Assembly: GCA_030652215.1 (NCBI GenBank)
Contig: JAUSBC010000047.1
Span: 1-64,000 of the forward strand
Source of the DNA: Sideroxyarcus sp.
Lineage (GTDB): Bacteria; Pseudomonadota; Gammaproteobacteria; Burkholderiales; Gallionellaceae
Length of the DNA: 64,000 bases
Reading direction: 5' to 3'
In this document: piece by piece, positions 1 to 64,000 of the stretch
Layout: every line of letters begins with the position of its first letter
Position numbering within the stretch: the stretch's first letter is position 1
Notes under the pieces: generated by a model
The model's database searches: none
What the model saw: the letters and a program-made list of their open reading frames with translations, nothing else
Told to the model about the DNA's origin: nothing
Program-made: the position numbers and the translations under genes

Positions 1-77
1 TTGGGCAAAGCGCAGCGTGCCCAACAATGACGGGGACCAACGACCATGTTGGGCACGCTACGCTTTGCCCACCCTAC
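1..77. repeat. Inverted hairpin repeat, left arm cut by window edge
   Basis: Bases 1-25 pair with bases 48-77 (core GCAAAGCG / CGCTTTGC). The right arm ends GCCCACCCTAC just before the plsY stop codon at 74, so the repeat sits at the 3' end of plsY and overlaps it slightly. It resembles the short intergenic hairpin repeats scattered in proteobacterial genomes and is of the same general type as the one at 8574-8652. The left arm is probably incomplete here. It may act as a transcript end for plsY, but there is no T tract. Confidence 0.7.
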
Positions 78-685
78 GCGACTTTCTTCTTGCCGCCGAT
101 CTTGCTTTCCTTGCCAGTCATCAGATTCTGGATGTTGCTCTTGTGGCGCCAGATCAGCAGCATCGACATGATCGCCGTCGCAAACACCAATTCCGGACGC
201 AAATGGATCAGCATGGCAATGATTGGCGCCGCGATGGACGCAACCAAAGCCGCCAGCGATGAATAGCGAAACGTCACCGCCACCAGCAACCAGACCGCCA
301 TCACAGCCAATCCCATCCACACGCTCAGGGCCAGCAACACGCCCAGCGCGGTCGCCACGCCTTTGCCGCCCTTGAACTTCAGAAAAATCGGGAATACATG
401 GCCGAGAAAGACGGCGATGGCCACCAAAGCCACGATCAACAACCCATCACCATTGTGCGGCGCGAAACGGATCGCCAAAAATACCGCCAGCCAGCCCTTG
501 GCCGCATCGCCCAGCAGTGTCAGCGCCGCTGCCGCCTTCTTGCCGCTACGCAGCACATTGGTTGCGCCGGGATTGCCGGAGCCGTAAGAACGCGGATCGG
601 CCAGACCGAACGCCTTGCTCATGAGCACCGCAAAAGAAACCGAACCTATCAGATAGGCGCAAACAACAAACATAAGAGTGGTCAT
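74..685 (-). CDS. plsY: Glycerol-3-phosphate acyltransferase PlsY
   Basis: 203-residue inner-membrane enzyme that transfers an acyl group from acyl-phosphate to glycerol-3-phosphate, the first step of phosphatidic acid synthesis. The start is the ATG at 685 ([15 protein letters not shown]), which begins directly with the first membrane helix; a longer in-frame reading upstream has no family similarity and overlaps folB. The hallmark motif [15 protein letters not shown] lies near residue 35-50, and the second glycine-rich motif [15 protein letters not shown] near residue 100. About five hydrophobic helices are visible and the length is typical. It is divergent from folB, with 78 bases between the two start codons. 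This folB/plsY arrangement is common in proteobacteria. The tail is hydrophilic and lysine-rich ([13 protein letters not shown]). Confidence 0.96.
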
Positions 686-763
686 CGGGAATACCTTAAA
701 ATGCGAGCGGCGGATTTTACTTGAATGCGCCACAGCCACCAAACGAGCAGCCACACACCTTAT

Positions 764-1120
764 ATGGACATCATTTTTCTGCGCGAACTCAAAGTCGTCA
801 CGCTCATCGGTATATATGAGTGGGAAAAGCGCGTGCCGCAGACGCTGCAACTCGACCTCGACATCGCCCTGCCCAACAGCCGCGCCTGCCAGAGCGACGA
901 CATCAAGGATGCGCTGGATTACGCCCAAGTTGCACAACATATCCAGAGCGTGCTGAGTGACGGGCATTTTTCACTGCTGGAAACCCTGGCCGAACACATT
1001 GCCCAGATCATCCTCAAGGACTTCAATGCCCCCTGGGTCAAGGTCAGCATCGCCAAGCTGCAGGCCATACGCAACTGCAAGATGGTTGGAATAAGCATCG
1101 AACGCGGGCAGGTGCGCTAG
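764..1120 (+). CDS. folB: Dihydroneopterin aldolase FolB
   Basis: 118-residue cytosolic enzyme of folate synthesis that cleaves 7,8-dihydroneopterin to 6-hydroxymethyl-dihydropterin and glycolaldehyde. The start is the ATG at 764 ([11 protein letters not shown]). Family features are [11 protein letters not shown] near residue 17-27 (including the conserved Tyr/Glu region), the [12 protein letters not shown] segment, and the C-terminal [18 protein letters not shown] with the catalytic-region lysine. The length matches the family. It is divergent from plsY and followed by rpmE 111 bases downstream, which has its own ribosome binding site. Confidence 0.95.
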
Positions 1121-1231
1121 GGGCCCCGCAAGAACAATTTGCCCAACCCCCTCTTTTTATGGATAATGCGCCCCCTTATCGGTATCCGTGCGCGTACAAA
1201 AGCCGCGCCTAACTTTAGCAAGGAAGACAAA

Positions 1232-1453
1232 ATGAAAGCCGCAATCCACCCTGAATACAAAGAGATCGCAGTGACATGCAGCTGCGGCAACAAGTTTAAA
1301 ACCCGCTCCACCATGAGCAAACCGGAACTGCACGTCGAAGTCTGCTCCGAGTGCCACCCGTTCTACACCGGCACACAGAAGATCGTGGACACCGCAGGCC
1401 GCATCGAGAAATTCCGCAACAAGTACGGCACTGCCGGCAAAACCGCCGCTTAA
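1232..1453 (+). CDS. rpmE: 50S ribosomal protein L31, zinc-binding form
   Basis: 73-residue ribosomal protein. The start is the ATG at 1232 ([12 protein letters not shown]) with AGGAAG at 1221-1226. It keeps the zinc ligands of the C+ form: a CSC pair near residue 16-18 and CSEC near residue 37-40. The [20 protein letters not shown] core is typical. It is a single-gene unit closed by the hairpin at 1480-1508. Confidence 0.97.
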
Positions 1454-1479
1454 AGGAACTTCGTTAAGCGCAAAGACCA

Positions 1480-1508
1480 AAAGGCAGCATACGCTGCCTT
1501 TTTCTTTT
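1480..1508 (+). terminator. Rho-independent terminator after rpmE
   Basis: Nine-base perfect stem AAAGGCAGC (1480-1488) and GCTGCCTTT (1493-1501) with a four-base loop, followed by TTTCTTTT. It lies 27 bases after the rpmE stop codon. Confidence 0.92.
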
Positions 1509-1521
1509 CGGAGTCGACCTC

Positions 1522-2949
1522 ATGCGTCATTGCATCAGCTTCCTGATCGTTCTCACCGCTCTGGCACTGGGCGGATGCGCGTCCAACCCCGTCAGCGGCA
1601 AAAAAGACTTCGTGATGATGTCGGAGCCGCAGGAGATTGCGCTGGGCCGCTCCGCCGACGCCGAGATACGCAAGCAATACAAGGTCTACGCCAACCCCGC
1701 CCTGCAAAGTTACGTCAACCGCGTGGGACAGAAACTCGCCGAACATAGCCATCGCCCCGGCATCCATTACACCTTCACCGTACTCGATTCGCCCGAGATC
1801 AATGCCTTTGCCCTGCCCGGCGGCTACGTTTACATCACGCGCGGCATTCTGGCTTACCTGAATTCTGAAGCGGAAATGGCGGCGGTGCTGGGGCACGAGA
1901 TCGGTCACGTCACGGCGCGTCACGGCGTGCGCCAGCAAAGCGCCGCACAGGCCGCCAACATCGGTATTTCCATCGCCTCCATCTTTGTGCCCCAGCTCAA
2001 CACCCAGGCCGGACAGGATCTTTCCAACCTGCTCGGCGGGGCATTGCTCTCCGGCTACGGGCGCGATCACGAACTGGAATCCGACCGCCTGGGCGCGCAG
2101 TATCTGGCGCACACCGAATACGATCCGCAGGCCATGATCCGCGTGGTCGGCGTTTTGAAGAACCAGGAACTGTTCGATGCCGAAATCGCCAAACAGGAAG
2201 GACGCGAACCGCGCCGCTATCACGGTACGTTTGCCTCGCACCCTGACAACGACACGCGCCTGCAGCAAGTGGTGGGCGAAGCGGCTCACCTGAGCGTCGC
2301 CGCCCCCAAGGAAAACAAGGCCGAATTTCTGAAACAGACCGACGGCCTCGTTTTCAACGACAGCGTCGAAGAGGGCGTAGTGCGCTCCAACAGGTTCATG
2401 CACCCCGATCTCGGCATCGCGCTCACCTTTCCCTCCGAATGGAGCGTGAAGAATTCGCCCACGCAACTCGTGGCGCTCAGTCCGAAAGTCGATGCCGCCA
2501 TGCAGTTGAAGATTGATCCCAAGCCGACCGGCACCGCCATCGAATACGCGCGCCGTGCGCTCGGCAAAGACGCAACCGTGGAAGCGCTGGAGATCGAGAA
2601 ACTGCACGCCGCGATCGCCAGCGCTGGCAACGCCCTGCTCGGCATCGTCTATTTCGACCGCAAGGCATTCCTCATCCAGGGCAATGCCAAGACGGCCGAG
2701 TCGATGAAGGCGCAGCGCGAGGCAATGAAGTCCACCATTCGCAGCTTCCACATCCTGAGCGACGCCGAGAAGAACGCAATCAAGCCGCTTGCCATCAAAT
2801 TAACCTCCGCGAAGCAGGGCGATACCTACGCCAAGCTGGCGCAACACTCGCCGTTGGGTAAGAATGCGGAAAGTTACCTGCGCCTCATCAACGCGCAATA
2901 TCCGCAAGGCGAACCCGCAGCGGGACAAACACTCAAGGTCATCGAATAA
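1522..2949 (+). CDS. M48-family zinc metalloprotease lipoprotein (BepA/LoiP-like)
   Basis: 475-residue envelope protease. The N-terminus is a lipoprotein signal (hydrophobic stretch, then LGGC with Cys19), so it should be anchored on the periplasmic face of a membrane. The M48 zinc site is HEIGH at residues 125-129, with the third ligand in HELESD (Glu186). Roughly residues 290-410 form an unassigned beta-rich region. The last 45 residues (GDTYAKLAQHSPLGKNAE...LKVIE) look like the LysM-like module found at the end of related proteases. By family it degrades or assists misfolded outer-membrane proteins. The next gene begins 5 bases after the stop, suggesting co-transcription. Confidence 0.9.
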   Translation: MRHCISFLIVLTALALGGCASNPVSGKKDFVMMSEPQEIALGRSADAEIRKQYKVYANPALQSYVNRVGQKLAEHSHRPGIHYTFTVLDSPEINAFALPGGYVYITRGILAYLNSEAEMAAVLGHEIGHVTARHGVRQQSAAQAANIGISIASIFVPQLNTQAGQDLSNLLGGALLSGYGRDHELESDRLGAQYLAHTEYDPQAMIRVVGVLKNQELFDAEIAKQEGREPRRYHGTFASHPDNDTRLQQVVGEAAHLSVAAPKENKAEFLKQTDGLVFNDSVEEGVVRSNRFMHPDLGIALTFPSEWSVKNSPTQLVALSPKVDAAMQLKIDPKPTGTAIEYARRALGKDATVEALEIEKLHAAIASAGNALLGIVYFDRKAFLIQGNAKTAESMKAQREAMKSTIRSFHILSDAEKNAIKPLAIKLTSAKQGDTYAKLAQHSPLGKNAESYLRLINAQYPQGEPAAGQTLKVIE

Positions 2950-2954
2950 ACCGG

Positions 2955-4598
2955 ATGTACAGCTATTACTCAAAACTGAAAGAAACCGAAATCACGCCCG
3001 TCAAGGCGACTTTCCTGTTCCTGCTGAGCGCGGTGTGGCTTTTAACCGGACTGGTCGGGCACGATCCGTGGAAACCCGACGAAGCCTACAGCTTCGGCCT
3101 GATCTATCACATCATCCAACTCCACGACTGGGTCGTTCCCACCCTGGCGGGCGAACCCTACATGGACAAGCCGCCGCTGTATTACTGGACGGCTGCGGCA
3201 TTCGCAAATGCACTTTCCCCGCTGCTACCGTTGCACGACGGCGCGCGCCTTGCGACCGGCTTTTACACCGCACTGACGCTGCTTTTCGTCGGCCTCACCG
3301 GACGCGAACTGTTCGGCGAAAACCGAGGCTGGCCCGCCGCCATCGCCCTGCTCGGCTGCCTGGGCATGCTGGTGCGCGCACACGAACTCATCACCGACAA
3401 CGCCCTGCTCACCGGCTGCGCCATGATGCTTTACGGTTACGCGCTCAGTCTGCGCCGCGCCCTGCTTGGCGGCGTGCTGCTCGGCATCGGCGTCGGCATC
3501 GGTTTTCTCAGCAAGGGTTTCATCGCGCCGATACTGTTTCTGTTCATCAGCCTCGCACTGCTGCTGTTCCGCGAATGGCGCACCCGCAACTTCCTCATCG
3601 CACTGCCAGTCGCCCTCGTCTGCATGCTGCCCTGGCTCACCGTATGGCCCTGGCTGCTGTTCCAACGCTCGCCGGAACTCTTCGTCGAATGGGCCTGGAC
3701 GCTCAATATCGGTCGCTGGGTCGGTTTCGTCAAAGGCGGCAATTACAGCGAAGTGCTGTATTACGTGAAAATACTGCCGTGGCTGGCATGGCCCGCCCTG
3801 CCGCTCGCTGCCTGGGCGGTATGGGAAGCGCGCAAAAAAGTCTGGCAGCAGGCGGAGTTCCAGCTCTTGCTGGTCAGCTTCCTCGTCATGCTCGTCACGC
3901 TCAGCATCGTGCCGGACATCAAAGAAGTATTCGCGCTGCCCATGCTGATCCCGATCGCCCTGCTCGCCACTGCCTCGCTCTCTACCCTGCGGCGCGGCGC
4001 GGCGAACGCGCTCGACTGGTTCGGCATCATGACCTTCGCCCTGCTCGCCATCGCGCTGTGGTGGGGCTGGTTGGGCCTGCTGCGCAACAACAACGCATGG
4101 ATCACCCACCAGTTCAAAAATGCCCAGCCTGGCTTCGAACCCCATTTCGACATCATCCCGTTCGTCATTGCGCTCACCGCCACCCTGCTGTGGGTCGTGC
4201 TGGTGTGGCGCGTCGGCCGCTCCGTGCGCCGCTCGCTCATCAACTGGGCCGTCAGCGTCACCCTGCTGTGGCTGCTGCTCATGACCATCTGGCTACCGTG
4301 GCTGGACAACGGCAAGAGCTACCGCCACATGGTCGACGACCTCAAGTCGAACCTGCCGGAACAATACAACTGCATCGCCGGCGTGCGCATCGGCGACAGC
4401 CAGCGTTCCATGCTGTACTACTTCGGCAACCTGAACCCGAAACGCAACGCCACGCGCACCTGCGACTACCTGCTGGTGCAGGGCGACCGCATCGCCAAAC
4501 CGATTGAAGATGAGATCGGTTGGGAGAAGATGTGGGAAGGCGGGCGTAAAGGTGATACGAACGAGAGGTTCAGGTTGTATCGGAGGGTGAAGGAATGA
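2955..4598 (+). CDS. GT-C fold glycosyltransferase, ArnT/PMT-like
   Basis: 547-residue polytopic inner-membrane protein with about 12 hydrophobic helices and a soluble C-terminal segment (about residues 445-547). The first periplasmic loop has GHDPWKPDEAYSF with the Asp-Glu pair expected of a GT-C enzyme, followed by MDKPPLYYW, typical of the ArnT/GT83 group. These enzymes move a sugar from an undecaprenyl-phosphate donor to lipid A or another periplasmic acceptor. The acceptor cannot be told from sequence. It is tightly coupled to the M48 protease upstream. Confidence 0.85.
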   Translation: MYSYYSKLKETEITPVKATFLFLLSAVWLLTGLVGHDPWKPDEAYSFGLIYHIIQLHDWVVPTLAGEPYMDKPPLYYWTAAAFANALSPLLPLHDGARLATGFYTALTLLFVGLTGRELFGENRGWPAAIALLGCLGMLVRAHELITDNALLTGCAMMLYGYALSLRRALLGGVLLGIGVGIGFLSKGFIAPILFLFISLALLLFREWRTRNFLIALPVALVCMLPWLTVWPWLLFQRSPELFVEWAWTLNIGRWVGFVKGGNYSEVLYYVKILPWLAWPALPLAAWAVWEARKKVWQQAEFQLLLVSFLVMLVTLSIVPDIKEVFALPMLIPIALLATASLSTLRRGAANALDWFGIMTFALLAIALWWGWLGLLRNNNAWITHQFKNAQPGFEPHFDIIPFVIALTATLLWVVLVWRVGRSVRRSLINWAVSVTLLWLLLMTIWLPWLDNGKSYRHMVDDLKSNLPEQYNCIAGVRIGDSQRSMLYYFGNLNPKRNATRTCDYLLVQGDRIAKPIEDEIGWEKMWEGGRKGDTNERFRLYRRVKE

Positions 4599-4672
4599 TT
4601 TCGCGGGCACGTTGTGTCCGCCCGGCCAGACTGGTATAAATCTATCCACGAGCTCAATTGCTGGAGATGAAA

Positions 4673-4903
4673 ATGACAACCACATTGGAAATCAGGCCAG
4701 ACCTGCAAACCCGACTGGGCAGCCTTGCCAACGAAGTGCACCGCAGCGAATCCGAATTGATGAACGAAGCGCTGGAAACCTATCTGCAGCGCACCCAGCT
4801 TTACATCACCAAACTGAAACAACGCGTCGCCGAAGCCGATGCCGGACAATTCGTCAGCGACGAAGAAATGGAAAAATTCTTCCTCACCCACGGCGAAAAC
4901 TGA
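4673..4903 (+). CDS. CopG/ParD-type ribbon-helix-helix antitoxin
   Basis: 76-residue DNA-binding antitoxin. The start is the ATG at 4673 (MTTTLEIRPDL), six bases after GGAG at 4663-4666; an ATG at 4667 and a TTG at 4658 are alternatives. The N-terminal strand TTLEIRPDLQTRL followed by helices (SESELMNEALETYLQ) is the ribbon-helix-helix layout, and the acidic tail (SDEEMEKFF) would wrap the toxin. Its stop overlaps the toxin start (TGATG). Such antitoxins usually repress their own promoter. Confidence 0.85.
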   Translation: MTTTLEIRPDLQTRLGSLANEVHRSESELMNEALETYLQRTQLYITKLKQRVAEADAGQFVSDEEMEKFFLTHGEN

Positions 4904-5187
4904 TGCGCCTGCGCTACCTCACCGGCGCCCTCCACGACCTGCAGCTCATTCACGAATACATCGCCCGCGACAACCCCGTCGCCGCACGTCGCGTCATCAC
5001 CGCCATCCGCCAGGAATCCCAGTCGCTAACCCAACACCCGCACGTCGGCAAACCTGGCCAAGTCGAAGGCACGCGCGAACAGGTGCATAGCCGCTACCCG
5101 TACATCATCGCCTACCGCGTTCAGAACAAAGAAATCCAGATACTCGGCATCGTGCATAGTTCGCGCAAATGGCCGGAGGATTTTTGA
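4903..5187 (+). CDS. ParE/RelE-superfamily toxin
   Basis: 94-residue toxin starting at the ATG at 4903, overlapping the antitoxin stop. MRLRYLTGALHDLQLIHEYIARDNP, the central RVITAIRQ, the GxxGxVEGTRE region and the C-terminal YPYIIAYRV...ILGIVHSSRKWP match the ParE family, which acts on gyrase or, in RelE relatives, on ribosomes. The family fit favours ParE. A small hairpin (GGGTGGGCACG / TGTGCCCACGC, about 5196-5221) follows the stop. The pair sits at the edge of a repeat-rich accessory stretch. Confidence 0.88.
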   Translation: MRLRYLTGALHDLQLIHEYIARDNPVAARRVITAIRQESQSLTQHPHVGKPGQVEGTREQVHSRYPYIIAYRVQNKEIQILGIVHSSRKWPEDF

Positions 5188-5230
5188 ATTTGCAGGGTGG
5201 GCACGCCGTTTGTGCCCACGCGGAATCTTC

Positions 5231-5801
5231 AAAATCAACACCGTCGGGGGTTGCCCGACAGCAAGCTACTTTCTTTTGCTTCGCCAAAAGAAAGTAGCCA
5301 AAGAAAAGGCGACCCTGGTGCGCCGCCCTTCGGGGTCCCCTGCGTTGCTCGACTGGTCAGGCGGCTGCGGAACTCGCGCTACGCGCTCAGACAGTCCTCG
5401 CCGACAACCCCTGACCAGCCTGCGCTACTCGGCGGCGCACAAGGGACAGAGAATCAAAAGCCCCCCCAAAACCAGCGAGGCGGGCTGCGCCCGCCTCGCC
5501 AACATCAACAGAAAATAGTGCGCAAAGCGCACACAAAACCGCCTTTGACTTTCTTTCCCCTGTGCGCCGCCTCGATATTTCGCAAACAAGCGGGGGGTTA
5601 GGCGAGCACTGTTTGAGCTCCGCGGCAGGGCACGTTTTGTGTGCCCTGCTAGGGCGAGTTGCGCAGCCCCGCTTGTTGGCGAAATATCGAGGGAACCCCG
5701 CAGGGGCGGCACGCTGGGGTCGCCTTCTTTTTGGTTACTTTTTCTTGGCGAAGCAAGAAAAAGTAACTAGCTGTCGGGCTACCCCCGACGGTTTTGCTTT
5801 G
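5231..5801. mobile_element. 570-bp element with long imperfect terminal inverted repeats
   Basis: The left end (5231-5315) and right end (about 5718-5801) are imperfect inverted copies. Both carry GTCGGGGGT, GCCCGACAGC, a CTACTTTCTTTTGCTTCGCC-like stretch and its own internal palindrome, and GGCGACCC. An inner pair (ATATTTCGCAAACAAGCGG near 5575 and CGCTTGTTGGCGAAATAT near 5672) is also inverted. No open frame inside looks like a real protein, and the short frames across it are the kind often mis-annotated in such repeats. It is probably a non-autonomous repeat element. It fills the gene-free space from 5188 to 5847. Confidence 0.7.
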
Positions 5802-5847
5802 AATCCATACGGCGCAATGCCCGTTGGTTATTGCGCCCTACGCTTGC

Positions 5848-6321
5848 TTAGCCATGTTTGTTGGCATACTGAAGTTGCCTTTTTTTGTGTGCATTTACGA
5901 GCGAGCGTACCGGTTCGCAAAGTGGCGGATATTTGTTGTTCAGTGGTAGTTCCAGTGTATGGATGTAGAACAACTCTACGTACTCAAGGAACTCTTGAGG
6001 AATGCCTCCAAAACACCAGTAGTGTGAGAAAGGAAGCTGCGCCTTACGATGCTGGAGTAGGCGCCTGCAAATAGTATTTGACTGGCCTGCATACACAATC
6101 TCTGACTCAGCGATCAAAAAGTAGATGCCGCCCATATTGGGTCCGTCCCCAAAGGCATAAGGATCTGCGTTTTTTATAATGTGATCGGAGGTGTATAAAT
6201 ACCGAGGAAAGCTTTGCTCAAGCCACTTTATGGGTGTAACACCCAACCCCTTCCATGGCTCTTGAGGAAGTAAGAAGAGATCATCTCCTTCAAACTTGAA
6301 TGTGTGGAGAGGAATAGGCAT
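5848..6321 (-). CDS. GIY-YIG nuclease-like protein, probably acquired
   Basis: 157-residue protein. Residues 64-90 read GGIYFLIAESEIVYAGQSN followed by CRRLLQH: the GIY (65-67) and a YAG variant of YIG (77-79), then the arginine-bearing helix. Downstream EFLEYVELF (about 110-117) and LPLNNK (125-130) supply the expected Glu and Asn, so the minimal catalytic set looks complete. About 60 N-terminal residues precede the domain. Base composition is clearly more AT-rich than its neighbours, and it lies between an inverted-repeat element and aroC (2 bases from the aroC stop). This suggests transfer. The substrate and the role (repair, homing, defence) are unknown. Confidence 0.7.
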   Translation of the reverse strand: MPIPLHTFKFEGDDLFLLPQEPWKGLGVTPIKWLEQSFPRYLYTSDHIIKNADPYAFGDGPNMGGIYFLIAESEIVYAGQSNTICRRLLQHRKAQLPFSHYWCFGGIPQEFLEYVELFYIHTLELPLNNKYPPLCEPVRSLVNAHKKRQLQYANKHG

Positions 6322-6323
6322 CG

Positions 6324-7418
6324 CTACCGCAATTTCGGCGTCTCACAAACCACATCCCCACACTGCCCCCGATTGCGCAACGCATGATCCATCAACACCA
6401 ACGCCACCATCGCCTCCGCAATCGGCGTAGCCCGAATCCCGACACAAGGATCATGCCTGCCCTCGGTGGAAACCTTCACCGCCTCCCCCGCCTTGTTGAT
6501 GGAGTTGCGCTCAATGCGAATACTCGAAGTCGGTTTGATCGCGTAATGCGCAACGATGTCCTGCCCGGTGGAAATACCACCCAGTATGCCGCCTGCGTTG
6601 TTGGACAGGAAACCTTGCGGGGTGAGTTCGTCGCCGTGTTCGCTACCCTTCTGCGTCACGCAGTTGAATCCCGCGCCGATCTCCACGCCCTTCACCGCAT
6701 TGATGCCCATCAGCGCATGCGCGATATCCGCGTCCAATCTATCGAACACCGGCTCGCCCCAACCCACGGGCACGTTGTGCGCCACCACGGCGAGTTTGGC
6801 GCCGATGGAGTCGCCGGATTTGCGCAGGGCGTCCATGTAGTCTTCCAGTTGCGCGACGTAGGTTGCATCGGCGACGAAGAAGCTGTTGCCATCCTCGTGC
6901 ACGTCCGCCCAGGTCTTGAAGGGAATTTCGATCTCGCCGAGTTGCATGAGGTAGCCGCGCACGGAGACGCCGTAGGTCTCGTGCAGCCATTTCTTGGCGA
7001 TGGCGCCCGCCGCCACGCGCGCAGCCGTTTCACGCGCCGAGGCACGTCCGCCGCCGCGATAGTCGCGGATGCCGTATTTCTGCCAGTAGGTGTAGTCGGC
7101 GTGGCCGGGGCGGAAGGTATTGGCTATGTCGCCGTAGTCTTTGCTGCGCTGGTCTTCGTTGCGGATCAGCAGCGCGATGGGGGTGCCGGTTGTTTTGCCT
7201 TCGAACACGCCGGACAGTATCTCCACGGTGTCTGATTCGCGGCGCTGGGTGACGTGGCGCGAGGTGCCGGGTTTGCGGCGGTCGAGGTCGGTCTGGATGT
7301 AGGCGGCGCTCAGTTCCATTCCCGGCGGGCATCCGTCGACGATGCAGCCGATGGCGGGGCCGTGGGATTCGCCGAAGGAGGTGACGGTGAAGAGGGTGCC
7401 GAATGTGTTTCCAGACAT
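6324..7418 (-). CDS. aroC: Chorismate synthase
   Basis: 364-residue cytosolic enzyme that converts 5-enolpyruvylshikimate-3-phosphate to chorismate, the last shared step to aromatic amino acids, folate and quinones, using reduced FMN. Signatures are [18 protein letters not shown] near the N-terminus, the [25 protein letters not shown] central motif and the [19 protein letters not shown]-terminus. Length and start ([10 protein letters not shown]) are standard. Confidence 0.98.
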
Positions 7419-7462
7419 GATGTTGTCTCGCTAAATTGGTGCCTGAAGTTTAACATAGCGCA

Positions 7463-7540
7463 AACCCCTCCCAACCTCCCCTTGTCAGGGGAGGAGCAGG
7501 TCGGCTCCCTCCCTGACAAGGGAGGGCTGGGGTGGGTTGA
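7463..7540. repeat. CCTCCC-type hairpin repeat, intergenic copy
   Basis: A pair of nested hairpins in the aroC/oxidoreductase intergenic space (left CCTCCCCTTG...CAGGGGAGG, right CCCTCCCTGACAAGGGAGGG) with outer arms AACCC...GGGTT. Bases 7463-7497 are identical over 35 bases to 31888-31922, inside mobA. It ends 20 bases before the oxidoreductase start. Confidence 0.8.
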
Positions 7541-7559
7541 ATTTCTCCGGAGAAAATCA

Positions 7560-8561
7560 ATGAAAGCCATCCTCGCAACCGCCCCCGGGAACGCCGATGT
7601 CCTGCAACTGCACGACATCCCCGTGCCAGAACTCCCCTCGCCCTACCATCTGCTGGTGAAGCTCGCCGCCGCCGGCGTGAATCCGATAGACACCAAACTG
7701 CGCGCCAAGCCCGTCTACTTCCCCGACAAGCTTCCCGCCATCCTTGGTTGCGACGGCGCGGGCGTGGTGGAGGCGGTCGGCAGTGCGGTGATGCGCTTCA
7801 AGATCGGCGATCCGATCGTTTTCTGCAACGGCGGCATTGGCGACGAACCGGGCAATTACGCGGAATTCACCACGGTGCATGAAGACTTCTGCGCCGCCAA
7901 GCCTTTCACGCTCAGCCTGCAAGATAGTGCCGCGCTCCCGCTGGTGTTCATCACCGCTTGGGAATCGCTGGTGGAACGCGCCCGCCTGCAGGCGAGTCAG
8001 ACCATCCTGATCCATGCCGCCGCAGGTGGCGTAGGCCATGCGGCCGTGCAAATCGCCCGCAATCTCGGCGCACGCATCGCGGTGACCGTGGGCGACGAGC
8101 ACAAAGCCGAGATCGCGCGCAGTCTGGGTGCGGAGAAGATCATCAACTACAAGACGCAGGACTTTGTGCAGGAGACGCTGGACTGGACCGGCGGGCGCGG
8201 GGTGGATGTCGTGTTCGACACGGTGGGCGGCGAAACCTTCCTGAAGTCGCTGAATGCGGCACGCGTGTACGGCAAAGTGATCAGCCTGCTGTCCACACCG
8301 ATGTCACTGGCCGACACGCAACTGGCGCGGATGCGCAATCTGTCGCTGGGCTACGAGCTCATGCTCACCCCGCAGGCAATGGGCCTTACCGACGACCGCA
8401 TCCACCAGCGCAAGATACTGGAACAGGGCGCGGCAATGGTGGATGCGGGCAAGCTGAAGGTACTTGTATCGCACCGGCTGCCGCTGGAACAGGTGGGCGA
8501 GGCACACCGGCTGATCGAGGGTGGTGGCATGGTGGGCAAGATCGTGCTGACGATGGACTGA
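7560..8561 (+). CDS. Zinc-independent quinone oxidoreductase (MDR superfamily)
   Basis: 333-residue NAD(P)H-dependent oxidoreductase of the medium-chain dehydrogenase/reductase superfamily, QOR/crotonyl-CoA-reductase-like branch. The start is the ATG at 7560 (MKAILATAPGNADV) after GGAG at 7549. The N-terminal GroES-like domain has GVNPIDTKLRAKP and GCDGAGVVEAVG. The nucleotide-binding fold has AAAGGVGHAAVQIARNLGA. The zinc ligands of true alcohol dehydrogenases are missing. The substrate cannot be assigned. It is divergent from aroC. Confidence 0.88.
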   Translation: MKAILATAPGNADVLQLHDIPVPELPSPYHLLVKLAAAGVNPIDTKLRAKPVYFPDKLPAILGCDGAGVVEAVGSAVMRFKIGDPIVFCNGGIGDEPGNYAEFTTVHEDFCAAKPFTLSLQDSAALPLVFITAWESLVERARLQASQTILIHAAAGGVGHAAVQIARNLGARIAVTVGDEHKAEIARSLGAEKIINYKTQDFVQETLDWTGGRGVDVVFDTVGGETFLKSLNAARVYGKVISLLSTPMSLADTQLARMRNLSLGYELMLTPQAMGLTDDRIHQRKILEQGAAMVDAGKLKVLVSHRLPLEQVGEAHRLIEGGGMVGKIVLTMD

Positions 8562-8573
8562 CTACATATTCAC

Positions 8574-8652
8574 GTAGGATGGGTGGAGCGTAGCGATACC
8601 CATCGTTTTTCTCATTCAATTGATGGGTATCGCTACGCTCAACCCATCCTAC
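8574..8652. repeat. Long hairpin repeat between oxidoreductase and tatD
   Basis: Left arm 8574-8604 and right arm 8622-8652 pair over 31 bases with one clear mismatch (GTAGGATGGGT... / ...ACCCATCCTAC, core GCGTAGCGATACCC). The unit ends 12 bases before the tatD start codon. It belongs to the widespread class of intergenic hairpin repeats and shares its general design with 1-77. Confidence 0.85.
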
Positions 8653-8664
8653 CGATGAACCATA

Positions 8665-9444
8665 ATGTTTATTGACACCCACTGCCACCTCGACGCCGCC
8701 GAATTCGGCAACACGCAAGCCGACGTCGTGCGCAATGCCGCCGCTGCGGGCGTAACCCGTCTCGTCGTTCCCTCGGTTGCGAGCAGCAATTTCAAGGCAG
8801 TCCGGGAACTGTGCAAACAGTATCCCGGCTGCTTCCCAGCCTACGGCATCCATCCGATGTACACCGACAGCGCCGTGCCAAGGCACCTGGATGAGCTGCG
8901 CGACTACCTGAAGCAGCACAAGCCCGTTGCCATCGGCGAGATCGGTCTGGATTTCTTCATCCCGCATTACGACCAGATCCGGCAGGAACACTTCTTCGTC
9001 GAACAACTCAAGCTGGCGCGCGATTTCGATCTGCCCGTGCTGCTGCACATCCGCCGTGCGCAGGACACCATCCTCAAGCATCTGCGCCAGATCAAAGTTA
9101 GAGGGGGGATCGCCCACGCCTTCAACGGCAGCCGCCAGCAGGCGGACGAATTCATCAAGCTCGGCTTCAAGCTCGGCTTCGGCGGCGCGATGACCCACTC
9201 GCGCGCCACCAAGCTGCGCGAACTCGCCGCGACTCTGCCGCTGGAGAGCATTGTGCTGGAAACCGATGCGCCGGATATTCCGCCGGATTTTCTGGAACGC
9301 GGATTGCCGAACGAGCCGAAGTATCTGCCGCGCATTGCGCAGACTCTGGCGGAGTTAAGAGGTGTGTCACTGAATGAGATTGCGCTGGCGACAACGGAAA
9401 ATTCAATGTCGGTGCTGCCGGCATTGAGGTCGGCGCCCTTATAA
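8665..9444 (+). CDS. tatD: TatD-family metal-dependent deoxyribonuclease
   Basis: 259-residue TIM-barrel hydrolase. MFIDTHCHLD holds the first metal ligands (HxH), GEIGLDFF the metal-binding Glu, LLHIRRAQD the next His, HAFNGS the following His and ETDAPDIPP the final Asp. Family members are 3'-5' exonucleases and quality-control DNases. The start at 8665 is the only reasonable one and lies just after the hairpin repeat. The following tcdA begins 8 bases after the stop, so the two are probably co-transcribed. Confidence 0.92.
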   Translation: MFIDTHCHLDAAEFGNTQADVVRNAAAAGVTRLVVPSVASSNFKAVRELCKQYPGCFPAYGIHPMYTDSAVPRHLDELRDYLKQHKPVAIGEIGLDFFIPHYDQIRQEHFFVEQLKLARDFDLPVLLHIRRAQDTILKHLRQIKVRGGIAHAFNGSRQQADEFIKLGFKLGFGGAMTHSRATKLRELAATLPLESIVLETDAPDIPPDFLERGLPNEPKYLPRIAQTLAELRGVSLNEIALATTENSMSVLPALRSAPL

Positions 9445-9452
9445 TCCGCGCC

Positions 9453-10184
9453 ATGCCAAACACCACCCAACCCCAATTCACCCGCACCCATATCCTGCTC
9501 GGCGATGAAGGCATTGCAAAGCTCAAAAGCAAACACATCTTCATCGCCGGTCTCGGCGGCGTCGGTTCCTACTGCGCCGAAGCCATGGCGCGCGCAGGCA
9601 TAGGCCGTCTCACCCTGCTCGACCATGACGTGGTTGCCGTCAGCAACATCAACCGCCAGTTGCCCGCGCTACTTTCCACTGTCGGAAAATCCAAGGCCGA
9701 ACTGATGCGCGCGCGCATCGCCGATATCAATCCGGACTGCGAAGTGACGCTGTTGCAGGATTTCCTCACCATAGACAACGTCAACGATCTGGTGCCGGCC
9801 GATGTGGATTACGTGCTGGATTGCATAGATTCAATGTCGTGCAAGGTGGCGTTGGTGGTCGAAAGCCACAAGCGCGGGCTGAAAGTCGCGTCAAGCATGG
9901 GGGCCGGCAACCGACTCGATCCGTCGCATATCAAGGTGGCGGACATCAGCAAGACGGACAAGTGTGCGTTGGCAAAGCAGATGCGGCAAAAGTTGCGCAA
10001 ACATCACGACATCCACAAGGGCATTTTGACGGTGTTTTCGGACGAACATCCGCGCGCACCGCTACCGCCCGAGCCCACCGGACGGGGCCGTCCGCGCGCG
10101 GTGAACGGGACGATCAGCTACATGCCGCCGCTATTCGGCCTTATGCTCGCGGGGGCGGTGATTCAGCGCCTGCTGGAGGAATAG
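9453..10184 (+). CDS. tcdA: tRNA threonylcarbamoyladenosine dehydratase
   Basis: 243-residue E1-like enzyme that uses ATP to cyclise t6A37 of tRNA to ct6A. The Rossmann motif GLGGVGSYCAEAMARAGIG starts near residue 33, followed by the DHDVVAVSNINRQ motif with the conserved Asp and the Arg of the adenylation site, then VLDCIDSMSCK. Length and architecture fit TcdA/CsdL, not MoeB or ThiF: the zinc CxxC pairs are missing and the RGRPRAVNGTISYMPPLFGL tail is characteristic. Confidence 0.92.
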   Translation: MPNTTQPQFTRTHILLGDEGIAKLKSKHIFIAGLGGVGSYCAEAMARAGIGRLTLLDHDVVAVSNINRQLPALLSTVGKSKAELMRARIADINPDCEVTLLQDFLTIDNVNDLVPADVDYVLDCIDSMSCKVALVVESHKRGLKVASSMGAGNRLDPSHIKVADISKTDKCALAKQMRQKLRKHHDIHKGILTVFSDEHPRAPLPPEPTGRGRPRAVNGTISYMPPLFGLMLAGAVIQRLLEE

Positions 10185-10613
10185 TCACACTATTTCCCAT
10201 TCTTCTATTTCGCCGCTGACGACCTTGAACAGCGGATGAGCTGATGGACTCCCGCAATGCACCAATCTTTCGTAAGCCGCACTGTCGCGCACTTTCAATT
10301 TTTTGCGCAAATGTGCCAGTTCGTAGGCAATTTGCCCGTCGGTGACGCGGATTTTGATCTTCGAATCCTTCCGCAATATCTTGCTTCCATCGAAGTGATA
10401 GCCGCGCCGCTCTGCTTCGCGCAATATTCCATGCAGATAGGCCGCAATGGCAGCAGGCGGATCGCGATGACTATTGAAGCGGGCGAGTTGGGGATGATTG
10501 CGATAGCCTTTGGTCTCGCCCAGCAATACCTTCTGCGCCAGCAGCGTCTCGCGCCACAGCGCAACCAGTCCTTTGGCGTCAAGGTGTTGCGGATGCAAAG
10601 ACCAGATGCGCAT
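10185..10613 (-). CDS. Pyrimidine-dimer DNA glycosylase/endonuclease V family protein
   Basis: 142-residue protein beginning MRIWSLHPQHLDAKGLVALW and continuing RETLLAQKVLLGETKGY and NHPQLARF, the conserved opening of the bacterial Pyr_excise family. Members are proposed to incise DNA at UV-induced pyrimidine dimers, as phage T4 endonuclease V does. It begins on the last base of the thpR stop codon (TAATG overlap), so the two genes form an operon. It is convergent with tcdA, with one gene ending as the other ends. Confidence 0.82.
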   Translation of the reverse strand: MRIWSLHPQHLDAKGLVALWRETLLAQKVLLGETKGYRNHPQLARFNSHRDPPAAIAAYLHGILREAERRGYHFDGSKILRKDSKIKIRVTDGQIAYELAHLRKKLKVRDSAAYERLVHCGSPSAHPLFKVVSGEIEEWEIV

Positions 10614-11167
10614 TAGTTGACTCCCCGCAAAGGGAAGCGCTCCAGCACTTCGTAATGCGCTGCGCCCTGTTCATCGCGCGCCGACCGCACCAGCACGAAC
10701 TCCTTGAATTTCCAGCTTACGGCGGGCATGGGCGGCAATTTGGCATCGCTCCACTGCGCGTTGCGCAGCAGGGTGACGTGCGGCTTGTACTGGCGTTGTT
10801 CCAGATGGAAACGGTGCTTGCGTAGCCGGGTTTCCAGTTCTTTCACCAATTCTCCCAGTTGCGGGGGCGTGGCATCCGGCGCGGCAAAGGCGATGTGGTT
10901 ATGCCCCCAGTAGTGAGCAGCAGTCAGTTTCAGTTCAAAACCTTGCCAATTTGTCTCCTGGGCGGCCAGTCGCAATGCTTCCAGGCGCTGCTCCGCCACC
11001 TCACCCAAAAATACCAGAGTGGCATGCAGGGTATCGCCGCGCATCGGGCGTCCGCCGCAGCGATCCAGCAACGGTTTTTGCCATGTGGACAGGGCGACGC
11101 GCTCTGCGGCATTCGGCCACAGCGCGAAAAACAGGCGGAACGAAGGTTCATTGTCACTTTGCATCAT
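10613..11167 (-). CDS. thpR: RNA 2',3'-cyclic phosphodiesterase ThpR (2H family)
   Basis: 184-residue protein of the 2H phosphoesterase family. The two HxT motifs are HATLVFLG near residue 49 and HVTLLRN near residue 129, each preceded by the expected strand. FRLFFALWP is the typical opening. Family enzymes hydrolyse 2',3'-cyclic phosphates of RNA and act like ligases in vitro. Two start codons are adjacent (11167 and 11164). The upstream sequence is the end of the inverted-repeat element at 11176-11316, whose AGAGG lies 13 bases from the first ATG. Confidence 0.9.
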   Translation of the reverse strand: MMQSDNEPSFRLFFALWPNAAERVALSTWQKPLLDRCGGRPMRGDTLHATLVFLGEVAEQRLEALRLAAQETNWQGFELKLTAAHYWGHNHIAFAAPDATPPQLGELVKELETRLRKHRFHLEQRQYKPHVTLLRNAQWSDAKLPPMPAVSWKFKEFVLVRSARDEQGAAHYEVLERFPLRGVN

Positions 11168-11175
11168 GGCATTCA

Positions 11176-11316
11176 GGGCACCTCTAAAAATCCAAATTTC
11201 GTCGCAATACTGCGTTGCTCACAAAAAATTACTCCTTACATATCACATATATGCTGCGTCGGAATTTTTTGCTCGCGCCTTGTCTTGCTTAGAACTTTGA
11301 ATTTTTAGAGGCGCCC
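11176..11316 (-). mobile_element. Short inverted-repeat element, copy A (141 bp)
   Basis: The termini GGGCACCTCTAAAAATCCAA (11176-11195) and the inverted TTGAATTTTTAGAGGCGCCC ending at 11316 pair almost completely. Internal blocks TTTCGTCGCAATACTGCG, CACAAAAAATTACTCC and TTTTTTGCTCGCGCCTTG are shared with the copies at 36707-36995 and 44488-44722. This copy lacks the roughly 110-base central block present in the other two. The flanks are ATTCA and TTTCA, so TTCA may be a target duplication if the element is one base longer. No coding capacity, so it is MITE-like. Confidence 0.88.
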
Positions 11317-11406
11317 TTTCAGCTTATCAGTTCGCACTTGCGCCGTCAGGGTCGAGCAATAACGCGGGATACTGTAGAATGCGCGCCTTGTTGGACGGCA
11401 CACATC

Positions 11407-14400
11407 ATGACCGCACGCTTACGCGAAATCCCTTACAACTACACCTCCTTCTCCGACCGCGAGATCGTTCTGCGCATCTTGGGCGGCGAGGCGTGGGACA
11501 TCATCAACACCCTGCGCGAAGAGCGCCGCACCGGCCGCTCGGCCCGCATGCTGTACGAAGTGCTGGGCGACATCTGGGTGCTCATGCGCAACCCGTATCT
11601 GGAAGACGACCTGCTTTCAAACGGCAAACGACGCGAGGCACTGATCGGTGCACTGCGCCACCGACTGAATGCGATCGAGGCGCGGCGCGTGGCTGCCGAA
11701 GGTACCTCCGGCAACGGCGAAAATCGCAGCCAGCAAGTGAAGCGCCTGCTTGATCTCGCCCACGCGGCAGTCGATAAGTTCGCGGCCGAATTCGAACACA
11801 CCTTGCAACTGCGCAAGCGCACCCTGCGCACCCTGAGCCGCCTCACGCGCAAGGACAATATCCAGTTCGACGGACTGGCACGCGTTTCGCACGTCACCGA
11901 TGCCACCGACTGGCGCGTCGAGTATCCCTTCGTAATCCTGCATCCCGACACGGAAGAGGAAGTCGCACCGCTGGTGCGCGCCTGCATCGAACTCGGTTTG
12001 ACGCTGATCCCGCGCGGCGGCGGCACCGGCTACACCGGCGGCGCCATTCCGCTCACCAAATATTCCGCGGTCATCAACACCGAAAAGCTGGATGCGATTT
12101 CGCCGATTGAACTCCTGACGCTGCCCGGACTGAGCGCGCCCTACGCCACTATCCAGTGCGGCGCGGGCGTGGTGACGCGGCGCGTGATGGAAGCGGCCGA
12201 AGCGCAGAAACTGGTGTTCGCGGTCGACCCCACCTCGGCGGATGCCTCGTGCATAGGCGGCAACGTAGCCATGAACGCGGGCGGCAAGAAGGCCGTGCTG
12301 TGGGGCACCGCGCTGGACAACCTGGCTTCGTGGAAGATGGTCACGCCGGACGGCCTGTGGATGTTCATCGAACGTCTGGACCACAACCTCGGCAAAATCC
12401 ACGACGCGCCGACCGCGCGCTTCCGCATCTCGCGTTTCGAGGCGGACGGCAAAACCGCAATCGGCGAGCCCGAGATCTTGACCATCCCGGGCAGCACTTT
12501 CCGCAAAGCCGGACTGGGCAAGGACGTCACCGACAAATTCCTGTCCGGTTTGCCCGGCATCCAGAAGGAAGGCTGCGACGGCATCATCACCTCGGCGCGC
12601 TTCATCCTGCACCGCGAACACAAATTCACACGCACCGTATGCCTGGAATTCTTCGGCCAGGTGCACGAGGCGGTGCCCGCCATCGTGGAAATCACCTCGA
12701 TGTTCCACAATCGCACAGCCTCCTCCGCGCCCGTCTTCCTGGCCGGACTGGAACACCTGGACGAGCGTTACCTGAAGGCGGTGGGTTACGCCACCAAATC
12801 CAAGCGCGGCACCCGTCCCAAGATGGTGCTCATCGCCGACGTGGTGAGCGACGACGAGAACGCAGCCGGCGCGACCTCTTCCGAGATCGTGCGTCTGGCC
12901 AACCTGCGCCACGGCGAGGGCTTCATCGCCGTCTCGGCCGAGGCGCGCAAGAAATTCTGGCTGGACCGCGCGCGCACGGCCGCTATTGCCAAACACACCA
13001 ACGCTTTCAAGGTTAACGAGGACGTGGTGATCCCCCTGCCGCGCATGGGCGACTATTGCGACGGCATTGAGCGCATCAACATCGAGTTGTCGCTGGGCAA
13101 CAAGATCAAGCTGCTGGACGCGCTGGACGAATTCTTCACCGGAGAACTGCCGCTGCGCTATCAGGACGATGCGCAACTGGGCGACGATGAATTGCTGGGC
13201 AACCGCACCCAGACTGCGCAGCAAGTGCTTGCCGAAGTGCGCGCGCGCTGGACCTGGCTGCTGGAACATCTGGATGCGCCGCTGACCACCTGCGTGTTCG
13301 CGCCTGCCGACGCCAAAGATGCGCTCACCGTGTTCGATGCCGTGCAGCGTCGCACTCTGCGCGCCTCCTGGAAACAGGAAATTCGCGAACCCCTGCGCCA
13401 GATTTTCAGCGGCAGCACTTACCTGCCCATTCTCGACCAGTGCACATCCATCCACCAGCGCGTGCCGAAAAGCCGCGTATTCGTGGCGTTGCACATGCAC
13501 GCGGGCGACGGCAACGTGCACACCAACATCCCGGTGAACTCCGACGACTATGTCATGCTGCAGCAGGCCTACGGTGCGGTGGACCGCTTCATGCAACTGG
13601 CGAAAGACCTGGGCGGCGTGATCTCGGGCGAGCACGGCATCGGCATCACCAAATTCGACTACCTCGAAGAAGCGGAGATCGCCCCGTTCACGGCTTACAA
13701 ACAGAAGGTCGATCCCGACGGTCACTTCAACAAGGGCAAGTTACTCAAGGGCAGCAACCTCGAACACGCCTACACGCCCAGCTTCAATTTGATGGAGCTG
13801 GAGAGCCTCATCCTCGAACAAAGCGCGCTTGGCGATATCTCCGACTCGATCAAGGACTGCCTGCGTTGCGGCAAGTGCAAGCCGGTGTGCAACACGCATG
13901 TGCCGCGCGCCAACCTGCTGTATTCGCCGCGCAACAAGATCCTCGCCACTTCGCTGCTGATCGAAGCTTTCCTGTACGAAGAACAAACAAGGCGCGGCGT
14001 GTCCATTCAGCACTTCGCCGAATTCAACGACGTAGCCGATCACTGCACCGTGTGCCACAAATGCGAGAAGCCCTGCCCGGTGGACATCGACTTCGGCGAC
14101 GTGTCGGTGGCGATGCGCAATTTCCTGCGCAAGCAGGGCCAGAAGCGATTCAGCCCGGTTACCGCGCTGTCCATGGCATACCTGAACACCGGCGATCCTT
14201 TCACCATCAAGCTGATGCGCAAGGTGATGATCGAGTGGTCGTACAAGGCACAGCGCCTGGCCTACCGCGTGGCAAAACATCTGGGGCTGTTCCGCCAGCA
14301 GGTGGCGCATCCGCCCGCCAGCGTGGGCAAGCCGACCCTGCAGGCCAAGGTGATCCACTTCATCAACAAGCCGATGCCGGGCGGATTGCCGAAGAAGACT

Positions 14401-15264
14401 TCGCGCGCCCTGCTCGACCTGGAAGACAACACCATCGTGCCGGTGATCCGCAATGCGCGCAAAGTGACCGAGGATTCCGAGGCGGTGTTTTATTTCCCCG
14501 GCTGCGGTTCGGAGCGTCTGTTCGGCCAGGTCGGCCTGGCAACGCAGGCGATGCTGTACGACATGGGCACCATCACCGTGTTGCCGCCCGGCTATTTGTG
14601 CTGCGGCTATCCGCAAACCTCGGCCGGCTTCGAGGACAAGGGCAGCCAGATCACGACCGACAACCGCGTGCTGTTCCATCGCGTGGCCAACACGCTGAAC
14701 TACCTCGACATCAAGACCGTGATCGTGTCCTGCGGCACCTGCATGGACCAGTTGATGAAGTACCAGTTCGAGAAGATATTCCCCGGTTGCCGCCTGCTCG
14801 ACATTCACGAGTACCTGCTTGAGAAGGGCGTAAAGCTGGCGACGCCCACCGGCAAGCGCTACATGTACCACGACCCCTGCCACTCGCCAATGAAGACCCA
14901 TGCGCCGCTCAAGGTAGTGAATGAACTGATGGCGACACCGGTTGCGCTGACAGACCGTTGCTGCGGCGAAGCCGGCACCTTCGGCCTGAACGTGCCGCAC
15001 ATTGCCACCCAGGTGCGTTTCCGCAAGGAAGAGGAAATCCGCAAGGGCGCGAGCGCGTTGCGCGCCGACGGCTATAGCGGCGAGGTCAAGATCCTCACCT
15101 CCTGCCCCGCCTGCCAGCAGGGCTTGAGCCGCTACACCGACGACGCGGGCACTACCACCGATTACATCGTGGTGGAAATGGCGCAGCAGCTGCTGGGCGG
15201 CACCTGGCTGGAAGACTATGTTACGCAAGCCAACAACGGCGGTATTGAACGCGTTCTACTATAA
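11407..15264 (+). CDS. FAD-linked oxidase / Fe-S / CCG-domain oxidoreductase (DUF3683 type)
   Basis: 1285-residue multidomain redox protein. The start is the ATG at 11407 ([15 protein letters not shown]). In order: an N-terminal DUF3683-type region (to about residue 150); an FAD-binding PCMH domain with [14 protein letters not shown]; an FAD-oxidase C domain containing [14 protein letters not shown] near residue 696 and [13 protein letters not shown]; a two-cluster ferredoxin unit with [11 protein letters not shown] at about 817 and [12 protein letters not shown]; and two CCG domains (GCGSERLFG near 1031, [28 protein letters not shown]). It is a fusion of a D-lactate/glycolate/D-2-hydroxyglutarate-type dehydrogenase with a GlpC/HdrD-like electron-transfer module. 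It probably oxidises a 2-hydroxy acid and passes electrons to quinone. The substrate is not deducible. The next gene starts 8 bases after the stop. Confidence 0.88.
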
Positions 15265-15272
15265 GGAAAGTC

Positions 15273-16895
15273 ATGCTATCCCTGGAACCGATCAATGCGC
15301 ACGCAAAGCCCGTTTTCAGGGATGCGAGCACTTGTGCCCAATGGTTAAGCCAGTTGCAGTTGACCAACCTCAATCTCGCGCACAGCACGCTGCGCGCGCA
15401 GCTGGACGAATTCAACCGCTTTCCCCTGCGCGCCAAAGAACGCCTGAAGACGCTGGAAGCGCTGCGCGAACCCGTCGCCACGGTGCAGGCTGATTACGCC
15501 AAGAAACTCTACGGCAAGAAATTGCCGCTCGCCGACGAAGAGTTTACCGTGCTCATCACGCTTTCCAATTTGTGGCTGAGCATGCTCAACGGTTATCTGC
15601 GCTGCCAGCAGGCGCAGGATACCGGCGACTCGTCCGTTTCGTCCGACGCGGCGCTGCTGGCGCATCGCTGCATGCTGTACAGCGGTTTGCAGATCGGCGA
15701 ATTCCTGCGCGCGGGGTGCGAGCCGGACGGAAAATCCTGGCAACGCCTGCACACGATTTACGCGCGCGTCGAGGAACAGGGATTGCAGCGGCAGGCCGTC
15801 ACCGACAAGCTCAGCCTCTCCTCGCGCTCCGTGTCCTGCCTCACGGCCTATACCAAAGTGTTGCTGCTGCACCGCGCCCGCCTGCACGGATTCAGGCGCA
15901 ACCAGTGGCAGACCCTGGACCTCTGGCTGGATCGGTGGGGCGATGCCTATTCCATGGAACCGCAATGCAGCATGAGTCGGGAAGATGCACCGCCGCTGGC
16001 CGTCGATCTGAACGGTATGCGCGGACTGGTCGACATTTACCGCGCCACTTCCGCGCCCGGCATGCGCTTCCTGGCCATGGTGCCGCTGTCCAAGCTCATC
16101 CGCGTGAAGACCATACTGCTGCAACAGGGGCAGTCGCCGCGCCAGTTGGAACTCGGCGAGGAAATGAACAGCAAGGACTGTCTGGATCTGCTCAACAAGC
16201 TGCACGGATGCTGGTGTGAGCAGCGCCCGGAATCGCTGGCGGACGAAATGCGCGAGGCGCCGCTCGTTCATCTTTACTGCGGCCTGGAAAGCATCTACGC
16301 AATCATTGCGCGCAAACCCTTCAAAGCGCCGACCAACACCGGCATCTCCGACAAGGAAGTGCAGCGCCAGATCGAAACCTTCGGCCGCGTGCTGGACCAG
16401 ACCGACCGCCACAATCTGAAAGAGTTGGGAACCTTGGCGGAAGAATGGCTGGTGGAAGACGACGGATTGCTGCACGCACGTTTGCTGCGCAAATCCAGCC
16501 AGGGCCAACGCTTCGGCCTGAACCAGATCGTGAGCATCCATACACCGGGAACGCCAAACCACAAGCTGGGCGTGGTGACGCTGGTCAACGTCACCCGCAA
16601 CGGGCATCTCTACATCGCCGTGCGCTACCTGCCGGGCAATCCGCAAGCGGTCATCGCGCGCGGCACCTCTTTCGGCAGCCTGGCTTCCGGGGCGGCAGCG
16701 GCATTGGTGCTGCCTGAAATAGCCAACCTGCGCATTCCGGCCAGCGTGATTCTGCCGCGCGACTGGTTTCAGACCGGACGCAACCTCGAACTCGTGCTCG
16801 TACTGAACGGCAACAAGTCGCAGAAAGTGGCGCTGGGGATCAGTGTGGAAAAAGGCAGCGACTTCGAACGCGCCAGCCTCACGTTCGGCAGTTAA
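15273..16895 (+). CDS. Conserved hypothetical protein, possible PilZ-like C-terminus
   Basis: 540-residue soluble protein with no signal peptide, starting at the ATG at 15273 behind AAGGAAAG. I do not recognise the family with certainty. The N-terminal 350 residues are helical, and the C-terminal 130 residues (from about HARLLRKSSQGQRFGLNQIV) look like a small beta-barrel with repeated VxxVxxxxxGxLxIAVRYLPG strands. This is reminiscent of PilZ-like or chaperone-associated regulatory domains, but no clear RxxxR...DxSxxG c-di-GMP motif is visible. It is coupled to the large oxidoreductase (8-base gap) and overlaps the 3' end of phoR by 4 bases on the opposite strand. Confidence 0.55.
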   Translation: MLSLEPINAHAKPVFRDASTCAQWLSQLQLTNLNLAHSTLRAQLDEFNRFPLRAKERLKTLEALREPVATVQADYAKKLYGKKLPLADEEFTVLITLSNLWLSMLNGYLRCQQAQDTGDSSVSSDAALLAHRCMLYSGLQIGEFLRAGCEPDGKSWQRLHTIYARVEEQGLQRQAVTDKLSLSSRSVSCLTAYTKVLLLHRARLHGFRRNQWQTLDLWLDRWGDAYSMEPQCSMSREDAPPLAVDLNGMRGLVDIYRATSAPGMRFLAMVPLSKLIRVKTILLQQGQSPRQLELGEEMNSKDCLDLLNKLHGCWCEQRPESLADEMREAPLVHLYCGLESIYAIIARKPFKAPTNTGISDKEVQRQIETFGRVLDQTDRHNLKELGTLAEEWLVEDDGLLHARLLRKSSQGQRFGLNQIVSIHTPGTPNHKLGVVTLVNVTRNGHLYIAVRYLPGNPQAVIARGTSFGSLASGAAAALVLPEIANLRIPASVILPRDWFQTGRNLELVLVLNGNKSQKVALGISVEKGSDFERASLTFGS

Positions 16896-18211
16896 GCACC
16901 TGCGCCGACTCCCGGCGGTATGCGCCGCTTTTCCGGGAAAACAACACTGAAAGTGCTGCCCTTGCCCTCTGCGCTGGAGATGTTGAGCTGCGCCTGATGA
17001 CGCATGGCAATGTGTTTGACGATGGCGAGCCCCAGGCCGGTGCCGCCGGTCTCGCGCGAACGACTGCGATCCACGCGGTAGAAACGCTCGGTGAGGCGCG
17101 AAATATGCTGCGGCGCGATGCCGATGCCGCTGTCTTTCACGCTGAACGCCATATGCCCGTCGGGCTGTTCTGACCAGCGCAACACAACCTCGCCTCCCGG
17201 CGGCGTATAGCGAACGGCATTGGTGACCAGGTTGCCGAAGGCGCTGTGCAGTTCGTTGCCGCATCCGCCAATCCGCACATCGCTCTCAAGCTCAAGTTTG
17301 AGCACATGCTGCCCGTTGCTGAGCGAACGTCCTTCTTCCAGCAGCGTATGCATCAGTTCCTGCACATTCACCTGCTCCTCCTGCAAAACGTTCTGTTCGT
17401 TTTCCAGCCGCGACAGCGTGAGCAGGTCGTCCACCAGTCTTTCCATGCGTGAAGTCTGGTCGCCCATCAGCTTCAGGGCGCGGCGCGCCATGTCGTTTTC
17501 CAGGTTCGGCATGTCCTGCATGGTTTCGACAAAACCGTTGACCACCGTCAGCGGGGTGCGCAGTTCGTGCGAGACGTTGGCGACGAAGTCACGACGCATG
17601 GTTTCGATGCGCTCCAGATGGGTGATGTCGCGGCTGATGAGCAGGCGCTTGCTGCTGCCGTAGGCGATGAGCTTGATGGAAAGGACGAGGTCTTCATGCC
17701 GCGTGTCGCGCAACACCAGCGGCTCGGTGAAAACGTTCCGGTCCAGGTACTGCACAAATTCCGGTTGGCGCGCCAGGTAGGTGATCTGTTGTCCCATATC
17801 GCGTTTCGCATCCAGCCCGAAATGGCGCTCGGCCAGCGGGTTGCACCATTCAATGCGGTCGGCATCGTCCAGGATCACCACCCCCTCGGGCAAAGCCGAA
17901 GTGGCCTGCTGCATTTGCTGCAGGGCGGCGGCGTACTGCTCGTGATCCTTGCGGCGCTGCTTGACCAGCTTGTCCAGCACCGCAAACACGTCCTCCCACA
18001 TGCCGGTACCCACCGGCACTTCCTGCGTGTCCGCATTTGATAGCCAGGAGTCAAAAGCGGCCAGGTTGCGCAGATGGTGGATGATCCTCAGCCACATGGC
18101 AACGCCGAAAAACAACGCGGCGGGCAATGCATCCGCTATCGCCCAGATCAGCAGGGAGATTACAAATATCGTGAATGAATAAACCAGTGCGCGTTGCCAG
18201 AAATCGCTCAC
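16892..18211 (-). CDS. phoR: Phosphate regulon sensor histidine kinase PhoR
   Basis: 439-residue inner-membrane kinase. The start is GTG at 18211 preceded by AGGTGA. Two N-terminal membrane segments lie in residues 8-50, with almost no periplasmic loop, as in PhoR. A linker follows, then a PAS domain (about 100-195). The HisKA domain has phosphoacceptor His215 in NVSHELRTPLT. The HATPase domain has NLVTNAVRYTPPGG, DSGIGIAPQHI and GTGLGLAIVKHI. It phosphorylates PhoB when phosphate is scarce. It follows phoB by 67 bases and is probably in the same transcript. Confidence 0.95.
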   Translation of the reverse strand: MSDFWQRALVYSFTIFVISLLIWAIADALPAALFFGVAMWLRIIHHLRNLAAFDSWLSNADTQEVPVGTGMWEDVFAVLDKLVKQRRKDHEQYAAALQQMQQATSALPEGVVILDDADRIEWCNPLAERHFGLDAKRDMGQQITYLARQPEFVQYLDRNVFTEPLVLRDTRHEDLVLSIKLIAYGSSKRLLISRDITHLERIETMRRDFVANVSHELRTPLTVVNGFVETMQDMPNLENDMARRALKLMGDQTSRMERLVDDLLTLSRLENEQNVLQEEQVNVQELMHTLLEEGRSLSNGQHVLKLELESDVRIGGCGNELHSAFGNLVTNAVRYTPPGGEVVLRWSEQPDGHMAFSVKDSGIGIAPQHISRLTERFYRVDRSRSRETGGTGLGLAIVKHIAMRHQAQLNISSAEGKGSTFSVVFPEKRRIPPGVGAGA

Positions 18212-18278
18212 AGCGTCACCTCAAAAATGGACTGGCGGCATTATACGGGGTGATACGGACTATCGTTTCGCCGAAAAC

Positions 18279-18968
18279 CTATTCCCGGGAAAAACGGTAG
18301 CCGCTGCCGCGCACGGTTTGCACCAGCGCGTCCAGACCGGATGGCTCCAGCGCCTGGCGCAGGCGGCGGATATGCACGTCCACCGTGCGTTCTTCCACGA
18401 ATACGTGGTCGCCCCACACCTGGTCGAGCAGTTGCGCGCGGCTATACACGCGCTCGACGTGGGTCATAAAGAAGTGCAGCAGGCGGAATTCGGTCGGCCC
18501 CAGGTCGACGATCTGGCCGTTGGCGCTGACGCGGTGCGTGGTCGGCGACAGTTCCACCCCTTCCACGCGCACGGTCTCGTCGCTCATCTGCGGCGCGCGG
18601 CGGCGCAGCACGGCGCGGATGCGCGCCATGAGTTCGCGCGGCGAAAAAGGCTTGGTGATGTAGTCGTCGGCGCCGGATTCCAGGCCGAGTATCTTGTCGC
18701 GCTCGTCGGTGCGGGCGGTGAGCATGATGATGGGAATGTCGCGGGTGCGCGAATCGGCGCGCAAGCGCCGCGCCATTTCGACGCCCGGCGTGCCGGGCAG
18801 CATCCAGTCGAGCAGGATCAGGTCGGGCAGAGCGCGGTTGACCTCCGCCAGCGCGCTGGGCACATCGTAGGACTGGATGGCGCGAAAGCCGCATTGCGCC
18901 ACGTTGAAAGCCAGCAATTCCTGAATCGCCGGTTCGTCTTCCACTATCAGGATATTCGCTGTCGTCAT
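18279..18968 (-). CDS. phoB: Phosphate regulon response regulator PhoB
   Basis: 229-residue OmpR/PhoB-type regulator. The receiver domain has the acidic pair EDE near residues 10-12, phosphoacceptor Asp54 (LILLDWMLPG) and a conserved lysine in ITKPFSPREL. The winged-helix C-terminus has GPTEFRLLHFFMTHVERVYSR, QVWGDHVFVEERTVDVHIRRLR and the GSGYRF ending typical of PhoB. It activates phosphate-starvation genes. A three-unit Pho box at 19002-19034, 34 bases upstream of the start, points to positive autoregulation. Confidence 0.97.
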   Translation of the reverse strand: MTTANILIVEDEPAIQELLAFNVAQCGFRAIQSYDVPSALAEVNRALPDLILLDWMLPGTPGVEMARRLRADSRTRDIPIIMLTARTDERDKILGLESGADDYITKPFSPRELMARIRAVLRRRAPQMSDETVRVEGVELSPTTHRVSANGQIVDLGPTEFRLLHFFMTHVERVYSRAQLLDQVWGDHVFVEERTVDVHIRRLRQALEPSGLDALVQTVRGSGYRFSRE

Positions 18969-19001
18969 TCTGTTCTCCCTATATCGTTCATTTCGCTTGC
19001 G

Positions 19002-19034
19002 ATGATATGAAAGAATTATGACAGTAACATGACA
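19002..19034 (-). promoter_or_regulatory. Pho box upstream of phoB
   Basis: Read on the minus strand, three consecutive 11-base units begin TGTCAT, TGTCAT and TTTCAT (19034-19024, 19023-19013, 19012-19002). This matches the known PhoB recognition pattern of 7-base TGTCAxx direct repeats with 4-base spacers. It lies 34 bases before the phoB start codon. Confidence 0.85.
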
Positions 19035-19194
19035 TTCAACCTAGAAACCGTAGTTGGACGAAGTGCAGTGTGCGTTCATCGTGGCGCAGGGCAAGGCGCG
19101 AGAGCGTGGCTGTTGCCGCTTTCGCGGCTTTACAGCCACGGCCTACCCCTTGCGGGTGCGACGAGGAATGGTCGTTCCATTCCGAGGAGGAGCC

Positions 19195-19282
19195 AACCCT
19201 CACCCTAACCCTCTCCCATAGGGAGAGGGAACGATCGCTCTCTCCCCCTCTGGGGGAGAGTTGGAGAGAGGGCTGCCGACAT
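19195..19282. repeat. GGGAGAGGG hairpin repeat in the phoB/symporter gap
   Basis: Two adjacent hairpins: CCCTCTCCC (19209-19217) with GGGAGAGGG (19221-19229), and CTCTCCCCCTCTGGGGGAGAG around 19240-19260. The outer flanks (CCCTCACCCTAACC and GAGAGAGGGCTG) also pair loosely. The rest of the gene-free stretch 19035-19410 shows no convincing gene; its short frames have no family character. Confidence 0.7.
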
Positions 19283-19410
19283 GTGTCGCGAGGGACGTGC
19301 AATGCGCTTCGTAGCGACTCACCTGCCGGGTGAGCGTGAATAGATAACATGATTCTTTTCTATTCACTTGCTTGCGTGCTCAATGGCGCGGTCAACTGCG
19401 GTTTTTAGGT

Positions 19411-20856
19411 TCAGACCGGATGTTGCCGAGGCGAATGCACCGCGCCGTATCTCCCGATCTTGTTCGGCAACCATGAACCCAGCAGCATACCCAGCAAACT
19501 GGCCAGCAAACCGGCCAGTTGCGGCGGCCATATTTCGCTCGGTTCGAACGCTTCCATCAGGATCCATACCCCCAGCCCCAGCACGATGGAGAGCAGCGCG
19601 CCCTGCGTGCTGGCGCGTTTCCAGTACAAGCCGAACGCGAGCGGCACGAATGCGCCGACCAGCGTGACCTTGTACGCGTTTTCCACCATTTCGAAAATAG
19701 TCGCCTCCGAGTGCAGCGCGAACCAGTACACCATGCAGCCGAAGGTCACCACGATAATGCGCATGGTGCTCAGCATCTGCCGGTCGCTCATATCCTTGAG
19801 CGCGAAGTGTTTCAGGATATTTTCGGTAAACATCACCGAGGGCGCCAGCAGGGTGGCGGCAGCCGTGCTCATGATGGCGGACAGCAGCGCGCCGAAAAAG
19901 AACACCTGCGCCACCAGCGGCGTGTGCTGCAGGATCAACTGGGGCAGCACCATCTGCGAATCGCTTTCGATCAGGTCGCCGAACACTTTGGGGTCGATCA
20001 GGGTCGCCGCGTAGGCCAGAAACATGGGCACGAAGGCAAAGGCGAAATACAGCACGCCGCCCGATACCGATCCGCGCACCGCTGTCTTCTCGTCCTTGGC
20101 CGAAGTCATGCGCTGAAACACGTCCTGCTGCGGAATCGAGCCCAGCATCATGGTGATGCCCGCGCCGATGAAAGGAATCCATGCCTCATAGCCGCCCTGC
20201 GGAAAGAACTGCAGTTTTCCCGCAGCACGCGCATGGTTCACCACGTTGGCCGCGCCGCCCGCGTCGTCGCTCACCAGCACCGCGATTAGCAGCAAGGCCA
20301 CCATGATCACCGTCATCTGCACAAAATCCAGCAGCGCCACCGACCACATGCCGCCGAACATGGTGTAGCCCAGCACGATGGCCGTACCGATGAACATGCC
20401 GGTGGGCTGGTCGATGGCGCCGCCCGTGACCATATCGAACACCAGTCCCAGCGCCGTGACCTGCGCCGACACCCAGCCGAGATAGGAAATCATGATGCAG
20501 ATCGTCATAATCAGCTCGACCTCGCGGCTGTAGCGCGCGCGGTAATAGTCGCCGATGGTGAGCAGATTCATGCGATATAACAGCGGTGCGAAGAACAGGC
20601 CGGCGATGATCAGGCACATGCTCGCGCCGAATGGATCGGCCACCACACCGCTCAACCCCTCGGTCACAAACGTGGCCGAAATGCCCAGCACCGTCTCCGC
20701 GCCGAACCAGGTGGCAAACACGGTGGCGGTGACGATGGGCAGCGGCAGGTTGCGCCCGGCCACCACAAAGTCGCGGGAATTGTGCACACGCCGCGAAGCA
20801 TAAACCCCGACACCGACGGAAAACAGCAGATAGAGCCCAACGAACCAGATCAGCAT
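19411..20856 (-). CDS. Sodium:solute symporter family protein
   Basis: 481-residue polytopic inner-membrane transporter of the SSS/SLC5 family with about 13 hydrophobic helices, beginning MLIWFVGLYLLFSVGVGVYASRR. Family features are GRNLPLPIVTATVFATWFGAETVLG after the first helix, the GWVSAQVTALG stretch, GGMWSVALLDFVQM and the SIPQQDVFQRMTSAKDEKTA loop that is part of the SSS signature. It couples Na+ entry to uptake of an organic solute. The substrate is unresolved, and the YfaV/PutP-like opening does not settle it. Confidence 0.88.
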   Translation of the reverse strand: MLIWFVGLYLLFSVGVGVYASRRVHNSRDFVVAGRNLPLPIVTATVFATWFGAETVLGISATFVTEGLSGVVADPFGASMCLIIAGLFFAPLLYRMNLLTIGDYYRARYSREVELIMTICIMISYLGWVSAQVTALGLVFDMVTGGAIDQPTGMFIGTAIVLGYTMFGGMWSVALLDFVQMTVIMVALLLIAVLVSDDAGGAANVVNHARAAGKLQFFPQGGYEAWIPFIGAGITMMLGSIPQQDVFQRMTSAKDEKTAVRGSVSGGVLYFAFAFVPMFLAYAATLIDPKVFGDLIESDSQMVLPQLILQHTPLVAQVFFFGALLSAIMSTAAATLLAPSVMFTENILKHFALKDMSDRQMLSTMRIIVVTFGCMVYWFALHSEATIFEMVENAYKVTLVGAFVPLAFGLYWKRASTQGALLSIVLGLGVWILMEAFEPSEIWPPQLAGLLASLLGMLLGSWLPNKIGRYGAVHSPRQHPV

Positions 20857-20956
20857 GGAACCACCCTGCGATTGAAGAATGGCGGGTATTTTAGCAGCGT
20901 TCCCAAAAACGAAAAGACCGCCGGAGCACGGCAGTCCTTTCGTTCAAACGGCCCGA

Positions 20957-21193
20957 TCAGGCCTGGGCTGAGTCTTCTTTTTCCGGTGCGGGGGTGGGCA
21001 CGACCTCTACCTCGCCGTTGATATGCAACAGCGCCTCTTGCGAGAGTTTGAACGAAAGAAAGGTCAGGATGCCGGACAGGGTGCTGGCAATCAGCAATTG
21101 GTCGGGACTGACCATCCCCAGCGCGGTTGCGATGAGTTCGGCCGTCAGGACGCAAATGACGATTGCATTGACGAACATCGGAATGACGACCAT
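20957..21193 (-). CDS. Small predicted membrane protein
   Basis: 78-residue protein from the ATG at 21193 (MVVIPMFVNAIVICVLT); a TTG at 21202 is an alternative. Two hydrophobic helices (about residues 3-27 and 34-50) are followed by a hydrophilic, proline- and glutamate-rich tail (EVEVVPTPAPEKEDSAQA). I do not recognise it. It lies 100 bases upstream of the symporter on the same strand and could be co-transcribed. The hydrophobic frame and a plausible start support it, but it has no similarity I can name. Confidence 0.5.
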   Translation of the reverse strand: MVVIPMFVNAIVICVLTAELIATALGMVSPDQLLIASTLSGILTFLSFKLSQEALLHINGEVEVVPTPAPEKEDSAQA

Positions 21194-21347
21194 GTTGCAC
21201 AACCTCGCTCTACCGGAAGAATACCGGTGGCGAATGTAACCAAACCGACATACTCGGACAATAGTACTAAAGGCCTATATACCGGCCTAGATATATCCGT
21301 ATAAGAGCAAGGTCATTGATCTCGCTGCGTTCTTTCGCCCGGGGAGG

Positions 21348-22193
21348 TCAAACCGACAACTTCACGTCCACGCCCAGCATGCGTATGCGGGCCGCAAAAG
21401 CTTCCATCTGCGCTGCGGACAGCGCGGACAGGCGCGGCGCCTCCGCCTGCAGGGAAGGTCGCGCCAGACCGTAGAGCAACACCCCCTGCGGCGCAATGCC
21501 ACCGCGCAGCAGCCCTTTGAGAAAATCCACGTAGTCGTCCTCGTCCTGCGCGCCCGGCGGCTGGCCATCCAGCGCAAACCAGCAGGTTTGCAGCCAGGTG
21601 TTGGGGCAGCAGGCAATGGCTGTGGCCAGGCTCTGGCTAACCTTGTCCATCGTCATCCTGGTGTCGTTGACGCGCTGCATACCCTCCGCGCTCGCGCGAT
21701 CCAGCTTGAACCAGACCTCGCCGTTGAGCTGCGCCATGCGGCGCAGGCCCTGCCGCACATAGTCGCGCTGCAGCAGGCTGCCGTTGGTGATCAGCACCAG
21801 CTTGAGGTCAGCGGGTTTGTGTCTGGCGATCAGTTCGACGACCTCGGCGAATTCCTGCGCGCTGGTGGGTTCGCCGTTGCCGGAAAGCGCGATGTCGTTG
21901 ATACGCCGGGCCTCGGGCGGTACGCGCTGCATGAAATCGCCGTGCTGCAATTCATGCAGAAAGCCGCTCAGCTCCTTTTCCAGCAAAGGCAGATCGACCG
22001 GCGGCGCGGTGCCGAGTGTGAGGTCGGGCACCTGGCAATAGATGCAGTGCCAGTTGCAGGCATTGTTGGTATTCAGGTTGATGCCGACGGAAACACCGCC
22101 CGCGCGGCGCGACACGACTGGATACACGTAGCGCAGTCCGGCGCTGTCGCGGCTGTGGTCGGTGACGTTCAGTTTGGAAAAATCGTTAGTCAC
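21348..22193 (-). CDS. Radical SAM protein
   Basis: 281-residue protein starting at GTG 22193. The radical SAM cluster motif is CNWHCIYC (Cys46, Cys50, Cys53), followed by an ALSGNGEPTSAQEFAEVV segment resembling the GGE SAM-binding motif and LITNGSLL. No second auxiliary cluster is obvious. It is related in general layout to the MoaA/NifB-like single-domain members often annotated only as radical SAM. The reaction is unknown. It is downstream of nlpD on the same strand, separated by a hairpin repeat. Confidence 0.82.
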   Translation of the reverse strand: MTNDFSKLNVTDHSRDSAGLRYVYPVVSRRAGGVSVGINLNTNNACNWHCIYCQVPDLTLGTAPPVDLPLLEKELSGFLHELQHGDFMQRVPPEARRINDIALSGNGEPTSAQEFAEVVELIARHKPADLKLVLITNGSLLQRDYVRQGLRRMAQLNGEVWFKLDRASAEGMQRVNDTRMTMDKVSQSLATAIACCPNTWLQTCWFALDGQPPGAQDEDDYVDFLKGLLRGGIAPQGVLLYGLARPSLQAEAPRLSALSAAQMEAFAARIRMLGVDVKLSV

Positions 22194-22224
22194 GGATTAA
22201 CCTGGAAGAAATTGCAATTGGCTC

Positions 22225-22285
22225 GTAGGTGAGAATTCATTTGCACGCACTCTCAATCGTCATGTGCGAATGAATTCGCACCTAC
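22225..22285. repeat. Hairpin repeat between nlpD and the radical SAM gene
   Basis: Left arm 22225-22246 (GTAGGTGAGAATTCATTTGC...) pairs with right arm 22264-22285 (...GAATGAATTCGCACCTAC) with two mismatches. It has the form of a dispersed intergenic repeat. Confidence 0.75.
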
Positions 22286-22341
22286 ACGGGGCACGGAACT
22301 TGGAAATCCATGCCATCCGTGGCTGAAAATGCTTCAGGACT

Positions 22342-23280
22342 TCACAGCGGCAGGTATTTCGCCGGATCGACCGGTTTGCCGAGCCTGCGTATCTCGAAGT
22401 GCAGTTTGACCTGGTCGGCATCAGTGCTGCCCATTTCGGCGATCTTCTGGCCTTTGGTGACGCTCTGGCCTTCTTTGACCAGTATCTTGTCGTTGTGGGC
22501 GTAGGCGCTGAGGTAGGTTTTGTTGTGTTTGATGATGATGAGTTTGCCGTAGCCGCGCAGGCCGCTGCCGCTGTACACCACTTTTCCCGGCGCGCTGGCC
22601 ACCACAGTCTGCCCGCGCAGGCCGATGATGTCCACGCCCTTGCGGTTGTCGTTCTCGGAGAATCCGGCAATCAGTTTGCCGTTGGTCGGCATGCCCCATT
22701 CCAGCGACTTTTCGTCATCCGCCGGGCGCGGCGTAACAGGCTTGTCCGGCACTGCGGCCACAACCGGAGGCGGCGCTACCGCGGTCCCCGGCTGTGCGTT
22801 CTGCAGACGCTCCGCCTGCGCCAGCGCCTGTGCGGTGTAAGCCAGCTTGCCCACCTTGGGGTAGCTCTTGGTTGGCGCTTCCGGCGCCTGCGAAAGCATC
22901 ACCGGCTTGGGTACGTCTTTGGGGGCCGCGCCCGCGACGGGGATATGCAGTTGCAACTGCTGGCCGATCTTGATCGCGGCCGGATTTTCCAGGTTGTTCC
23001 AGTCCGCCACGTCGCGGTAATCCACGCCGTTCAGGAAAGAGATGCTGAAAAGCGTGTCGCCTTTTTGCACTATATATATGCGTGTGACGGTCTCGTATTC
23101 GGAATCCATCACGGGGGCGAGTTTTTTGGCGGGCGCCTGCTGTACGGTAGTCGCGGGTTTTTTGTCCGCGCCATATTCCATGACGGGCGCGCGCCGGCCG
23201 CTGGATGCGGGGGCGGCACAGCCCGCCAGCACGAATACGGCCAGGGTCAATGTTGCCCACTGCGAAATCTTCATGCTCAT
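22342..23280 (-). CDS. nlpD: NlpD-like LysM/M23 lipoprotein, degenerate peptidase site
   Basis: 312-residue outer-membrane lipoprotein. The signal ends VLAGC. One LysM repeat spans about residues 68-112 (IYIVQKGDTLFSISFLNG...IGQQLQLHIP), then a Pro/Ala-rich linker, then an M23/LytM domain in the last 110 residues. Catalytic positions are altered: the first His of the HxxxD motif is replaced (RKGVDIIG) and the final HLHFE reads KLHFE. It is therefore probably an amidase activator in cell separation, as in E. coli NlpD, and not itself a peptidase. The start overlaps the pcm stop (ATGA). Confidence 0.93.
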   Translation of the reverse strand: MSMKISQWATLTLAVFVLAGCAAPASSGRRAPVMEYGADKKPATTVQQAPAKKLAPVMDSEYETVTRIYIVQKGDTLFSISFLNGVDYRDVADWNNLENPAAIKIGQQLQLHIPVAGAAPKDVPKPVMLSQAPEAPTKSYPKVGKLAYTAQALAQAERLQNAQPGTAVAPPPVVAAVPDKPVTPRPADDEKSLEWGMPTNGKLIAGFSENDNRKGVDIIGLRGQTVVASAPGKVVYSGSGLRGYGKLIIIKHNKTYLSAYAHNDKILVKEGQSVTKGQKIAEMGSTDADQVKLHFEIRRLGKPVDPAKYLPL

Positions 23281-23933
23281 GCTTTTCCCATCACCAGCGG
23301 TACGAATTTCACGGCCTCCAGACGAGTTTCGCGGAAACCGTCCTCGTCGCGTTCGATCAGGTGCAGGTGTTGTTCCTGCGTTCCCATCGGCAAAACCATT
23401 CTACCACCGACCGCCAACTGCTCCCGCAGCGCGGCCGATAGCGCGGGCGCCGCGCAGGCCATGATGATGCCGTCGTAGGGCGCCGCATCCGGCAGGCCCG
23501 TCGTGCCGTCGGCATAACGCAAGTTGGTGTTGTAGATCTTGAGTTCGCGCAGCGTTTTCCGGGCGCGCTCGTATAGCGGCTGTATGCGTTCGACGGAATA
23601 CACCTCTTTTGCCACCTTCGACAGCACCGCCGCCTGATAGCCGCAGCCGGTGCCGATCTCCAGCACGCGGCCGAGCTGTTTGCCGTTGCGCAGCACTTCG
23701 GTCATGCGCGCCACGATGTAGGGTTGCGAGATGGTCTGGCCGTGGCCGATAGGCAGGGACACGTCATCGTAGGCGCGCGTCGCCAGCGCTTCGTCGATGA
23801 AAATATGGCGCGGGATTTCGTACATGGCCGCCAGCACGGTCTCGTCGACGATACCCTCGGCGCGCAGGCGCTCGATCAGCCGACCGCGCGTGCGCGCCGA
23901 GGTCATGCCGATGCCGGCGAGGCGCAAGTTCAA
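23277..23933 (-). CDS. pcm: Protein-L-isoaspartate O-methyltransferase
   Basis: 218-residue SAM-dependent repair enzyme that methylates L-isoaspartyl residues in damaged proteins. [17 protein letters not shown], the SAM motif [17 protein letters not shown] and the [17 protein letters not shown] stretch are diagnostic. The start is TTG at 23933, which overlaps the surE stop (TTGA); an internal ATG at 23906 is the alternative. It is the middle gene of surE-pcm-nlpD. Confidence 0.96.
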
Positions 23934-24679
23934 GCTTTACCCTCCATCCAGGAGCGCACCGCATCCAGTTGCGAGTATTGCGTGAGGTCGATCTGCAACG
24001 GCGTGATGGAGACGCGCTTCTGCGACGTCACGAAGAAATCGGTGCCCTCGCCCGCGTCCTGCGCCTTGCCCGCTGCGCCCACCCAGTACACCGGCTGGCC
24101 GTGCGGATTGCTGCTCTTGATCACCGGTTCGGCCTTGTGGCGCTTGCCCAGGCGCGTGACTTCCATGCCTTGCAGTTCTTCGTAGGGAACGTCGGGCACG
24201 TTCACGTTGAGCAGCCAGGGATGCGAATTCGTTTGCGTCATGAAACGCTGCACCAGCTCCACCGCAACCCTGCCTGCGGTGTCGTAATGGGTGGGATCGT
24301 GCCTGCCCATGGAAATGGCGATGGCGGGTATGCCGAGCAGAAAACCTTCGGTGGCCGCCGCCACCGTGCCGGAGTAGATGGTGTCGTCGCCCATGTTGGC
24401 GCCGGAGTTGATGCCGGAGACCACGATGTCCGGCTGCGTATCCAGCATGCCGGTGACCGCGAGGTGCACGCAGTCGGTGGGCGTGCCGTCGACATAGTAG
24501 AAACCGCTAGACGCTTTCTTCAGATTGAGCGGGCGGTTCAGCGTGAGCGAATTGCTGGCGCCACTGCGGTCGCGTTCGGGGGCAACCACCGTCACCTCGG
24601 CGATGGCGGAAAGATGGCGGGCCAGGCAGGCCAAACCCGGCGCGAAATAGCCGTCGTCGTTACTGATGAGAATGCGCAT
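23930..24679 (-). CDS. surE: 5'/3'-nucleotidase SurE
   Basis: 249-residue metal-dependent phosphatase of nucleoside monophosphates, linked to stationary-phase survival. The start is the ATG at 24679 ([10 protein letters not shown], carrying the metal-binding Asp pair); a TTG 12 bases upstream is the only extension. Other signatures are [39 protein letters not shown] and [10 protein letters not shown]. It heads the surE-pcm-nlpD operon. Confidence 0.96.
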
Positions 24680-24870
24680 AGGGCGGGGCAAAATCGAAGA
24701 AGAAAGGATGCAAAGTCAGTGTCATGGTCATGGGCGATCGGGTAAATGCGTCAAACGCGGATCGCAGAGACGAATGTTAGCCGCCTTTGCCGTTTGCTTC
24801 CAGCACGTTTTTTGAATACCCGGGCCTATTGCAGGGCGTGCGGGGCCGGTATGCCGATCCTGGGATCGGG

Positions 24871-26238
24871 TTAAAGCACTTCGTTATTCATCTTCTTGTA
24901 GATATGCAGCGGCCCGTCCATATGCGGGCTATGCGCGCGGCTGATGGAAAACACAAATTTGCTGCCCACCGCCTTGACGGCATCGCGGCTTCCCGCCAGA
25001 TGCACTCCGGCCAGATCGAAGCGACTGCGTTCGGAATTGATGGCGATCTCGCCCGAGATGTTGCCGTTGGTGATGGTGACGTAGGAGTTGAACGAGTGCA
25101 GCGCTTCTTCATTGCCCGAGATATCGGTATCCAGCAGGCTAATCCAGGAATCGGTCACCTTCAAATGCTTCACGCGCGCGTTGCGGATGACGACGCCGGT
25201 GCAATTGTTCAGTTCGATGCTGAGATAGTCGCCTTCGAACAGCATTCCAGATTCGTCAGTACAAGTTCCCACGCGTTCACTGGTGAATTCCGGCAACGGG
25301 GGCGCTGCGGCAAATTGGTCCGCAATGTCTTTGTCGCTTGCCAGCAGGTGACTTCTGATCAGTTGATTCGTCCGCAGGGGCTGATCCTGCATCGGCTCAT
25401 GCCCGGCGGCGTCAATAATCTCCAGGCGCGCATGGGGCATGCGGGCGGCCAGCACTTGTCCGGTTCGCTGCGGCACAGTCAGGTCGCTGTCACCCCAGAG
25501 TATGAGGACAGGCTCGGTGACGGACGTAACCGCATCGCTGAAATCCTCCCCTGCCAGCTTGAGTGCAGCGATGCTGTTCGGTCCGCCCTGCAGCACATAG
25601 TCGCGGCCCAGCGCGGAATTCACGATATCAAAAGGAGAAATGGGCAACCGATCCACTTCTTCCAGCAACTTGCCCGACACGAGTTCGGTAAGGTCTCTCG
25701 TCAGGGGCGTTCCGCTGGAGCGTTCCAGCACAGAACCCGCCTGAAACCTGGTGAGCACCTGGGGATGCAGGATTCCGGCGGCATCGATCAGCACCAGCCG
25801 TTGAAATCGCTGCGGGCGTTGCGACGCAAAACGTAGCGCGATGGCCCCGCCCATCGAGTGCCCGACAATGTGATAGTTCTTGCCCGGAAAATACCGGTCC
25901 GCCAGATAATTCGCGAGGCGTGCATAACGCGTGGGCGAATACTCCTGACTGCCTTTGTCGGACTTGCCGAATCCGGGCAGATCGAAAGCCAGCACATGAA
26001 AATCTGCCGCCAATGCCGGGATGACATTCTTCCAGTCGTCCATTGAACCGCCGAGCCCGTGGATCAGGATCACGCCCGTCTCCGCTTCGCGGTTGGCCTG
26101 CAGCGTACACACCTTGCCTTCGAATATCGGCTCGGCGATGCATTCTTCAACAACATCCGGTACCGGATCGGCGCTCCAGGCCGGTTGCAGGCACAGGCAT
26201 GCCAGCAGACCGAGACAAACTCGCAGTACGATATTCAT
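24871..26238 (-). CDS. Secreted alpha/beta hydrolase with beta-helix-like C-terminal half
   Basis: 455-residue exported protein. The start is the ATG at 26238 (MNIVLRVCLGLLACLCLQP) behind GGGAG, with a signal peptide ending near ...PAWSA. Residues 50-310 are an alpha/beta hydrolase: HGLGGSMDDW (oxyanion region), GHSMGGAIALRFA (nucleophile Ser), LWGDSDLTVP (acid Asp) and AAGHEPM (His), so the triad is complete. Residues about 340-455 are a different module rich in short beta repeats (NCTGVVIRNARVKHLKV, SYVTITNGNISGEIAI), suggesting a right-handed beta-helix. Two cysteines near the mature N-terminus may pair. The substrate is unknown. Confidence 0.82.
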   Translation of the reverse strand: MNIVLRVCLGLLACLCLQPAWSADPVPDVVEECIAEPIFEGKVCTLQANREAETGVILIHGLGGSMDDWKNVIPALAADFHVLAFDLPGFGKSDKGSQEYSPTRYARLANYLADRYFPGKNYHIVGHSMGGAIALRFASQRPQRFQRLVLIDAAGILHPQVLTRFQAGSVLERSSGTPLTRDLTELVSGKLLEEVDRLPISPFDIVNSALGRDYVLQGGPNSIAALKLAGEDFSDAVTSVTEPVLILWGDSDLTVPQRTGQVLAARMPHARLEIIDAAGHEPMQDQPLRTNQLIRSHLLASDKDIADQFAAAPPLPEFTSERVGTCTDESGMLFEGDYLSIELNNCTGVVIRNARVKHLKVTDSWISLLDTDISGNEEALHSFNSYVTITNGNISGEIAINSERSRFDLAGVHLAGSRDAVKAVGSKFVFSISRAHSPHMDGPLHIYKKMNNEVL

Positions 26239-26414
26239 ATCCGGACTCCCATCCTGGCACGCAACGGATTGATAGTGCCATGATATTCGGGATATCACCA
26301 AACCGGCGCCAGCGACTCGCCCGGCATCCGGGCGGGAATGTTTGCCTGGCATGGATAACTATGGGAGGATTCCCGCCTGCTACCGAATTTTCAACCGTCT
26401 CTCTGGAGAACACC

Positions 26415-26894
26415 ATGTCAAAAATGCACCAAATCACCTTGCCGGTCGTCCTGTTTATGTCAGCGCTGGTTTTATCCGCCTGCGCGAGCAACCCGCAGGA
26501 AGAGGCTGTTAAGCCCTCACCCGTTGCCGAAGTAGCTGCCGCACCGGAAGCTGCACCGGCACCGGTTGCTGCCGCTGAAGTCGTTGCCGAACAGCCCGCG
26601 CCGGCAGTCGCTGCCGCCGAGCCTGCTCCCGCACCCGTAGTCAAGAAGGCCAAAAGGAAAGTAGTCAAAGCCGCACCCAAGCCCGCACCGGTTGAGCCTG
26701 CTCCGGCACCCGTGGTGAAAGAAGAGCCGCCGGTTGCAGCCCCCGCACCGGCACCGCAGGAACCCGCCCCGGCCGTGGTAGTCACCCCGCTGCCGAAGGC
26801 CTCCCCGCCCGGCTTCCTTGAGCAATACTGGATGTGGCTGCTCGGTGCAATCGTCGCCGTGATTGCTATCCTGTGGATGAGAAAGAAGGATTGA
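26415..26894 (+). CDS. Pro/Ala-rich lipoprotein with C-terminal membrane helix
   Basis: 159-residue protein starting at the ATG at 26415 after CTGGAGAA. The lipobox LSAC places Cys23 as the lipidated residue. Residues 28-125 are almost entirely Ala, Pro, Val and Glu with a short basic patch (KKAKRKVVKAAPK). The C-terminus has a hydrophobic helix (WMWLLGAIVAVIAILWM) followed by RKKD. Two anchors joined by an extended linker suggest an envelope spacer or tether. Function unknown. It ends at a strong bidirectional terminator. Confidence 0.75.
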   Translation: MSKMHQITLPVVLFMSALVLSACASNPQEEAVKPSPVAEVAAAPEAAPAPVAAAEVVAEQPAPAVAAAEPAPAPVVKKAKRKVVKAAPKPAPVEPAPAPVVKEEPPVAAPAPAPQEPAPAVVVTPLPKASPPGFLEQYWMWLLGAIVAVIAILWMRKKD

Positions 26895-26910
26895 TCTCGT
26901 TGCACAACGG

Positions 26911-26946
26911 CAAATAAAAAGCCCGGCTTGCCGGGCTTTTTATTTG
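26911..26946. terminator. Bidirectional terminator between convergent genes
   Basis: Perfect 16-base stem CAAATAAAAAGCCCGG / CCGGGCTTTTTATTTG around a CTTG loop, with T-rich flanks on both strands. It closes both the lipoprotein gene and the hemerythrin gene. Confidence 0.95.
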
Positions 26947-26984
26947 CCGCGTTCCCGTTTCTTGCTTCGGCTCGCGCCAAGGCT

Positions 26985-27431
26985 TCACCCGCCGGATGCG
27001 CGCTTTGCCTGCTGCATGCAGATGAACTGCGCCAGGCGTTTGTCGGTGGTCATGATGTGGTTGGTCAGCCAGTTCTTCAGGAACACCAGCAGCGCCTCCC
27101 GCGATTCCTGCTTGTTCTCGCGCGCCTTGTCGCGTAGCGCGACGACACGCTCCGAAAAGCTCCGGTGCGCGGCCAGGTGAGCTCCGGCCTCGTCCGACGA
27201 GGCGGCGGCATAGCCGTATTGCCGCATGAGCTGCTCCTCGGTATTGAAGTGGTAGATGGCATAGGCCAGCAGGTCGCGCGTGATCTGTTCGAACTGCGCG
27301 TCGTCGACTTCGCCGGTCAGCTTGATCTGCGCCTCGTTCAGCGTATCGACCAGAATGCGGTGTTGCTTGTCGATCTCGGGCACGCCGGTCAGCATGGCAT
27401 CGTTCCATTGGATGGGGGCTGAATCGCTCAT
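26985..27431 (-). CDS. Bacteriohemerythrin
   Basis: 148-residue oxygen-binding diiron protein. All seven ligands are present: His24 (DKQH), His61 and Glu65 (HFNTE), His85 and His89 (HLAAH), His125 and Asp130 (HIMTTD). The opening IQWNDAMLTGVPEIDKQH is typical of single-domain bacterial hemerythrins, which sense, store or deliver O2. It lies 30 bases downstream of the large GGDEF-EAL gene on the same strand, so oxygen and c-di-GMP signalling may be expressed together. Confidence 0.93.
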   Translation of the reverse strand: MSDSAPIQWNDAMLTGVPEIDKQHRILVDTLNEAQIKLTGEVDDAQFEQITRDLLAYAIYHFNTEEQLMRQYGYAAASSDEAGAHLAAHRSFSERVVALRDKARENKQESREALLVFLKNWLTNHIMTTDKRLAQFICMQQAKRASGG

Positions 27432-27461
27432 GAAATTTCTCCTGTTGACGGCACCCGGCGT

Positions 27462-30400
27462 TCAAGCCCGGCCGTTGTTGCCTTCCGGTCGATACCAGAG
27501 CGGGTCCGGACGGAACTCGCGCAGCCAGCGCGGAATATCTGCCGCCGCCATCGGGCGCGCCAATGCATAGCCCTGCATCACGTCGCAGCCCATCTCCAGC
27601 AGGCGGACGATATGGTCCGGCGTCTCCGCGCCCTCGGCCACGATGGAACGGCCGAAGGCCCGGCCCATGCCGATCACCGCCTCGACGATGGCGATGTCTT
27701 CCGGCCGCTCCAACATGTGACGCACGAAAGAGTGGTCGATTTTGATCTCCGCAGCAGGCAAGTGACGGAGATGGGCAAGCGTCGAATAGCCGGTACCGAA
27801 ATCGTCCAGCGAGAAGGCGATGCCGAGACCCATGCAATCCTCCATCACCCGCCGGATGCTATCCAGTTCTTTCCGCGCTGCAGTCTCCACGATTTCGACC
27901 ATGAGGCAATTCCGCCCCATTCCCGGGTATTCGTTCATGATCGCAACGAGCGTGTCGGCAAATCCGGGATGCAGCAGATGGCGCACGAACGCATTGACGC
28001 TCACGCGCAGGTCGATACCGTCCCGCCGCCACTGCGCCATTTGGAAAAACGCCTCCCGCACCACCCACTCCCCGACCGAAAGCGCAAGCTCGGTGTCTTC
28101 GATCAGCGGCAGGAATTCGGCCGGCGACAGCAGGCCCAGCGTCGGATGCTGCCAGCGGATCAGCGCTTCGGCACCGACGACCCGTCCCAGCCTGCAATCC
28201 ACCTTGGGCTGGTAATACAGGAGAAACTGTTTCGATTTCTGCGCCTCGGCGAGCAATTCCAGCGTCGCGAGTCGCGCCTCGATACGCTGTTCGAGGCGGG
28301 TATCGAACATCTGGAACCGGTTCTTGCCCGCCTGCTTGGCGGCGTACATGGCATGGTCCGCATGGCGCATCAGCGTATCGGGATCGACCTCGTCGTTCGG
28401 ATACAGGGTGACGCCTATGCTCGCGGACACCGTGCTCTGTTCGCTGTCGCCGACCGCATAGGGCGCCGATACGGTTTGCAGCACACGGTCGAGGGCGGTG
28501 CGGCATTCCTCCTCGTCGGCCAGCCCCGAAAGCAGGACCACGAATTCGTCGCCGCCGAGGCGGGCCACCGTGTCGCCGCCGCGCACGCAGGCCGTGAGCC
28601 GGCCTGCAACCTCGGTCAGCAAATTGTCGCCAGCTTCGTGCCCGTAGCGGTCGTTCACCGCCTTGAAGCCGTCCAGGTCGAGGTAGCACACGGCAACGAG
28701 GGCTTCGCCGCGCCGGTTGCGGGCGATGGCCTGGCGCAGGCGGTCGCCCAGCAGCAACCGGTTCGGCAGGCCGGTCAGCGGGTCGTGATGGGCAATCTGC
28801 AGCAAGCGCTCGGCTTGCTGCTTCTGCTCCGTGATGTCGTGGATATCGACAATCACGCACGGCTCGTTGTCGAACTCGACAATCTTGGCGGAAAGCACCA
28901 GCGTCCCGGTCGATCCGTCCCTGCGCCGCAACTGCGTTTCATAACCGAGCAGTTCTCCGTCGCGCTTCAGCCTCTCCATCCATTGGCGGCGCTGCTCGGC
29001 ATCGACCCAGAGGTTGAGATCACCCGGCAGGGTGGAGTGCCCGATAATCTCGTTCGGCTGGTAACCGAAAAAGTCGGCATAGCTGCGGTTGACTTCAAGG
29101 ACCACGCCATCGGAGAGACGCGTCAACGCCATCGGTTCGGGAGTCAGGCTGAAAATCGCCGTGAATTTCGCCTCGGAACTGCGCAGCGCCTCTTGCGCCG
29201 CAAGCCGTTCGCTGATGTCGCGGGCGATGCCCACGGCATTCCAGGTGTCCCCCAGCCGCACTGCGGAGAGCGACAATTCGATGAAAAACTCCTCGCCCCC
29301 TTTCCGCAATGCCTCCAGCGTCATGGTTTTGTTGATGATCGGACCTTCTCCCGTGGTGCGGAAATGTTCGAAGCCGCGGTCGGCGGCCTCCCTGAAGCGC
29401 TGCGGCGGCAGCAGCGCATGAATTTCCCGCCCGAGTATTTCCTCGCGCGCGTAACCGAAAATGGTTTCGGCGGCGGCGTTCCAGAACGTGATTCGCCCCG
29501 CATCGTCGATGATGATGATGCCGTCGTTCGCCGCATCGGTAATGCTGCGGAATTTCGCCTCGGATTTGCGCAGCGCGTCTTCCGCCGCAAGGCGTTCGCT
29601 GATGTCGCGGGTGATCGCGATGAAACAGGTCTGGCCGCCGAAGTGAAATGCATCGGAGTCCACTTCCACCGTGATCAGGTGCCCATCGCGGTGGCGGTGT
29701 TGCGTGACGAATTTCCGCAACCCTTCGTCATTCAGGCGCCGCGTCAGTTCGCCCTCCGGCCCCCATAATTCCTTCGGCGTGTTGGGGTCGATATCGGGAA
29801 TCGACATCTGCAGCAGTTCCGCAGACGTGTAGCCGAGCTCCCGCTCCGTGGCCGGATTCACGTAGAGTATCCGTCCGTCCTCATCGATCCAGTACACGCA
29901 TTCGCGAGTGGTATCCAGCGCCTGCATGGCCATTTGCAGGTTCTTTTCCTCTTCCTTGCGTTCGGTGATGTCGATGTAGACGCCGACCACGCGATTGACC
30001 TGCCCCCGTTCATTGCGCCCGACGATCTTGCCCCGGACCAGGAACCAGCGCCACGGGCCGGGCTTGCTGCGCAGCCGGTATTCATGGCTGAACGAGATGT
30101 CCTCAGCCGACATCGCGATGCCGCGAAAAAACGCGTAGGTGTCCGGAAAGTCGTCGGGATGCACCATGCTTGTCCACGTTTCCTGATTCGCGGGAAACTC
30201 GTCCGGTTCCCAGCCCAGCATGGTGAAGTAGGTTGGGCTGAAATACATGCCCCGCGTCGTCGGGTCCCATTCCCACAGGCCGGTGTTCGTGGACTCGAGC
30301 GCGACGACGAGACGCTCCTGGCGGATGCGGACTTCGCGGGTGCGCTCGTCGACCAGATTCTCCAACTGGGTTCGATAGTCCTCCAGCTCCGCTTCGGTCT

Positions 30401-31304
30401 GGCGGCGGTCGCTGACATCGCTCAGCACCACGAGAAGCGAGTCGCCCACGAACGTGCCGAACACTTCCGTGAGACGCACCGTGCCGTCCTTGCAGGTGAT
30501 CAGGAACTCTTCCGGGCGGGTGTCGGTGCTGCCCGTACGCTGGGCTTCCGCCAATGCCGCCGCCCAGCGTGCCTGGGCCTGTGCGCGGGATTCGGGGTCG
30601 GGGAAGGCCTGCGGCCAGAAGTCGGACAGGTGGGGAACGTTTTCGCGCGTGTAACCGAAGGTGGCCGTCACTCGGTCGTTGACCAAAAGAACCGTGCCTT
30701 GCGCATCGTAAAGCGCCACCGGAATCGGCAGGCGGCGCACCATTTCCCGCAGGCGTAATTCGCTTTCATGCGGCGTCGGCGTTTCCTGTCCGCCGTCATT
30801 CCGGCGTTGCGCCAAAACAGCATTGTGTATAACCATGGCCAGCAGGGGCGCCAGCATTTCCATATTGCCGGTTGCCGCATCGAGTGCCTCACCCTGAGCG
30901 AGCCCGAAGATTGCGATGGTGCCAACCCGAACGCTGCCATCGATCAGCGGTACGGCAAGGCAGTTCGTCCGGTTCTCCGCAGACAGGATAGCTTCCAAAC
31001 CGGGGACGGGGGTATCCGATGCGTAGAATCTGGAGCTTTCCAATTCGCCGGCTTCGCGCAGGAGCGCGGCTATCGACGGATGAGCCGCCAGTGACCGGAG
31101 GCTGGCCGGTGCAACAACCGGAAGCAGATCGCCGGCGTTCGTTTGTACCAGCACAACGAGTCGCACAGCAGTTAATCGCAACACCTCTTCGGCCAGAGCG
31201 CGTCCGGCCGTTTCCGGGACATGCGCCGCCGCGAGCACGCGATGCAGAACATCTGCGAATCGCGCGTTCCCGTTTAGTACGTCGCGCTGCGTTCGTTTGG
31301 ACAC
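27462..31304 (-). CDS. GAF-PAS(x5)-GGDEF-EAL signalling protein
   Basis: About 1280-residue cytosolic c-di-GMP protein with no membrane segment. In order: a GAF-like domain (about 15-165), five PAS/PAC units (about 195-830; PAC ends marked by repeated DITERK, RDISERL and DITEQK), GGDEF (about 840-1000, intact LGGDEF) and EAL (about 1010-1265, intact EALIRW, LDDFGTGYS and KIDHSF). The EAL segment around NAFVRHLLHPGF departs from the usual NLS form. Both activities are possible. The start is unsettled: GTG at 31304 (VSKRTQRDVLNG) is chosen because it follows the stop of a short reading frame with a strong ribosome binding site; a TTG at 31394 would add 30 residues with no domain character. Confidence 0.88.
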   Translation of the reverse strand: MSKRTQRDVLNGNARFADVLHRVLAAAHVPETAGRALAEEVLRLTAVRLVVLVQTNAGDLLPVVAPASLRSLAAHPSIAALLREAGELESSRFYASDTPVPGLEAILSAENRTNCLAVPLIDGSVRVGTIAIFGLAQGEALDAATGNMEMLAPLLAMVIHNAVLAQRRNDGGQETPTPHESELRLREMVRRLPIPVALYDAQGTVLLVNDRVTATFGYTRENVPHLSDFWPQAFPDPESRAQAQARWAAALAEAQRTGSTDTRPEEFLITCKDGTVRLTEVFGTFVGDSLLVVLSDVSDRRQTEAELEDYRTQLENLVDERTREVRIRQERLVVALESTNTGLWEWDPTTRGMYFSPTYFTMLGWEPDEFPANQETWTSMVHPDDFPDTYAFFRGIAMSAEDISFSHEYRLRSKPGPWRWFLVRGKIVGRNERGQVNRVVGVYIDITERKEEEKNLQMAMQALDTTRECVYWIDEDGRILYVNPATERELGYTSAELLQMSIPDIDPNTPKELWGPEGELTRRLNDEGLRKFVTQHRHRDGHLITVEVDSDAFHFGGQTCFIAITRDISERLAAEDALRKSEAKFRSITDAANDGIIIIDDAGRITFWNAAAETIFGYAREEILGREIHALLPPQRFREAADRGFEHFRTTGEGPIINKTMTLEALRKGGEEFFIELSLSAVRLGDTWNAVGIARDISERLAAQEALRSSEAKFTAIFSLTPEPMALTRLSDGVVLEVNRSYADFFGYQPNEIIGHSTLPGDLNLWVDAEQRRQWMERLKRDGELLGYETQLRRRDGSTGTLVLSAKIVEFDNEPCVIVDIHDITEQKQQAERLLQIAHHDPLTGLPNRLLLGDRLRQAIARNRRGEALVAVCYLDLDGFKAVNDRYGHEAGDNLLTEVAGRLTACVRGGDTVARLGGDEFVVLLSGLADEEECRTALDRVLQTVSAPYAVGDSEQSTVSASIGVTLYPNDEVDPDTLMRHADHAMYAAKQAGKNRFQMFDTRLEQRIEARLATLELLAEAQKSKQFLLYYQPKVDCRLGRVVGAEALIRWQHPTLGLLSPAEFLPLIEDTELALSVGEWVVREAFFQMAQWRRDGIDLRVSVNAFVRHLLHPGFADTLVAIMNEYPGMGRNCLMVEIVETAARKELDSIRRVMEDCMGLGIAFSLDDFGTGYSTLAHLRHLPAAEIKIDHSFVRHMLERPEDIAIVEAVIGMGRAFGRSIVAEGAETPDHIVRLLEMGCDVMQGYALARPMAAADIPRWLREFRPDPLWYRPEGNNGRA

Positions 31305-31311
31305 GGCATTA

Positions 31312-31374
31312 TTACCGGCAATCCAGTATCGCCCGAACTTTGCGTGCAGAACTGGCGAAGTACTGTTCCGGCAT
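31312..31374 (-). other. Possible 20-codon leader frame before the GAF-PAS gene
   Basis: An ATG at 31374 sits 4-5 bases after CAGGAGGG, the best ribosome binding site in the vicinity. The frame encodes 20 residues (MPEQYFASSARKVRAILDCR) and ends TAA at 31312, eight bases before the GTG at 31304. It could be a translationally coupled leader or the true start followed by a frameshift. The rest of the gap to mobA (31375-31641) shows no gene. Confidence 0.45.
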
Positions 31375-31641
31375 ATTCCCTCCTGTGAACTCAAACTTTT
31401 ATTGTTTTACTGTCCCTCGGTTTCAAGTTTGCTCCAAATGCAGCAGCGCGCCAAGAATCTTTATTCTTGACCAATTCCGAAGGCCAGTTCGGGATATGCG
31501 CGTATATCGACGCCATCGCATGCGCCAGGCAGGTTCATGATCGGGCTCTAGCGCCCGCTGCGATGCCTGTGCCGGTGACGGGAACGATCTTCACTCCGCA
31601 GCTTTGGTCGTGGACGCCGGTATGCCGCCGCCCTGCGCGCC

Positions 31642-32319
31642 TTATTTTTGCGCCGCCTGGAAATCCTGCGGCGTATCCAGATCGAAAAAGCTGCGCAGTT
31701 GCGGATCGATCGCCTGCAACTGCTCTTCGCTCACATAACATACCTGCAACTTGTCCAGCAGCGCGCGGAAACTGCGCTTGCCGTTGCCGTGTAAACAGGC
31801 CTGCACTTCATGCAGGCAGCTCTTCGCGTAGAACGCCGCCAGCGGTTGCGGATGTCCGCCTACCACGGGCACCACCGCCTGAAACACAACCCCTCCCAAC
31901 CTCCCCTTGTCAGGGGAGGAGCCCTCTTCCCCCTCGCTCCCCGGTGCGGAAGGACAGGGCCGGGTTGAAGTGGATGTAGGCGATTTAACTCTTAAACCCG
32001 CGAGATGTTCGATCACCGCCGCCGTGATGAACGGCATGTCGCAAGCCACGACGAAGACCCACGGCGTAGCCGCGTGTTCCAGTGCGGCAGCCAGACCGGC
32101 CAATGGCCCTGTGTGCGCGGGATCGTCGCAAATTTGCGGCAGGGCTATCCCGGAACGGGGCTGGCGCACGCTGACGAAGACTTCGGAAAACAGGGGTTGC
32201 AGGGTGGCGGCCACGCTTTGCAGCAACGTCCGCTCGCCCAACTGGAGATTGGCCTTGTCCTGCCCCATGCGGCGCGAATCGCCGCCTGCCATGACGACCG
32301 CGATACTGTCTTCGATCAT
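31642..32319 (-). CDS. mobA: Molybdenum cofactor guanylyltransferase MobA with inserted segment
   Basis: 225-residue enzyme that attaches GMP to molybdopterin. The start is the ATG at 32319, overlapping the mobB stop. The nucleotide-binding motif is AVVMAGGDSRRMGQDK (residues 7-22), and PLAGLAAAL and VVACDMPF (the metal-binding Asp) follow. Residues about 112-146, rich in Ser, Pro and Gly, are foreign to the family and correspond to a hairpin repeat at 31888-31975 (35 bases identical to 7463-7497). The sequence resumes with AVVPVVGGHPQPLAAFY, so the frame is kept. The loop lies in a surface region of the fold, so activity may persist. Confidence 0.9.
   Translation of the reverse strand: MIEDSIAVVMAGGDSRRMGQDKANLQLGERTLLQSVAATLQPLFSEVFVSVRQPRSGIALPQICDDPAHTGPLAGLAAALEHAATPWVFVVACDMPFITAAVIEHLAGLRVKSPTSTSTRPCPSAPGSEGEEGSSPDKGRLGGVVFQAVVPVVGGHPQPLAAFYAKSCLHEVQACLHGNGKRSFRALLDKLQVCYVSEEQLQAIDPQLRSFFDLDTPQDFQAAQK
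31888..31975. repeat. Hairpin repeat inserted inside mobA
   Basis: Bases 31888-31922 are identical to 7463-7497 (starting AACCCCTCCCAACC). The second half (GACAGGGCCGGGTTGAA near 31952) is a decayed version of the other arm of that repeat (GGGCTGGGGTGGGTTGAA). It adds roughly 30-35 codons to mobA without breaking the frame. Confidence 0.82.
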
Positions 32320-32813
32320 TTGCGGTCGAGAATGAACTGCACGATAGCGGCGACATCTTCCAGCCCGAAATGCGGCAACTGCGGATAGATTTCGTCCATG
32401 TCGGTGACGATGGCGATGAGTCCGTCCTCGATGGCGCAACGCGGCGGCTTGGCGCATTCGCGGCGCAGCACTTCGATCTTGGGCGTGGCGCACAGCGAGA
32501 AACCTTCCGCCAGCACCATATCCGCCTCGCCCAGAAAACGTTTGGCCAGTTGCTCCGGTTCGCGCCGGTCAGTGGCGTCGGCCACCACCTGCAGTTCGGT
32601 GGTGGTGACCAGCATGCTCATCACCGCACCGGCATCCTTGTAACGGTAGCTGTCCTTGCCCGGCGTATCCAGCACCACCTTGTGATGGGCATGCTTGATG
32701 GTGGCCACGCGCACGCCGCGACCGCTGAGTTCGCGAATGAGCTTTTCCACCAGTGTGGTTTTGCCGGAGCCGGAGTGGCCGACGATGCTGATTACTTTCG
32801 GTTCTGTGTTCAT
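32316..32813 (-). CDS. mobB: Molybdopterin-guanine dinucleotide biosynthesis adaptor MobB
   Basis: 165-residue P-loop GTP-binding protein that assists MobA. The Walker A is GHSGSGKTTL (residues 12-21), with TIKHAHHKVVLDTPGKDSYRYKDAGA and the later VLAEGFS typical of the family. It overlaps moaE upstream and mobA downstream by 4 bases each, indicating tight translational coupling. Confidence 0.95.
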   Translation of the reverse strand: MNTEPKVISIVGHSGSGKTTLVEKLIRELSGRGVRVATIKHAHHKVVLDTPGKDSYRYKDAGAVMSMLVTTTELQVVADATDRREPEQLAKRFLGEADMVLAEGFSLCATPKIEVLRRECAKPPRCAIEDGLIAIVTDMDEIYPQLPHFGLEDVAAIVQFILDRK

Positions 32814-33235
32814 GGATGCGGTGTTACCCAGGAATCGCCCTGCGGCGTGATTTCCTTTTTCCAGATCGGCACGCGCTGCTTCAGCTCGTCAATCATCCAG
32901 CGGCAGCCGTCGAATGCGGCGGCGCGGTGTTCGGCGGCGGCGGCGATGAATACGATGTTGTCACCGGCGCGAACAGTGGTGACACGATGCACGATGCGCG
33001 CATCCAGCAATTCAAATTTCGCGATAGCTTCGCTGCGCAGCTTGTTCATCTCGGCCAGCGCCATGCTGCCGTAGGCCTCGAAGCTGATCTCATGCACATC
33101 GCGTCCTTCGGAGAAGTCGCGCGCGCAACCGAGGAAGGTGGCGATGCCACCGATGCGCTTTGAGCCGGCTTTTAGCGCCGCGATCTCTTCGTCCTGGGAG
33201 AAATCGGCTTCCTGGATACGGACAGGTGCGCTCAT
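32810..33235 (-). CDS. moaE: Molybdopterin synthase catalytic subunit MoaE
   Basis: 141-residue large subunit of molybdopterin synthase, which inserts two sulfurs into precursor Z. GGIATFLGCARDFSEG near residue 29, the LEFEAY-like ISFEAYGSMALAEM, the HRVTTVRAGDNIVFI core and WMIDELKQRVPIWKKE with the conserved active-site lysines are all present. A 28-base inverted repeat separates it from moaD. Confidence 0.95.
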   Translation of the reverse strand: MSAPVRIQEADFSQDEEIAALKAGSKRIGGIATFLGCARDFSEGRDVHEISFEAYGSMALAEMNKLRSEAIAKFELLDARIVHRVTTVRAGDNIVFIAAAAEHRAAAFDGCRWMIDELKQRVPIWKKEITPQGDSWVTPHP

Positions 33236-33246
33236 ATGCCCTCCAA

Positions 33247-33372
33247 CGTCATTCCGGCGCAGGCCGGAATCCAGATGATTAAATGAATTCCTGCGCAGCA
33301 GGACAACACTTGGGTTTGTCCGCTGCGCGGGCTATTTGTTTTTGCTGGATTCCGGCCTGCGCCGGAATGACG
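33247..33372. repeat. GTCATTCCGGC-type inverted repeat between moaE and moaD
   Basis: Left arm 33247-33274 (CGTCATTCCGGCGCAGGCCG...) and right arm 33345-33372 are perfect 28-base inverted copies flanking a 70-base centre. The centre itself contains CTGCGCAGCAGGACAA and TTGTCCGCTGCGCGGG, which also pair. This is a repeat type found in many proteobacteria. It has been inserted in the middle of the moa operon. Confidence 0.88.
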
Positions 33373-33397
33373 GGTTTGTCGGGGTTTTCGATTCATC

Positions 33398-33637
33398 TCA
33401 GCCTCCCGAAAACTTCGCCATAAACGCGATCTCGTCGTTATCGTGCAGCACCGTCTGCTTGTCGTGCACCTGCGTCTGGTTGACCGCGATGAAGCTCACA
33501 AGGCTGAAGGCTCCCGGGTATTGCATGCCGAGGTGGGAAATGACGTCGTGCAGGGTCATGCCGGGGGTGAATTCAAGTTGCATCTCGCGCGACTCCACGC
33601 GGTCGGCGATGGGACCGAAGAACAGTACCTTGATCAT
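33398..33637 (-). CDS. moaD: Molybdopterin synthase sulfur carrier MoaD
   Basis: 79-residue ubiquitin-like protein ending in the Gly-Gly (KFSGG) that is adenylated by MoeB and carries the thiocarboxylate. [12 protein letters not shown] at the start, LHDVISHL and the VNQTQV strand fit the family. Its start overlaps the moaC stop by 4 bases. Confidence 0.94.
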
Positions 33638-34134
33638 TTCGATTCACCGCGTTTCCACACGCCGCTCTTGCCGCCGCGCTTCTCTTCCAGTTGCACGCAT
33701 TCGATGCGCATGCCGCGGTCTATCGCCTTGCACATGTCGTAGATGGTGAGCAGCGCCACATTGGCCGCGCACAGCGCTTCCATCTCGACGCCGGTCTGGC
33801 CGGTGCAACTGGCAGTGGCGAGCACCTTGATGCCGACGCAACCTTGCGCATCGGGAACAGTGATTTCGCTGAATTCGACTTCGACGCCGGTTAGGGCGAT
33901 GCTGTGGCACATCGGGATGATGTCCGGCGTGCGCTTGGCTGCCATCACTGCGCCGACATCGGCCACCGCCAACACGTTGCCCTTGCTCACCTGACCGGAT
34001 CGAATACGCGCCAGCGTGGCGGGCTGCATGCGCAGCACGCCGCTGGCGATGGCAACGCGTGCGGTTTGTGACTTGGCGGAGACATCCACCATGCGTGCGC
34101 GTCCGGATTCAGAGAAGTGGGTCAGTTTATCCAT
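33634..34134 (-). CDS. moaC: Cyclic pyranopterin monophosphate synthase MoaC
   Basis: 166-residue enzyme that, after MoaA, forms cyclic pyranopterin monophosphate. [23 protein letters not shown], the [16 protein letters not shown] active-site motif, [24 protein letters not shown] and EEKRGGKSG are diagnostic. Confidence 0.97.
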
Positions 34135-34919
34135 CAGTGCTTTCCTCCTTTTTCAGCCATGGCCCGGACAGAACTCTTACCACAAGCGTGGCAGGCCGGG
34201 TCCTTGCTCAGGTTGCTGCGCAGGATGTTCATGTCCAGTGCATTAACGGACAGCAGCTTACCGTTCAAGCCGCAGTCTATTCCCATGAGCAGCTTGAGCG
34301 CTTCCGCCGCTTGCAGCGTGCCGACTATGCCGACCAGCGGCGCAAACACACCGGTGGTCGCGCAGCGCAACTCTTCCGCCTCGCTGTCTTCCGGAAACAG
34401 ACAGTTGTAACAGGGGGCGTCGTCGCGGCGGCAGTCGAACACCGCGATTTGTCCGTGGAACTGGATGGCCGCGCCCGACACCAGCGGCTTGCGCTGTGCC
34501 AGACAGGCTCGGTTAACGGCATAACGCGTGTCGAAGTTGTCGCTGCAATCCAGCACAACGTCGGCCTGGGCGACCAGTTCGCGCAGTCGCGCTTCATCGG
34601 CGCGAATCGGCAACGCGATGCATTCGACTTCAGGATTGATTTCATACAGCGCGGTTTGTGCCGACACGACCTTGGGCTGGCCGACTGTTGCGCTGCGATG
34701 GATGATCTGACGCTGGAGATTGCTGAAGTCCACGGTATCGTGATCGCACAATGTGAGTTTGCCGACGCCGCTTGCAGCCAGATACAGCGCTGCGGGCGAA
34801 CCCAGTCCGCCCAGGCCGATAATCAGCACATGGCTATCCAGCAGGCGTTGCTGTCCCTCGACACCGATCTCGTTCAGCAGAATGTGGCGGCTATAGCGAA
34901 GTAATTGGTGGTCGTTCAT
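34134..34919 (-). CDS. moeB: Molybdopterin-synthase adenylyltransferase MoeB
   Basis: 261-residue E1-like enzyme that adenylates the C-terminus of MoaD. The start is the ATG at 34919 ([19 protein letters not shown]); a TTG 18 bases upstream is the alternative. The nucleotide motif is [21 protein letters not shown], followed by [13 protein letters not shown] and [13 protein letters not shown]. The zinc ligands are present (CYNCLF and the C-terminal CHACG pair). It lies between moaA and moaC. Substrate sharing with ThiS is possible, since such proteins can serve both pathways. Confidence 0.93.
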
Positions 34920-34926
34920 GATTGGC

Positions 34927-36042
34927 TCAACCGCCAATATAGGACATTTCGATCTTCCGGACCGGTTGACCCGCGATCTCGTGCCGCAGTTGCGAGTAAC
35001 GGTCGGTGCGTTGGGCCCAACTATCGGCGATCAGATTGGTCAGTACCCGGTCGCCCACGCCCTGGCGCAGCGGCACGCGCAAATCCAGACCGTCGCCTGC
35101 AAACAGACAGTGATGCAATTTGCCGTCTGTGGCGAGCCGTGCACGCGTGCATTCGTGGCAGAAAGCCTGCGTCACCGAGGCGATCACGCCGACCTCGCCG
35201 CCGCCGTCGGCGTAGCGCCAGCGTTCCGCGACTTCGCCGCTGTAATTCGGAACGAGCGGCACCAGCGGAAAACGTTGCGCGATGCGCTCGATCACTTCGC
35301 GCGCGGGAACGACATCGTCCATGCGCCAGCCGTTGGTGCTGCCGACATCCATGAATTCGATGAAGCGCAGCACAATGCCGCTGTGGCGAAAGTACTCGGC
35401 CATGGGCAGGATTTCGTGTTCGTTCTCACCGCGCTTGACCACCATGTTCACCTTGACCGGCCCCAGCCCTGCCGACTGCGCCGCCGCGATGCCTTCCAGC
35501 ACGACGGACACGGCAACGGTGGAATCGCTCATGCGCTGGAAGGTGGCGTCGCTCAATCCGTCCAGACTGACTGTCACGCGGCCCAGCCCGGCGTCTTTCA
35601 GCGAACGCGCCTTGCGCGCCAGCAGCACGGCATTGGTGGTCAGCGCAATTTCCAGCGGACGCCCCTCCATGGTTTGCAGGCGGGCGAGTCTTTCGATGAG
35701 TTGTTCGATGCCGCGCCGCAGCAGCGGCTCGCCGCCGGTCAGACGAATCTTCCTGACACCCAAACGCACAAACAGAAGTACAAGACGCTCGATCTCTTCA
35801 AACGACAATATTTCCGCACGCTCAAGATGGGTGCGGCTCTCGTCGAAAATCTCGCGCGGCATACAGTAGGTGCAGCGCAGGTTGCAACGATCCGTCACCG
35901 AAATGCGCAAGTCGCGCAGCGGGCGGCCCAGACCGTCCACTAGCGTATCCGCATGATCCCGGGCCACATCCAGAGCGCGATAATCCACGGCGGCTTGCTG
36001 CGCCGCTGGGGTGATCGGGATGATGCGAAGTGCGTCGCTCAT
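34927..36042 (-). CDS. moaA: GTP 3',8-cyclase MoaA
   Basis: 371-residue radical SAM enzyme that starts molybdenum cofactor synthesis from GTP. The N-terminal cluster motif is CNLRCTYC (Cys53, 57, 60). The C-terminal cluster region has [18 protein letters not shown], and the protein ends in Gly-Gly (SYIGG), required for activity in this family. The N-terminus is about 40 residues longer than the minimal protein. It is the first gene of the Mo cofactor operon running down to mobA. Confidence 0.97.
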
Positions 36043-36107
36043 GGCATGAATGATTCGGGTTTCAATCGCTTGTTTTACTGTGGAATTGCGTCAACGTTTT
36101 TTGTACT

Positions 36108-36704
36108 TCACTCTTCATCCGGCTCCACATAATCTCTAGGCAACAAGTGGGCGATACCCTTGTGGCAGTCGATACAGGTTTTGCCTTTGGCTTTGGCCTT
36201 CATGTGAATATCGAACACCAACTGCTGCTCCTTTGAGCCGCGCATGGCTTCGAAGCTGTGGCAGTTCCGGCATTCGCGCGAATCCGTGGCCTTCATGCGC
36301 TCCCATTCTATGGTTGCCAGTTTCATGCGCCGCGCTTCGAATTTTTCCGGGGTGTCGATGACACCGGTGATCTTGCCCCACACTTCCTGGCTTGCCTGAA
36401 TCTTGCGCCACAGTTTGTGCGACCAATCCTTGGGCACATGACAATCGGAGCAGATCGCGCGCACGCCGCTGGGGTTCGAGTAGTGAATAGTCTTCTTGTA
36501 TTCCTGGTAAACGTTTTCGCGCATTTCGTGGCAACTGATGCAGAATTCCAGCTTGTTGGTCGCCTCCATGCCCGTGTTGAATCCGCCCCAGAACAGGATG
36601 CCCGAATAGAAACTCAGCAGCGCGATGGTCAGAACGGAATATTTCGCAGTCGGCTTGCGCAGAAATATCCACGTTTGATCAAGGATGTTTGGCTTGTTAT
36701 TCAT
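36108..36704 (-). CDS. NapC/NirT-family tetraheme c-type cytochrome
   Basis: 198-residue inner-membrane-anchored periplasmic cytochrome. One membrane helix near residues 24-40 is followed by four CxxCH heme sites: CISCH (55-59), CSDCH (85-89), CRNCH (145-149) and CIDCH (177-181). This matches NapC/NrfH/CymA-type quinol dehydrogenases, which pass electrons to periplasmic reductases. No partner reductase is adjacent. It sits upstream of the Mo cofactor operon, as would suit a molybdoenzyme partner elsewhere. Its ribosome binding site (AGAGG, 7 bases before the ATG) is the end of the inverted-repeat element at 36707-36995. Confidence 0.92.
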   Translation of the reverse strand: MNNKPNILDQTWIFLRKPTAKYSVLTIALLSFYSGILFWGGFNTGMEATNKLEFCISCHEMRENVYQEYKKTIHYSNPSGVRAICSDCHVPKDWSHKLWRKIQASQEVWGKITGVIDTPEKFEARRMKLATIEWERMKATDSRECRNCHSFEAMRGSKEQQLVFDIHMKAKAKGKTCIDCHKGIAHLLPRDYVEPDEE

Positions 36705-36706
36705 AT

Positions 36707-36995
36707 GGGCACCTCTAGAAATCCAAATTTCGTCGCAATACTGCGTTGCTCACAAAAAATTACTCCTTACATATGCGCCATCGACACGTTACTGCGAAGC
36801 AGCCGTTCGCGGGAGATGGCGCTGGCGGTCATTCCCGCACCAGACGGCTCCGCCGCACCGCGTCATGACCGCTATATGCTGCGTCGCAATTTTTTGCTCG
36901 CGCCTTGTCTTGCTTATAACCAGCCACTTGCCAGCTTGCTGGCTTAGTGGATTGGCTAGTAGTTTCATCAGAACTTTGAATTTTTAGAGGCGCCC
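36707..36995 (-). mobile_element. Short inverted-repeat element, copy B (289 bp)
   Basis: Ends GGGCACCTCT (36707) and AGAGGCGCCC (to 36995), with the same internal blocks as copies A and C. It has the central block (GCGCCATCGACACG to CATGACCGC) shared with copy C. It also holds an extra segment of about 55 bases (about 36916-36970) not in the others, itself partly palindromic. ATAT lies directly outside both ends, but the flanks are palindromic, so a duplication cannot be told from longer ends. The following 36996-37204 region to the end of tatB has no gene I can support. Confidence 0.88.
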
Positions 36996-37204
36996 ATATG
37001 TCGTTACGCTGGGAGTTGTCGAAATATCTAAACCGTTTCAACAAGCCGGATGCATGCCAATTCAATTGGCGCCTGCCTGTCGAGGAGTATGCGCGGCGAT
37101 TTCCTCGATGCCGTCATGCGTAAAACAGAATGGCATTTTCGCTGTTGACACTTGGTGTTTGTGCACAGCCGTCTTGCGCAGGTTCCAGGCGCGGGCAGAT
37201 CGGC

Positions 37205-37555
37205 CTACTTGGTAGGCGCGAGCGGGTCCGTCGGCGGCAGGGATTTGACCGCATCCTGCACGGGCTGCTCGATTTCCTTCTCCAGCTTCAGCATTTCGTG
37301 GTTGATGTCGTTGCCGGCCTGCTGCACCGAACGCTCCAGCGCTTCCGTTTCAGCTTTGACCTTGCGCTCCAGTTCGCGCAATTCGTCCAGTTCCATGCTG
37401 CTCGCCACATCCGATTTGATGCGATTGACGTAGCGCTGCATGCCGCCCCACCATTTGCCCATGGTGCGCGCCACTGCGGGCAGGCGGTCGGGGCCGATGA
37501 CCACCAGCGCCACGACCATGATGACCATAATTTCCGCAAAGTTTACGTCGAACAT
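37205..37555 (-). CDS. tatB: Sec-independent translocase subunit TatB
   Basis: 116-residue membrane protein starting at the ATG at 37555 (MFDVNFAEIMVIMVVALVVIGPDRLP) behind GGTGGAAAG. One N-terminal helix, the conserved Glu8 and the GPDRLP hinge, then an amphipathic helix and a charged coiled tail are typical. With TatC it forms the receptor for twin-arginine signal peptides. It follows tatA by 38 bases. No tatC follows. Confidence 0.94.
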   Translation of the reverse strand: MFDVNFAEIMVIMVVALVVIGPDRLPAVARTMGKWWGGMQRYVNRIKSDVASSMELDELRELERKVKAETEALERSVQQAGNDINHEMLKLEKEIEQPVQDAVKSLPPTDPLAPTK

Positions 37556-37593
37556 CTTTCCACCCCGCTTAGTCGGTTCTGCCGACAAAATAC

Positions 37594-37812
37594 TCAGACG
37601 TTGCTGTGTGCCTTGCTTTTTGCCTGTGCGTCGGCACTCTGCTCGCCTTCGCGCAATTGCTGAGGCGCGTCGCCATCCGATTTCATGCCGTCCTTGAAAC
37701 CTTTGACCGCCCCGCCCAGATCGCTGCCGATGTTACGCAGTTTCTTGGTGCCGAACACCAGTACCACGACCAGCAATACGATCAACCAATGCCAAATACT
37801 GAATGAACCCAT
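37594..37812 (-). CDS. tatA: Sec-independent translocase subunit TatA
   Basis: 72-residue pore-forming subunit of the twin-arginine system: [29 protein letters not shown], then an amphipathic helix ([17 protein letters not shown]) and a short polar tail. The FGTKKLRN hinge is diagnostic. The Tat system would be needed for folded cofactor proteins such as Mo enzymes. Confidence 0.96.
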
Positions 37813-37893
37813 TTCTCTCTCCTTTGTTTATTCCGCGAATGTGATCTTCGCGTAACGATCATGAGCAATTTTCAAGCCTGTAATCGTGGAGCA

Positions 37894-37938
37894 GGTGAAG
37901 GGAGAAGGGAAAACACCCTTCACCCATCTCCCTTCACC
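37894..37938. repeat. Small hairpin after apbC
   Basis: GGTGAAGGGAGA (37894-37905) pairs perfectly with TCTCCCTTCACC (37927-37938). It ends four bases before the apbC stop codon, so it may end the apbC transcript. No T tract follows. Confidence 0.6.
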
Positions 37939-37941
37939 GCA

Positions 37942-39036
37942 TCAAGTGTTCTGCACCACGATCTTGGGGAAGGCCGCGCTGTGGTCCTGTGCCATGTCGG
38001 CCACTTTGACGGCAATGCGGCGCGCGATCTGCTTGTAGACCTTGGCGATATTTCCGTCCGGGTCGGCCACCACGGTCGGCTTGCCGGAATCGGTCTGTTC
38101 GCGGATGCTGATATCGAGCGGAAGCCCGCCGAGGAATTCGGTGCTGTAATCGGCACACATCTTTTCACCGCCGCCGGCGCCGAAAATATGTTCCTCGTGG
38201 CCGCACTTGCTGCAAATATGCGTGCTCATGTTTTCCACGATGCCGACGATCTTGATGCCGACCTTATCGAACATATTGAGTCCTTTGCGCGCGTCCATCA
38301 GCGCGATGTCCTGCGGCGTGGTGACGATGACCGCGCCCGTGACCGGCACTTTTTGTGCCAGCGTGAGCTGGATGTCGCCGGTACCGGGCGGCAGGTCCAC
38401 CACCAGATAGTCGAGGTTGTCCCACTTGGTCTGGTGCAGCAACTGTTCCAGCGCCTGCGTCACCATCGGACCGCGCCACACCATGGGCGTGTCTTCGCCG
38501 TCAATCAGGAAACCGATGGACATGGCCTGCAGGCCGTGGCTTTCCAGCGGATTCATGGTTTTGCCGTCGGCTGATTGCGGCTGACCGCTGATGCCGAGCA
38601 TGGTGGGTTGCGACGGGCCGTAGATGTCGGCATCCAGCATGCCGACGCGCGCGCCTTCGGCGGCCAGCGCGAGGGCCAGGTTCACTGCGGTCGTGCTCTT
38701 GCCCACGCCGCCTTTGCCGCTGGCCACGGCGATGATGTTCTTTACGCCGTCCACCAGTTTCACGCCGCGCTGCACGGCATGCGGCACGACCTTGCTGCTG
38801 ACGTTAGCGGTGATTTTGCCGGCGCCGGGCAATGCGGTTTTGAGATGGCCTTCGACCATCGCCTTGATCTCGTCCCACACGCTCTTGGCCGGATAGCCGA
38901 GCGAGATGTCCAGCGTCAGGTTGGCGCCGTCGATCTTGACGTTCTTTACGGACTTGCCACTCACGAAATCTTTTTTGGTGTTGGGGTCGATCAGACTTTT
39001 CAACGCGTTTTGCACGTCGGCTTCAGTGAAACTCAT
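37942..39036 (-). CDS. apbC: Iron-sulfur cluster carrier protein ApbC/Mrp
   Basis: 364-residue P-loop ATPase. The N-terminal MIP18-like domain (about residues 1-85) is followed by the deviant Walker A AVASGKGGVGKSTTAVN near residue 103, DADIYGPSQPTML, and the CxxC motif CSKCGHEEHIFGAGGG, whose cysteines hold the transferable cluster in a dimer. It loads 4Fe-4S clusters onto apoproteins such as those encoded around it (MoaA, radical SAM). Confidence 0.96.
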   Translation of the reverse strand: MSFTEADVQNALKSLIDPNTKKDFVSGKSVKNVKIDGANLTLDISLGYPAKSVWDEIKAMVEGHLKTALPGAGKITANVSSKVVPHAVQRGVKLVDGVKNIIAVASGKGGVGKSTTAVNLALALAAEGARVGMLDADIYGPSQPTMLGISGQPQSADGKTMNPLESHGLQAMSIGFLIDGEDTPMVWRGPMVTQALEQLLHQTKWDNLDYLVVDLPPGTGDIQLTLAQKVPVTGAVIVTTPQDIALMDARKGLNMFDKVGIKIVGIVENMSTHICSKCGHEEHIFGAGGGEKMCADYSTEFLGGLPLDISIREQTDSGKPTVVADPDGNIAKVYKQIARRIAVKVADMAQDHSAAFPKIVVQNT

Positions 39037-39160
39037 GCTCTGCTCCTGGCGAAATTGTTGTGAAAGCGTGATTCTATACCAGAGTGCGCATTCATAACCC
39101 CGCTTAGCTTGCGGTCTATCCCGGCTTTACACTCCCACCGTGCTGCCTTACATTACAACC

Positions 39161-39622
39161 ATGAAAAGACTGTTGTTATTCTGCATTGCGCTGTTGCTCG
39201 CCTCCTGCGCCACGGAGCCTCCCCGCCAATACGTAGTTTCCTCCGACCGCATGAACGATCTGGTGATGTATGCGCTGAGCCTGGCTGATACGCCCTACCG
39301 CTACGGCGGCAAGTCGGCAGGCAGCGGCTTCGATTGCAGCGGCTTCGTCGGGCATGTGTACCTGCATACGCTGGATATCAAATTACCGCGCACCACGCGC
39401 GAAATCAGCCGCGTCGGCAAACCGATCAGTCAGGGCGAACTCAACCCGGGCGACCTGGTGTTTTACAACACGCAAAATTCGTCCTTTTCCCATGTCGGGG
39501 TGTACATCGGCGAGGGGAAGTTCGTGCATTCGCCCAAAAGCGGCGATAGTGTGCGCACGGAGCAGATGCAGATGCGTTACTGGAAGACGCGCTATGACGG
39601 GGCACGGCGTATCCGGCGTTAG
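39161..39622 (+). CDS. NlpC/P60-family (C40) peptidase lipoprotein
   Basis: 153-residue envelope protein starting at the ATG at 39161 (MKRLLLFCIALLLASC); the lipobox is LASC with Cys16. The C40 catalytic set is intact: Cys59 in GSGFDCSGFV, His111 in FSHVGVY and His123 in KFVHSP. Such enzymes cut peptide stems of peptidoglycan. It is divergent from apbC and convergent with the next GGDEF-EAL gene. Confidence 0.92.
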   Translation: MKRLLLFCIALLLASCATEPPRQYVVSSDRMNDLVMYALSLADTPYRYGGKSAGSGFDCSGFVGHVYLHTLDIKLPRTTREISRVGKPISQGELNPGDLVFYNTQNSSFSHVGVYIGEGKFVHSPKSGDSVRTEQMQMRYWKTRYDGARRIRR

Positions 39623-39643
39623 CAGGTTGTTGAAAAACCGCTG

Positions 39644-42400
39644 CTAGGGATTCAGAAGAGAAAGCTGCGCTCTCCATTTCCCGGTTTTGCCGAGGTCTGT
39701 TTCCTGGCCGAACGACAGAAGCAGGGACTTGAATTTCGCCCTGGGCATGGGCTTGCTGTACAAATAACCCTGCGCGATCTGGCAACCCCGCTCGCGCAGG
39801 TACGCAGCCTGTTCCGGGGTGTCCACGCCTTCCGCCACCACGATTTGCCCCAGGCTGTGCGCGATGGAAATAATGGCGCGCACCAGTTCCGCGCGGTGCG
39901 TATCCTCCGCAATGCTGCTCACGAACAGCCGGTCTATCTTCAGCGTGTTGATCGGGTAGCGCGCCAGGTAACTCAGCGAGGAATAGCCGGTGCCGAAATC
40001 GTCGATCGCGATCGCGATGCCCATTTCCTGAAACTGATTCAGTATGTCCAGCACTTCGCCGTGCTCGTCCAGCAGCATGCTTTCGGTGATTTCCAGTTCT
40101 ATCCATTCCGGCAGGCAATCCGTTTCTTCCAGAATCCGGGTCACGGTATGCACCAGGTCGCCGGTCTGGAACTGGCGCGCAGACAGATTGATGGCCACCT
40201 TGTGCAAAGGCATCTGCGGCGCATTCCATTCATGGGCGGTGTGGCAGGCTTCGCGCAACACCCACTCGCCGATTTCCATGATGAGTCCGCTGTCCTCGGC
40301 AATGGCGATAAATTGGTCGGGCGGCACCATGCCGCGCTGCGGATGATTCCAGCGCAACAGCGCTTCGGAGCCGACCAGCGCGCCGTCCGCCAGCCATACC
40401 TTGGGCTGGAAATACAGCTCCAGTTCGTTGCGCTCGACCGCGCGCCGCAATTCGGATTCCAGCGCGAAGCGTTCGCTGGCCAGCACGGTCAGTTCCTTGG
40501 AGTAGAAACGGAAATTGTTGCGGCCGGAACGCTTGGCGAGATACATCGCGGTGTCGGCCTGCTTCACCAGATCGTCGGCGTCGCTGCTGTCGTCGGGATA
40601 CACGGCGATGCCGATACTCGCGGAAACGAACACCTCCTTGCCTTCCAGCGCGAACGGCTTCCTGAACGCTTCCAGCACTTTGCCGGCTATCTTGCCCAGA
40701 TCGGTACCAGACGGCATCTCCGGCAGCAGGATCGCGAACTCGTCGCCGCCCAGCCGCGCCACCATGTCGTCGGCGCGCACGCAATCCGTCAGCCGCATCG
40801 CGGCCACGCGCAGCAACTCATCGCCCGCCGGATGCCCCATGGTGTCGTTGACCGCCTTGAAGCGGTCCAGATCGAGCAGCATCACCACCGCCTGCTGGCC
40901 GTGCCAGGAAGCTTCCGCCAGCATTCTCTTGAGTCGCTCGTTGAACGAGGAGCGGTTCGGCAGCGCGGTGAGCGTGTCGTAGAAAGCCATCTGGTGGATC
41001 TTCTGGCGGTAGGAGTGGATGTCGGAAATATCGCGCCCCACCGCCAGCACCGTGGACACCTCGCCGTTGCGGTCGCATTCCGCGATCAGGCGCACGTGAC
41101 TGCAGATCTCATGCCCGTCGCGGCCCGGCCATTTCAGTTCAAACTCGGCGCTGGCGCCGGTCGCGAACACTTCCGCGATCTTCGCTTCATAAGCGACGGC
41201 GTTATCGCCTCCCGGATTCTCCGAGGGCCGCTTGCCCAGCAGCGCCTCCATCCCGCCGTCGACCAGCGATCCGAAGGCGGGATTGACGAATACGCGGCGG
41301 CCGTCGCGGCTGTAGCGCGAAATGTTGTCGGGCGAATTCTCGATCAGGGTACGCGATTCGTATTCGCGCGCGACGAGCTCTTCTTCCATGCGCTTGCGCT
41401 CGGTGATGTCGTGCATGAATCCGTGCCAGCTTGTGCTGCCGTCCGCCCCGCTTTGCGGCAGGGAACGCAACTCGATCCAGCGTTCGCCCTTGTGCGCATG
41501 GTTGATGCGGAATTCGAGCCGGAACGGGGCAAGCGACGCCAGCGATTCCTTGCGCGCCTGCTGAAAGCGCACGACATCCTCGGGGTGCGCGATATTCAGC
41601 AGCGGAGCAATGCTGTCGGCCAGTTCCTCGCCCCGGATTCCCAGCAATTCGCCGATGCCGATGCTGGTGAACGGCATGGAGGATTTGCCGTCGGGATGCA
41701 GCGTCGCGGTATAAAAGAAGCCCGGCGCGCTCTCGAAGAAACGGAACATGCGCCGGTCGCTGTCTTTCACGCTGGCGGACAATTCGCTGTTTTGCCTGGA
41801 AGTCGAAAGGGCGGTGAATACCATACGGTTCATCTGGCGCAATAGCTGCAGCAAGAATCCCGCATAAGCCAGTACGATCAGGCCCATGAAGAAATTCACG
41901 CGCTCGCCGGTCAGCATGAGCGGAATCGCGAACGGCAGCATGGCGGCAAGCATGAATGCGATGGCAGCCGGGGGCACAGGCGCCATTTCCACACAGGCAA
42001 AAGCACAGACGCCGGAAACGACAATGAGCGACAGCATGAAAGGCAGGTCGAACGGCACCGAAGAAAACAGCAGTCCGGTAAAACCCCAGCACAAACCTCC
42101 TGCGGCGGCGCCAATCACCAGCCCCGTCCACCACCGGCTGGCGTCAATACCGACCCTGTCAGCGATGCGCATATACTTGCGCACATAAGAATTGCGCACC
42201 AGCATGACGACCCACAAGGAAACCACCCACGCCAGCAGAACCATGTGCGGCACCAGCGACCACAGCGCGAGCACGACGATCACCGAAACCAGCAGGCTGG
42301 ATTTCAGGGCAAACGGAAACCTGCCGTAGGCCATGTCAAGCTGCCTTGGCTCCAGCAGCGCAATCCTGCTTTTTTCCGTTTCCAACGATTCTCCCGCCAC
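39644..42400 (-). CDS. Membrane-bound PAS-GGDEF-EAL c-di-GMP protein
   Basis: 918-residue inner-membrane signalling protein. About five to six membrane helices lie in residues 30-190, followed by a first PAS/PAC (about 215-335), a second PAS (about 345-460), GGDEF (about 470-630, intact LGGDEF) and EAL (about 645-900, intact EALLRW, NLSARQF, LEITES, IDDFGTGYSS, KIDRLF, EGVDT). All catalytic motifs look complete, so cyclase and phosphodiesterase activity are both possible. The start is GTG at 42400 with a weak site; an in-frame ATG 66 bases further (MAYGRFPFALK) is an alternative. It may feed the c-di-GMP read by the riboswitch at 46413. Confidence 0.92.
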   Translation of the reverse strand: MAGESLETEKSRIALLEPRQLDMAYGRFPFALKSSLLVSVIVVLALWSLVPHMVLLAWVVSLWVVMLVRNSYVRKYMRIADRVGIDASRWWTGLVIGAAAGGLCWGFTGLLFSSVPFDLPFMLSLIVVSGVCAFACVEMAPVPPAAIAFMLAAMLPFAIPLMLTGERVNFFMGLIVLAYAGFLLQLLRQMNRMVFTALSTSRQNSELSASVKDSDRRMFRFFESAPGFFYTATLHPDGKSSMPFTSIGIGELLGIRGEELADSIAPLLNIAHPEDVVRFQQARKESLASLAPFRLEFRINHAHKGERWIELRSLPQSGADGSTSWHGFMHDITERKRMEEELVAREYESRTLIENSPDNISRYSRDGRRVFVNPAFGSLVDGGMEALLGKRPSENPGGDNAVAYEAKIAEVFATGASAEFELKWPGRDGHEICSHVRLIAECDRNGEVSTVLAVGRDISDIHSYRQKIHQMAFYDTLTALPNRSSFNERLKRMLAEASWHGQQAVVMLLDLDRFKAVNDTMGHPAGDELLRVAAMRLTDCVRADDMVARLGGDEFAILLPEMPSGTDLGKIAGKVLEAFRKPFALEGKEVFVSASIGIAVYPDDSSDADDLVKQADTAMYLAKRSGRNNFRFYSKELTVLASERFALESELRRAVERNELELYFQPKVWLADGALVGSEALLRWNHPQRGMVPPDQFIAIAEDSGLIMEIGEWVLREACHTAHEWNAPQMPLHKVAINLSARQFQTGDLVHTVTRILEETDCLPEWIELEITESMLLDEHGEVLDILNQFQEMGIAIAIDDFGTGYSSLSYLARYPINTLKIDRLFVSSIAEDTHRAELVRAIISIAHSLGQIVVAEGVDTPEQAAYLRERGCQIAQGYLYSKPMPRAKFKSLLLSFGQETDLGKTGKWRAQLSLLNP

Positions 42401-42477
42401 TGCCTGTTCCCGATTATTTTCCGCCGTGCCGCTCGCGGCCCAGCCTGCTCTTCAATTCCGGTATACCCGTACTTCGA

Positions 42478-44482
<2,005 letters not shown>

Positions 44483-44487
44483 GTTAT

Positions 44488-44722
44488 GGGCGCCTCTAGA
44501 AATTCAAAGTTCTAAGCAAGACAAGGCGCGAGCAAAAAATTGCGACGCAGCATATGCGGTCATGACACGGTGCGGCGGAGCCGTCTGGTGCGGGAATGAC
44601 CGCCAGCGCCATCTCCCGCAAACGGCTGCTTTGCAGTAACGTGTCGATGGCGCTATATGTAAGGAGTAATTTTTTGTGAGCAACGCAGTATTGCGACGAA
44701 ATTTGGATTTTTAGAGGTGCCC
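44488..44722 (+). mobile_element. Short inverted-repeat element, copy C (235 bp)
   Basis: Ends GGGCGCCTCT (44488) and AGAGGTGCCC (to 44722). Content is the reverse orientation of copies A and B, including the central block of copy B at high identity. A direct duplication TTAT lies just outside both ends (44484-44487 and 44723-44726), and TTAT is not palindromic, so it is a good target-site duplication. The right-hand duplication contains the first two bases of the downstream ATG. Confidence 0.92.
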
Positions 44723-44724
44723 TT

Positions 44725-45246
44725 ATGAAAGAAAAGCCGGAGCAGGACGCTGACTTGTTCCGGCAGGCGGTGGCAGGTGCGACGCCGCTCGCCCCTGCCG
44801 ACCGCATCGTTCCCTCCCCCAAGTTGCGCAAGACAGTCTTGCGCAACAGTCTGCCCCCAGCCGAAGCAAGCGATAACCTCTCCGACCACGGTGCGGGCGA
44901 TGTCGCCATCACCGAGTTCCTGCGCCCCGGCTTGAATCGCCTGACGCTGCGCAAACTGCGCCACGGCGAGTGGCGCATCCAGGACGAACTGGATCTGCAC
45001 GGCCTCAACAGCGACGACGCCAGAAAACTACTGGCGGTGTTTCTGCACGACGCCACGCAGCGCGGACTGCGCTGCGTCAACGTGATACACGGCAAAGGAT
45101 GGCGCAGCGAGGGCCGCGACGGCATTATCAAAGTCCACACACGCCACTGGCTGGCGCAACACCCGCTGGTGCTGGCTTTCTGCGAGGCGCCGCCGCAGTC
45201 GGGCGGCGGCGGCGCGGTCTGGGTGCTGCTGAAAAATCTCTCCTGA
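44725..45246 (+). CDS. Smr-domain protein
   Basis: 173-residue protein with a C-terminal Smr domain (about residues 88-173): DELDLHGLNSDDARKLL, VIHGKGWRSEG and AFCEAPPQSGGGGAVWVLL. Such stand-alone proteins are nucleases or nucleic-acid binders related to the MutS2 tail. The N-terminal 85 residues are polar and variable. The ATG at 44725 follows the end of element copy C; AGAGG at 44714-44718 (inside the element) is 7 bases away and appears to be the ribosome binding site. Before insertion the gene would have started two bases after the trxB stop. Confidence 0.88.
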   Translation: MKEKPEQDADLFRQAVAGATPLAPADRIVPSPKLRKTVLRNSLPPAEASDNLSDHGAGDVAITEFLRPGLNRLTLRKLRHGEWRIQDELDLHGLNSDDARKLLAVFLHDATQRGLRCVNVIHGKGWRSEGRDGIIKVHTRHWLAQHPLVLAFCEAPPQSGGGGAVWVLLKNLS

Positions 45247-45360
45247 ATCGCCACTGCAGTATTTTTGCCTATGGCACTATTTCCGTATCAACAATGCGCG
45301 CGAGCCGCGCTACAATTCGCGCGCCGCACTTTCCCGATACTTATATATATGGAGGATATC

Positions 45361-46023
45361 TTGACCCGTTTTGCCCGTACCGTTGCACTGACTGCCCTGC
45401 TTTCCCTGCCGCTATGCGCCCAAGCCCTCACCGGACAGGAAGCATCCGCCAACGCTTCCAAATCCATCGCTACCAAACCAGGATTGCACTTGGTGCTCGC
45501 CGCGGGCCTGACTTTCGGCGGAGACACCATCGCCACGGCAAGCTATACCGACGGCTCGTCCAAAAGCATCAAGGGCGGTGGTTTGGCGCAGTTCGGCCTG
45601 GGCGCCTCCTATCAATTCCAGGATACGCCGCTGGCCCTGCTGTTGAGCGCCAACTACCATTACCATACCGCCGCCGCATCCAACGGCGATTTGACCTTCA
45701 GCCGCATCCCGGTCGAAGTGCTGGCCTACTACACCGGCGTGGAACGTTTTCGCCTCGGCGGCGGAGTGCGCCTCGTCAACTCGCCCGAAACAACCATGAC
45801 CATAGACGGAGCGACCGAAAAAATCACTTACGATAAGACTACCGGCTTGGTGGCCGAACTGGGTTACAAGATTGCGTCTTCTTCCTGGCTCAATTTCAGG
45901 TACGTTTCCGAGAAATATCAAGGCAATACATACACTTCCACCAGTGGCACAACCACGTCGCTCGCCAGTACACCGGAGCTCGACGGTTCGCATTTCGGGA
46001 TTTCGTTCGCTTTCGAGTTCTGA
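45361..46023 (+). CDS. Outer-membrane beta-barrel protein
   Basis: 220-residue exported protein. The start is probably TTG at 45361 (MTRFARTVALTALLSLPLCAQA), 5 bases after GGAGG at 45351-45355; an ATG at 45349 lacks a binding site. The signal peptide ends near Ala-Leu-Thr. The mature part has alternating amphipathic strands (LHLVLAAGLTFGG, LAQFGLGASYQF, LALLLSANYHYH, FRLGGGVRLV, LVAELGYKI, SWLNFRYVSEKY) and ends in Phe (HFGISFAFEF), the usual outer-membrane barrel signature; about eight strands. No specific family or function can be named. Confidence 0.8.
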   Translation: MTRFARTVALTALLSLPLCAQALTGQEASANASKSIATKPGLHLVLAAGLTFGGDTIATASYTDGSSKSIKGGGLAQFGLGASYQFQDTPLALLLSANYHYHTAAASNGDLTFSRIPVEVLAYYTGVERFRLGGGVRLVNSPETTMTIDGATEKITYDKTTGLVAELGYKIASSSWLNFRYVSEKYQGNTYTSTSGTTTSLASTPELDGSHFGISFAFEF

Positions 46024-46058
46024 GTTTCAAATCCAGCGCCGCAGCAAGCTGCTACTCT

Positions 46059-46090
46059 GCAAAGGCTCCGCAAGGAGCCTTTGCATTTTT
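46059..46090 (+). terminator. Rho-independent terminator after the barrel gene
   Basis: Eleven-base stem GCAAAGGCTCC (46059-46069) / GGAGCCTTTGC (46074-46084) with a GCAA loop, followed by ATTTTTTG. Confidence 0.93.
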
Positions 46091-46091
46091 T

Positions 46092-46370
46092 GCGTACCCG
46101 TATTCAGGGTGGAACGATGTAACCGCATGACCGTTCGTCGGATGAAAATCGTCGTTCCCATTGCCCGAAACCCGTCGCAAACCCTACCAACAACGTTGAA
46201 TTTTACAATTCCTGCGATTTCGCCAAACAGCAACTATCGCCGTCAACGTGCGCCAAAATCAACACAATTATCACCAAACTCGATTCAATACTCATGTCAT
46301 CAATGCGTGTTTTTGTTGCAGCTTGCGGCAAAAATATTTCTCCGTCACCTTTCGGACGCGCTTCTGACGC
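46092..46370. other. Gene-free stretch before the chemosensory operon
   Basis: About 280 bases with lower GC than the surroundings and no open frame of family character on either strand. It lies between the barrel-gene terminator and the promoter of the riboswitch transcript. I see no repeat or RNA gene in it. Confidence 0.5.
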
Positions 46371-46374
46371 CTTC

Positions 46375-46403
46375 TTGACACCGCCAAAATACTCTGCGAT
46401 TGT
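46375..46403 (+). promoter_or_regulatory. Likely sigma-70 promoter of the riboswitch-led operon
   Basis: TTGACA at 46375-46380 is a perfect -35 element. A weak -10 (GATTGT, 46398-46403) lies 17 bases downstream. Transcription from there would start near 46410, just before the riboswitch. Confidence 0.55.
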
Positions 46404-46412
46404 TCATCCCAC

Positions 46413-46505
46413 GTTATGTTGAAGGGCAAACCTACCGAAAGGTAGGGACGCAAAGTTTCCGGTCTAAAGAGTCATCAAAAACTCTACGACAGCGGGATTG
46501 CTAGA
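46413..46505 (+). promoter_or_regulatory. Cyclic-di-GMP-I riboswitch (GEMM-I)
   Basis: The sequence follows the GEMM-I consensus: GGGCAAACC (46424-46432), a CCTACC-GAAA-GGTAGG hairpin with GNRA tetraloop (46431-46446), GGGACGCAAAG (46445-46455), CCGGTCTAA, then a second hairpin (GAGT...ACTC) and CAGCGGGATTGCT closing the fold. It lies about 110 bases upstream of the first gene of the chemosensory operon. No clear intrinsic terminator follows, so control could be at translation or by another folding choice. Confidence 0.9.
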
Positions 46506-46611
46506 TTAAGGCGTGTTCCTTGTTGTTCCGCTTTTGCCTGCATTCCCCCAACTTCGCCCCCCAACATTTCCTTTCATCGGATTGTGGTTTTTGTTTGTAT
46601 AAGGGGGCATC

Positions 46612-47439
46612 GTGGGCACATTTGTGGAGCAGGCCAAAGTCACTTCGGTTGGCGTACTGGGTTTCGACGTCACGGAACTCCGCTTGATCCGCAATGTAAT
46701 CAAAATCTCCTCCTGCCGCCCCCAGGGCGGCTACGAAATCTACGTGGGCAACAGCGCGATCAATTGCGACATTTTGATCGTGAACACCGACGATGTGGGC
46801 GCCTTGGCCAGCCTGCGCTCGGTTTCCGGCAGGCTCGCTACCATCGTCAAGTTGCTGGTTTTCAATGCCGAGCCGACGCACCCCACTGTAGAACCCTACT
46901 GCCTGCGCCCGCTGAGTCCGGTCAAGCTGCTCAAGCTGCTGGATCAACTGGCCTTCGAGAAGCAGTTGCACGAACCTGCCAATCAGATTTTCTCGGGCAA
47001 AGATCCGAACGACGCGCTCCGCGCCGACGATTCCTCCCCGCTGATAGACGTCACCTCCACCATCGGCTTTCCAAAAACCCGCCGCGCGCTGGTGGTCGAC
47101 GACAGTCCCACCGTGCGCAAACAGCTCGAACTGGAGCTTGAAGCTTCCAACATTCATGTCGATTTGGCCGAAACCGGCGAAACCGGACTCGACCTGATGG
47201 GCAAGAATTACTACGACATCATTTTTCTCGACGTGATGCTGCCGGGAGCCGACGGCTACCACGTTTGCAAACACATCAAGAGAAATCCCCTGCTCAAGCA
47301 AACGCCGGTGGTCATGCTGACCAGCAAATCGTCGCCGTTCGATCGCGTGCGCGGCTCGCTGGCGGGGTGCGATACCTATCTGACCAAGCCGGTCGATTAC
47401 CAGCAGTTCAAGCAGGTGCTGGAGAAATACGAAGTGTAA
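46612..47439 (+). CDS. PilG-like response regulator with novel N-terminal domain
   Basis: 275-residue protein starting at GTG 46612 behind AAGGGGG. The C-terminal receiver domain (about 155-275) is complete: acidic pair Asp163-Asp164, phosphoacceptor Asp207 (IIFLDVMLPG) and Lys259 (LTKP). The N-terminal 140 residues form a separate alpha/beta domain (VGVLGFDVTELRLIRNVIKIS, CDILIVNTDD, KLLVFNAEP) that looks like a receiver-type fold without phosphoacceptor residues. It is the first gene of the Pil-Chp-type operon and the direct target of the riboswitch transcript. Confidence 0.85.
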   Translation: MGTFVEQAKVTSVGVLGFDVTELRLIRNVIKISSCRPQGGYEIYVGNSAINCDILIVNTDDVGALASLRSVSGRLATIVKLLVFNAEPTHPTVEPYCLRPLSPVKLLKLLDQLAFEKQLHEPANQIFSGKDPNDALRADDSSPLIDVTSTIGFPKTRRALVVDDSPTVRKQLELELEASNIHVDLAETGETGLDLMGKNYYDIIFLDVMLPGADGYHVCKHIKRNPLLKQTPVVMLTSKSSPFDRVRGSLAGCDTYLTKPVDYQQFKQVLEKYEV

Positions 47440-47549
47440 GTGTGTTGCCGGGCAAACGGCGGCACGAAAGCAGCGGGAAAGACAGAGCAGCACAGGCAAT
47501 GCGGTGCTGATTATTCAGAAGTTTTACGGCCCATAAAAGGAGAAACAAA

Positions 47550-47915
47550 ATGGCATCAACAAAAGCGCTGGCAGTAGACGATTCCGCCGCCGATCTGGCC
47601 AATATCAAAAACATACTCAGCGATGCGGGTTGCTTCGTGGTCACCGCAAGCAGCGGAAAAGAGGCGGTGGAAAAAGCCAAATCCGAAAAACCCGCCGTCA
47701 TATTCCTCGACATCGTCATGCCCGACATGGACGGATACGAAGCGTGCCGCCAGTTGTCGCAGGATGCCGCCACCAAGGGCATCCCGGTGGTGTTCGTGAC
47801 GAGCAAGGGACAAAAGGCCGACAAGGTATGGGGCGAACTGCAAGGCGGCAAAGGCCATGTGTCGAAGCCGTACACGGCCGACCAGATCGTCGACCAGTTG
47901 AAAAGCCTGACCTGA
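47550..47915 (+). CDS. Single-domain response regulator, PilH-like
   Basis: 121-residue CheY-like protein with Asp10-Asp11, phosphoacceptor Asp54 (VIFLDIVMPDMDGYEA), Thr near VFVTSKG and Lys106 (HVSKPYT). It starts at ATG 47550 after AGGAGAAAC. Second gene of the chemosensory operon and probable phosphate acceptor for the hybrid CheA, by analogy with the PilG-PilH pair. Confidence 0.9.
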   Translation: MASTKALAVDDSAADLANIKNILSDAGCFVVTASSGKEAVEKAKSEKPAVIFLDIVMPDMDGYEACRQLSQDAATKGIPVVFVTSKGQKADKVWGELQGGKGHVSKPYTADQIVDQLKSLT

Positions 47916-47931
47916 CAGCCTGACCGCAATC

Positions 47932-48495
47932 ATGACGGACGAAACCGCATCTCGCGCAACGCATGTTCCCGACACCACGGGAGTGGGCGAGTGGCTGTCG
48001 CCCCGGGCGGCACTGGCGCGTTTCGAGCCGCCCGAGGGAATGGTGCTGGCCGCCGCCGTGGAGGAGAAACGCGCCCGCTACGGATACCGGATTTCCACGC
48101 TGGGTTTCCTGATCAAGGCGGGATGCAGCAGCGAAGTGCTGCACAAGCCCGACATCTGGGATATGCCGGGATCATCGCCGTGGTTGCTGGGGCTGGTCAA
48201 TCTGCGCAGCAATCTGGTTCCGGTATTCGATTTGCGCCAGTTGTTCGGCTTGCCGCCGCGCGACGATGCGGCAACGCAACGGGTGCTGGTTCTGGATCAG
48301 GGCGAGAAGGCGGCGGGCCTGCTGATCGACGATTTTCCCAAGCCCCTGCTCGACATGAGTTTCTTTCCCGGCTTGCCGCAATTGCCGGATGAACTGCAGC
48401 CGCATGTACGCGGCGGATATATGAAGGGCGACAGCCTGTGGCTGGAGTTCGACCACGAATCGTTTTTTGAAAACCTGGCGCGCTCCGAACAATAG
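47932..48495 (+). CDS. CheW-like adaptor, PilI-like
   Basis: 187-residue scaffold protein linking receptor and kinase. The CheW core covers about residues 45-180 (YGYRISTLGFLIKAG, PWLLGLVNLRSNLVPVFDLRQLFGLPP, RVLVLDQGEKAAGLLIDDF). It has an extra 35-residue N-terminal tail. It lies 16 bases after the PilH-like gene. Confidence 0.88.
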   Translation: MTDETASRATHVPDTTGVGEWLSPRAALARFEPPEGMVLAAAVEEKRARYGYRISTLGFLIKAGCSSEVLHKPDIWDMPGSSPWLLGLVNLRSNLVPVFDLRQLFGLPPRDDAATQRVLVLDQGEKAAGLLIDDFPKPLLDMSFFPGLPQLPDELQPHVRGGYMKGDSLWLEFDHESFFENLARSEQ

Positions 48496-48629
48496 CCCGT
48501 TACCGGGCAAGGGACGGAAGACCGAAACCGGGCGGCCGTGTTGCAGCAGCATTGTTTTGCATTGATACGGGTGCGATGCGTCCGCGTCGATTCAGTCGTC
48601 GTTTTGCCGTGAATTGAAAAGGGGAAATC

Positions 48630-50435
48630 ATGTTCAAGAACATACCAATCGTAACCCGCCTGATTTTTCTGGTGAGTGTGATCACCGTGCTGATGCTGGG
48701 CACCATCATCTATGCCACCGTCGACGGCCTGCGCGCCATGGAGCGACTGGACGCCGATATGCAGTTGACGCTCGAAAACGTCCAGGCGTTCGACCGCATC
48801 AACTTCCTGATGGCGCGCAACCGCTACACATTGCTGGATGGAGCGATGAGTTCCGATCCCGCGTATGCGGCAAAGAAAGCTGAAGAGTTCCTGAGTTTCC
48901 GTTCCGTGATTACGGCAGCGTCGAAAAAATACGAATCCACCCTGTTCGACGACAAGCAGCGTGAACTGCTGGATTCCTGGAGAAAACACCGCGCCGCTTA
49001 TGCGAAAGAGGGCAATGACCCGCTGGTGGCAGCATTGCTGGCAGGGAAAATGGCCGAAGCCGCAAAGCAATCCACCGGCCTGGCCGCGCAATTGTATGCC
49101 CCAATCGACACCGATATCGAAAACATCCGCACCTACAACATCGAACTGCAGGAAAAGAAGGCGGCGGAAGTAAAGGCCACCAGCCTGCGCACGCAATACT
49201 TTTCCATCGCGCTCGTTATCGCACTTGCCGCGATCACCGGCTTGCTGGCATGGACGATCATCCGCACCATTTCCAGTTCGCTCAACACGCTACAGGGAAC
49301 CATCTCGCGGATCGCTTCGGGCGACACCAAGGCCCGCGCAAACCTGGAATCCGGTGACGAACTGGGACTGCTGGCAAAGCAGTTCGACAAGATGATGGAC
49401 GAACGCGAAGCGGTGCAGGCGGCGATCAAGAAGGAAAACGACGAGCTGAACTCGTCGGTGCTGTCCCTGCTGCAGGCCGTGGCGCAACTGGCGAAGAAAG
49501 ACCTGACCGTGCGCGTGCCGGTGAACGAGAACGTCACCGGCGCGATTGCCGACGCGCTCAACCTGCTGACCAACGAAACCGCCAAGGTGATGGCGGACGT
49601 GAACAACATTTCCGCAGACGTAACCAAAGCATCCATGACGGTGCAGGCAAAAGCCGAAACGCTGCTGGCAGGTGCCGAGAAGGATCGCGACGAAGCCGAC
49701 CGCACCGCGACTTCGCTGGAAGCGGCGGCGCAATCCATGCACAACATCGCGAACCTGGCGCAGGCCTGCAATGCCGTGGCCGACAACGCGATCAAGTCTA
49801 CGCAGCAGGCGCTGGCGACGGTAAACAGCACGGTCACCGGCATTAACAGCACGCGCGACGTGATCCGTGAAACGGAAAAACGCATCAAGCGACTGGGCGA
49901 ACGTTCGCAGGAAATTTCCGGCGTGGTGAACCTGATCAACGTGATTGCGGAACGTACCCACATCCTCGCGCTGAACGCCAGCATGCACGCGGCATCCGCA
50001 GGCGAGGCGGGCCGCGGCTTCGCGGTGGTGGCGGACGAAGTGCAGCGTCTGGCCGAAAATGCGCGCCAGGCCACGCAGCAAATCTCGGCGCTGGTGAGCA
50101 ACATCCAGCTGGAAACCGCAGACACGGCCAGCACCATGAACAACGCCATCACCCAGATCGTGGAAGGCAGCCGCCTGGCAGAACAGGCTGGCCAGCAAAT
50201 GCAGATCACGCAGCAGAACACCGCAGAACTGGTGGACTCGGTCAGGCAGATCGCCACCACCTCGGAGATTCAGGCCCAGGCGGGACAGACGCTGCGCGAC
50301 AGCGCGGTGCAGATCAAGCGCAGCAGCCAGCACGCAACGGATCAGTTGCACGAGCAGGCGGCACAAACTTCCAATCTGCTGGATTACGCCAAGCAGTTGC
50401 TGGGCGCGGTGCGCGTATTCAAGCTCCCCGTCTGA
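48630..50435 (+). CDS. Methyl-accepting chemotaxis receptor, PilJ-like
   Basis: 601-residue membrane receptor. The first helix is residues 10-30, followed by a helical periplasmic domain (about 35-180), second helix about 190-215, HAMP (about 215-270) and a long cytoplasmic coiled coil. The signalling tip is VIAERTHILALNASMHAA followed by SAGEAGRGFAVVADEV, the PilJ form and not the classical Tsr form. No CheR/CheB genes are nearby, as in other pilus systems. It senses an unknown cue at the cell surface. Confidence 0.92.
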   Translation: MFKNIPIVTRLIFLVSVITVLMLGTIIYATVDGLRAMERLDADMQLTLENVQAFDRINFLMARNRYTLLDGAMSSDPAYAAKKAEEFLSFRSVITAASKKYESTLFDDKQRELLDSWRKHRAAYAKEGNDPLVAALLAGKMAEAAKQSTGLAAQLYAPIDTDIENIRTYNIELQEKKAAEVKATSLRTQYFSIALVIALAAITGLLAWTIIRTISSSLNTLQGTISRIASGDTKARANLESGDELGLLAKQFDKMMDEREAVQAAIKKENDELNSSVLSLLQAVAQLAKKDLTVRVPVNENVTGAIADALNLLTNETAKVMADVNNISADVTKASMTVQAKAETLLAGAEKDRDEADRTATSLEAAAQSMHNIANLAQACNAVADNAIKSTQQALATVNSTVTGINSTRDVIRETEKRIKRLGERSQEISGVVNLINVIAERTHILALNASMHAASAGEAGRGFAVVADEVQRLAENARQATQQISALVSNIQLETADTASTMNNAITQIVEGSRLAEQAGQQMQITQQNTAELVDSVRQIATTSEIQAQAGQTLRDSAVQIKRSSQHATDQLHEQAAQTSNLLDYAKQLLGAVRVFKLPV

Positions 50436-50476
50436 GACGGTCCTAACGACGATGCACTACCGGGGATGCCACGGAT

Positions 50477-53400
50477 ATGCTTAAGGAACGCCTCCTGCAT
50501 TTGAGCCAGACAGCGGCCGAACCGCTCGACGAGTTGTGGAGCGTCACGTCCGGCGACGCATTGCTGAATGCGCAAGCCGGCGAGATCGAGCCCTTGCTGG
50601 ACCGCTGCATCGAACTGATGCTCGGCATCGGCAGCGCCGCCGCCGAGGACAACATGCTGGACGGGGTGCAATCCGTCAGTGCGCGGGGCATCGAAAACCT
50701 GCTCGTGCTCAAGCGCGAAAAAAGAACGCTCACGTCCACGGAAGCCGGGCTTGTGTCGACGCTGGCCGAGTTGCTGCTGGGTTATGTGATCAGCGAAGGC
50801 GATGCTGCAGCCGGCGAAATGCTGGTGCAGCACCTGATGCAGAGCGGCTGGCCGTTGCCCTTGAACGAAGCGGATGCGGCGGCATTGCGCTTCATGCTGA
50901 TGGAAGTTCCCGCCATGAACAGCGCCGCCGGAATGCCCGCCGCGCCCGCCGCCGCCGAGTCCCCGTCCGTTGCGGAACCGCTGCCGCCCATGGAACTCCA
51001 GAAAGTGGATGGAGAAATGCTGTCCATGCTGGGCAAGGAATTTGCGCGCATGGACGATCAGTTGCTGGGTGACCTGACGGCAATTGTCGACCCGCAACTT
51101 GATCCGGATGGCAGGCGCGTGGCGCTGGACAACTTCGCCGAACTGCTGGAGCGTCTCGCCGTCGCGGCAAGGTCTATCGAGATGACGGCGCTGGGTGCGG
51201 TATTTTCGCGTCTGGTCTACACCCTGCCCCCCTTCGCCTCAGAGATCAAGCCCGAACAACACGCGCTGCTGATGCAGTTGCCCGCCCGCATTGCCGACTA
51301 TCTGGCCGCCCCCCAAAACGAAGTCGCGGCCTCCGCACTGGCCGGCTTGCTGGCCGACACGGTGTGGCGCACGCCCGTCGACGCGGATGCACTGCTGCAA
51401 TGGATCTATGCCCTCGTCAACGTCGAAATCGTCGCGGGTGAAAAGCAGCACACGGAACGCCAGGAACGCGCCGAAGCCGCGGACGTATCGCTTACCCTGC
51501 CAGACGACATCAATCAGGAATTGCTGGACGGCCTGCTGCAGGAGTTGCCCGTTCAAACCTCGGCATTCACCTCCGCCATCGAGCGCCTGGCCGCCGGCGA
51601 GGGCAACGCCAAGGATGTGGAACGCGCCATGCGCGCGGCCCACACGCTCAAGGGCGCGGCCAACACGGTGGGCGTGCGCGGCATCGCCAACCTGACCCAC
51701 CACATCGAGGACATACTCGCCGCGTTGTCCGAAGCAGATGCCATGCCAGACCGCGCGCTGGCCAACCTGCTGATCAACGCGGGCGATTGCCTGGAGGCAA
51801 TGAGCGAAGCCCTGATGGGCGTGGGCTCGGCGCCCGAACAGGCGCTGGAAGTGCTTCAGGAGGTGCTGGACTGCGCCAACCGCATCGACCACGACGGCGT
51901 TTTCGCCGCCATGACGGCACCTGCCGCCGCCCGGCACGAGCCCGAGGCGCAGACCCAGAGAATCGTGCCGCAGGAAAAGCCAGAACCCCTGCACCAGGAC
52001 AAGCCCGACATGTTGCCGCAGCAGGGAAACGTGCTGCGCGTGCCGGCGCCCGTGGTGGACGAATTGCTGCGCCTCGCGGGTGAAACGCTGATTTCGAATT
52101 CGCAGATTCAGGAACGCCTGCGCACCACCGCGCAGCAGTCCGGCGAAATCAAACGCCAGTTGCAGTCGTTTCAGCAACTGGTGGCCGAACTGGAGCATCT
52201 GGTCGACGTGCGCGGCGTGGCCGCGCCGGAACAGGACATGCGCGGCAAGGGGGATTTCGATCCGCTGGAATTCGAGCATTTCAGCGAACTGCACACCGTT
52301 ACGCGGCGTCTGGTCGAAGCGGCGAACGATGCGCAGCAGATGCAGACGCAGGTGAACGAGCAACTGCATACGCTGGGCGATTTGCTGGAAGTGCAGCAGC
52401 GCCTGCATATGGACAGCCAGCATGCGGTGATCCGCACGCGTCTGGTCCCGGTCAGCAGCGTGGTGTCGCGCCTGCAGCGCAGCGTGCGGCAAACCGCGCG
52501 CCTGCTGGACAAGCAGGTCACGCTGGAGATCAAGGGAGACAACACCAGCATCGACAGCAATGTGCTGAACGAATTGATGGACCCGCTGATGCACGTGCTG
52601 CGCAATGCCGTCGACCACGGCATTGAGGCGTCCGGCGTGCGCGCGGCACTGGGCAAACCGGCAACCGGCAACATCGAGCTGAGTTTCGCGCGCACGGGTA
52701 ACAGCATTGTGGTGCGCTGCAAGGACGACGGCGCCGGGCTGGATTACGCCGCGATCCGGCGCATCGCCGAGAGCAAGGGCATGCTGGTCGAGCCCGAGCA
52801 CGAGCCTTCGCCCGACGAACTCGCGCGCCTGATACTGGTGAACGGTTTTTCCACGCGCGACGACACGACCCAGGTTTCGGGACGCGGCGTCGGCATGAAC
52901 GTGGTGTACAGCCGCATGCTCGACATGAAAGGATCGCTGGCGCTGAATTCGGAGCGCGGCGCCGGTCTGAGCGTCGAGCTGCGCCTGCCGGCCACGCTGT
53001 TGTCGGCCCACACGCTCGTGGTGCGGCATTGCGGCAAGCTGGTCGCCGTATCCAGCCACGGCGTGGAAGACATCCACTACATCACCGCCGACCAGATCGA
53101 ACAAGTCGGAGCGCAGCAGATTTACCGCGCAGGCGACAACGTGCATGCACTGGTGCGGCTGGAGACCCTGCTCGACCTTCCGGCCGACCGGCGCGAAGCG
53201 GACCGGCTGGGCTTTCCCGTGCTGCTGACCCGCGCCGACAATGGCGTGGCCAAAGGCGTGCTGGTGCAGGAAGTGCTCAGCGGCCAGGAAGTTGTGCTCA
53301 AAAACTTCGGGCGCTATGTGCCCAAGATCAACGGCACGGTAGGCGCGGTGATCCTTGGCGACGGCACCGTGGCGCCGGTGGTCGACCTGGTGGAATTGCT

Positions 53401-53848
53401 GCGCACGCCTGCGCAACGTTTGCAGCGCAAACCGCTGGCATTTGCACGCGCACAGGACGCCGCCGAGGAAGACAGCCCGGGAACGCTCACCGCGCTGGTG
53501 GTGGACGATTCGCTGAGTGCGCGGCGCGCCGCCTCTGCGGTCATGCAGGACGCGGGTTACCGGGTGCGCACGGCCATCGACGGTCTGGAAGCCGTGAACA
53601 TGCTGCAGAAGTTTGTGCCCAGCGTGATGCTGGTGGACATGGAGATGCCGCGCATGAACGGTATCGAGCTGACCGCCCATGTGCGCGATTCGGCGCGCAC
53701 GAAAAACGTGCCGGTCATCATGATCACTTCGCGCTCCACCGAGAAGCATCGCAAGATGTGCACGGATGCGGGGGTGAACGTTTATCTCACCAAGCCGTAT
53801 AACGACGACGTGCTGATCGAGCATGTGCAAAGGCTGGTGCACAGATGA
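50477..53848 (+). CDS. Hybrid CheA-type histidine kinase (ChpA/PilL-like)
   Basis: 1123-residue cytosolic kinase. Residues 1-330 are helical and may be a degenerate phosphotransfer region. An Hpt domain carries His389 in AMRAAHTLKGAANTVG. A dimerisation helix pair follows (about 570-660). The HATPase domain has ELMDPLMHVLRNAVDHG near 700, CKDDGAGLDYAAI and SGRGVGMNVV. A CheW-like regulatory domain lies at about 830-980, and a C-terminal receiver has Asp1054 (VMLVDMEMPR). It has only one clear Hpt, fewer than Pseudomonas ChpA. Its stop overlaps the next gene by 4 bases. The receiver may act as a phosphate sink. Confidence 0.92.
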   Translation: MLKERLLHLSQTAAEPLDELWSVTSGDALLNAQAGEIEPLLDRCIELMLGIGSAAAEDNMLDGVQSVSARGIENLLVLKREKRTLTSTEAGLVSTLAELLLGYVISEGDAAAGEMLVQHLMQSGWPLPLNEADAAALRFMLMEVPAMNSAAGMPAAPAAAESPSVAEPLPPMELQKVDGEMLSMLGKEFARMDDQLLGDLTAIVDPQLDPDGRRVALDNFAELLERLAVAARSIEMTALGAVFSRLVYTLPPFASEIKPEQHALLMQLPARIADYLAAPQNEVAASALAGLLADTVWRTPVDADALLQWIYALVNVEIVAGEKQHTERQERAEAADVSLTLPDDINQELLDGLLQELPVQTSAFTSAIERLAAGEGNAKDVERAMRAAHTLKGAANTVGVRGIANLTHHIEDILAALSEADAMPDRALANLLINAGDCLEAMSEALMGVGSAPEQALEVLQEVLDCANRIDHDGVFAAMTAPAAARHEPEAQTQRIVPQEKPEPLHQDKPDMLPQQGNVLRVPAPVVDELLRLAGETLISNSQIQERLRTTAQQSGEIKRQLQSFQQLVAELEHLVDVRGVAAPEQDMRGKGDFDPLEFEHFSELHTVTRRLVEAANDAQQMQTQVNEQLHTLGDLLEVQQRLHMDSQHAVIRTRLVPVSSVVSRLQRSVRQTARLLDKQVTLEIKGDNTSIDSNVLNELMDPLMHVLRNAVDHGIEASGVRAALGKPATGNIELSFARTGNSIVVRCKDDGAGLDYAAIRRIAESKGMLVEPEHEPSPDELARLILVNGFSTRDDTTQVSGRGVGMNVVYSRMLDMKGSLALNSERGAGLSVELRLPATLLSAHTLVVRHCGKLVAVSSHGVEDIHYITADQIEQVGAQQIYRAGDNVHALVRLETLLDLPADRREADRLGFPVLLTRADNGVAKGVLVQEVLSGQEVVLKNFGRYVPKINGTVGAVILGDGTVAPVVDLVELLRTPAQRLQRKPLAFARAQDAAEEDSPGTLTALVVDDSLSARRAASAVMQDAGYRVRTAIDGLEAVNMLQKFVPSVMLVDMEMPRMNGIELTAHVRDSARTKNVPVIMITSRSTEKHRKMCTDAGVNVYLTKPYNDDVLIEHVQRLVHR

Positions 53849-54339
53849 GCGCGCCTAGCCCCTCCACCGGCAGCACGGGTGCCTCTGCGGCCGTGCTGAA
53901 AATCGGCGGTCTGGATTTGGCTTTCCGGCAAAGCGATATCCGCGCGCTGGAGTCGGCTTCCGATATGGACGGCAACGCCCCGCTGGAAAGAAGCGTCGGC
54001 TGGATCGCCTATATGCGTCAGCGCTGGCCGGTCTATTGTTTGTCAGAGCAACTGGATGTGTTGGACAGCGTGCCGCCCGCGCGCCGCACCTGCGCTTTGC
54101 TCGCGTTCGAAGCCGGGTATTTCGGTCTCTTGTGCGACGACGCTGCCATACTCAGACAGGCTGCGGGACAACTGCACGAAGTGCCGCCGGCCATGAAACA
54201 TGCGAATACGCCCATTCTGGGCTTGCTCCCCGACGGCGAACATTTGCTGTGCCTCAGCAACCCGGGCCGCATGGCGGCTTACCTCGAACATCGCACTCGC
54301 AGACAATCGCTGCCGGAGGAATTGCCATGCCTGCCATGA
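53845..54339 (+). CDS. Divergent CheW-like protein 1
   Basis: 164-residue protein starting four bases before the end of the CheA gene. Strand pattern VLKIGGLDLAFRQSDIRALES, WPVYCLSEQLDVL, CALLAFEAGYFGLLCDDA and LLCLSNPGRMAAYL resembles a CheW beta-barrel, but key contacts are not obvious. Probably an accessory adaptor of the same array. The next gene overlaps its end. Confidence 0.65.
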   Translation: MSAPSPSTGSTGASAAVLKIGGLDLAFRQSDIRALESASDMDGNAPLERSVGWIAYMRQRWPVYCLSEQLDVLDSVPPARRTCALLAFEAGYFGLLCDDAAILRQAAGQLHEVPPAMKHANTPILGLLPDGEHLLCLSNPGRMAAYLEHRTRRQSLPEELPCLP

Positions 54340-54830
54340 ACGCCTGGCTGCTGGATTTCGGCAACGACTGCATGGCGGCGGTGGGCACGCGCGAGTTGCT
54401 GCATCTGGTCGACGCTCCCGTGACATTCGCCGTGCCGTACACCCCCGTTTATTGCCGCCGCGTCGTGTCGTGGCAGGAGCGTCTGCTGCCGGTGATGGAT
54501 ATCGCGACCAGGCTGGGCGCACTGCCCCGCAGCGCGCCCTTTCTCGCCGTGGTCGGCTACCAGCAACAGCGCGGCGAACATCCGCAGTTCGGCGCATTGA
54601 AACTTGCCTGCCCGCCCCGGCAACTGGCGGTCGACAATTCACAGGCCTGCGCGCTGCCGGAACAAAACGGCGCCTGGCGCGAACTGGCCATTTCCTGTTT
54701 CGAGCATCAGGGCTCGCCGGTGCCGGTGCTGGATTTACGCCGCATTTTCGGCAATGCGCCGCGCGCGCAATGCCAGATTGAAACAGGTGCCGCGCCATCC
54801 GCGCACGACACCGCAAACGAGGAGAGCTAG
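54327..54830 (+). CDS. Divergent CheW-like protein 2
   Basis: 167-residue protein starting at the ATG at 54327, 7 bases after GGAGGA at 54315-54320, overlapping the previous gene by 13 bases. WLLDFGNDCMAAVGTRELLHLVD, VPYTPVYCRRVVSWQERLLPVMDIATRLG (the CheW landmark) and SPVPVLDLRRIFGNAP support a CheW-like fold. Last gene of the chemosensory operon; cysQ follows by 3 bases, perhaps by read-through. Confidence 0.72.
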   Translation: MPAMNAWLLDFGNDCMAAVGTRELLHLVDAPVTFAVPYTPVYCRRVVSWQERLLPVMDIATRLGALPRSAPFLAVVGYQQQRGEHPQFGALKLACPPRQLAVDNSQACALPEQNGAWRELAISCFEHQGSPVPVLDLRRIFGNAPRAQCQIETGAAPSAHDTANEES

Positions 54831-54833
54831 ACG

Positions 54834-55691
54834 ATGAACAGCAATGCCCGGAAATCCCCGCTGAGCGACAACGACCTGGCCGCATTGCGGCAGGAAGTGG
54901 AAACACTGGCACGCACTGCCGGCGCCGCCATCATGGAAATCTATCGCAGCGAGAATTTCGGCGAGACCAGCAAGGCCGACAACTCCCCGCTGACCCTGGC
55001 CGATCTGGCTTCGCACAATGCCATCGTGGACGGACTGCGCGGCCTCGCTCCGCAATTCCCCATCCTCTCCGAAGAGGCTGCCGATATTTCCTATGCCGAG
55101 CGCAGCCGCTGGCCCAGCTTCTGGCTGGTCGATCCGCTGGACGGCACCAAGGAATTCGTGAAGCGCAACGGTGAATTCACCGTGAATATCGCGCTCGTTA
55201 AAAACGGCGTGCCGGTGCTGGGCGTGGTGTATGCGCCGGTGCTGGACATCTGCTACTCCGCCGCGCGCGGCACCGGCGCTTTCGTGCAACGCGGCGATGC
55301 CGCCGCGCGCCCCATACGCGCCGAAGCCCATACCGCCGATGCCGCCATCAAAGTTGTCGCCAGCCGTTCGCACAGCGATGAGCGCACCGCAGCCCTGCTG
55401 CAAAAACTCGGCAACCACGAATGCATCAGCATGGGCAGTTCGCTCAAGCTGTGTCTGGTCGCGGAAGCGGCGGCGCATTTTTATCCGCGCCTGGGCCCGA
55501 CCATGGAATGGGATACCGCCGCAGCCCATGCCGTGGTGATCGAGGCCGGCGGCATGGTGTGTGACATCGAAGAGCAGACGTTGCGCTACAACAAGGAAGA
55601 CATGCACAACCCCGAGTTTCTGGTGCTGGCCAGTTCCAACACCGCGCTGCTGAAATTGCTGGGCGGGCATCGGCAGGCCATGAATTCGTAG
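54834..55691 (+). CDS. cysQ: 3'(2'),5'-bisphosphate nucleotidase CysQ
   Basis: 285-residue metal-dependent phosphatase that hydrolyses PAP to AMP, recycling the by-product of PAPS-dependent sulfotransferases and PAPS reductase. The inositol-phosphatase-type motifs are ILSEEAAD (Glu80-Glu81), LVDPLDGTKEF (100-107) and the C-terminal MEWDTAAAHAVVIEAGG. It is next to the PAPS-forming and PAPS-using genes. Confidence 0.93.
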   Translation: MNSNARKSPLSDNDLAALRQEVETLARTAGAAIMEIYRSENFGETSKADNSPLTLADLASHNAIVDGLRGLAPQFPILSEEAADISYAERSRWPSFWLVDPLDGTKEFVKRNGEFTVNIALVKNGVPVLGVVYAPVLDICYSAARGTGAFVQRGDAAARPIRAEAHTADAAIKVVASRSHSDERTAALLQKLGNHECISMGSSLKLCLVAEAAAHFYPRLGPTMEWDTAAAHAVVIEAGGMVCDIEEQTLRYNKEDMHNPEFLVLASSNTALLKLLGGHRQAMNS

Positions 55692-55796
55692 CGCTGTTGC
55701 AGCACCCCCGGCAATCGGCTTGCAAATATTGCCGGGCATAATTTCAGGCTATTTTTTGGCGAACAAACCGTTTGTTGCCAATTCATTCAGGAGGCG

Positions 55797-56972
55797 ATGT
55801 TGAATACCGAAAGAGTTTCTCTGTGGGCACTGTTTACCCTTTTTTTGCGTATCGGCAGCACCGCCTTCGGCGGATTCATGGCCCTGATCGCCGTGGTCGA
55901 GAATCATGTGGTGGAGCGTCGCAAATGGCTCACGCATGAAGAAGTGCTGGACGGCGTGTCGCTGGCCACCGTGTTGCCCGGGCCGATTGCCGTGAACGTG
56001 ATCGCCTATGTCGGCCACAAGCTGCGCGGCATACCCGGGGCGCTGGTGTGTGCCGTCGGCGTGATCCTGCCGGCTTTTCTGTTGATGCTCGTATTGAGTG
56101 CTGCGTATTTCGCCTGGGGACAGATTCCGGCGGTGGGCAAGCTGTTCATGGGCTTCATTCCGGCGGTTGCCGCCATCATCCTTGTCGCCGCCTGGAACAT
56201 GGGGCGCAAGACAATCAAGGGCGTGCCCGAGGCGCTGATCAGCCTGGCTGCTGCGGCACTCATGGTCTGGCACAGCAATTTCGCCGTTTCGTTTTCCATC
56301 ATCGTCATCTCCGGCGTGGTCGGCTGGTTGATATTCCGCGAGAAGCCCGCGCCTGCCGCCAGCAAACCTGCCGTCGAAATAAAGAGCTCGGGCAAGTTGT
56401 TGAGCGTTGCCGCCGCCCCGCTGGCGCTGACGGCCCCTTTCTGGAGCGTTAACTCCATCCTGCTGCTCAAACTGTTCACGACATTCGCCGGCATGAGTCT
56501 GTTCCTGTTCGGCGGCGGCTATGTGTTTATTCCGCTGATGCAGAATACCGTGGTTGCGACCACCGGCTGGCTCACGCAGCAGGAATTCGTCGATGCCATC
56601 GCCATGAGCCAGATCATGCCCGGCCCCATCGTGCTGAGCACGGTCTTCATCGGCTACAAGATCGCGGGACTGGCGGGTGCATTGATCGCCACGCTCGGCA
56701 TCTTCCTGCCGCCGGGCATCCTCATGATCGCCGGCACGCATGTATTGAACCGCATCAAGCAATCCGCACTGATCAAGGCCGTGTTGCGCGGCATACGTCC
56801 CGCGATCATCGGCATGATCTTTTCCGCCGTCATCGCCGTGGGCATGACCGCCCAGCAGCATTGGATATCACTACTCATTTTCGCCGCCGCACTGCTTGCC
56901 CAACTGAGGTTCAAGCTGGATGTGGTGTGGGTCATACCCACGGCGGGCCTGGCCGGACTGCTGCTGTTCTGA
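55797..56972 (+). CDS. chrA: Chromate transporter family protein ChrA
   Basis: 391-residue inner-membrane protein with two homologous CHR halves. Each has the FGG and PGP marks: GSTAFGGFMALIAVVE plus ATVLPGPIAVN in the first, and FGGGYVFIPLMQ plus QIMPGPIVLS in the second. About ten helices. Family members export chromate, and some may move sulfate, which is notable here between two sulfate-activation genes. Confidence 0.9.
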   Translation: MLNTERVSLWALFTLFLRIGSTAFGGFMALIAVVENHVVERRKWLTHEEVLDGVSLATVLPGPIAVNVIAYVGHKLRGIPGALVCAVGVILPAFLLMLVLSAAYFAWGQIPAVGKLFMGFIPAVAAIILVAAWNMGRKTIKGVPEALISLAAAALMVWHSNFAVSFSIIVISGVVGWLIFREKPAPAASKPAVEIKSSGKLLSVAAAPLALTAPFWSVNSILLLKLFTTFAGMSLFLFGGGYVFIPLMQNTVVATTGWLTQQEFVDAIAMSQIMPGPIVLSTVFIGYKIAGLAGALIATLGIFLPPGILMIAGTHVLNRIKQSALIKAVLRGIRPAIIGMIFSAVIAVGMTAQQHWISLLIFAAALLAQLRFKLDVVWVIPTAGLAGLLLF

Positions 56973-57030
56973 GCGACGGCCGCACCGAAGCTAGCGACGC
57001 AAGTTCAACAACAATTAATGGGTGACCCAA

Positions 57031-58893
57031 ATGACCGGACACAGCAAGCAAACTTTGTATGCCTGCACATTGCAGCTGGATGACGCGCTGATTGCCCCCT
57101 ACGGCGGACGGCTGGTACAGGCCTTCGTCCCCAAACCGGACCAGCGCGAACTGCAGGCGCGCCTGCCGCAATTGAAGCGCGTGGATATCACGGCGCGCGA
57201 GCTGATAGATCTGGAGATGATCGCGAGCGGTGCCTATAGCCCGCTCACCGGCTTCATGGACAGTCGAACCTACCGCAGCGTGCTCGAATCGACCGTTCTG
57301 CCGGGCGGCATGCCCTGGGGATTGCCCGTCACGCTGGCGGTAACCGAAGAGACGGCAAAATCACTGGACGTGGGACAGGGGGTGGCGCTGTATCACGACA
57401 ACGAGGCGGTGGGCGTGATGCTGATCGCGGACATCTTTGCGTGGGATACGGAAAGCGAAGAACGCATATGCGGTGAAGGCGCAGGACAGCCGTCGCCGCA
57501 AATTGCCGAACGCAAGGCGCGCAAATCCAATTTTCTGCTGGGAGGCGTCGTATCCATGCTGATCGCGCGTTCCTCGGAGCAGCGCCTGATGAAACACCAG
57601 TGGCCCAAGGATATGCGCTATCTGCAGGCGCAGAAACAATGGCAGAAAATCGCGGCAATACATTTGCAGAATCCCTGGCAACGCAGCGACGAATATTTGC
57701 TTAAGTGCGCGCTGGAAGCATCCGATGCCCTGCTGCTGCACATCAACACCGAGACCGCGCTGGAGCAGAGCGGCCTGCTGTCTTCCGTATTGAAGGGCGC
57801 CAGCCGCCTGCTGCTGGAGAACTACATTCCGAGCAACCGCGTGCTGGAAAATCCGGCACCGGACGGTTTCTTTCACGGTTCGCCGCGCGCGGTGCTGCAA
57901 CATGCCATCCTCAGCCAGAACTACGGTTGCGAAAGCATCTTTCTGCCCGCCCATGGCGGCTATGCCGGCGCGCGCCAGGAGGTGATCAACCTGTTCGCCG
58001 CAGCCCGCAAGCACGGCCTGACCATACGCTGCGTGTTTCTCGACCCCACTTTTCATTGCGACCAGTGCGGCGGCATTGCCACCGAAAAATCCTGTCCGCA
58101 CAACGCCGCCGCGCGCACGATTATCAGTGAAACGGAAATCGCGGCGCAGTTGATGCACGGCAAGAATTTGCCGCCCACGGTGGCGCGGCCGGATGTGGCG
58201 CGCGCGGTGGCGCGGGGCATGGCCAACAGGCCGGATACGGACGGCAATACCGGCAAGTATTTGTATCCGCATGTCTCCGAAATAAGCCGCGACCTGATTG
58301 AATCGCTGGCCGGACACAAGGCCGGGGTACTCTGGATGACGGGCCTGTCCGGCTCAGGAAAATCGACCATCGCCCATCGCGTCCAGCGCGAATTGCTGCT
58401 GAGCGGCCACCGCGTGTACGTGCTGGATGGCGACACCCTGCGCTCGGGACTGAACAGCGATCTGAGCTTCGGCGAGGAGGCGCGGCGCGAGAATTTGCGG
58501 CGCGCCGCCGAAGTGGCCAAGGTGCTGGTTGACGCGGGGCTGATCGTGATCGCGTCGTTCATCTCTCCCTTCATCGCCGAAAGGCAGATGGTACGCAAGA
58601 TCGTCGGCGCCGGATTCTTTGAAATTTATGTCGAGGCCACGCTGGAGACTTGCGAGGAGCGCGACCCCAAGGGACTGTACAAACGCGCGCGCGCGGGCGT
58701 CATCCCCCACTTCACCGGCATCAGCTCTCCCTACGAAGCACCCGAGCAGACCGACTTGCGTCTGAACACGAGCAAGCTCGGCTTGGAGGAGTGCGTCGGT
58801 CAGTTCCACGATTTTATCGCCCAGTCCGGCCTGCTGCGTGCCGACAACCATAGCCACCCGCACGCCCTGCGCGCGGAAGAAGTTGGCGCCTGA
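57031..58893 (+). CDS. ATP-sulfurylase-like domain fused to APS kinase
   Basis: 620-residue fusion. The start chosen is the ATG at 57031 (MTGHSKQTLYACTL) preceded by GGGTGA; a GTG at 57022 is alternative. Residues about 1-400 follow the ATP sulfurylase fold and keep the C-terminal zinc-type CDQCGGIATEKSCPH. The catalytic motifs are altered: the expected QTRNPxHRAHE is HLQNPWQRSDE (211-221), and GRDHAG is LPAHGG (305-310). Residues about 425-600 are an intact APS kinase: P-loop GLSGSGKST (438-446), LDGDTLRSGLN and RRAAEVAKVL. So it should make PAPS from APS; whether it makes APS is doubtful. Confidence 0.9.
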   Translation: MTGHSKQTLYACTLQLDDALIAPYGGRLVQAFVPKPDQRELQARLPQLKRVDITARELIDLEMIASGAYSPLTGFMDSRTYRSVLESTVLPGGMPWGLPVTLAVTEETAKSLDVGQGVALYHDNEAVGVMLIADIFAWDTESEERICGEGAGQPSPQIAERKARKSNFLLGGVVSMLIARSSEQRLMKHQWPKDMRYLQAQKQWQKIAAIHLQNPWQRSDEYLLKCALEASDALLLHINTETALEQSGLLSSVLKGASRLLLENYIPSNRVLENPAPDGFFHGSPRAVLQHAILSQNYGCESIFLPAHGGYAGARQEVINLFAAARKHGLTIRCVFLDPTFHCDQCGGIATEKSCPHNAAARTIISETEIAAQLMHGKNLPPTVARPDVARAVARGMANRPDTDGNTGKYLYPHVSEISRDLIESLAGHKAGVLWMTGLSGSGKSTIAHRVQRELLLSGHRVYVLDGDTLRSGLNSDLSFGEEARRENLRRAAEVAKVLVDAGLIVIASFISPFIAERQMVRKIVGAGFFEIYVEATLETCEERDPKGLYKRARAGVIPHFTGISSPYEAPEQTDLRLNTSKLGLEECVGQFHDFIAQSGLLRADNHSHPHALRAEEVGA

Positions 58894-58928
58894 TTTTTTT
58901 CAGATTTATTAACCACCGAGGAGGAAAC

Positions 58929-59945
58929 ATGCCGATATTCATGATTGGAACGCAACGCTCAGGATCGAACCTGCTGCGTCTGATGCTGAATCAATTGCCC
59001 GAAATTGCCGCTCCGCATCCGCCGCACATCCTGCAGCGCATCATGCCGCTCGCGGAAAGCTACGGCTCCCTTGCCAAGGACATCAATTTCAACCAAATGA
59101 TCGACGACGTGTGCAAGCTCGTCGAACTCAACCCGGTCCCCTGGGAAGGCGTGATGCTTGACCGCAAGGATGTGGCGGCGCGTTGCCGTGAGCGCTCGGT
59201 GGTGGCGGCATTCGGCGCGGTTTACGACGTCATGGCCGAAAGCGTGAAGGCAAGCACCTGGTGCTGCAAGAGCCTGGCCAACATCAATTACCTGGAAGAA
59301 ATCGAAGCCTATTATGGCGACGCGGCGCGTTACATCTATCTCTACCGCGACGGGCGCGACGTTGCCTTGTCGTTCCGCAAGGCGGTGGTGGGCGAAAAGC
59401 ATCCCTACCACATCGGGAACGAATGGGGCGCAACGCAGCGCATCGCGCTGAAGAGCCGCAAGCATATCGACCCCAAGCGCTTCTACAACCTCAGCTACGA
59501 AACCCTCACCGGCTCGCCCGAAACGGCCATGCGCGGCCTGTGCGAATTCCTGGGCGCAACCTACAACGACTCCATGCTGGATTTCCACGAATCCGACGAA
59601 GCCAAACGCGCCGCCAGTTCCAGCGAACTGTGGGGCAACGTGGTGAAGCCGGTGATGACGGACAACACCAACAAATTCCTGCGCGAAATGAGCGGCGTGG
59701 ATATCTGCGTCTTCGAGCAGGTTGCTGGCGACGTGCTGGACGAGCTCGGCTACAAGCGTTTCCAGACCAAGGTTGGAGAAACGAAGAATTTCACAGCAGA
59801 CGAGATCAAGCACTTCGATGCGGAGAACCAGCGCCTCAAACAGGAAGTGCTGAGCAAGGTCGATCCCGAGGACATGAAACGCCGGGATCAACAGGGTGCG
59901 CACATCAAGGCGATCAAGGACCGGAAGGCGGCGGCTTCTGTCTAA
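58929..59945 (+). CDS. PAPS-dependent sulfotransferase
   Basis: 338-residue cytosolic sulfotransferase. The 5'-phosphosulfate loop IGTQRSGSNLL is at residues 6-16 and the 3'-phosphate motif YLYRDGRDVALSF at 137-149, both standard for the Sulfotransfer fold. The last 60 residues are charged and helical (FTADEIKHFDAENQRLKQE). It lies 35 bases after the APS kinase fusion with its own GGAGG. The acceptor (a lipid, sugar or small metabolite) is unknown. Confidence 0.92.
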   Translation: MPIFMIGTQRSGSNLLRLMLNQLPEIAAPHPPHILQRIMPLAESYGSLAKDINFNQMIDDVCKLVELNPVPWEGVMLDRKDVAARCRERSVVAAFGAVYDVMAESVKASTWCCKSLANINYLEEIEAYYGDAARYIYLYRDGRDVALSFRKAVVGEKHPYHIGNEWGATQRIALKSRKHIDPKRFYNLSYETLTGSPETAMRGLCEFLGATYNDSMLDFHESDEAKRAASSSELWGNVVKPVMTDNTNKFLREMSGVDICVFEQVAGDVLDELGYKRFQTKVGETKNFTADEIKHFDAENQRLKQEVLSKVDPEDMKRRDQQGAHIKAIKDRKAAASV

Positions 59946-59980
59946 CGCAATTCAGGCCCGGCTGCATTGCCGCGTCTGAA

Positions 59981-60015
59981 AACAACAAAGGCTCCCGAGG
60001 GAGCCTTTGTTGTTT
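59981..60015. terminator. Bidirectional terminator between sulfotransferase and peroxiredoxin
   Basis: Fifteen-base stem AACAACAAAGGCTCC (59981-59995) / GGAGCCTTTGTTGTT (60000-60014) with a CGAG loop and T-rich flanks on both strands, between convergent genes. Confidence 0.93.
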
Positions 60016-60033
60016 AGCAGCGTGCCGAAACGT

Positions 60034-60633
60034 TTACAATTCCTTGGCGTGTGCTGCCAGGTATTTCGCCACACCTTCGGTGGAAGCGCCCATACCGGCC
60101 TTGCCCTTGCTCCAGCCTGCGGGGCAGACTTCGCCGTGCTCTTCGGTGAATTGCAGCGCGTCGACCATGCGCAGCATTTCGTCGATGTTGCGGCCCAGCG
60201 GCAGGTTGTTCACAACCTGGTGCTGCACTACGCCGCTCTTGTCGATCAGGAAGGAGCCACGGAAAGCGACGCCGCCGTCGGCTTCAACGTCATAGGCCTT
60301 GGCGATGTCGTGCTTGATGTCGGCAACCAGCGTGTAGCGTACTTGTCCGATGCCGCCCTTTTCGATGGGGGTATTCTTCCAGGCTAGGTGGGTGAATTGC
60401 GAGTCGATGGAGACGCCGATCACTTCCACATTGCGCTTCTTGAATTCTTCCAGACGGTGATCAAAGGCGATCAGTTCGGAAGGGCAAACGAAGGTGAAGT
60501 CGAGCGGGTAGAAAAACAGCACTGCATGCTTGCCCTTGATTGCTTCGGAAAACTTGATGTCTTTGATTTCATTGTTGCCCATAACGGCGGTAGCGGTGAA
60601 ATCCGGTGCTTGTTTGCCTACGAGAACTGCCAT
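60034..60633 (-). CDS. Typical 2-Cys peroxiredoxin (AhpC/Prx1 type)
   Basis: 199-residue peroxidase that reduces H2O2 and organic peroxides. Peroxidatic Cys50 in FYPLDFTFVCPSE and resolving Cys170 in HGEVCPAGW, with the GGIGQVRYTLVAD loop and the YF-free C-terminus. The electron donor may be thioredoxin (trxB lies at 43.5 kb) or AhpF. Start at ATG 60633. Confidence 0.95.
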   Translation of the reverse strand: MAVLVGKQAPDFTATAVMGNNEIKDIKFSEAIKGKHAVLFFYPLDFTFVCPSELIAFDHRLEEFKKRNVEVIGVSIDSQFTHLAWKNTPIEKGGIGQVRYTLVADIKHDIAKAYDVEADGGVAFRGSFLIDKSGVVQHQVVNNLPLGRNIDEMLRMVDALQFTEEHGEVCPAGWSKGKAGMGASTEGVAKYLAAHAKEL

Positions 60634-60799
60634 GATGATCTCCTGTTTTGTTGGTAGTTAGTGAATTGGGGGTGTTTCTTGAGTTAAACGCTCGGGTATG
60701 GAATTTACCAGATATGCCAGCAGTGTCAACTGAAACGGCACTCAATTGCAAGACATTGCTCCAGCGCCTAAAGCGCAGTCCGGATCGGCGTGGCCGCAA

Positions 60800-61063
60800 T
60801 CAGGGTGTTTCGGGCATCGCCGACGGTGCGAACTGGATGCGATGCAGTTGGGCATACGCTCCGTCTTTTGCCAGCAAATCCATCACCAGCTTGTTGCCCA
60901 CCCAGTTGATGGCTTAGGTGCCGTCGACAAACGGCTTGAGCAAAGCGGGCAACATCGCTTCGGTGGCGGCGGTGATCGCCATGCACAGAATGGAGATGGC
61001 AAACACCCGCCTGTGAGGGCGGACGTAGCTGAGAAGACGCAGGTAAAGCTGGGTAGAGGTCAT
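60800..61063 (-). pseudogene. msbA: msbA relic with two internal deletions
   Basis: Read on the minus strand from the ATG at 61063, the first 49 codons encode an MsbA-like lipid A flippase N-terminus (LRLLSYVRPHRRVFAISILC, ...LPALLKPFVDGT). A TAA follows. The same frame continues AINWVGNKLVMDL, a later MsbA segment, fused directly to LAKDGAYAQLHRIQF, the usual MsbA C-terminus, and stops at 60800. Nearly all of the membrane and ATPase domains are gone. A functional msbA must exist elsewhere if lipid A export is needed. It fills most of the gene-free gap 60634-61110. Confidence 0.85.
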
Positions 61064-61110
61064 TTATACGGTAATGCGCCCGGTGCGTTTGTCACGTACC
61101 GAACTCCGGG

Positions 61111-61695
61111 TCAAACTGCTTTGGAACGTTGCGCTTTGCCTGTCGAAATACCGATCAGCATTTGCAGGATGACGGCACAACCAATATAGGCCACCGCCAC
61201 TGCGACGTATGAACCGTAGTATTGCGACACACTGGTTGCGAATTCCCAAACGCCCATGCTGCCGAAATAGCCGGCCAGCAAATAAAAACTCACGTTGGCG
61301 ATGACGAATGCCAGGCTGCCCGCCGCAACTGCTGCCGCGAACAAACCGGACAAGCCTTTAACCGTCAAATCGTGGCGCGGCGCGTACCAGCGTCCGACGA
61401 ACCACAGAGCCGAGTAGGCAAAAACCAGGAAACCGTAGGCCGAAGTCACGCACCAGCCGCTGACACCCGCAAAATTGATCGCGTAGTAGTCGACCAGAGC
61501 CGCTTCTACCAGCAACAAGGCCAAAATTGCCAAACCGCCGCGCACGCGGCCGAGGAACAAGCCACCGAGGAAATACACTGCGTAAGAAGCATCGGGCAAG
61601 GCCGCCGATGAGCCGAAGTGGTTGAAACGCGTCAGCGCTATCAGCGCGACAAGCGCTGCTGCTATCCACAAAGTTTTGTTTTGCAGGACTTTCAT
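61111..61695 (-). CDS. Multi-pass membrane protein downstream of a BtuB-like receptor
   Basis: 194-residue hydrophobic protein with about six helices starting at ATG 61695 (MKVLQNKTLWIAAALVALIAL). The size and helix number resemble the substrate-binding S component of an ECF-type vitamin transporter, but I see no family-defining motif. Its place 79 bases after the TonB receptor, within the reach of the cobalamin riboswitch, suggests a role in cobalamin or precursor uptake. This is context only. Confidence 0.7.
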   Translation of the reverse strand: MKVLQNKTLWIAAALVALIALTRFNHFGSSAALPDASYAVYFLGGLFLGRVRGGLAILALLLVEAALVDYYAINFAGVSGWCVTSAYGFLVFAYSALWFVGRWYAPRHDLTVKGLSGLFAAAVAAGSLAFVIANVSFYLLAGYFGSMGVWEFATSVSQYYGSYVAVAVAYIGCAVILQMLIGISTGKAQRSKAV

Positions 61696-61774
61696 GTTGT
61701 CTCCTTGAATGTTCGCGCCAATGATGATTTGGCGCGAACTTTATCAGAAAAGGCGAAATTCCGCCGTTCCAATG

Positions 61775-63805
61775 TTACATCTGGTAGTTCAAACCCATAT
61801 ACAACGTGCGCCCCGGCAGGGTGTAGGCACTGTATTTCCCCGCAGTGAACTGGCTACAGACCGCATAGTTGAAATATTTTCGATCAAACAGGTTATTCAC
61901 TGAAGCGTTCACTTGCAAAGCCCCCACCTGATGCGTCAGCTTGAGATCGACCAACGAGTAGGCCGGGATCTTCACCCCAAGTGTATTGGGCTCGTCGTTC
62001 TCCATGAATTGGGAACTCACATAACTCAAAGCCGTATTCAGCCGTGTCTGCTCACTGACCGCCCACGACGCGCCCAGGCTGGATTTGCGGCTGGCGACCA
62101 GAGGAACTCTCTTGCCTTCCCATGTTCCGGAAACGAAGCGCGCATCGGTGTAGGTATAGGCCGCGTTCAGCAACACGTCAGCCAGCACCTGCCACTTGCC
62201 GTCCAGTTCCACGCCCTGACGGCGCGAAGGCGGCAGATTGGTGTTGCCCACCCCCGTGCCGAAAGGATCGAGGTGTATCTCGTCGTAGACTTTGTTGCTG
62301 AACACAGCAGCGCGCCAACTTCCTGAGTCGAACTTCTTATCCAGCCAGAACTCCCTGCCTGCCACCGTCTGCGGACGCAGGAACTGGAACTGGTGACTAA
62401 AGGTAGGACTGAACTCGTATATCTCGTCCACATTGGCAAAGCGGAAACTGCGTCCGATCTTGCCGTTGATCGCCAGACCCGAATCGAGCTGGTGTCGCAG
62501 ACCAAGCTCATGCGCTCTTTTGGAAGCCGCGAACGAACCCGCAGGCGCAGCGGTGCCGAAGAATGCGCCGGGTGCCGCGCCGTCGTAGACATCCGTACCA
62601 TTCATCGACACCCGCTCATTGCGGAATCCGGCCAGCAAGGTGGTCGCAGCGGAAAGATGCGTGGTGTTCTGCACATACCATGCGTCGTTATGCTGGCTCA
62701 CGCCGATGCGATTGATGGGTTGATTGATATTCGCCGGGGAATTGGAGGTGCGTTGGGTGTAAGCCCAACGGTGCACATCCACACCGACCACCAGCAAACT
62801 CTCTCCGCCGAGCTCATGCGGTACACGCACACGCGGCGTGAACGAATTCACGGTCAGATCGCCATCGCGATACTCCGGAAATCCACCCCAATCAAAATAC
62901 GATTTCTGGTTCTTGCTGCGGCGGGCGACACCGATGTTGACGTCAGCCCCTGCCAGATTCTGCTGCCACTCCAGCGCAATCTGGTTGCCATCGCGGCTGG
63001 CATAGTCGAGTGGCGTTGCCGCCCCGCGCGGATCGGTACTTACCAGATCAATTCCCAGAGCAGGCTGCACCGTGCGCCCGCCGGGCAGTTGAATATCCTG
63101 CCGATCCATTCCCATCTTTATGGCCAACTCGCCCGCTTCGGTCAACCAGCGGAAATTTGCCTGGGCATTAGTTTGGTCGTTGCGATTGTTGTGCCTGTAG
63201 CCCTCTGAACGATACTTGCTGGCGGTTACATCGACACCGGCAGTGCCGTTAAAGTAGCCGCCACTGGCTTGCGCTTCGCTGGTACCGTAACTGCCGCCGC
63301 GAAGACTCAACGTACCGTTGCCGCCCTGCTTCGAAGGGGAGCGCGTAATGATGTTGATGACCCCGCTGCTCGCGCCGTCGCCATACAGCACCGCACCGCT
63401 GCCGCGCACGATCTCAATGCGCTCGATTGCTGCGAACGGGATCGACGACCACTGCACACCCGACAAATCGGGATCGGTGATACGGCGACCATCCAACAGG
63501 AGCAGTGTGTTCTGGCCGGAAGCCGCGCCAAAGCCGCGCATATCGACCGAGGCGGAAGCCGCGTTGTTGCCGAACAGGTCGCGCATCGAAATGCCCGCCT
63601 GCGTCGAAAGCAGTTCGGGCAAGGTGCGCGCGCTGCTCTGGCGGATTTCTTCACGGGTGATCACCGTCACATTGACGGGTTTGTTGGTGGATTTGTCCTC
63701 GAAACGCGTGGCGGTGACCACCACTTCGTCCAGACTTTCGGTTGCAGATTGCGCCAGAGGAGTTGCCGCGAGTAAAAGAGCGGCGAATAAGTGTCTTTGT
63801 TTCAT
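61775..63805 (-). CDS. TonB-dependent receptor, BtuB-like
   Basis: 676-residue outer-membrane receptor. The start is ATG 63805 (MKQRHLFAALLLAATPLAQS) behind GGGAAG; the signal peptide is followed by the TonB box DEVVVTATR. The plug domain spans about 35-150 (LPELLSTQAGISMRDLFG, VDMRGFG, LLLLDGRRI, IERIEIVRGSGAVLYGDGASSGVINIIT). The barrel ends in an aromatic-rich strand (YTLPGRTLYMGLNYQM). The cobalamin riboswitch in its leader supports vitamin B12 or a corrinoid as substrate. Confidence 0.92.
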   Translation of the reverse strand: MKQRHLFAALLLAATPLAQSATESLDEVVVTATRFEDKSTNKPVNVTVITREEIRQSSARTLPELLSTQAGISMRDLFGNNAASASVDMRGFGAASGQNTLLLLDGRRITDPDLSGVQWSSIPFAAIERIEIVRGSGAVLYGDGASSGVINIITRSPSKQGGNGTLSLRGGSYGTSEAQASGGYFNGTAGVDVTASKYRSEGYRHNNRNDQTNAQANFRWLTEAGELAIKMGMDRQDIQLPGGRTVQPALGIDLVSTDPRGAATPLDYASRDGNQIALEWQQNLAGADVNIGVARRSKNQKSYFDWGGFPEYRDGDLTVNSFTPRVRVPHELGGESLLVVGVDVHRWAYTQRTSNSPANINQPINRIGVSQHNDAWYVQNTTHLSAATTLLAGFRNERVSMNGTDVYDGAAPGAFFGTAAPAGSFAASKRAHELGLRHQLDSGLAINGKIGRSFRFANVDEIYEFSPTFSHQFQFLRPQTVAGREFWLDKKFDSGSWRAAVFSNKVYDEIHLDPFGTGVGNTNLPPSRRQGVELDGKWQVLADVLLNAAYTYTDARFVSGTWEGKRVPLVASRKSSLGASWAVSEQTRLNTALSYVSSQFMENDEPNTLGVKIPAYSLVDLKLTHQVGALQVNASVNNLFDRKYFNYAVCSQFTAGKYSAYTLPGRTLYMGLNYQM

Positions 63806-63934
63806 GATGCTTCCCAATTGAAGTTCCAAGCGTCCCCGTTGGAACATTGAACAAAATCAGGAATGCGGCGGGAAGCGAGAATGAACCCTGGAAGACTGGC
63901 ATCCATGCGCCCCACGCGCATTTCCTGAACCTCG

Positions 63935-64000
63935 CCCAAGGCCGGTATCCGGGCTCGCAAGATTTATTTGCCGCCTTCCCATGCTTGCGCACAGTGGCCG
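63935..64000 (-). promoter_or_regulatory. Cobalamin riboswitch, 3' half only
   Basis: On the minus strand the window opens with GCCACTG, then GGGAAGG and, at 63958-63940, GCGAGCCCGGATACCGGCC, the B12 box. These are the conserved 3' elements in the right order. The 5' half lies beyond the window edge. It is about 130 bases upstream of the BtuB-like gene and would repress it when cobalamin is bound. Confidence 0.88.

Follow-up and report, generated by a model that had tools for sequence, protein, structure and literature searches.

We have found that the three short repeats lying next to start codons in the window (the whole 64-kb stretch of DNA analyzed here) are, by sequence, members of a family of 141-bp non-coding IS5-type MITEs of the iron-oxidizing Gallionellaceae (Sideroxydans, Gallionella). 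Their abutment to start codons is probably a side effect of the sites the element prefers and of purifying selection, in which the Shine-Dalgarno (SD) sequence carried by the terminal inverted repeats (TIRs) would make insertion 0-9 bp before a start tolerable. The evidence comes from the anatomy of the element, its target duplications, an orientation without bias, a deficit of copies 10-19 bp before starts, and the gain in SD pairing and retention of GAGG at one of its ends (end A).

A family of IS5-type MITEs

The sequence-only reading had described three copies with inverted ends and all of them are present (Table 1). A 24-base TIR pattern, with up to 3 mismatches, gave six matches in the window and none in 100 shuffles. 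An extra internal block of ca. 98 bp is present in copies 2 and 3. The target duplication of copy 2 reads ATAT/ATAT in the sequence, and that of copy 1 is TTCA/TTCA if one more T is counted at its right end. No Rfam match at gathering score was found at the window copies, copy 1 had no match in phage or plasmid collections, and one 22-base exact pattern had none in viral contigs.

Our survey collected 291 raw copies, reduced to 189 distinct ones and these to 167 flank-independent Gallionellaceae insertions. Copies with one half missing or cut at contig ends were dropped (from 291 to 284 and before that step), then duplicate entries for one site (284 to 189) and shared flanks (189 to 167); removing one copy inside a gene left 166. 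The length was 141 bp in 93 of the 189 distinct copies and 139-143 bp in 174. They are short, devoid of transposase and bounded by TIRs, as MITEs are. The target duplications are 4 bp long and AT-rich, matching at 4/4 positions in 80 of the 189, at 3/4 in 67 and at 2/4 or fewer in 42, with a scoring that allowed boundary shifts of up to 2 and so favored matches. The consensus TIRs read out TAGAGGYGCCC, a match of 4-6 bases to the 16S anti-SD located five bases from the edge. GAGG can be read out by both ends, and end A often gives GAGGTG.

Table 1. Coordinates of the MITE copies, their parts and the neighboring genes in the window
Feature	Position	Strand	Remarks
MITE copy 1, short form, 141 bp	11176..11316	-	minus strand runs B -> A into ThpR
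MITE copy 2, long form, two internal inserts	36707..36995	-	minus strand runs B -> A into NapC
MITE copy 3, long form	44488..44722	+	plus strand runs B -> A into Smr
ThpR/LigT-type gene (PF02834, PF13563)	10613..11167	-	ATG at 11167, 8 bp from end A of copy 1
NapC/NirT-type cytochrome gene (PF03264)	36108..36704	-	ATG at 36704, 2 bp from end A of copy 2
Smr-domain gene (PF01713)	44725..45246	+	ATG at 44725, 2 bp from end A of copy 3
Pyridine nucleotide-disulphide oxidoreductase (PF07992)	43526..44482	+	stop 5 bp from end B of copy 3
Copy 1 end A, SD-like GAGGTG	11179..11184	-	11 nt before ThpR ATG
Copy 2 end A, SD-like GAGGTG	36710..36715	-	5 nt before NapC ATG
Copy 3 end A, SD-like GAGGTG	44714..44719	+	5 nt before Smr ATG
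Copy 2 internal palindromic block, ~98 bp (long form)	36775..36872		gap between A and B matches
Copy 2 second insert, B arm, ~49 bp	36921..36969		gap between matches 36873-36920 and 36970-36995
Copy 3 internal palindromic block, ~99 bp (long form)	44556..44654		gap between matches
Copy 3 target duplication TTAT	44484-44487 (left), 44723-44726 (right)		read from sequence
Possible leader ORF in copy 3, 12 codons, GTG...TAG	44676..44714	+	behind TAAGGAG; stop overlaps donated SD; speculative

In one genome of another family (G051) we found a 1,335-bp IS5-family element whose first 16 TIR bases, GGGCATCTCTAAAAAT, are those of the MITE copies there. Matching 4-bp duplications, as in the MITE, flank five of the eight copies read (TTAT twice, TTTA, ATAA and TGAT). 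In contrast to the 141-bp MITE it has a transposase, in two overlapping frames, with matches to NF033581 (transpos_IS5_4) of 159.9 and 99.5 bits on two pieces (cut-off 140) and also to PF05598 and PF01609 (IS5-type DDE). At E 1e-10 its first frame was not found in the genome of the window, and across the genus it had only matches that were distant or broken. When exact TIRs were used to look for such a partner in G000 and five genomes of the genus, all eight places hit were at MITE copies. The G051 element is the only plausible autonomous partner found, judging by its sequence, and it sits in a family other than the Gallionellaceae.

Distances and orientation relative to genes

In all three window copies end A, which reads out AAATTTGGATTTYTAGAGGTGCCC, faces the start codon of the next gene (ThpR/LigT, NapC and Smr, named from their Pfam matches), with AGAGG-to-ATG spacings of 13, 7 and 7 in copies 1, 2 and 3, just as the sequence-only reading had noted. 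Its generalization that the same end always abuts a start did not hold over the genus. A start was found within 10 bp of end A in 26 and of end B in 22 of the 167 flank-independent insertions (p=0.67), and in tandem gene pairs the two orientations numbered 56 and 49 (p=0.56). Even in the genome of the window a start can lie 2 bp from end B, as it does in copies L091 and L092. Starts here are those of a codon-usage gene finder (56 genes on the window), taken without curation, and the P values of the several distance bins and retention tests are uncorrected.

The sequence-only reading would fail if most other copies lay far from start codons or in random orientation to them, and half of this was seen. 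The orientation was unbiased, though 45 of the 166 copies lay 0-9 bp from a start, and only 6 at 10-19 bp. An unconditional null gives a large excess at 0-9 bp (11-14 expected); however, since it overweights long intergenic regions, we relied on a within-junction null, in which sites were redrawn inside the gene junction of each copy and weighted by the target motif (n=126, without another 23 copies that fell within a gene predicted on the empty site, in 16 close to its stop and in 7 to its start; n=122 in another version). Against this null the 0-9 bp class was close to expectation (34 seen, 29.7 expected) and the 10-19 bp class was depleted (5 against 13.7, P=0.0012). The figures were 28 against 23.3 and 3 against 10.1 (P=0.0024) for the 101 copies with duplications of at least 3/4, and 21 against 17.9 and 3 against 8.3 (P=0.015) for the 85 with stronger gene scores. 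With 4/4 duplications the deficit at 10-19 bp was 1 against 5.1 (P=0.016), and the share of this class within 0-19 bp was low (p=0.006-0.007). The excess at 0-4 bp had P=0.004 in the n=122 null and a borderline P=0.054 in the n=126 null.

Insertion targeted to start regions, one of two explanations offered earlier, is thus not needed, the 0-9 bp count being near what the 4-bp target preference gives. The native SD is displaced in these insertions and still the 0-9 bp interval is not depleted, while the next one is; therefore what we see is probably tolerance by selection and not targeting. Stop codons were also closer than in the within-junction null (35 against 26.7 at 0-4 bp, 17 against 8.4 at 5-9 bp), which SD donation does not explain.

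Shine-Dalgarno pairing and retention of GAGG

We compared the SD pairing after insertion with that of the joined empty site. Over 48 cases the medians were -7.2 and -3.3 (p=4e-5), with -4.1 for 376 reference genes; 12 of these 48 joined empty sites gave no in-place start codon and 3 of the starts lay inside the element, and the comparison was repeated on 36 and 30 clean cases. Copy 2, whose B boundary had been mis-set in the automatic survey by its second insert, was omitted from the clean repeat. In the 30 clean cases the values were -5.8 and -3.2 (p=0.0005), the gain coming entirely from end A (18 cases, -8.15 against -2.25, stronger in 17). The 12 clean cases of end B showed no gain, pairing having strengthened in 6 and weakened in 6 (p=0.73). 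Within the window, pairing reached -9.5 kcal/mol at both copy 1 (ThpR) and copy 3 (Smr), against -1.8 and -6.7 at the joined empty sites. At some of the ends next to starts there is hardly any SD (L170, L168, L321, L328, L253).

GAGG was found in 35 of 45 start-adjacent ends and in 154 of 289 others (p=0.002). At end A it was kept in 22 of 25 copies at starts against 76 of 142 elsewhere, and within divergence strata in 20 of 23, where 13.6 were expected (P=0.002). End B showed no such retention (13/20 against 78/147, p=0.35; strata P=0.31). Within copies, GAGG was present only at the start-side end in 8 and only at the far end in 2 (p=0.11). The other explanation offered earlier, that copies rescuing translation were kept, is supported by the tolerated 0-9 bp, the deficit at 10-19 bp, and the SD gain and GAGG retention of end A.

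Our proposal is that the IS5-type MITE would insert by 4-bp duplication into AT-rich sites. When it lands 0-9 bp before a start, in either orientation, its TIR would stand in for the native SD it displaced, leaving the gene usable. At 10-19 bp neither SD would be in place and the insertion would tend to be lost, so that this interval is under-occupied because the SD of the element would sit too far from the start. End A, with GAGGTG, would be the better donor and end B would roughly replace the prior SD. We infer that ribosomes use the donated SD in the cell. This would give a testable reason for a transposon to have an SD-like end, namely more harmless insertion sites a few bases before starts. 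Should it hold, a tolerated interval at 0-9 bp followed by a sparse one at 10-19 bp would also be expected in other families of IS or MITE whose ends read out GAGG-like sequences.

Alternative explanations

The abutment might also be due to chance in compact genomes, with an AT-rich 4-bp target and short gaps between genes, the GAGG of the TIR being incidental and the displaced genes otherwise or hardly translated. The pile-up at stop codons (66 stop-facing ends at 0-9 bp in the 166 copies, against about 17 under the unconditional null), the near-expected number of starts at 0-9 bp within junctions and the lack of an SD gain at end B all agree with it, as does G051 (44.5% GC in the stretches read), where a start lies within 10 bp at only 1 of 30 loci, several of them with no called neighbor on one side. 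However, chance does not predict the deficit at 10-19 bp, the SD gain of end A or the GAGG kept by start-adjacent A ends, and we consider it rather unlikely. The idea first proposed, that insertion directs end A to start codons or that selection keeps it there, has in its favor the three window copies, the GAGG retained by start-adjacent A ends and a count of 32 A against 16 B ends among copies with duplications of at least 3/4 and a start no more than 30 bp away (p=0.029, uncorrected and for a single bin out of many). Its strong form is refuted by the even counts of both ends and of both tandem orientations and by those copies of the window's genome that have end B at a start, and what is left of it is very improbable. 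Promoter carriage is known for some IS ends and for Correia elements. The earlier suggestion that this element could bring a promoter to the adjoining genes gained no support, with no sigma-70-like site in a scan that covered two regions of the window, copy 2 not among them, and we give it the least credit of all.

In the full hairpin as predicted, base pairing buries the donated SD, whose unpaired probability is about 0 for each of the three leaders of the window. RNAalifold gave a weak consensus on the family alignment, and the pairs of the consensus fold were counted in its place. A leader ORF read from B to A (TAAGGAG, GTG, 12 codons, TAG) would solve the problem of the buried SD if a terminating ribosome opened the hairpin and passed on via GAGGTG, which we regard as doubtful. 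With similar reserve, the repeat may be seen as a portable translational-coupling cassette, its ORF running from near the loop down the A arm and its TAG over GAGGTG exposing the donated SD. The leader was intact, with its stop near the edge, in 21 of 25 copies with a start at end A against 69 of 142 others (p=0.001), in 19 of 22 against 46 of 76 among copies with GAGG at A (p=0.04), and the association with starts persisted within divergence strata (P=0.002); the end B control gave 11/20 against 79/147 (p=1). However, the SD-distal portion of the leader was not significantly tied to starts (22/25 against 101/142, p=0.09), and the peptide showed no purifying selection, with 18 synonymous, 52 nonsynonymous and 4 nonsense distinct events where 27, 86 and 4 were possible. 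In the predicted fold, keeping the leader open is not enough to free GAGGTG, one G051 copy read has an in-frame TGA, and end B, without such an SD-bearing leader, is found at starts about equally often. If such coupling were true, a selfish repeat would carry its own safeguard against damage to adjoining genes. It would refine, and not replace, the explanation by SD donation.

Comparison with known small repeats

The 127-bp repeat of enterobacteria is known as ERIC, and it has variants with internal inserts. Correia repeats of Neisseria are likewise small and beside genes, and affect the mRNA of their neighbors through RNase III; the portion of the source considered here does not describe SD donation for them (PMC10969869). 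The BOX repeats of pneumococcus are also short, gene-adjoining and able to carry ORFs, but these ORFs lack good SD candidates according to the part of the source used (PMC3049150). The enterobacterial repeat is likewise an imperfect palindrome of similar size (ca. 127 bp), intergenic and MITE-like (PMC2759123). The hosts differ and presumably so does the sequence, and the Gallionellaceae MITE has an IS5-type partner and SD-bearing TIRs.

Copies in the window and their counterparts in relatives

The three MITE copies reported by a previous sequence-only reading were all present in the window, and their terminal inverted repeat (TIR) pattern is real (six matches versus none in 100 shuffles). The same end of the element, end A, faces the starts of the ThpR, NapC and Smr genes, and the spacings between AGAGG and ATG are those claimed. 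At copies 3 and 2, flanked by TTAT and ATAT respectively, the ATG after the element is partly inside the duplication (as in TTAT followed by G), indicating that the start codon predates the element. Copies 2 and 3, compared by eye, have a long form with an internal palindromic block of ~98 bp. Judged by length, L091, L092, L301, L304, L306, L307 and L309 also have this form, and in L062, L181, L183 and L214 one end was swapped for a GCGGRTTGCCYGCT-type sequence, as if fused to another repeat.

Features located in the window
Feature	Position	Start-side gene	AGAGG to ATG (bases)	Flanks	Palindromic block
MITE copy 1	11176-11316	ThpR	13		
MITE copy 2	36707-36995	NapC	7	ATAT	36775-36872
MITE copy 3	44488-44722	Smr	7	TTAT	44556-44654
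c-di-GMP-I riboswitch	46415-46505				
Cobalamin riboswitch (cut off)	63923-64000				

Many Smr relatives lacking the element start a few bases past the upstream stop or overlap it, meaning that the insertion at Smr split a tight stop-start junction. Among the ThpR relatives with similar upstream DNA (L450, L452, L457), CTGATAAGCTGA precedes the ATG and there is no GGAG, so that ThpR gained a strong Shine-Dalgarno (SD) sequence. The two closest NapC relatives shown (L419, L420) have no clear GGAG, several at 61-71% have one ~8 bases upstream, and a GGAG may have been lost at NapC. A MITE-like end (TATTAGAGATGCCC) was seen ~30 bases upstream of the start of a Smr relative (L397, in genome G016), which could be an independent insertion event at this gene.

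Insertion beside start codons

For the Gallionellaceae, 291 raw copies were reduced to 284 with flanks, 189 distinct and 167 with independent flanks. In these last, insertion beside starts is without orientation: starts at -15 to 10 bp were faced by end A in 26 cases and by end B in 22 (p=0.67), and tandem neighbours had the start on the A side in 56 and on the B side in 49. That the same end always abuts the start is a property of the three copies in the window, an outcome with a probability of 0.26 at the family-wide shares. One of many bins favoured A (starts within 30 bp, duplications of at least 3/4: 32 versus 16, p=0.029 uncorrected).

For 166 copies, 45 starts were at 0-9 bp and 6 at 10-19 bp. 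In order to separate selection from target choice, each insertion was redrawn inside its own reconstructed junction, weighting by duplication motif. With gene calls from the empty sites (n=126), 34 starts were observed at 0-9 bp for 29.7 expected, and 5 at 10-19 bp for 13.7 (P=0.0012). The observed and expected values were 28 and 23.3, and 3 and 10.1 (P=0.0024 for 10-19 bp), with duplications of at least 3/4, and 17 and 14.5, and 1 and 5.1 (P=0.016 for 10-19 bp), with 4/4. With element-side calls (n=122), 4 were observed at 10-19 bp for 13.3 expected, and 0 of 5000 draws were as low. Insertion beside starts is probably tolerated, not aimed. The native SD is displaced by insertions at 0-9 bp and at 10-19 bp alike, and those at 0-9 bp alone bring the GAGG of the TIR to 5-14 bp from the start. 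SD donation leaves unexplained the excess beside stop codons under the same nulls (with empty-site calls, 35 for 26.7 expected at 0-4 bp and 17 for 8.4 at 5-9 bp). Among the 167 independent copies, 43 stops ended 0 or 1 bp from the element, so that the stop lies within the duplication; in three copies (L129, L177, L232) ATGA duplications regenerate the stop and start of overlapping genes.

Shine-Dalgarno strength and the predicted hairpin

The median SD pairing of 48 start-adjacent cases was -7.2 kcal/mol with the element versus -3.3 at the joined empty site; for 30 clean cases it was -5.8 versus -3.2 (p=0.0005). The gain was confined to end A (18 clean cases, -8.15 versus -2.25, stronger in 17), with no net change in the 12 clean cases of end B (6 stronger, 6 weaker). 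GAGG was found at end A in 22 of 25 start-adjacent copies versus 76 of 142 others, and at end B in 13/20 versus 78/147. After stratifying by divergence the effect persisted at A and was absent at B. Within copies, GAGG was on the start side only in 8 and on the far side only in 2 (p=0.11). Overall, the ends of this IS5-type MITE family, and end A in particular, are predicted to double as SD sequences.

RNA read into the gene is predicted to form a single long hairpin with GAGGTG paired inside. Its use would involve either co-transcriptional ribosome binding or something opening the stem. Reading from B to A, the element contains TAAGGAG and, in 136 of the 167 copies, a start-type codon; the most common form then has 12 codons up to a TAG overlapping GAGG. 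One might speculate that this leader ORF helps to expose GAGGTG for the next gene. Its intactness was associated with start adjacency at end A, not at end B; however, the association came mostly from the TAG/GAGG portion and the peptide is not conserved.

Distribution, putative partner element and arm covariation

The genome of the window had 30 MITE matches (E up to 10, counting halves and self-inverse matches). Twelve copies had gene context, three in the window and nine elsewhere, with a start within 10 bp of end A in five and of end B in two. The MITE was found in 35 of the 61 genomes searched: 32/34 of the same genus (own included), 2/3 other family members and 1/24 of the rest of the order. 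An exact scan of named genomes gave 25 stretches labelled Sideroxydans, Sideroxyarcus, Gallionella, Gallionellaceae, Nitrosomonadales or Gammaproteobacteria. Neither the family nor SD donation by MITE ends was found described in the mainly non-subscription literature covered, which included PMC2759123, PMC10969869 and PMC3049150.

In G051, the sole genome of another family, scoring 40 of the 79 candidates gave at least 40 matches (76-85% identity), on stretches of 44.5% GC. There the TIR pattern also occurs in inverted pairs ~1,335 bp apart. The eight copies read of this putative partner have GGGCATCTCTAAAAAT as their first 16 TIR bases, five with matching duplications, and the one translated encodes an IS5-type transposase split over two overlapping frames. 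The first frame was found in G051 in nine copies at 99-100% identity, plus one decayed copy and two fragments; the overlapping frames of the element (L352-L359), with the first frame alike in nine copies, may reflect programmed frameshifting. In the search of the 61 genomes, this frame was not found in the genome of the window, and its genus gave only distant matches (30-33%) or a 50% fragment with a stop.

The outer arms of the MITE covary. In a 159-copy alignment, pair 3/139 was GC in 74, CG in 35, TA in 13 and AT in 11 (85% paired versus 43% shuffled), and pair 13/129 was 94% paired versus 64%. This could be due to selection acting on the hairpin, to one arm being corrected by the other, or to subfamilies. 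Compensating TIR changes between the ends were seen at pairs 3/139, 4/138, 12/130 and 13/129; such changes are unusual where the transposase reads each end independently.
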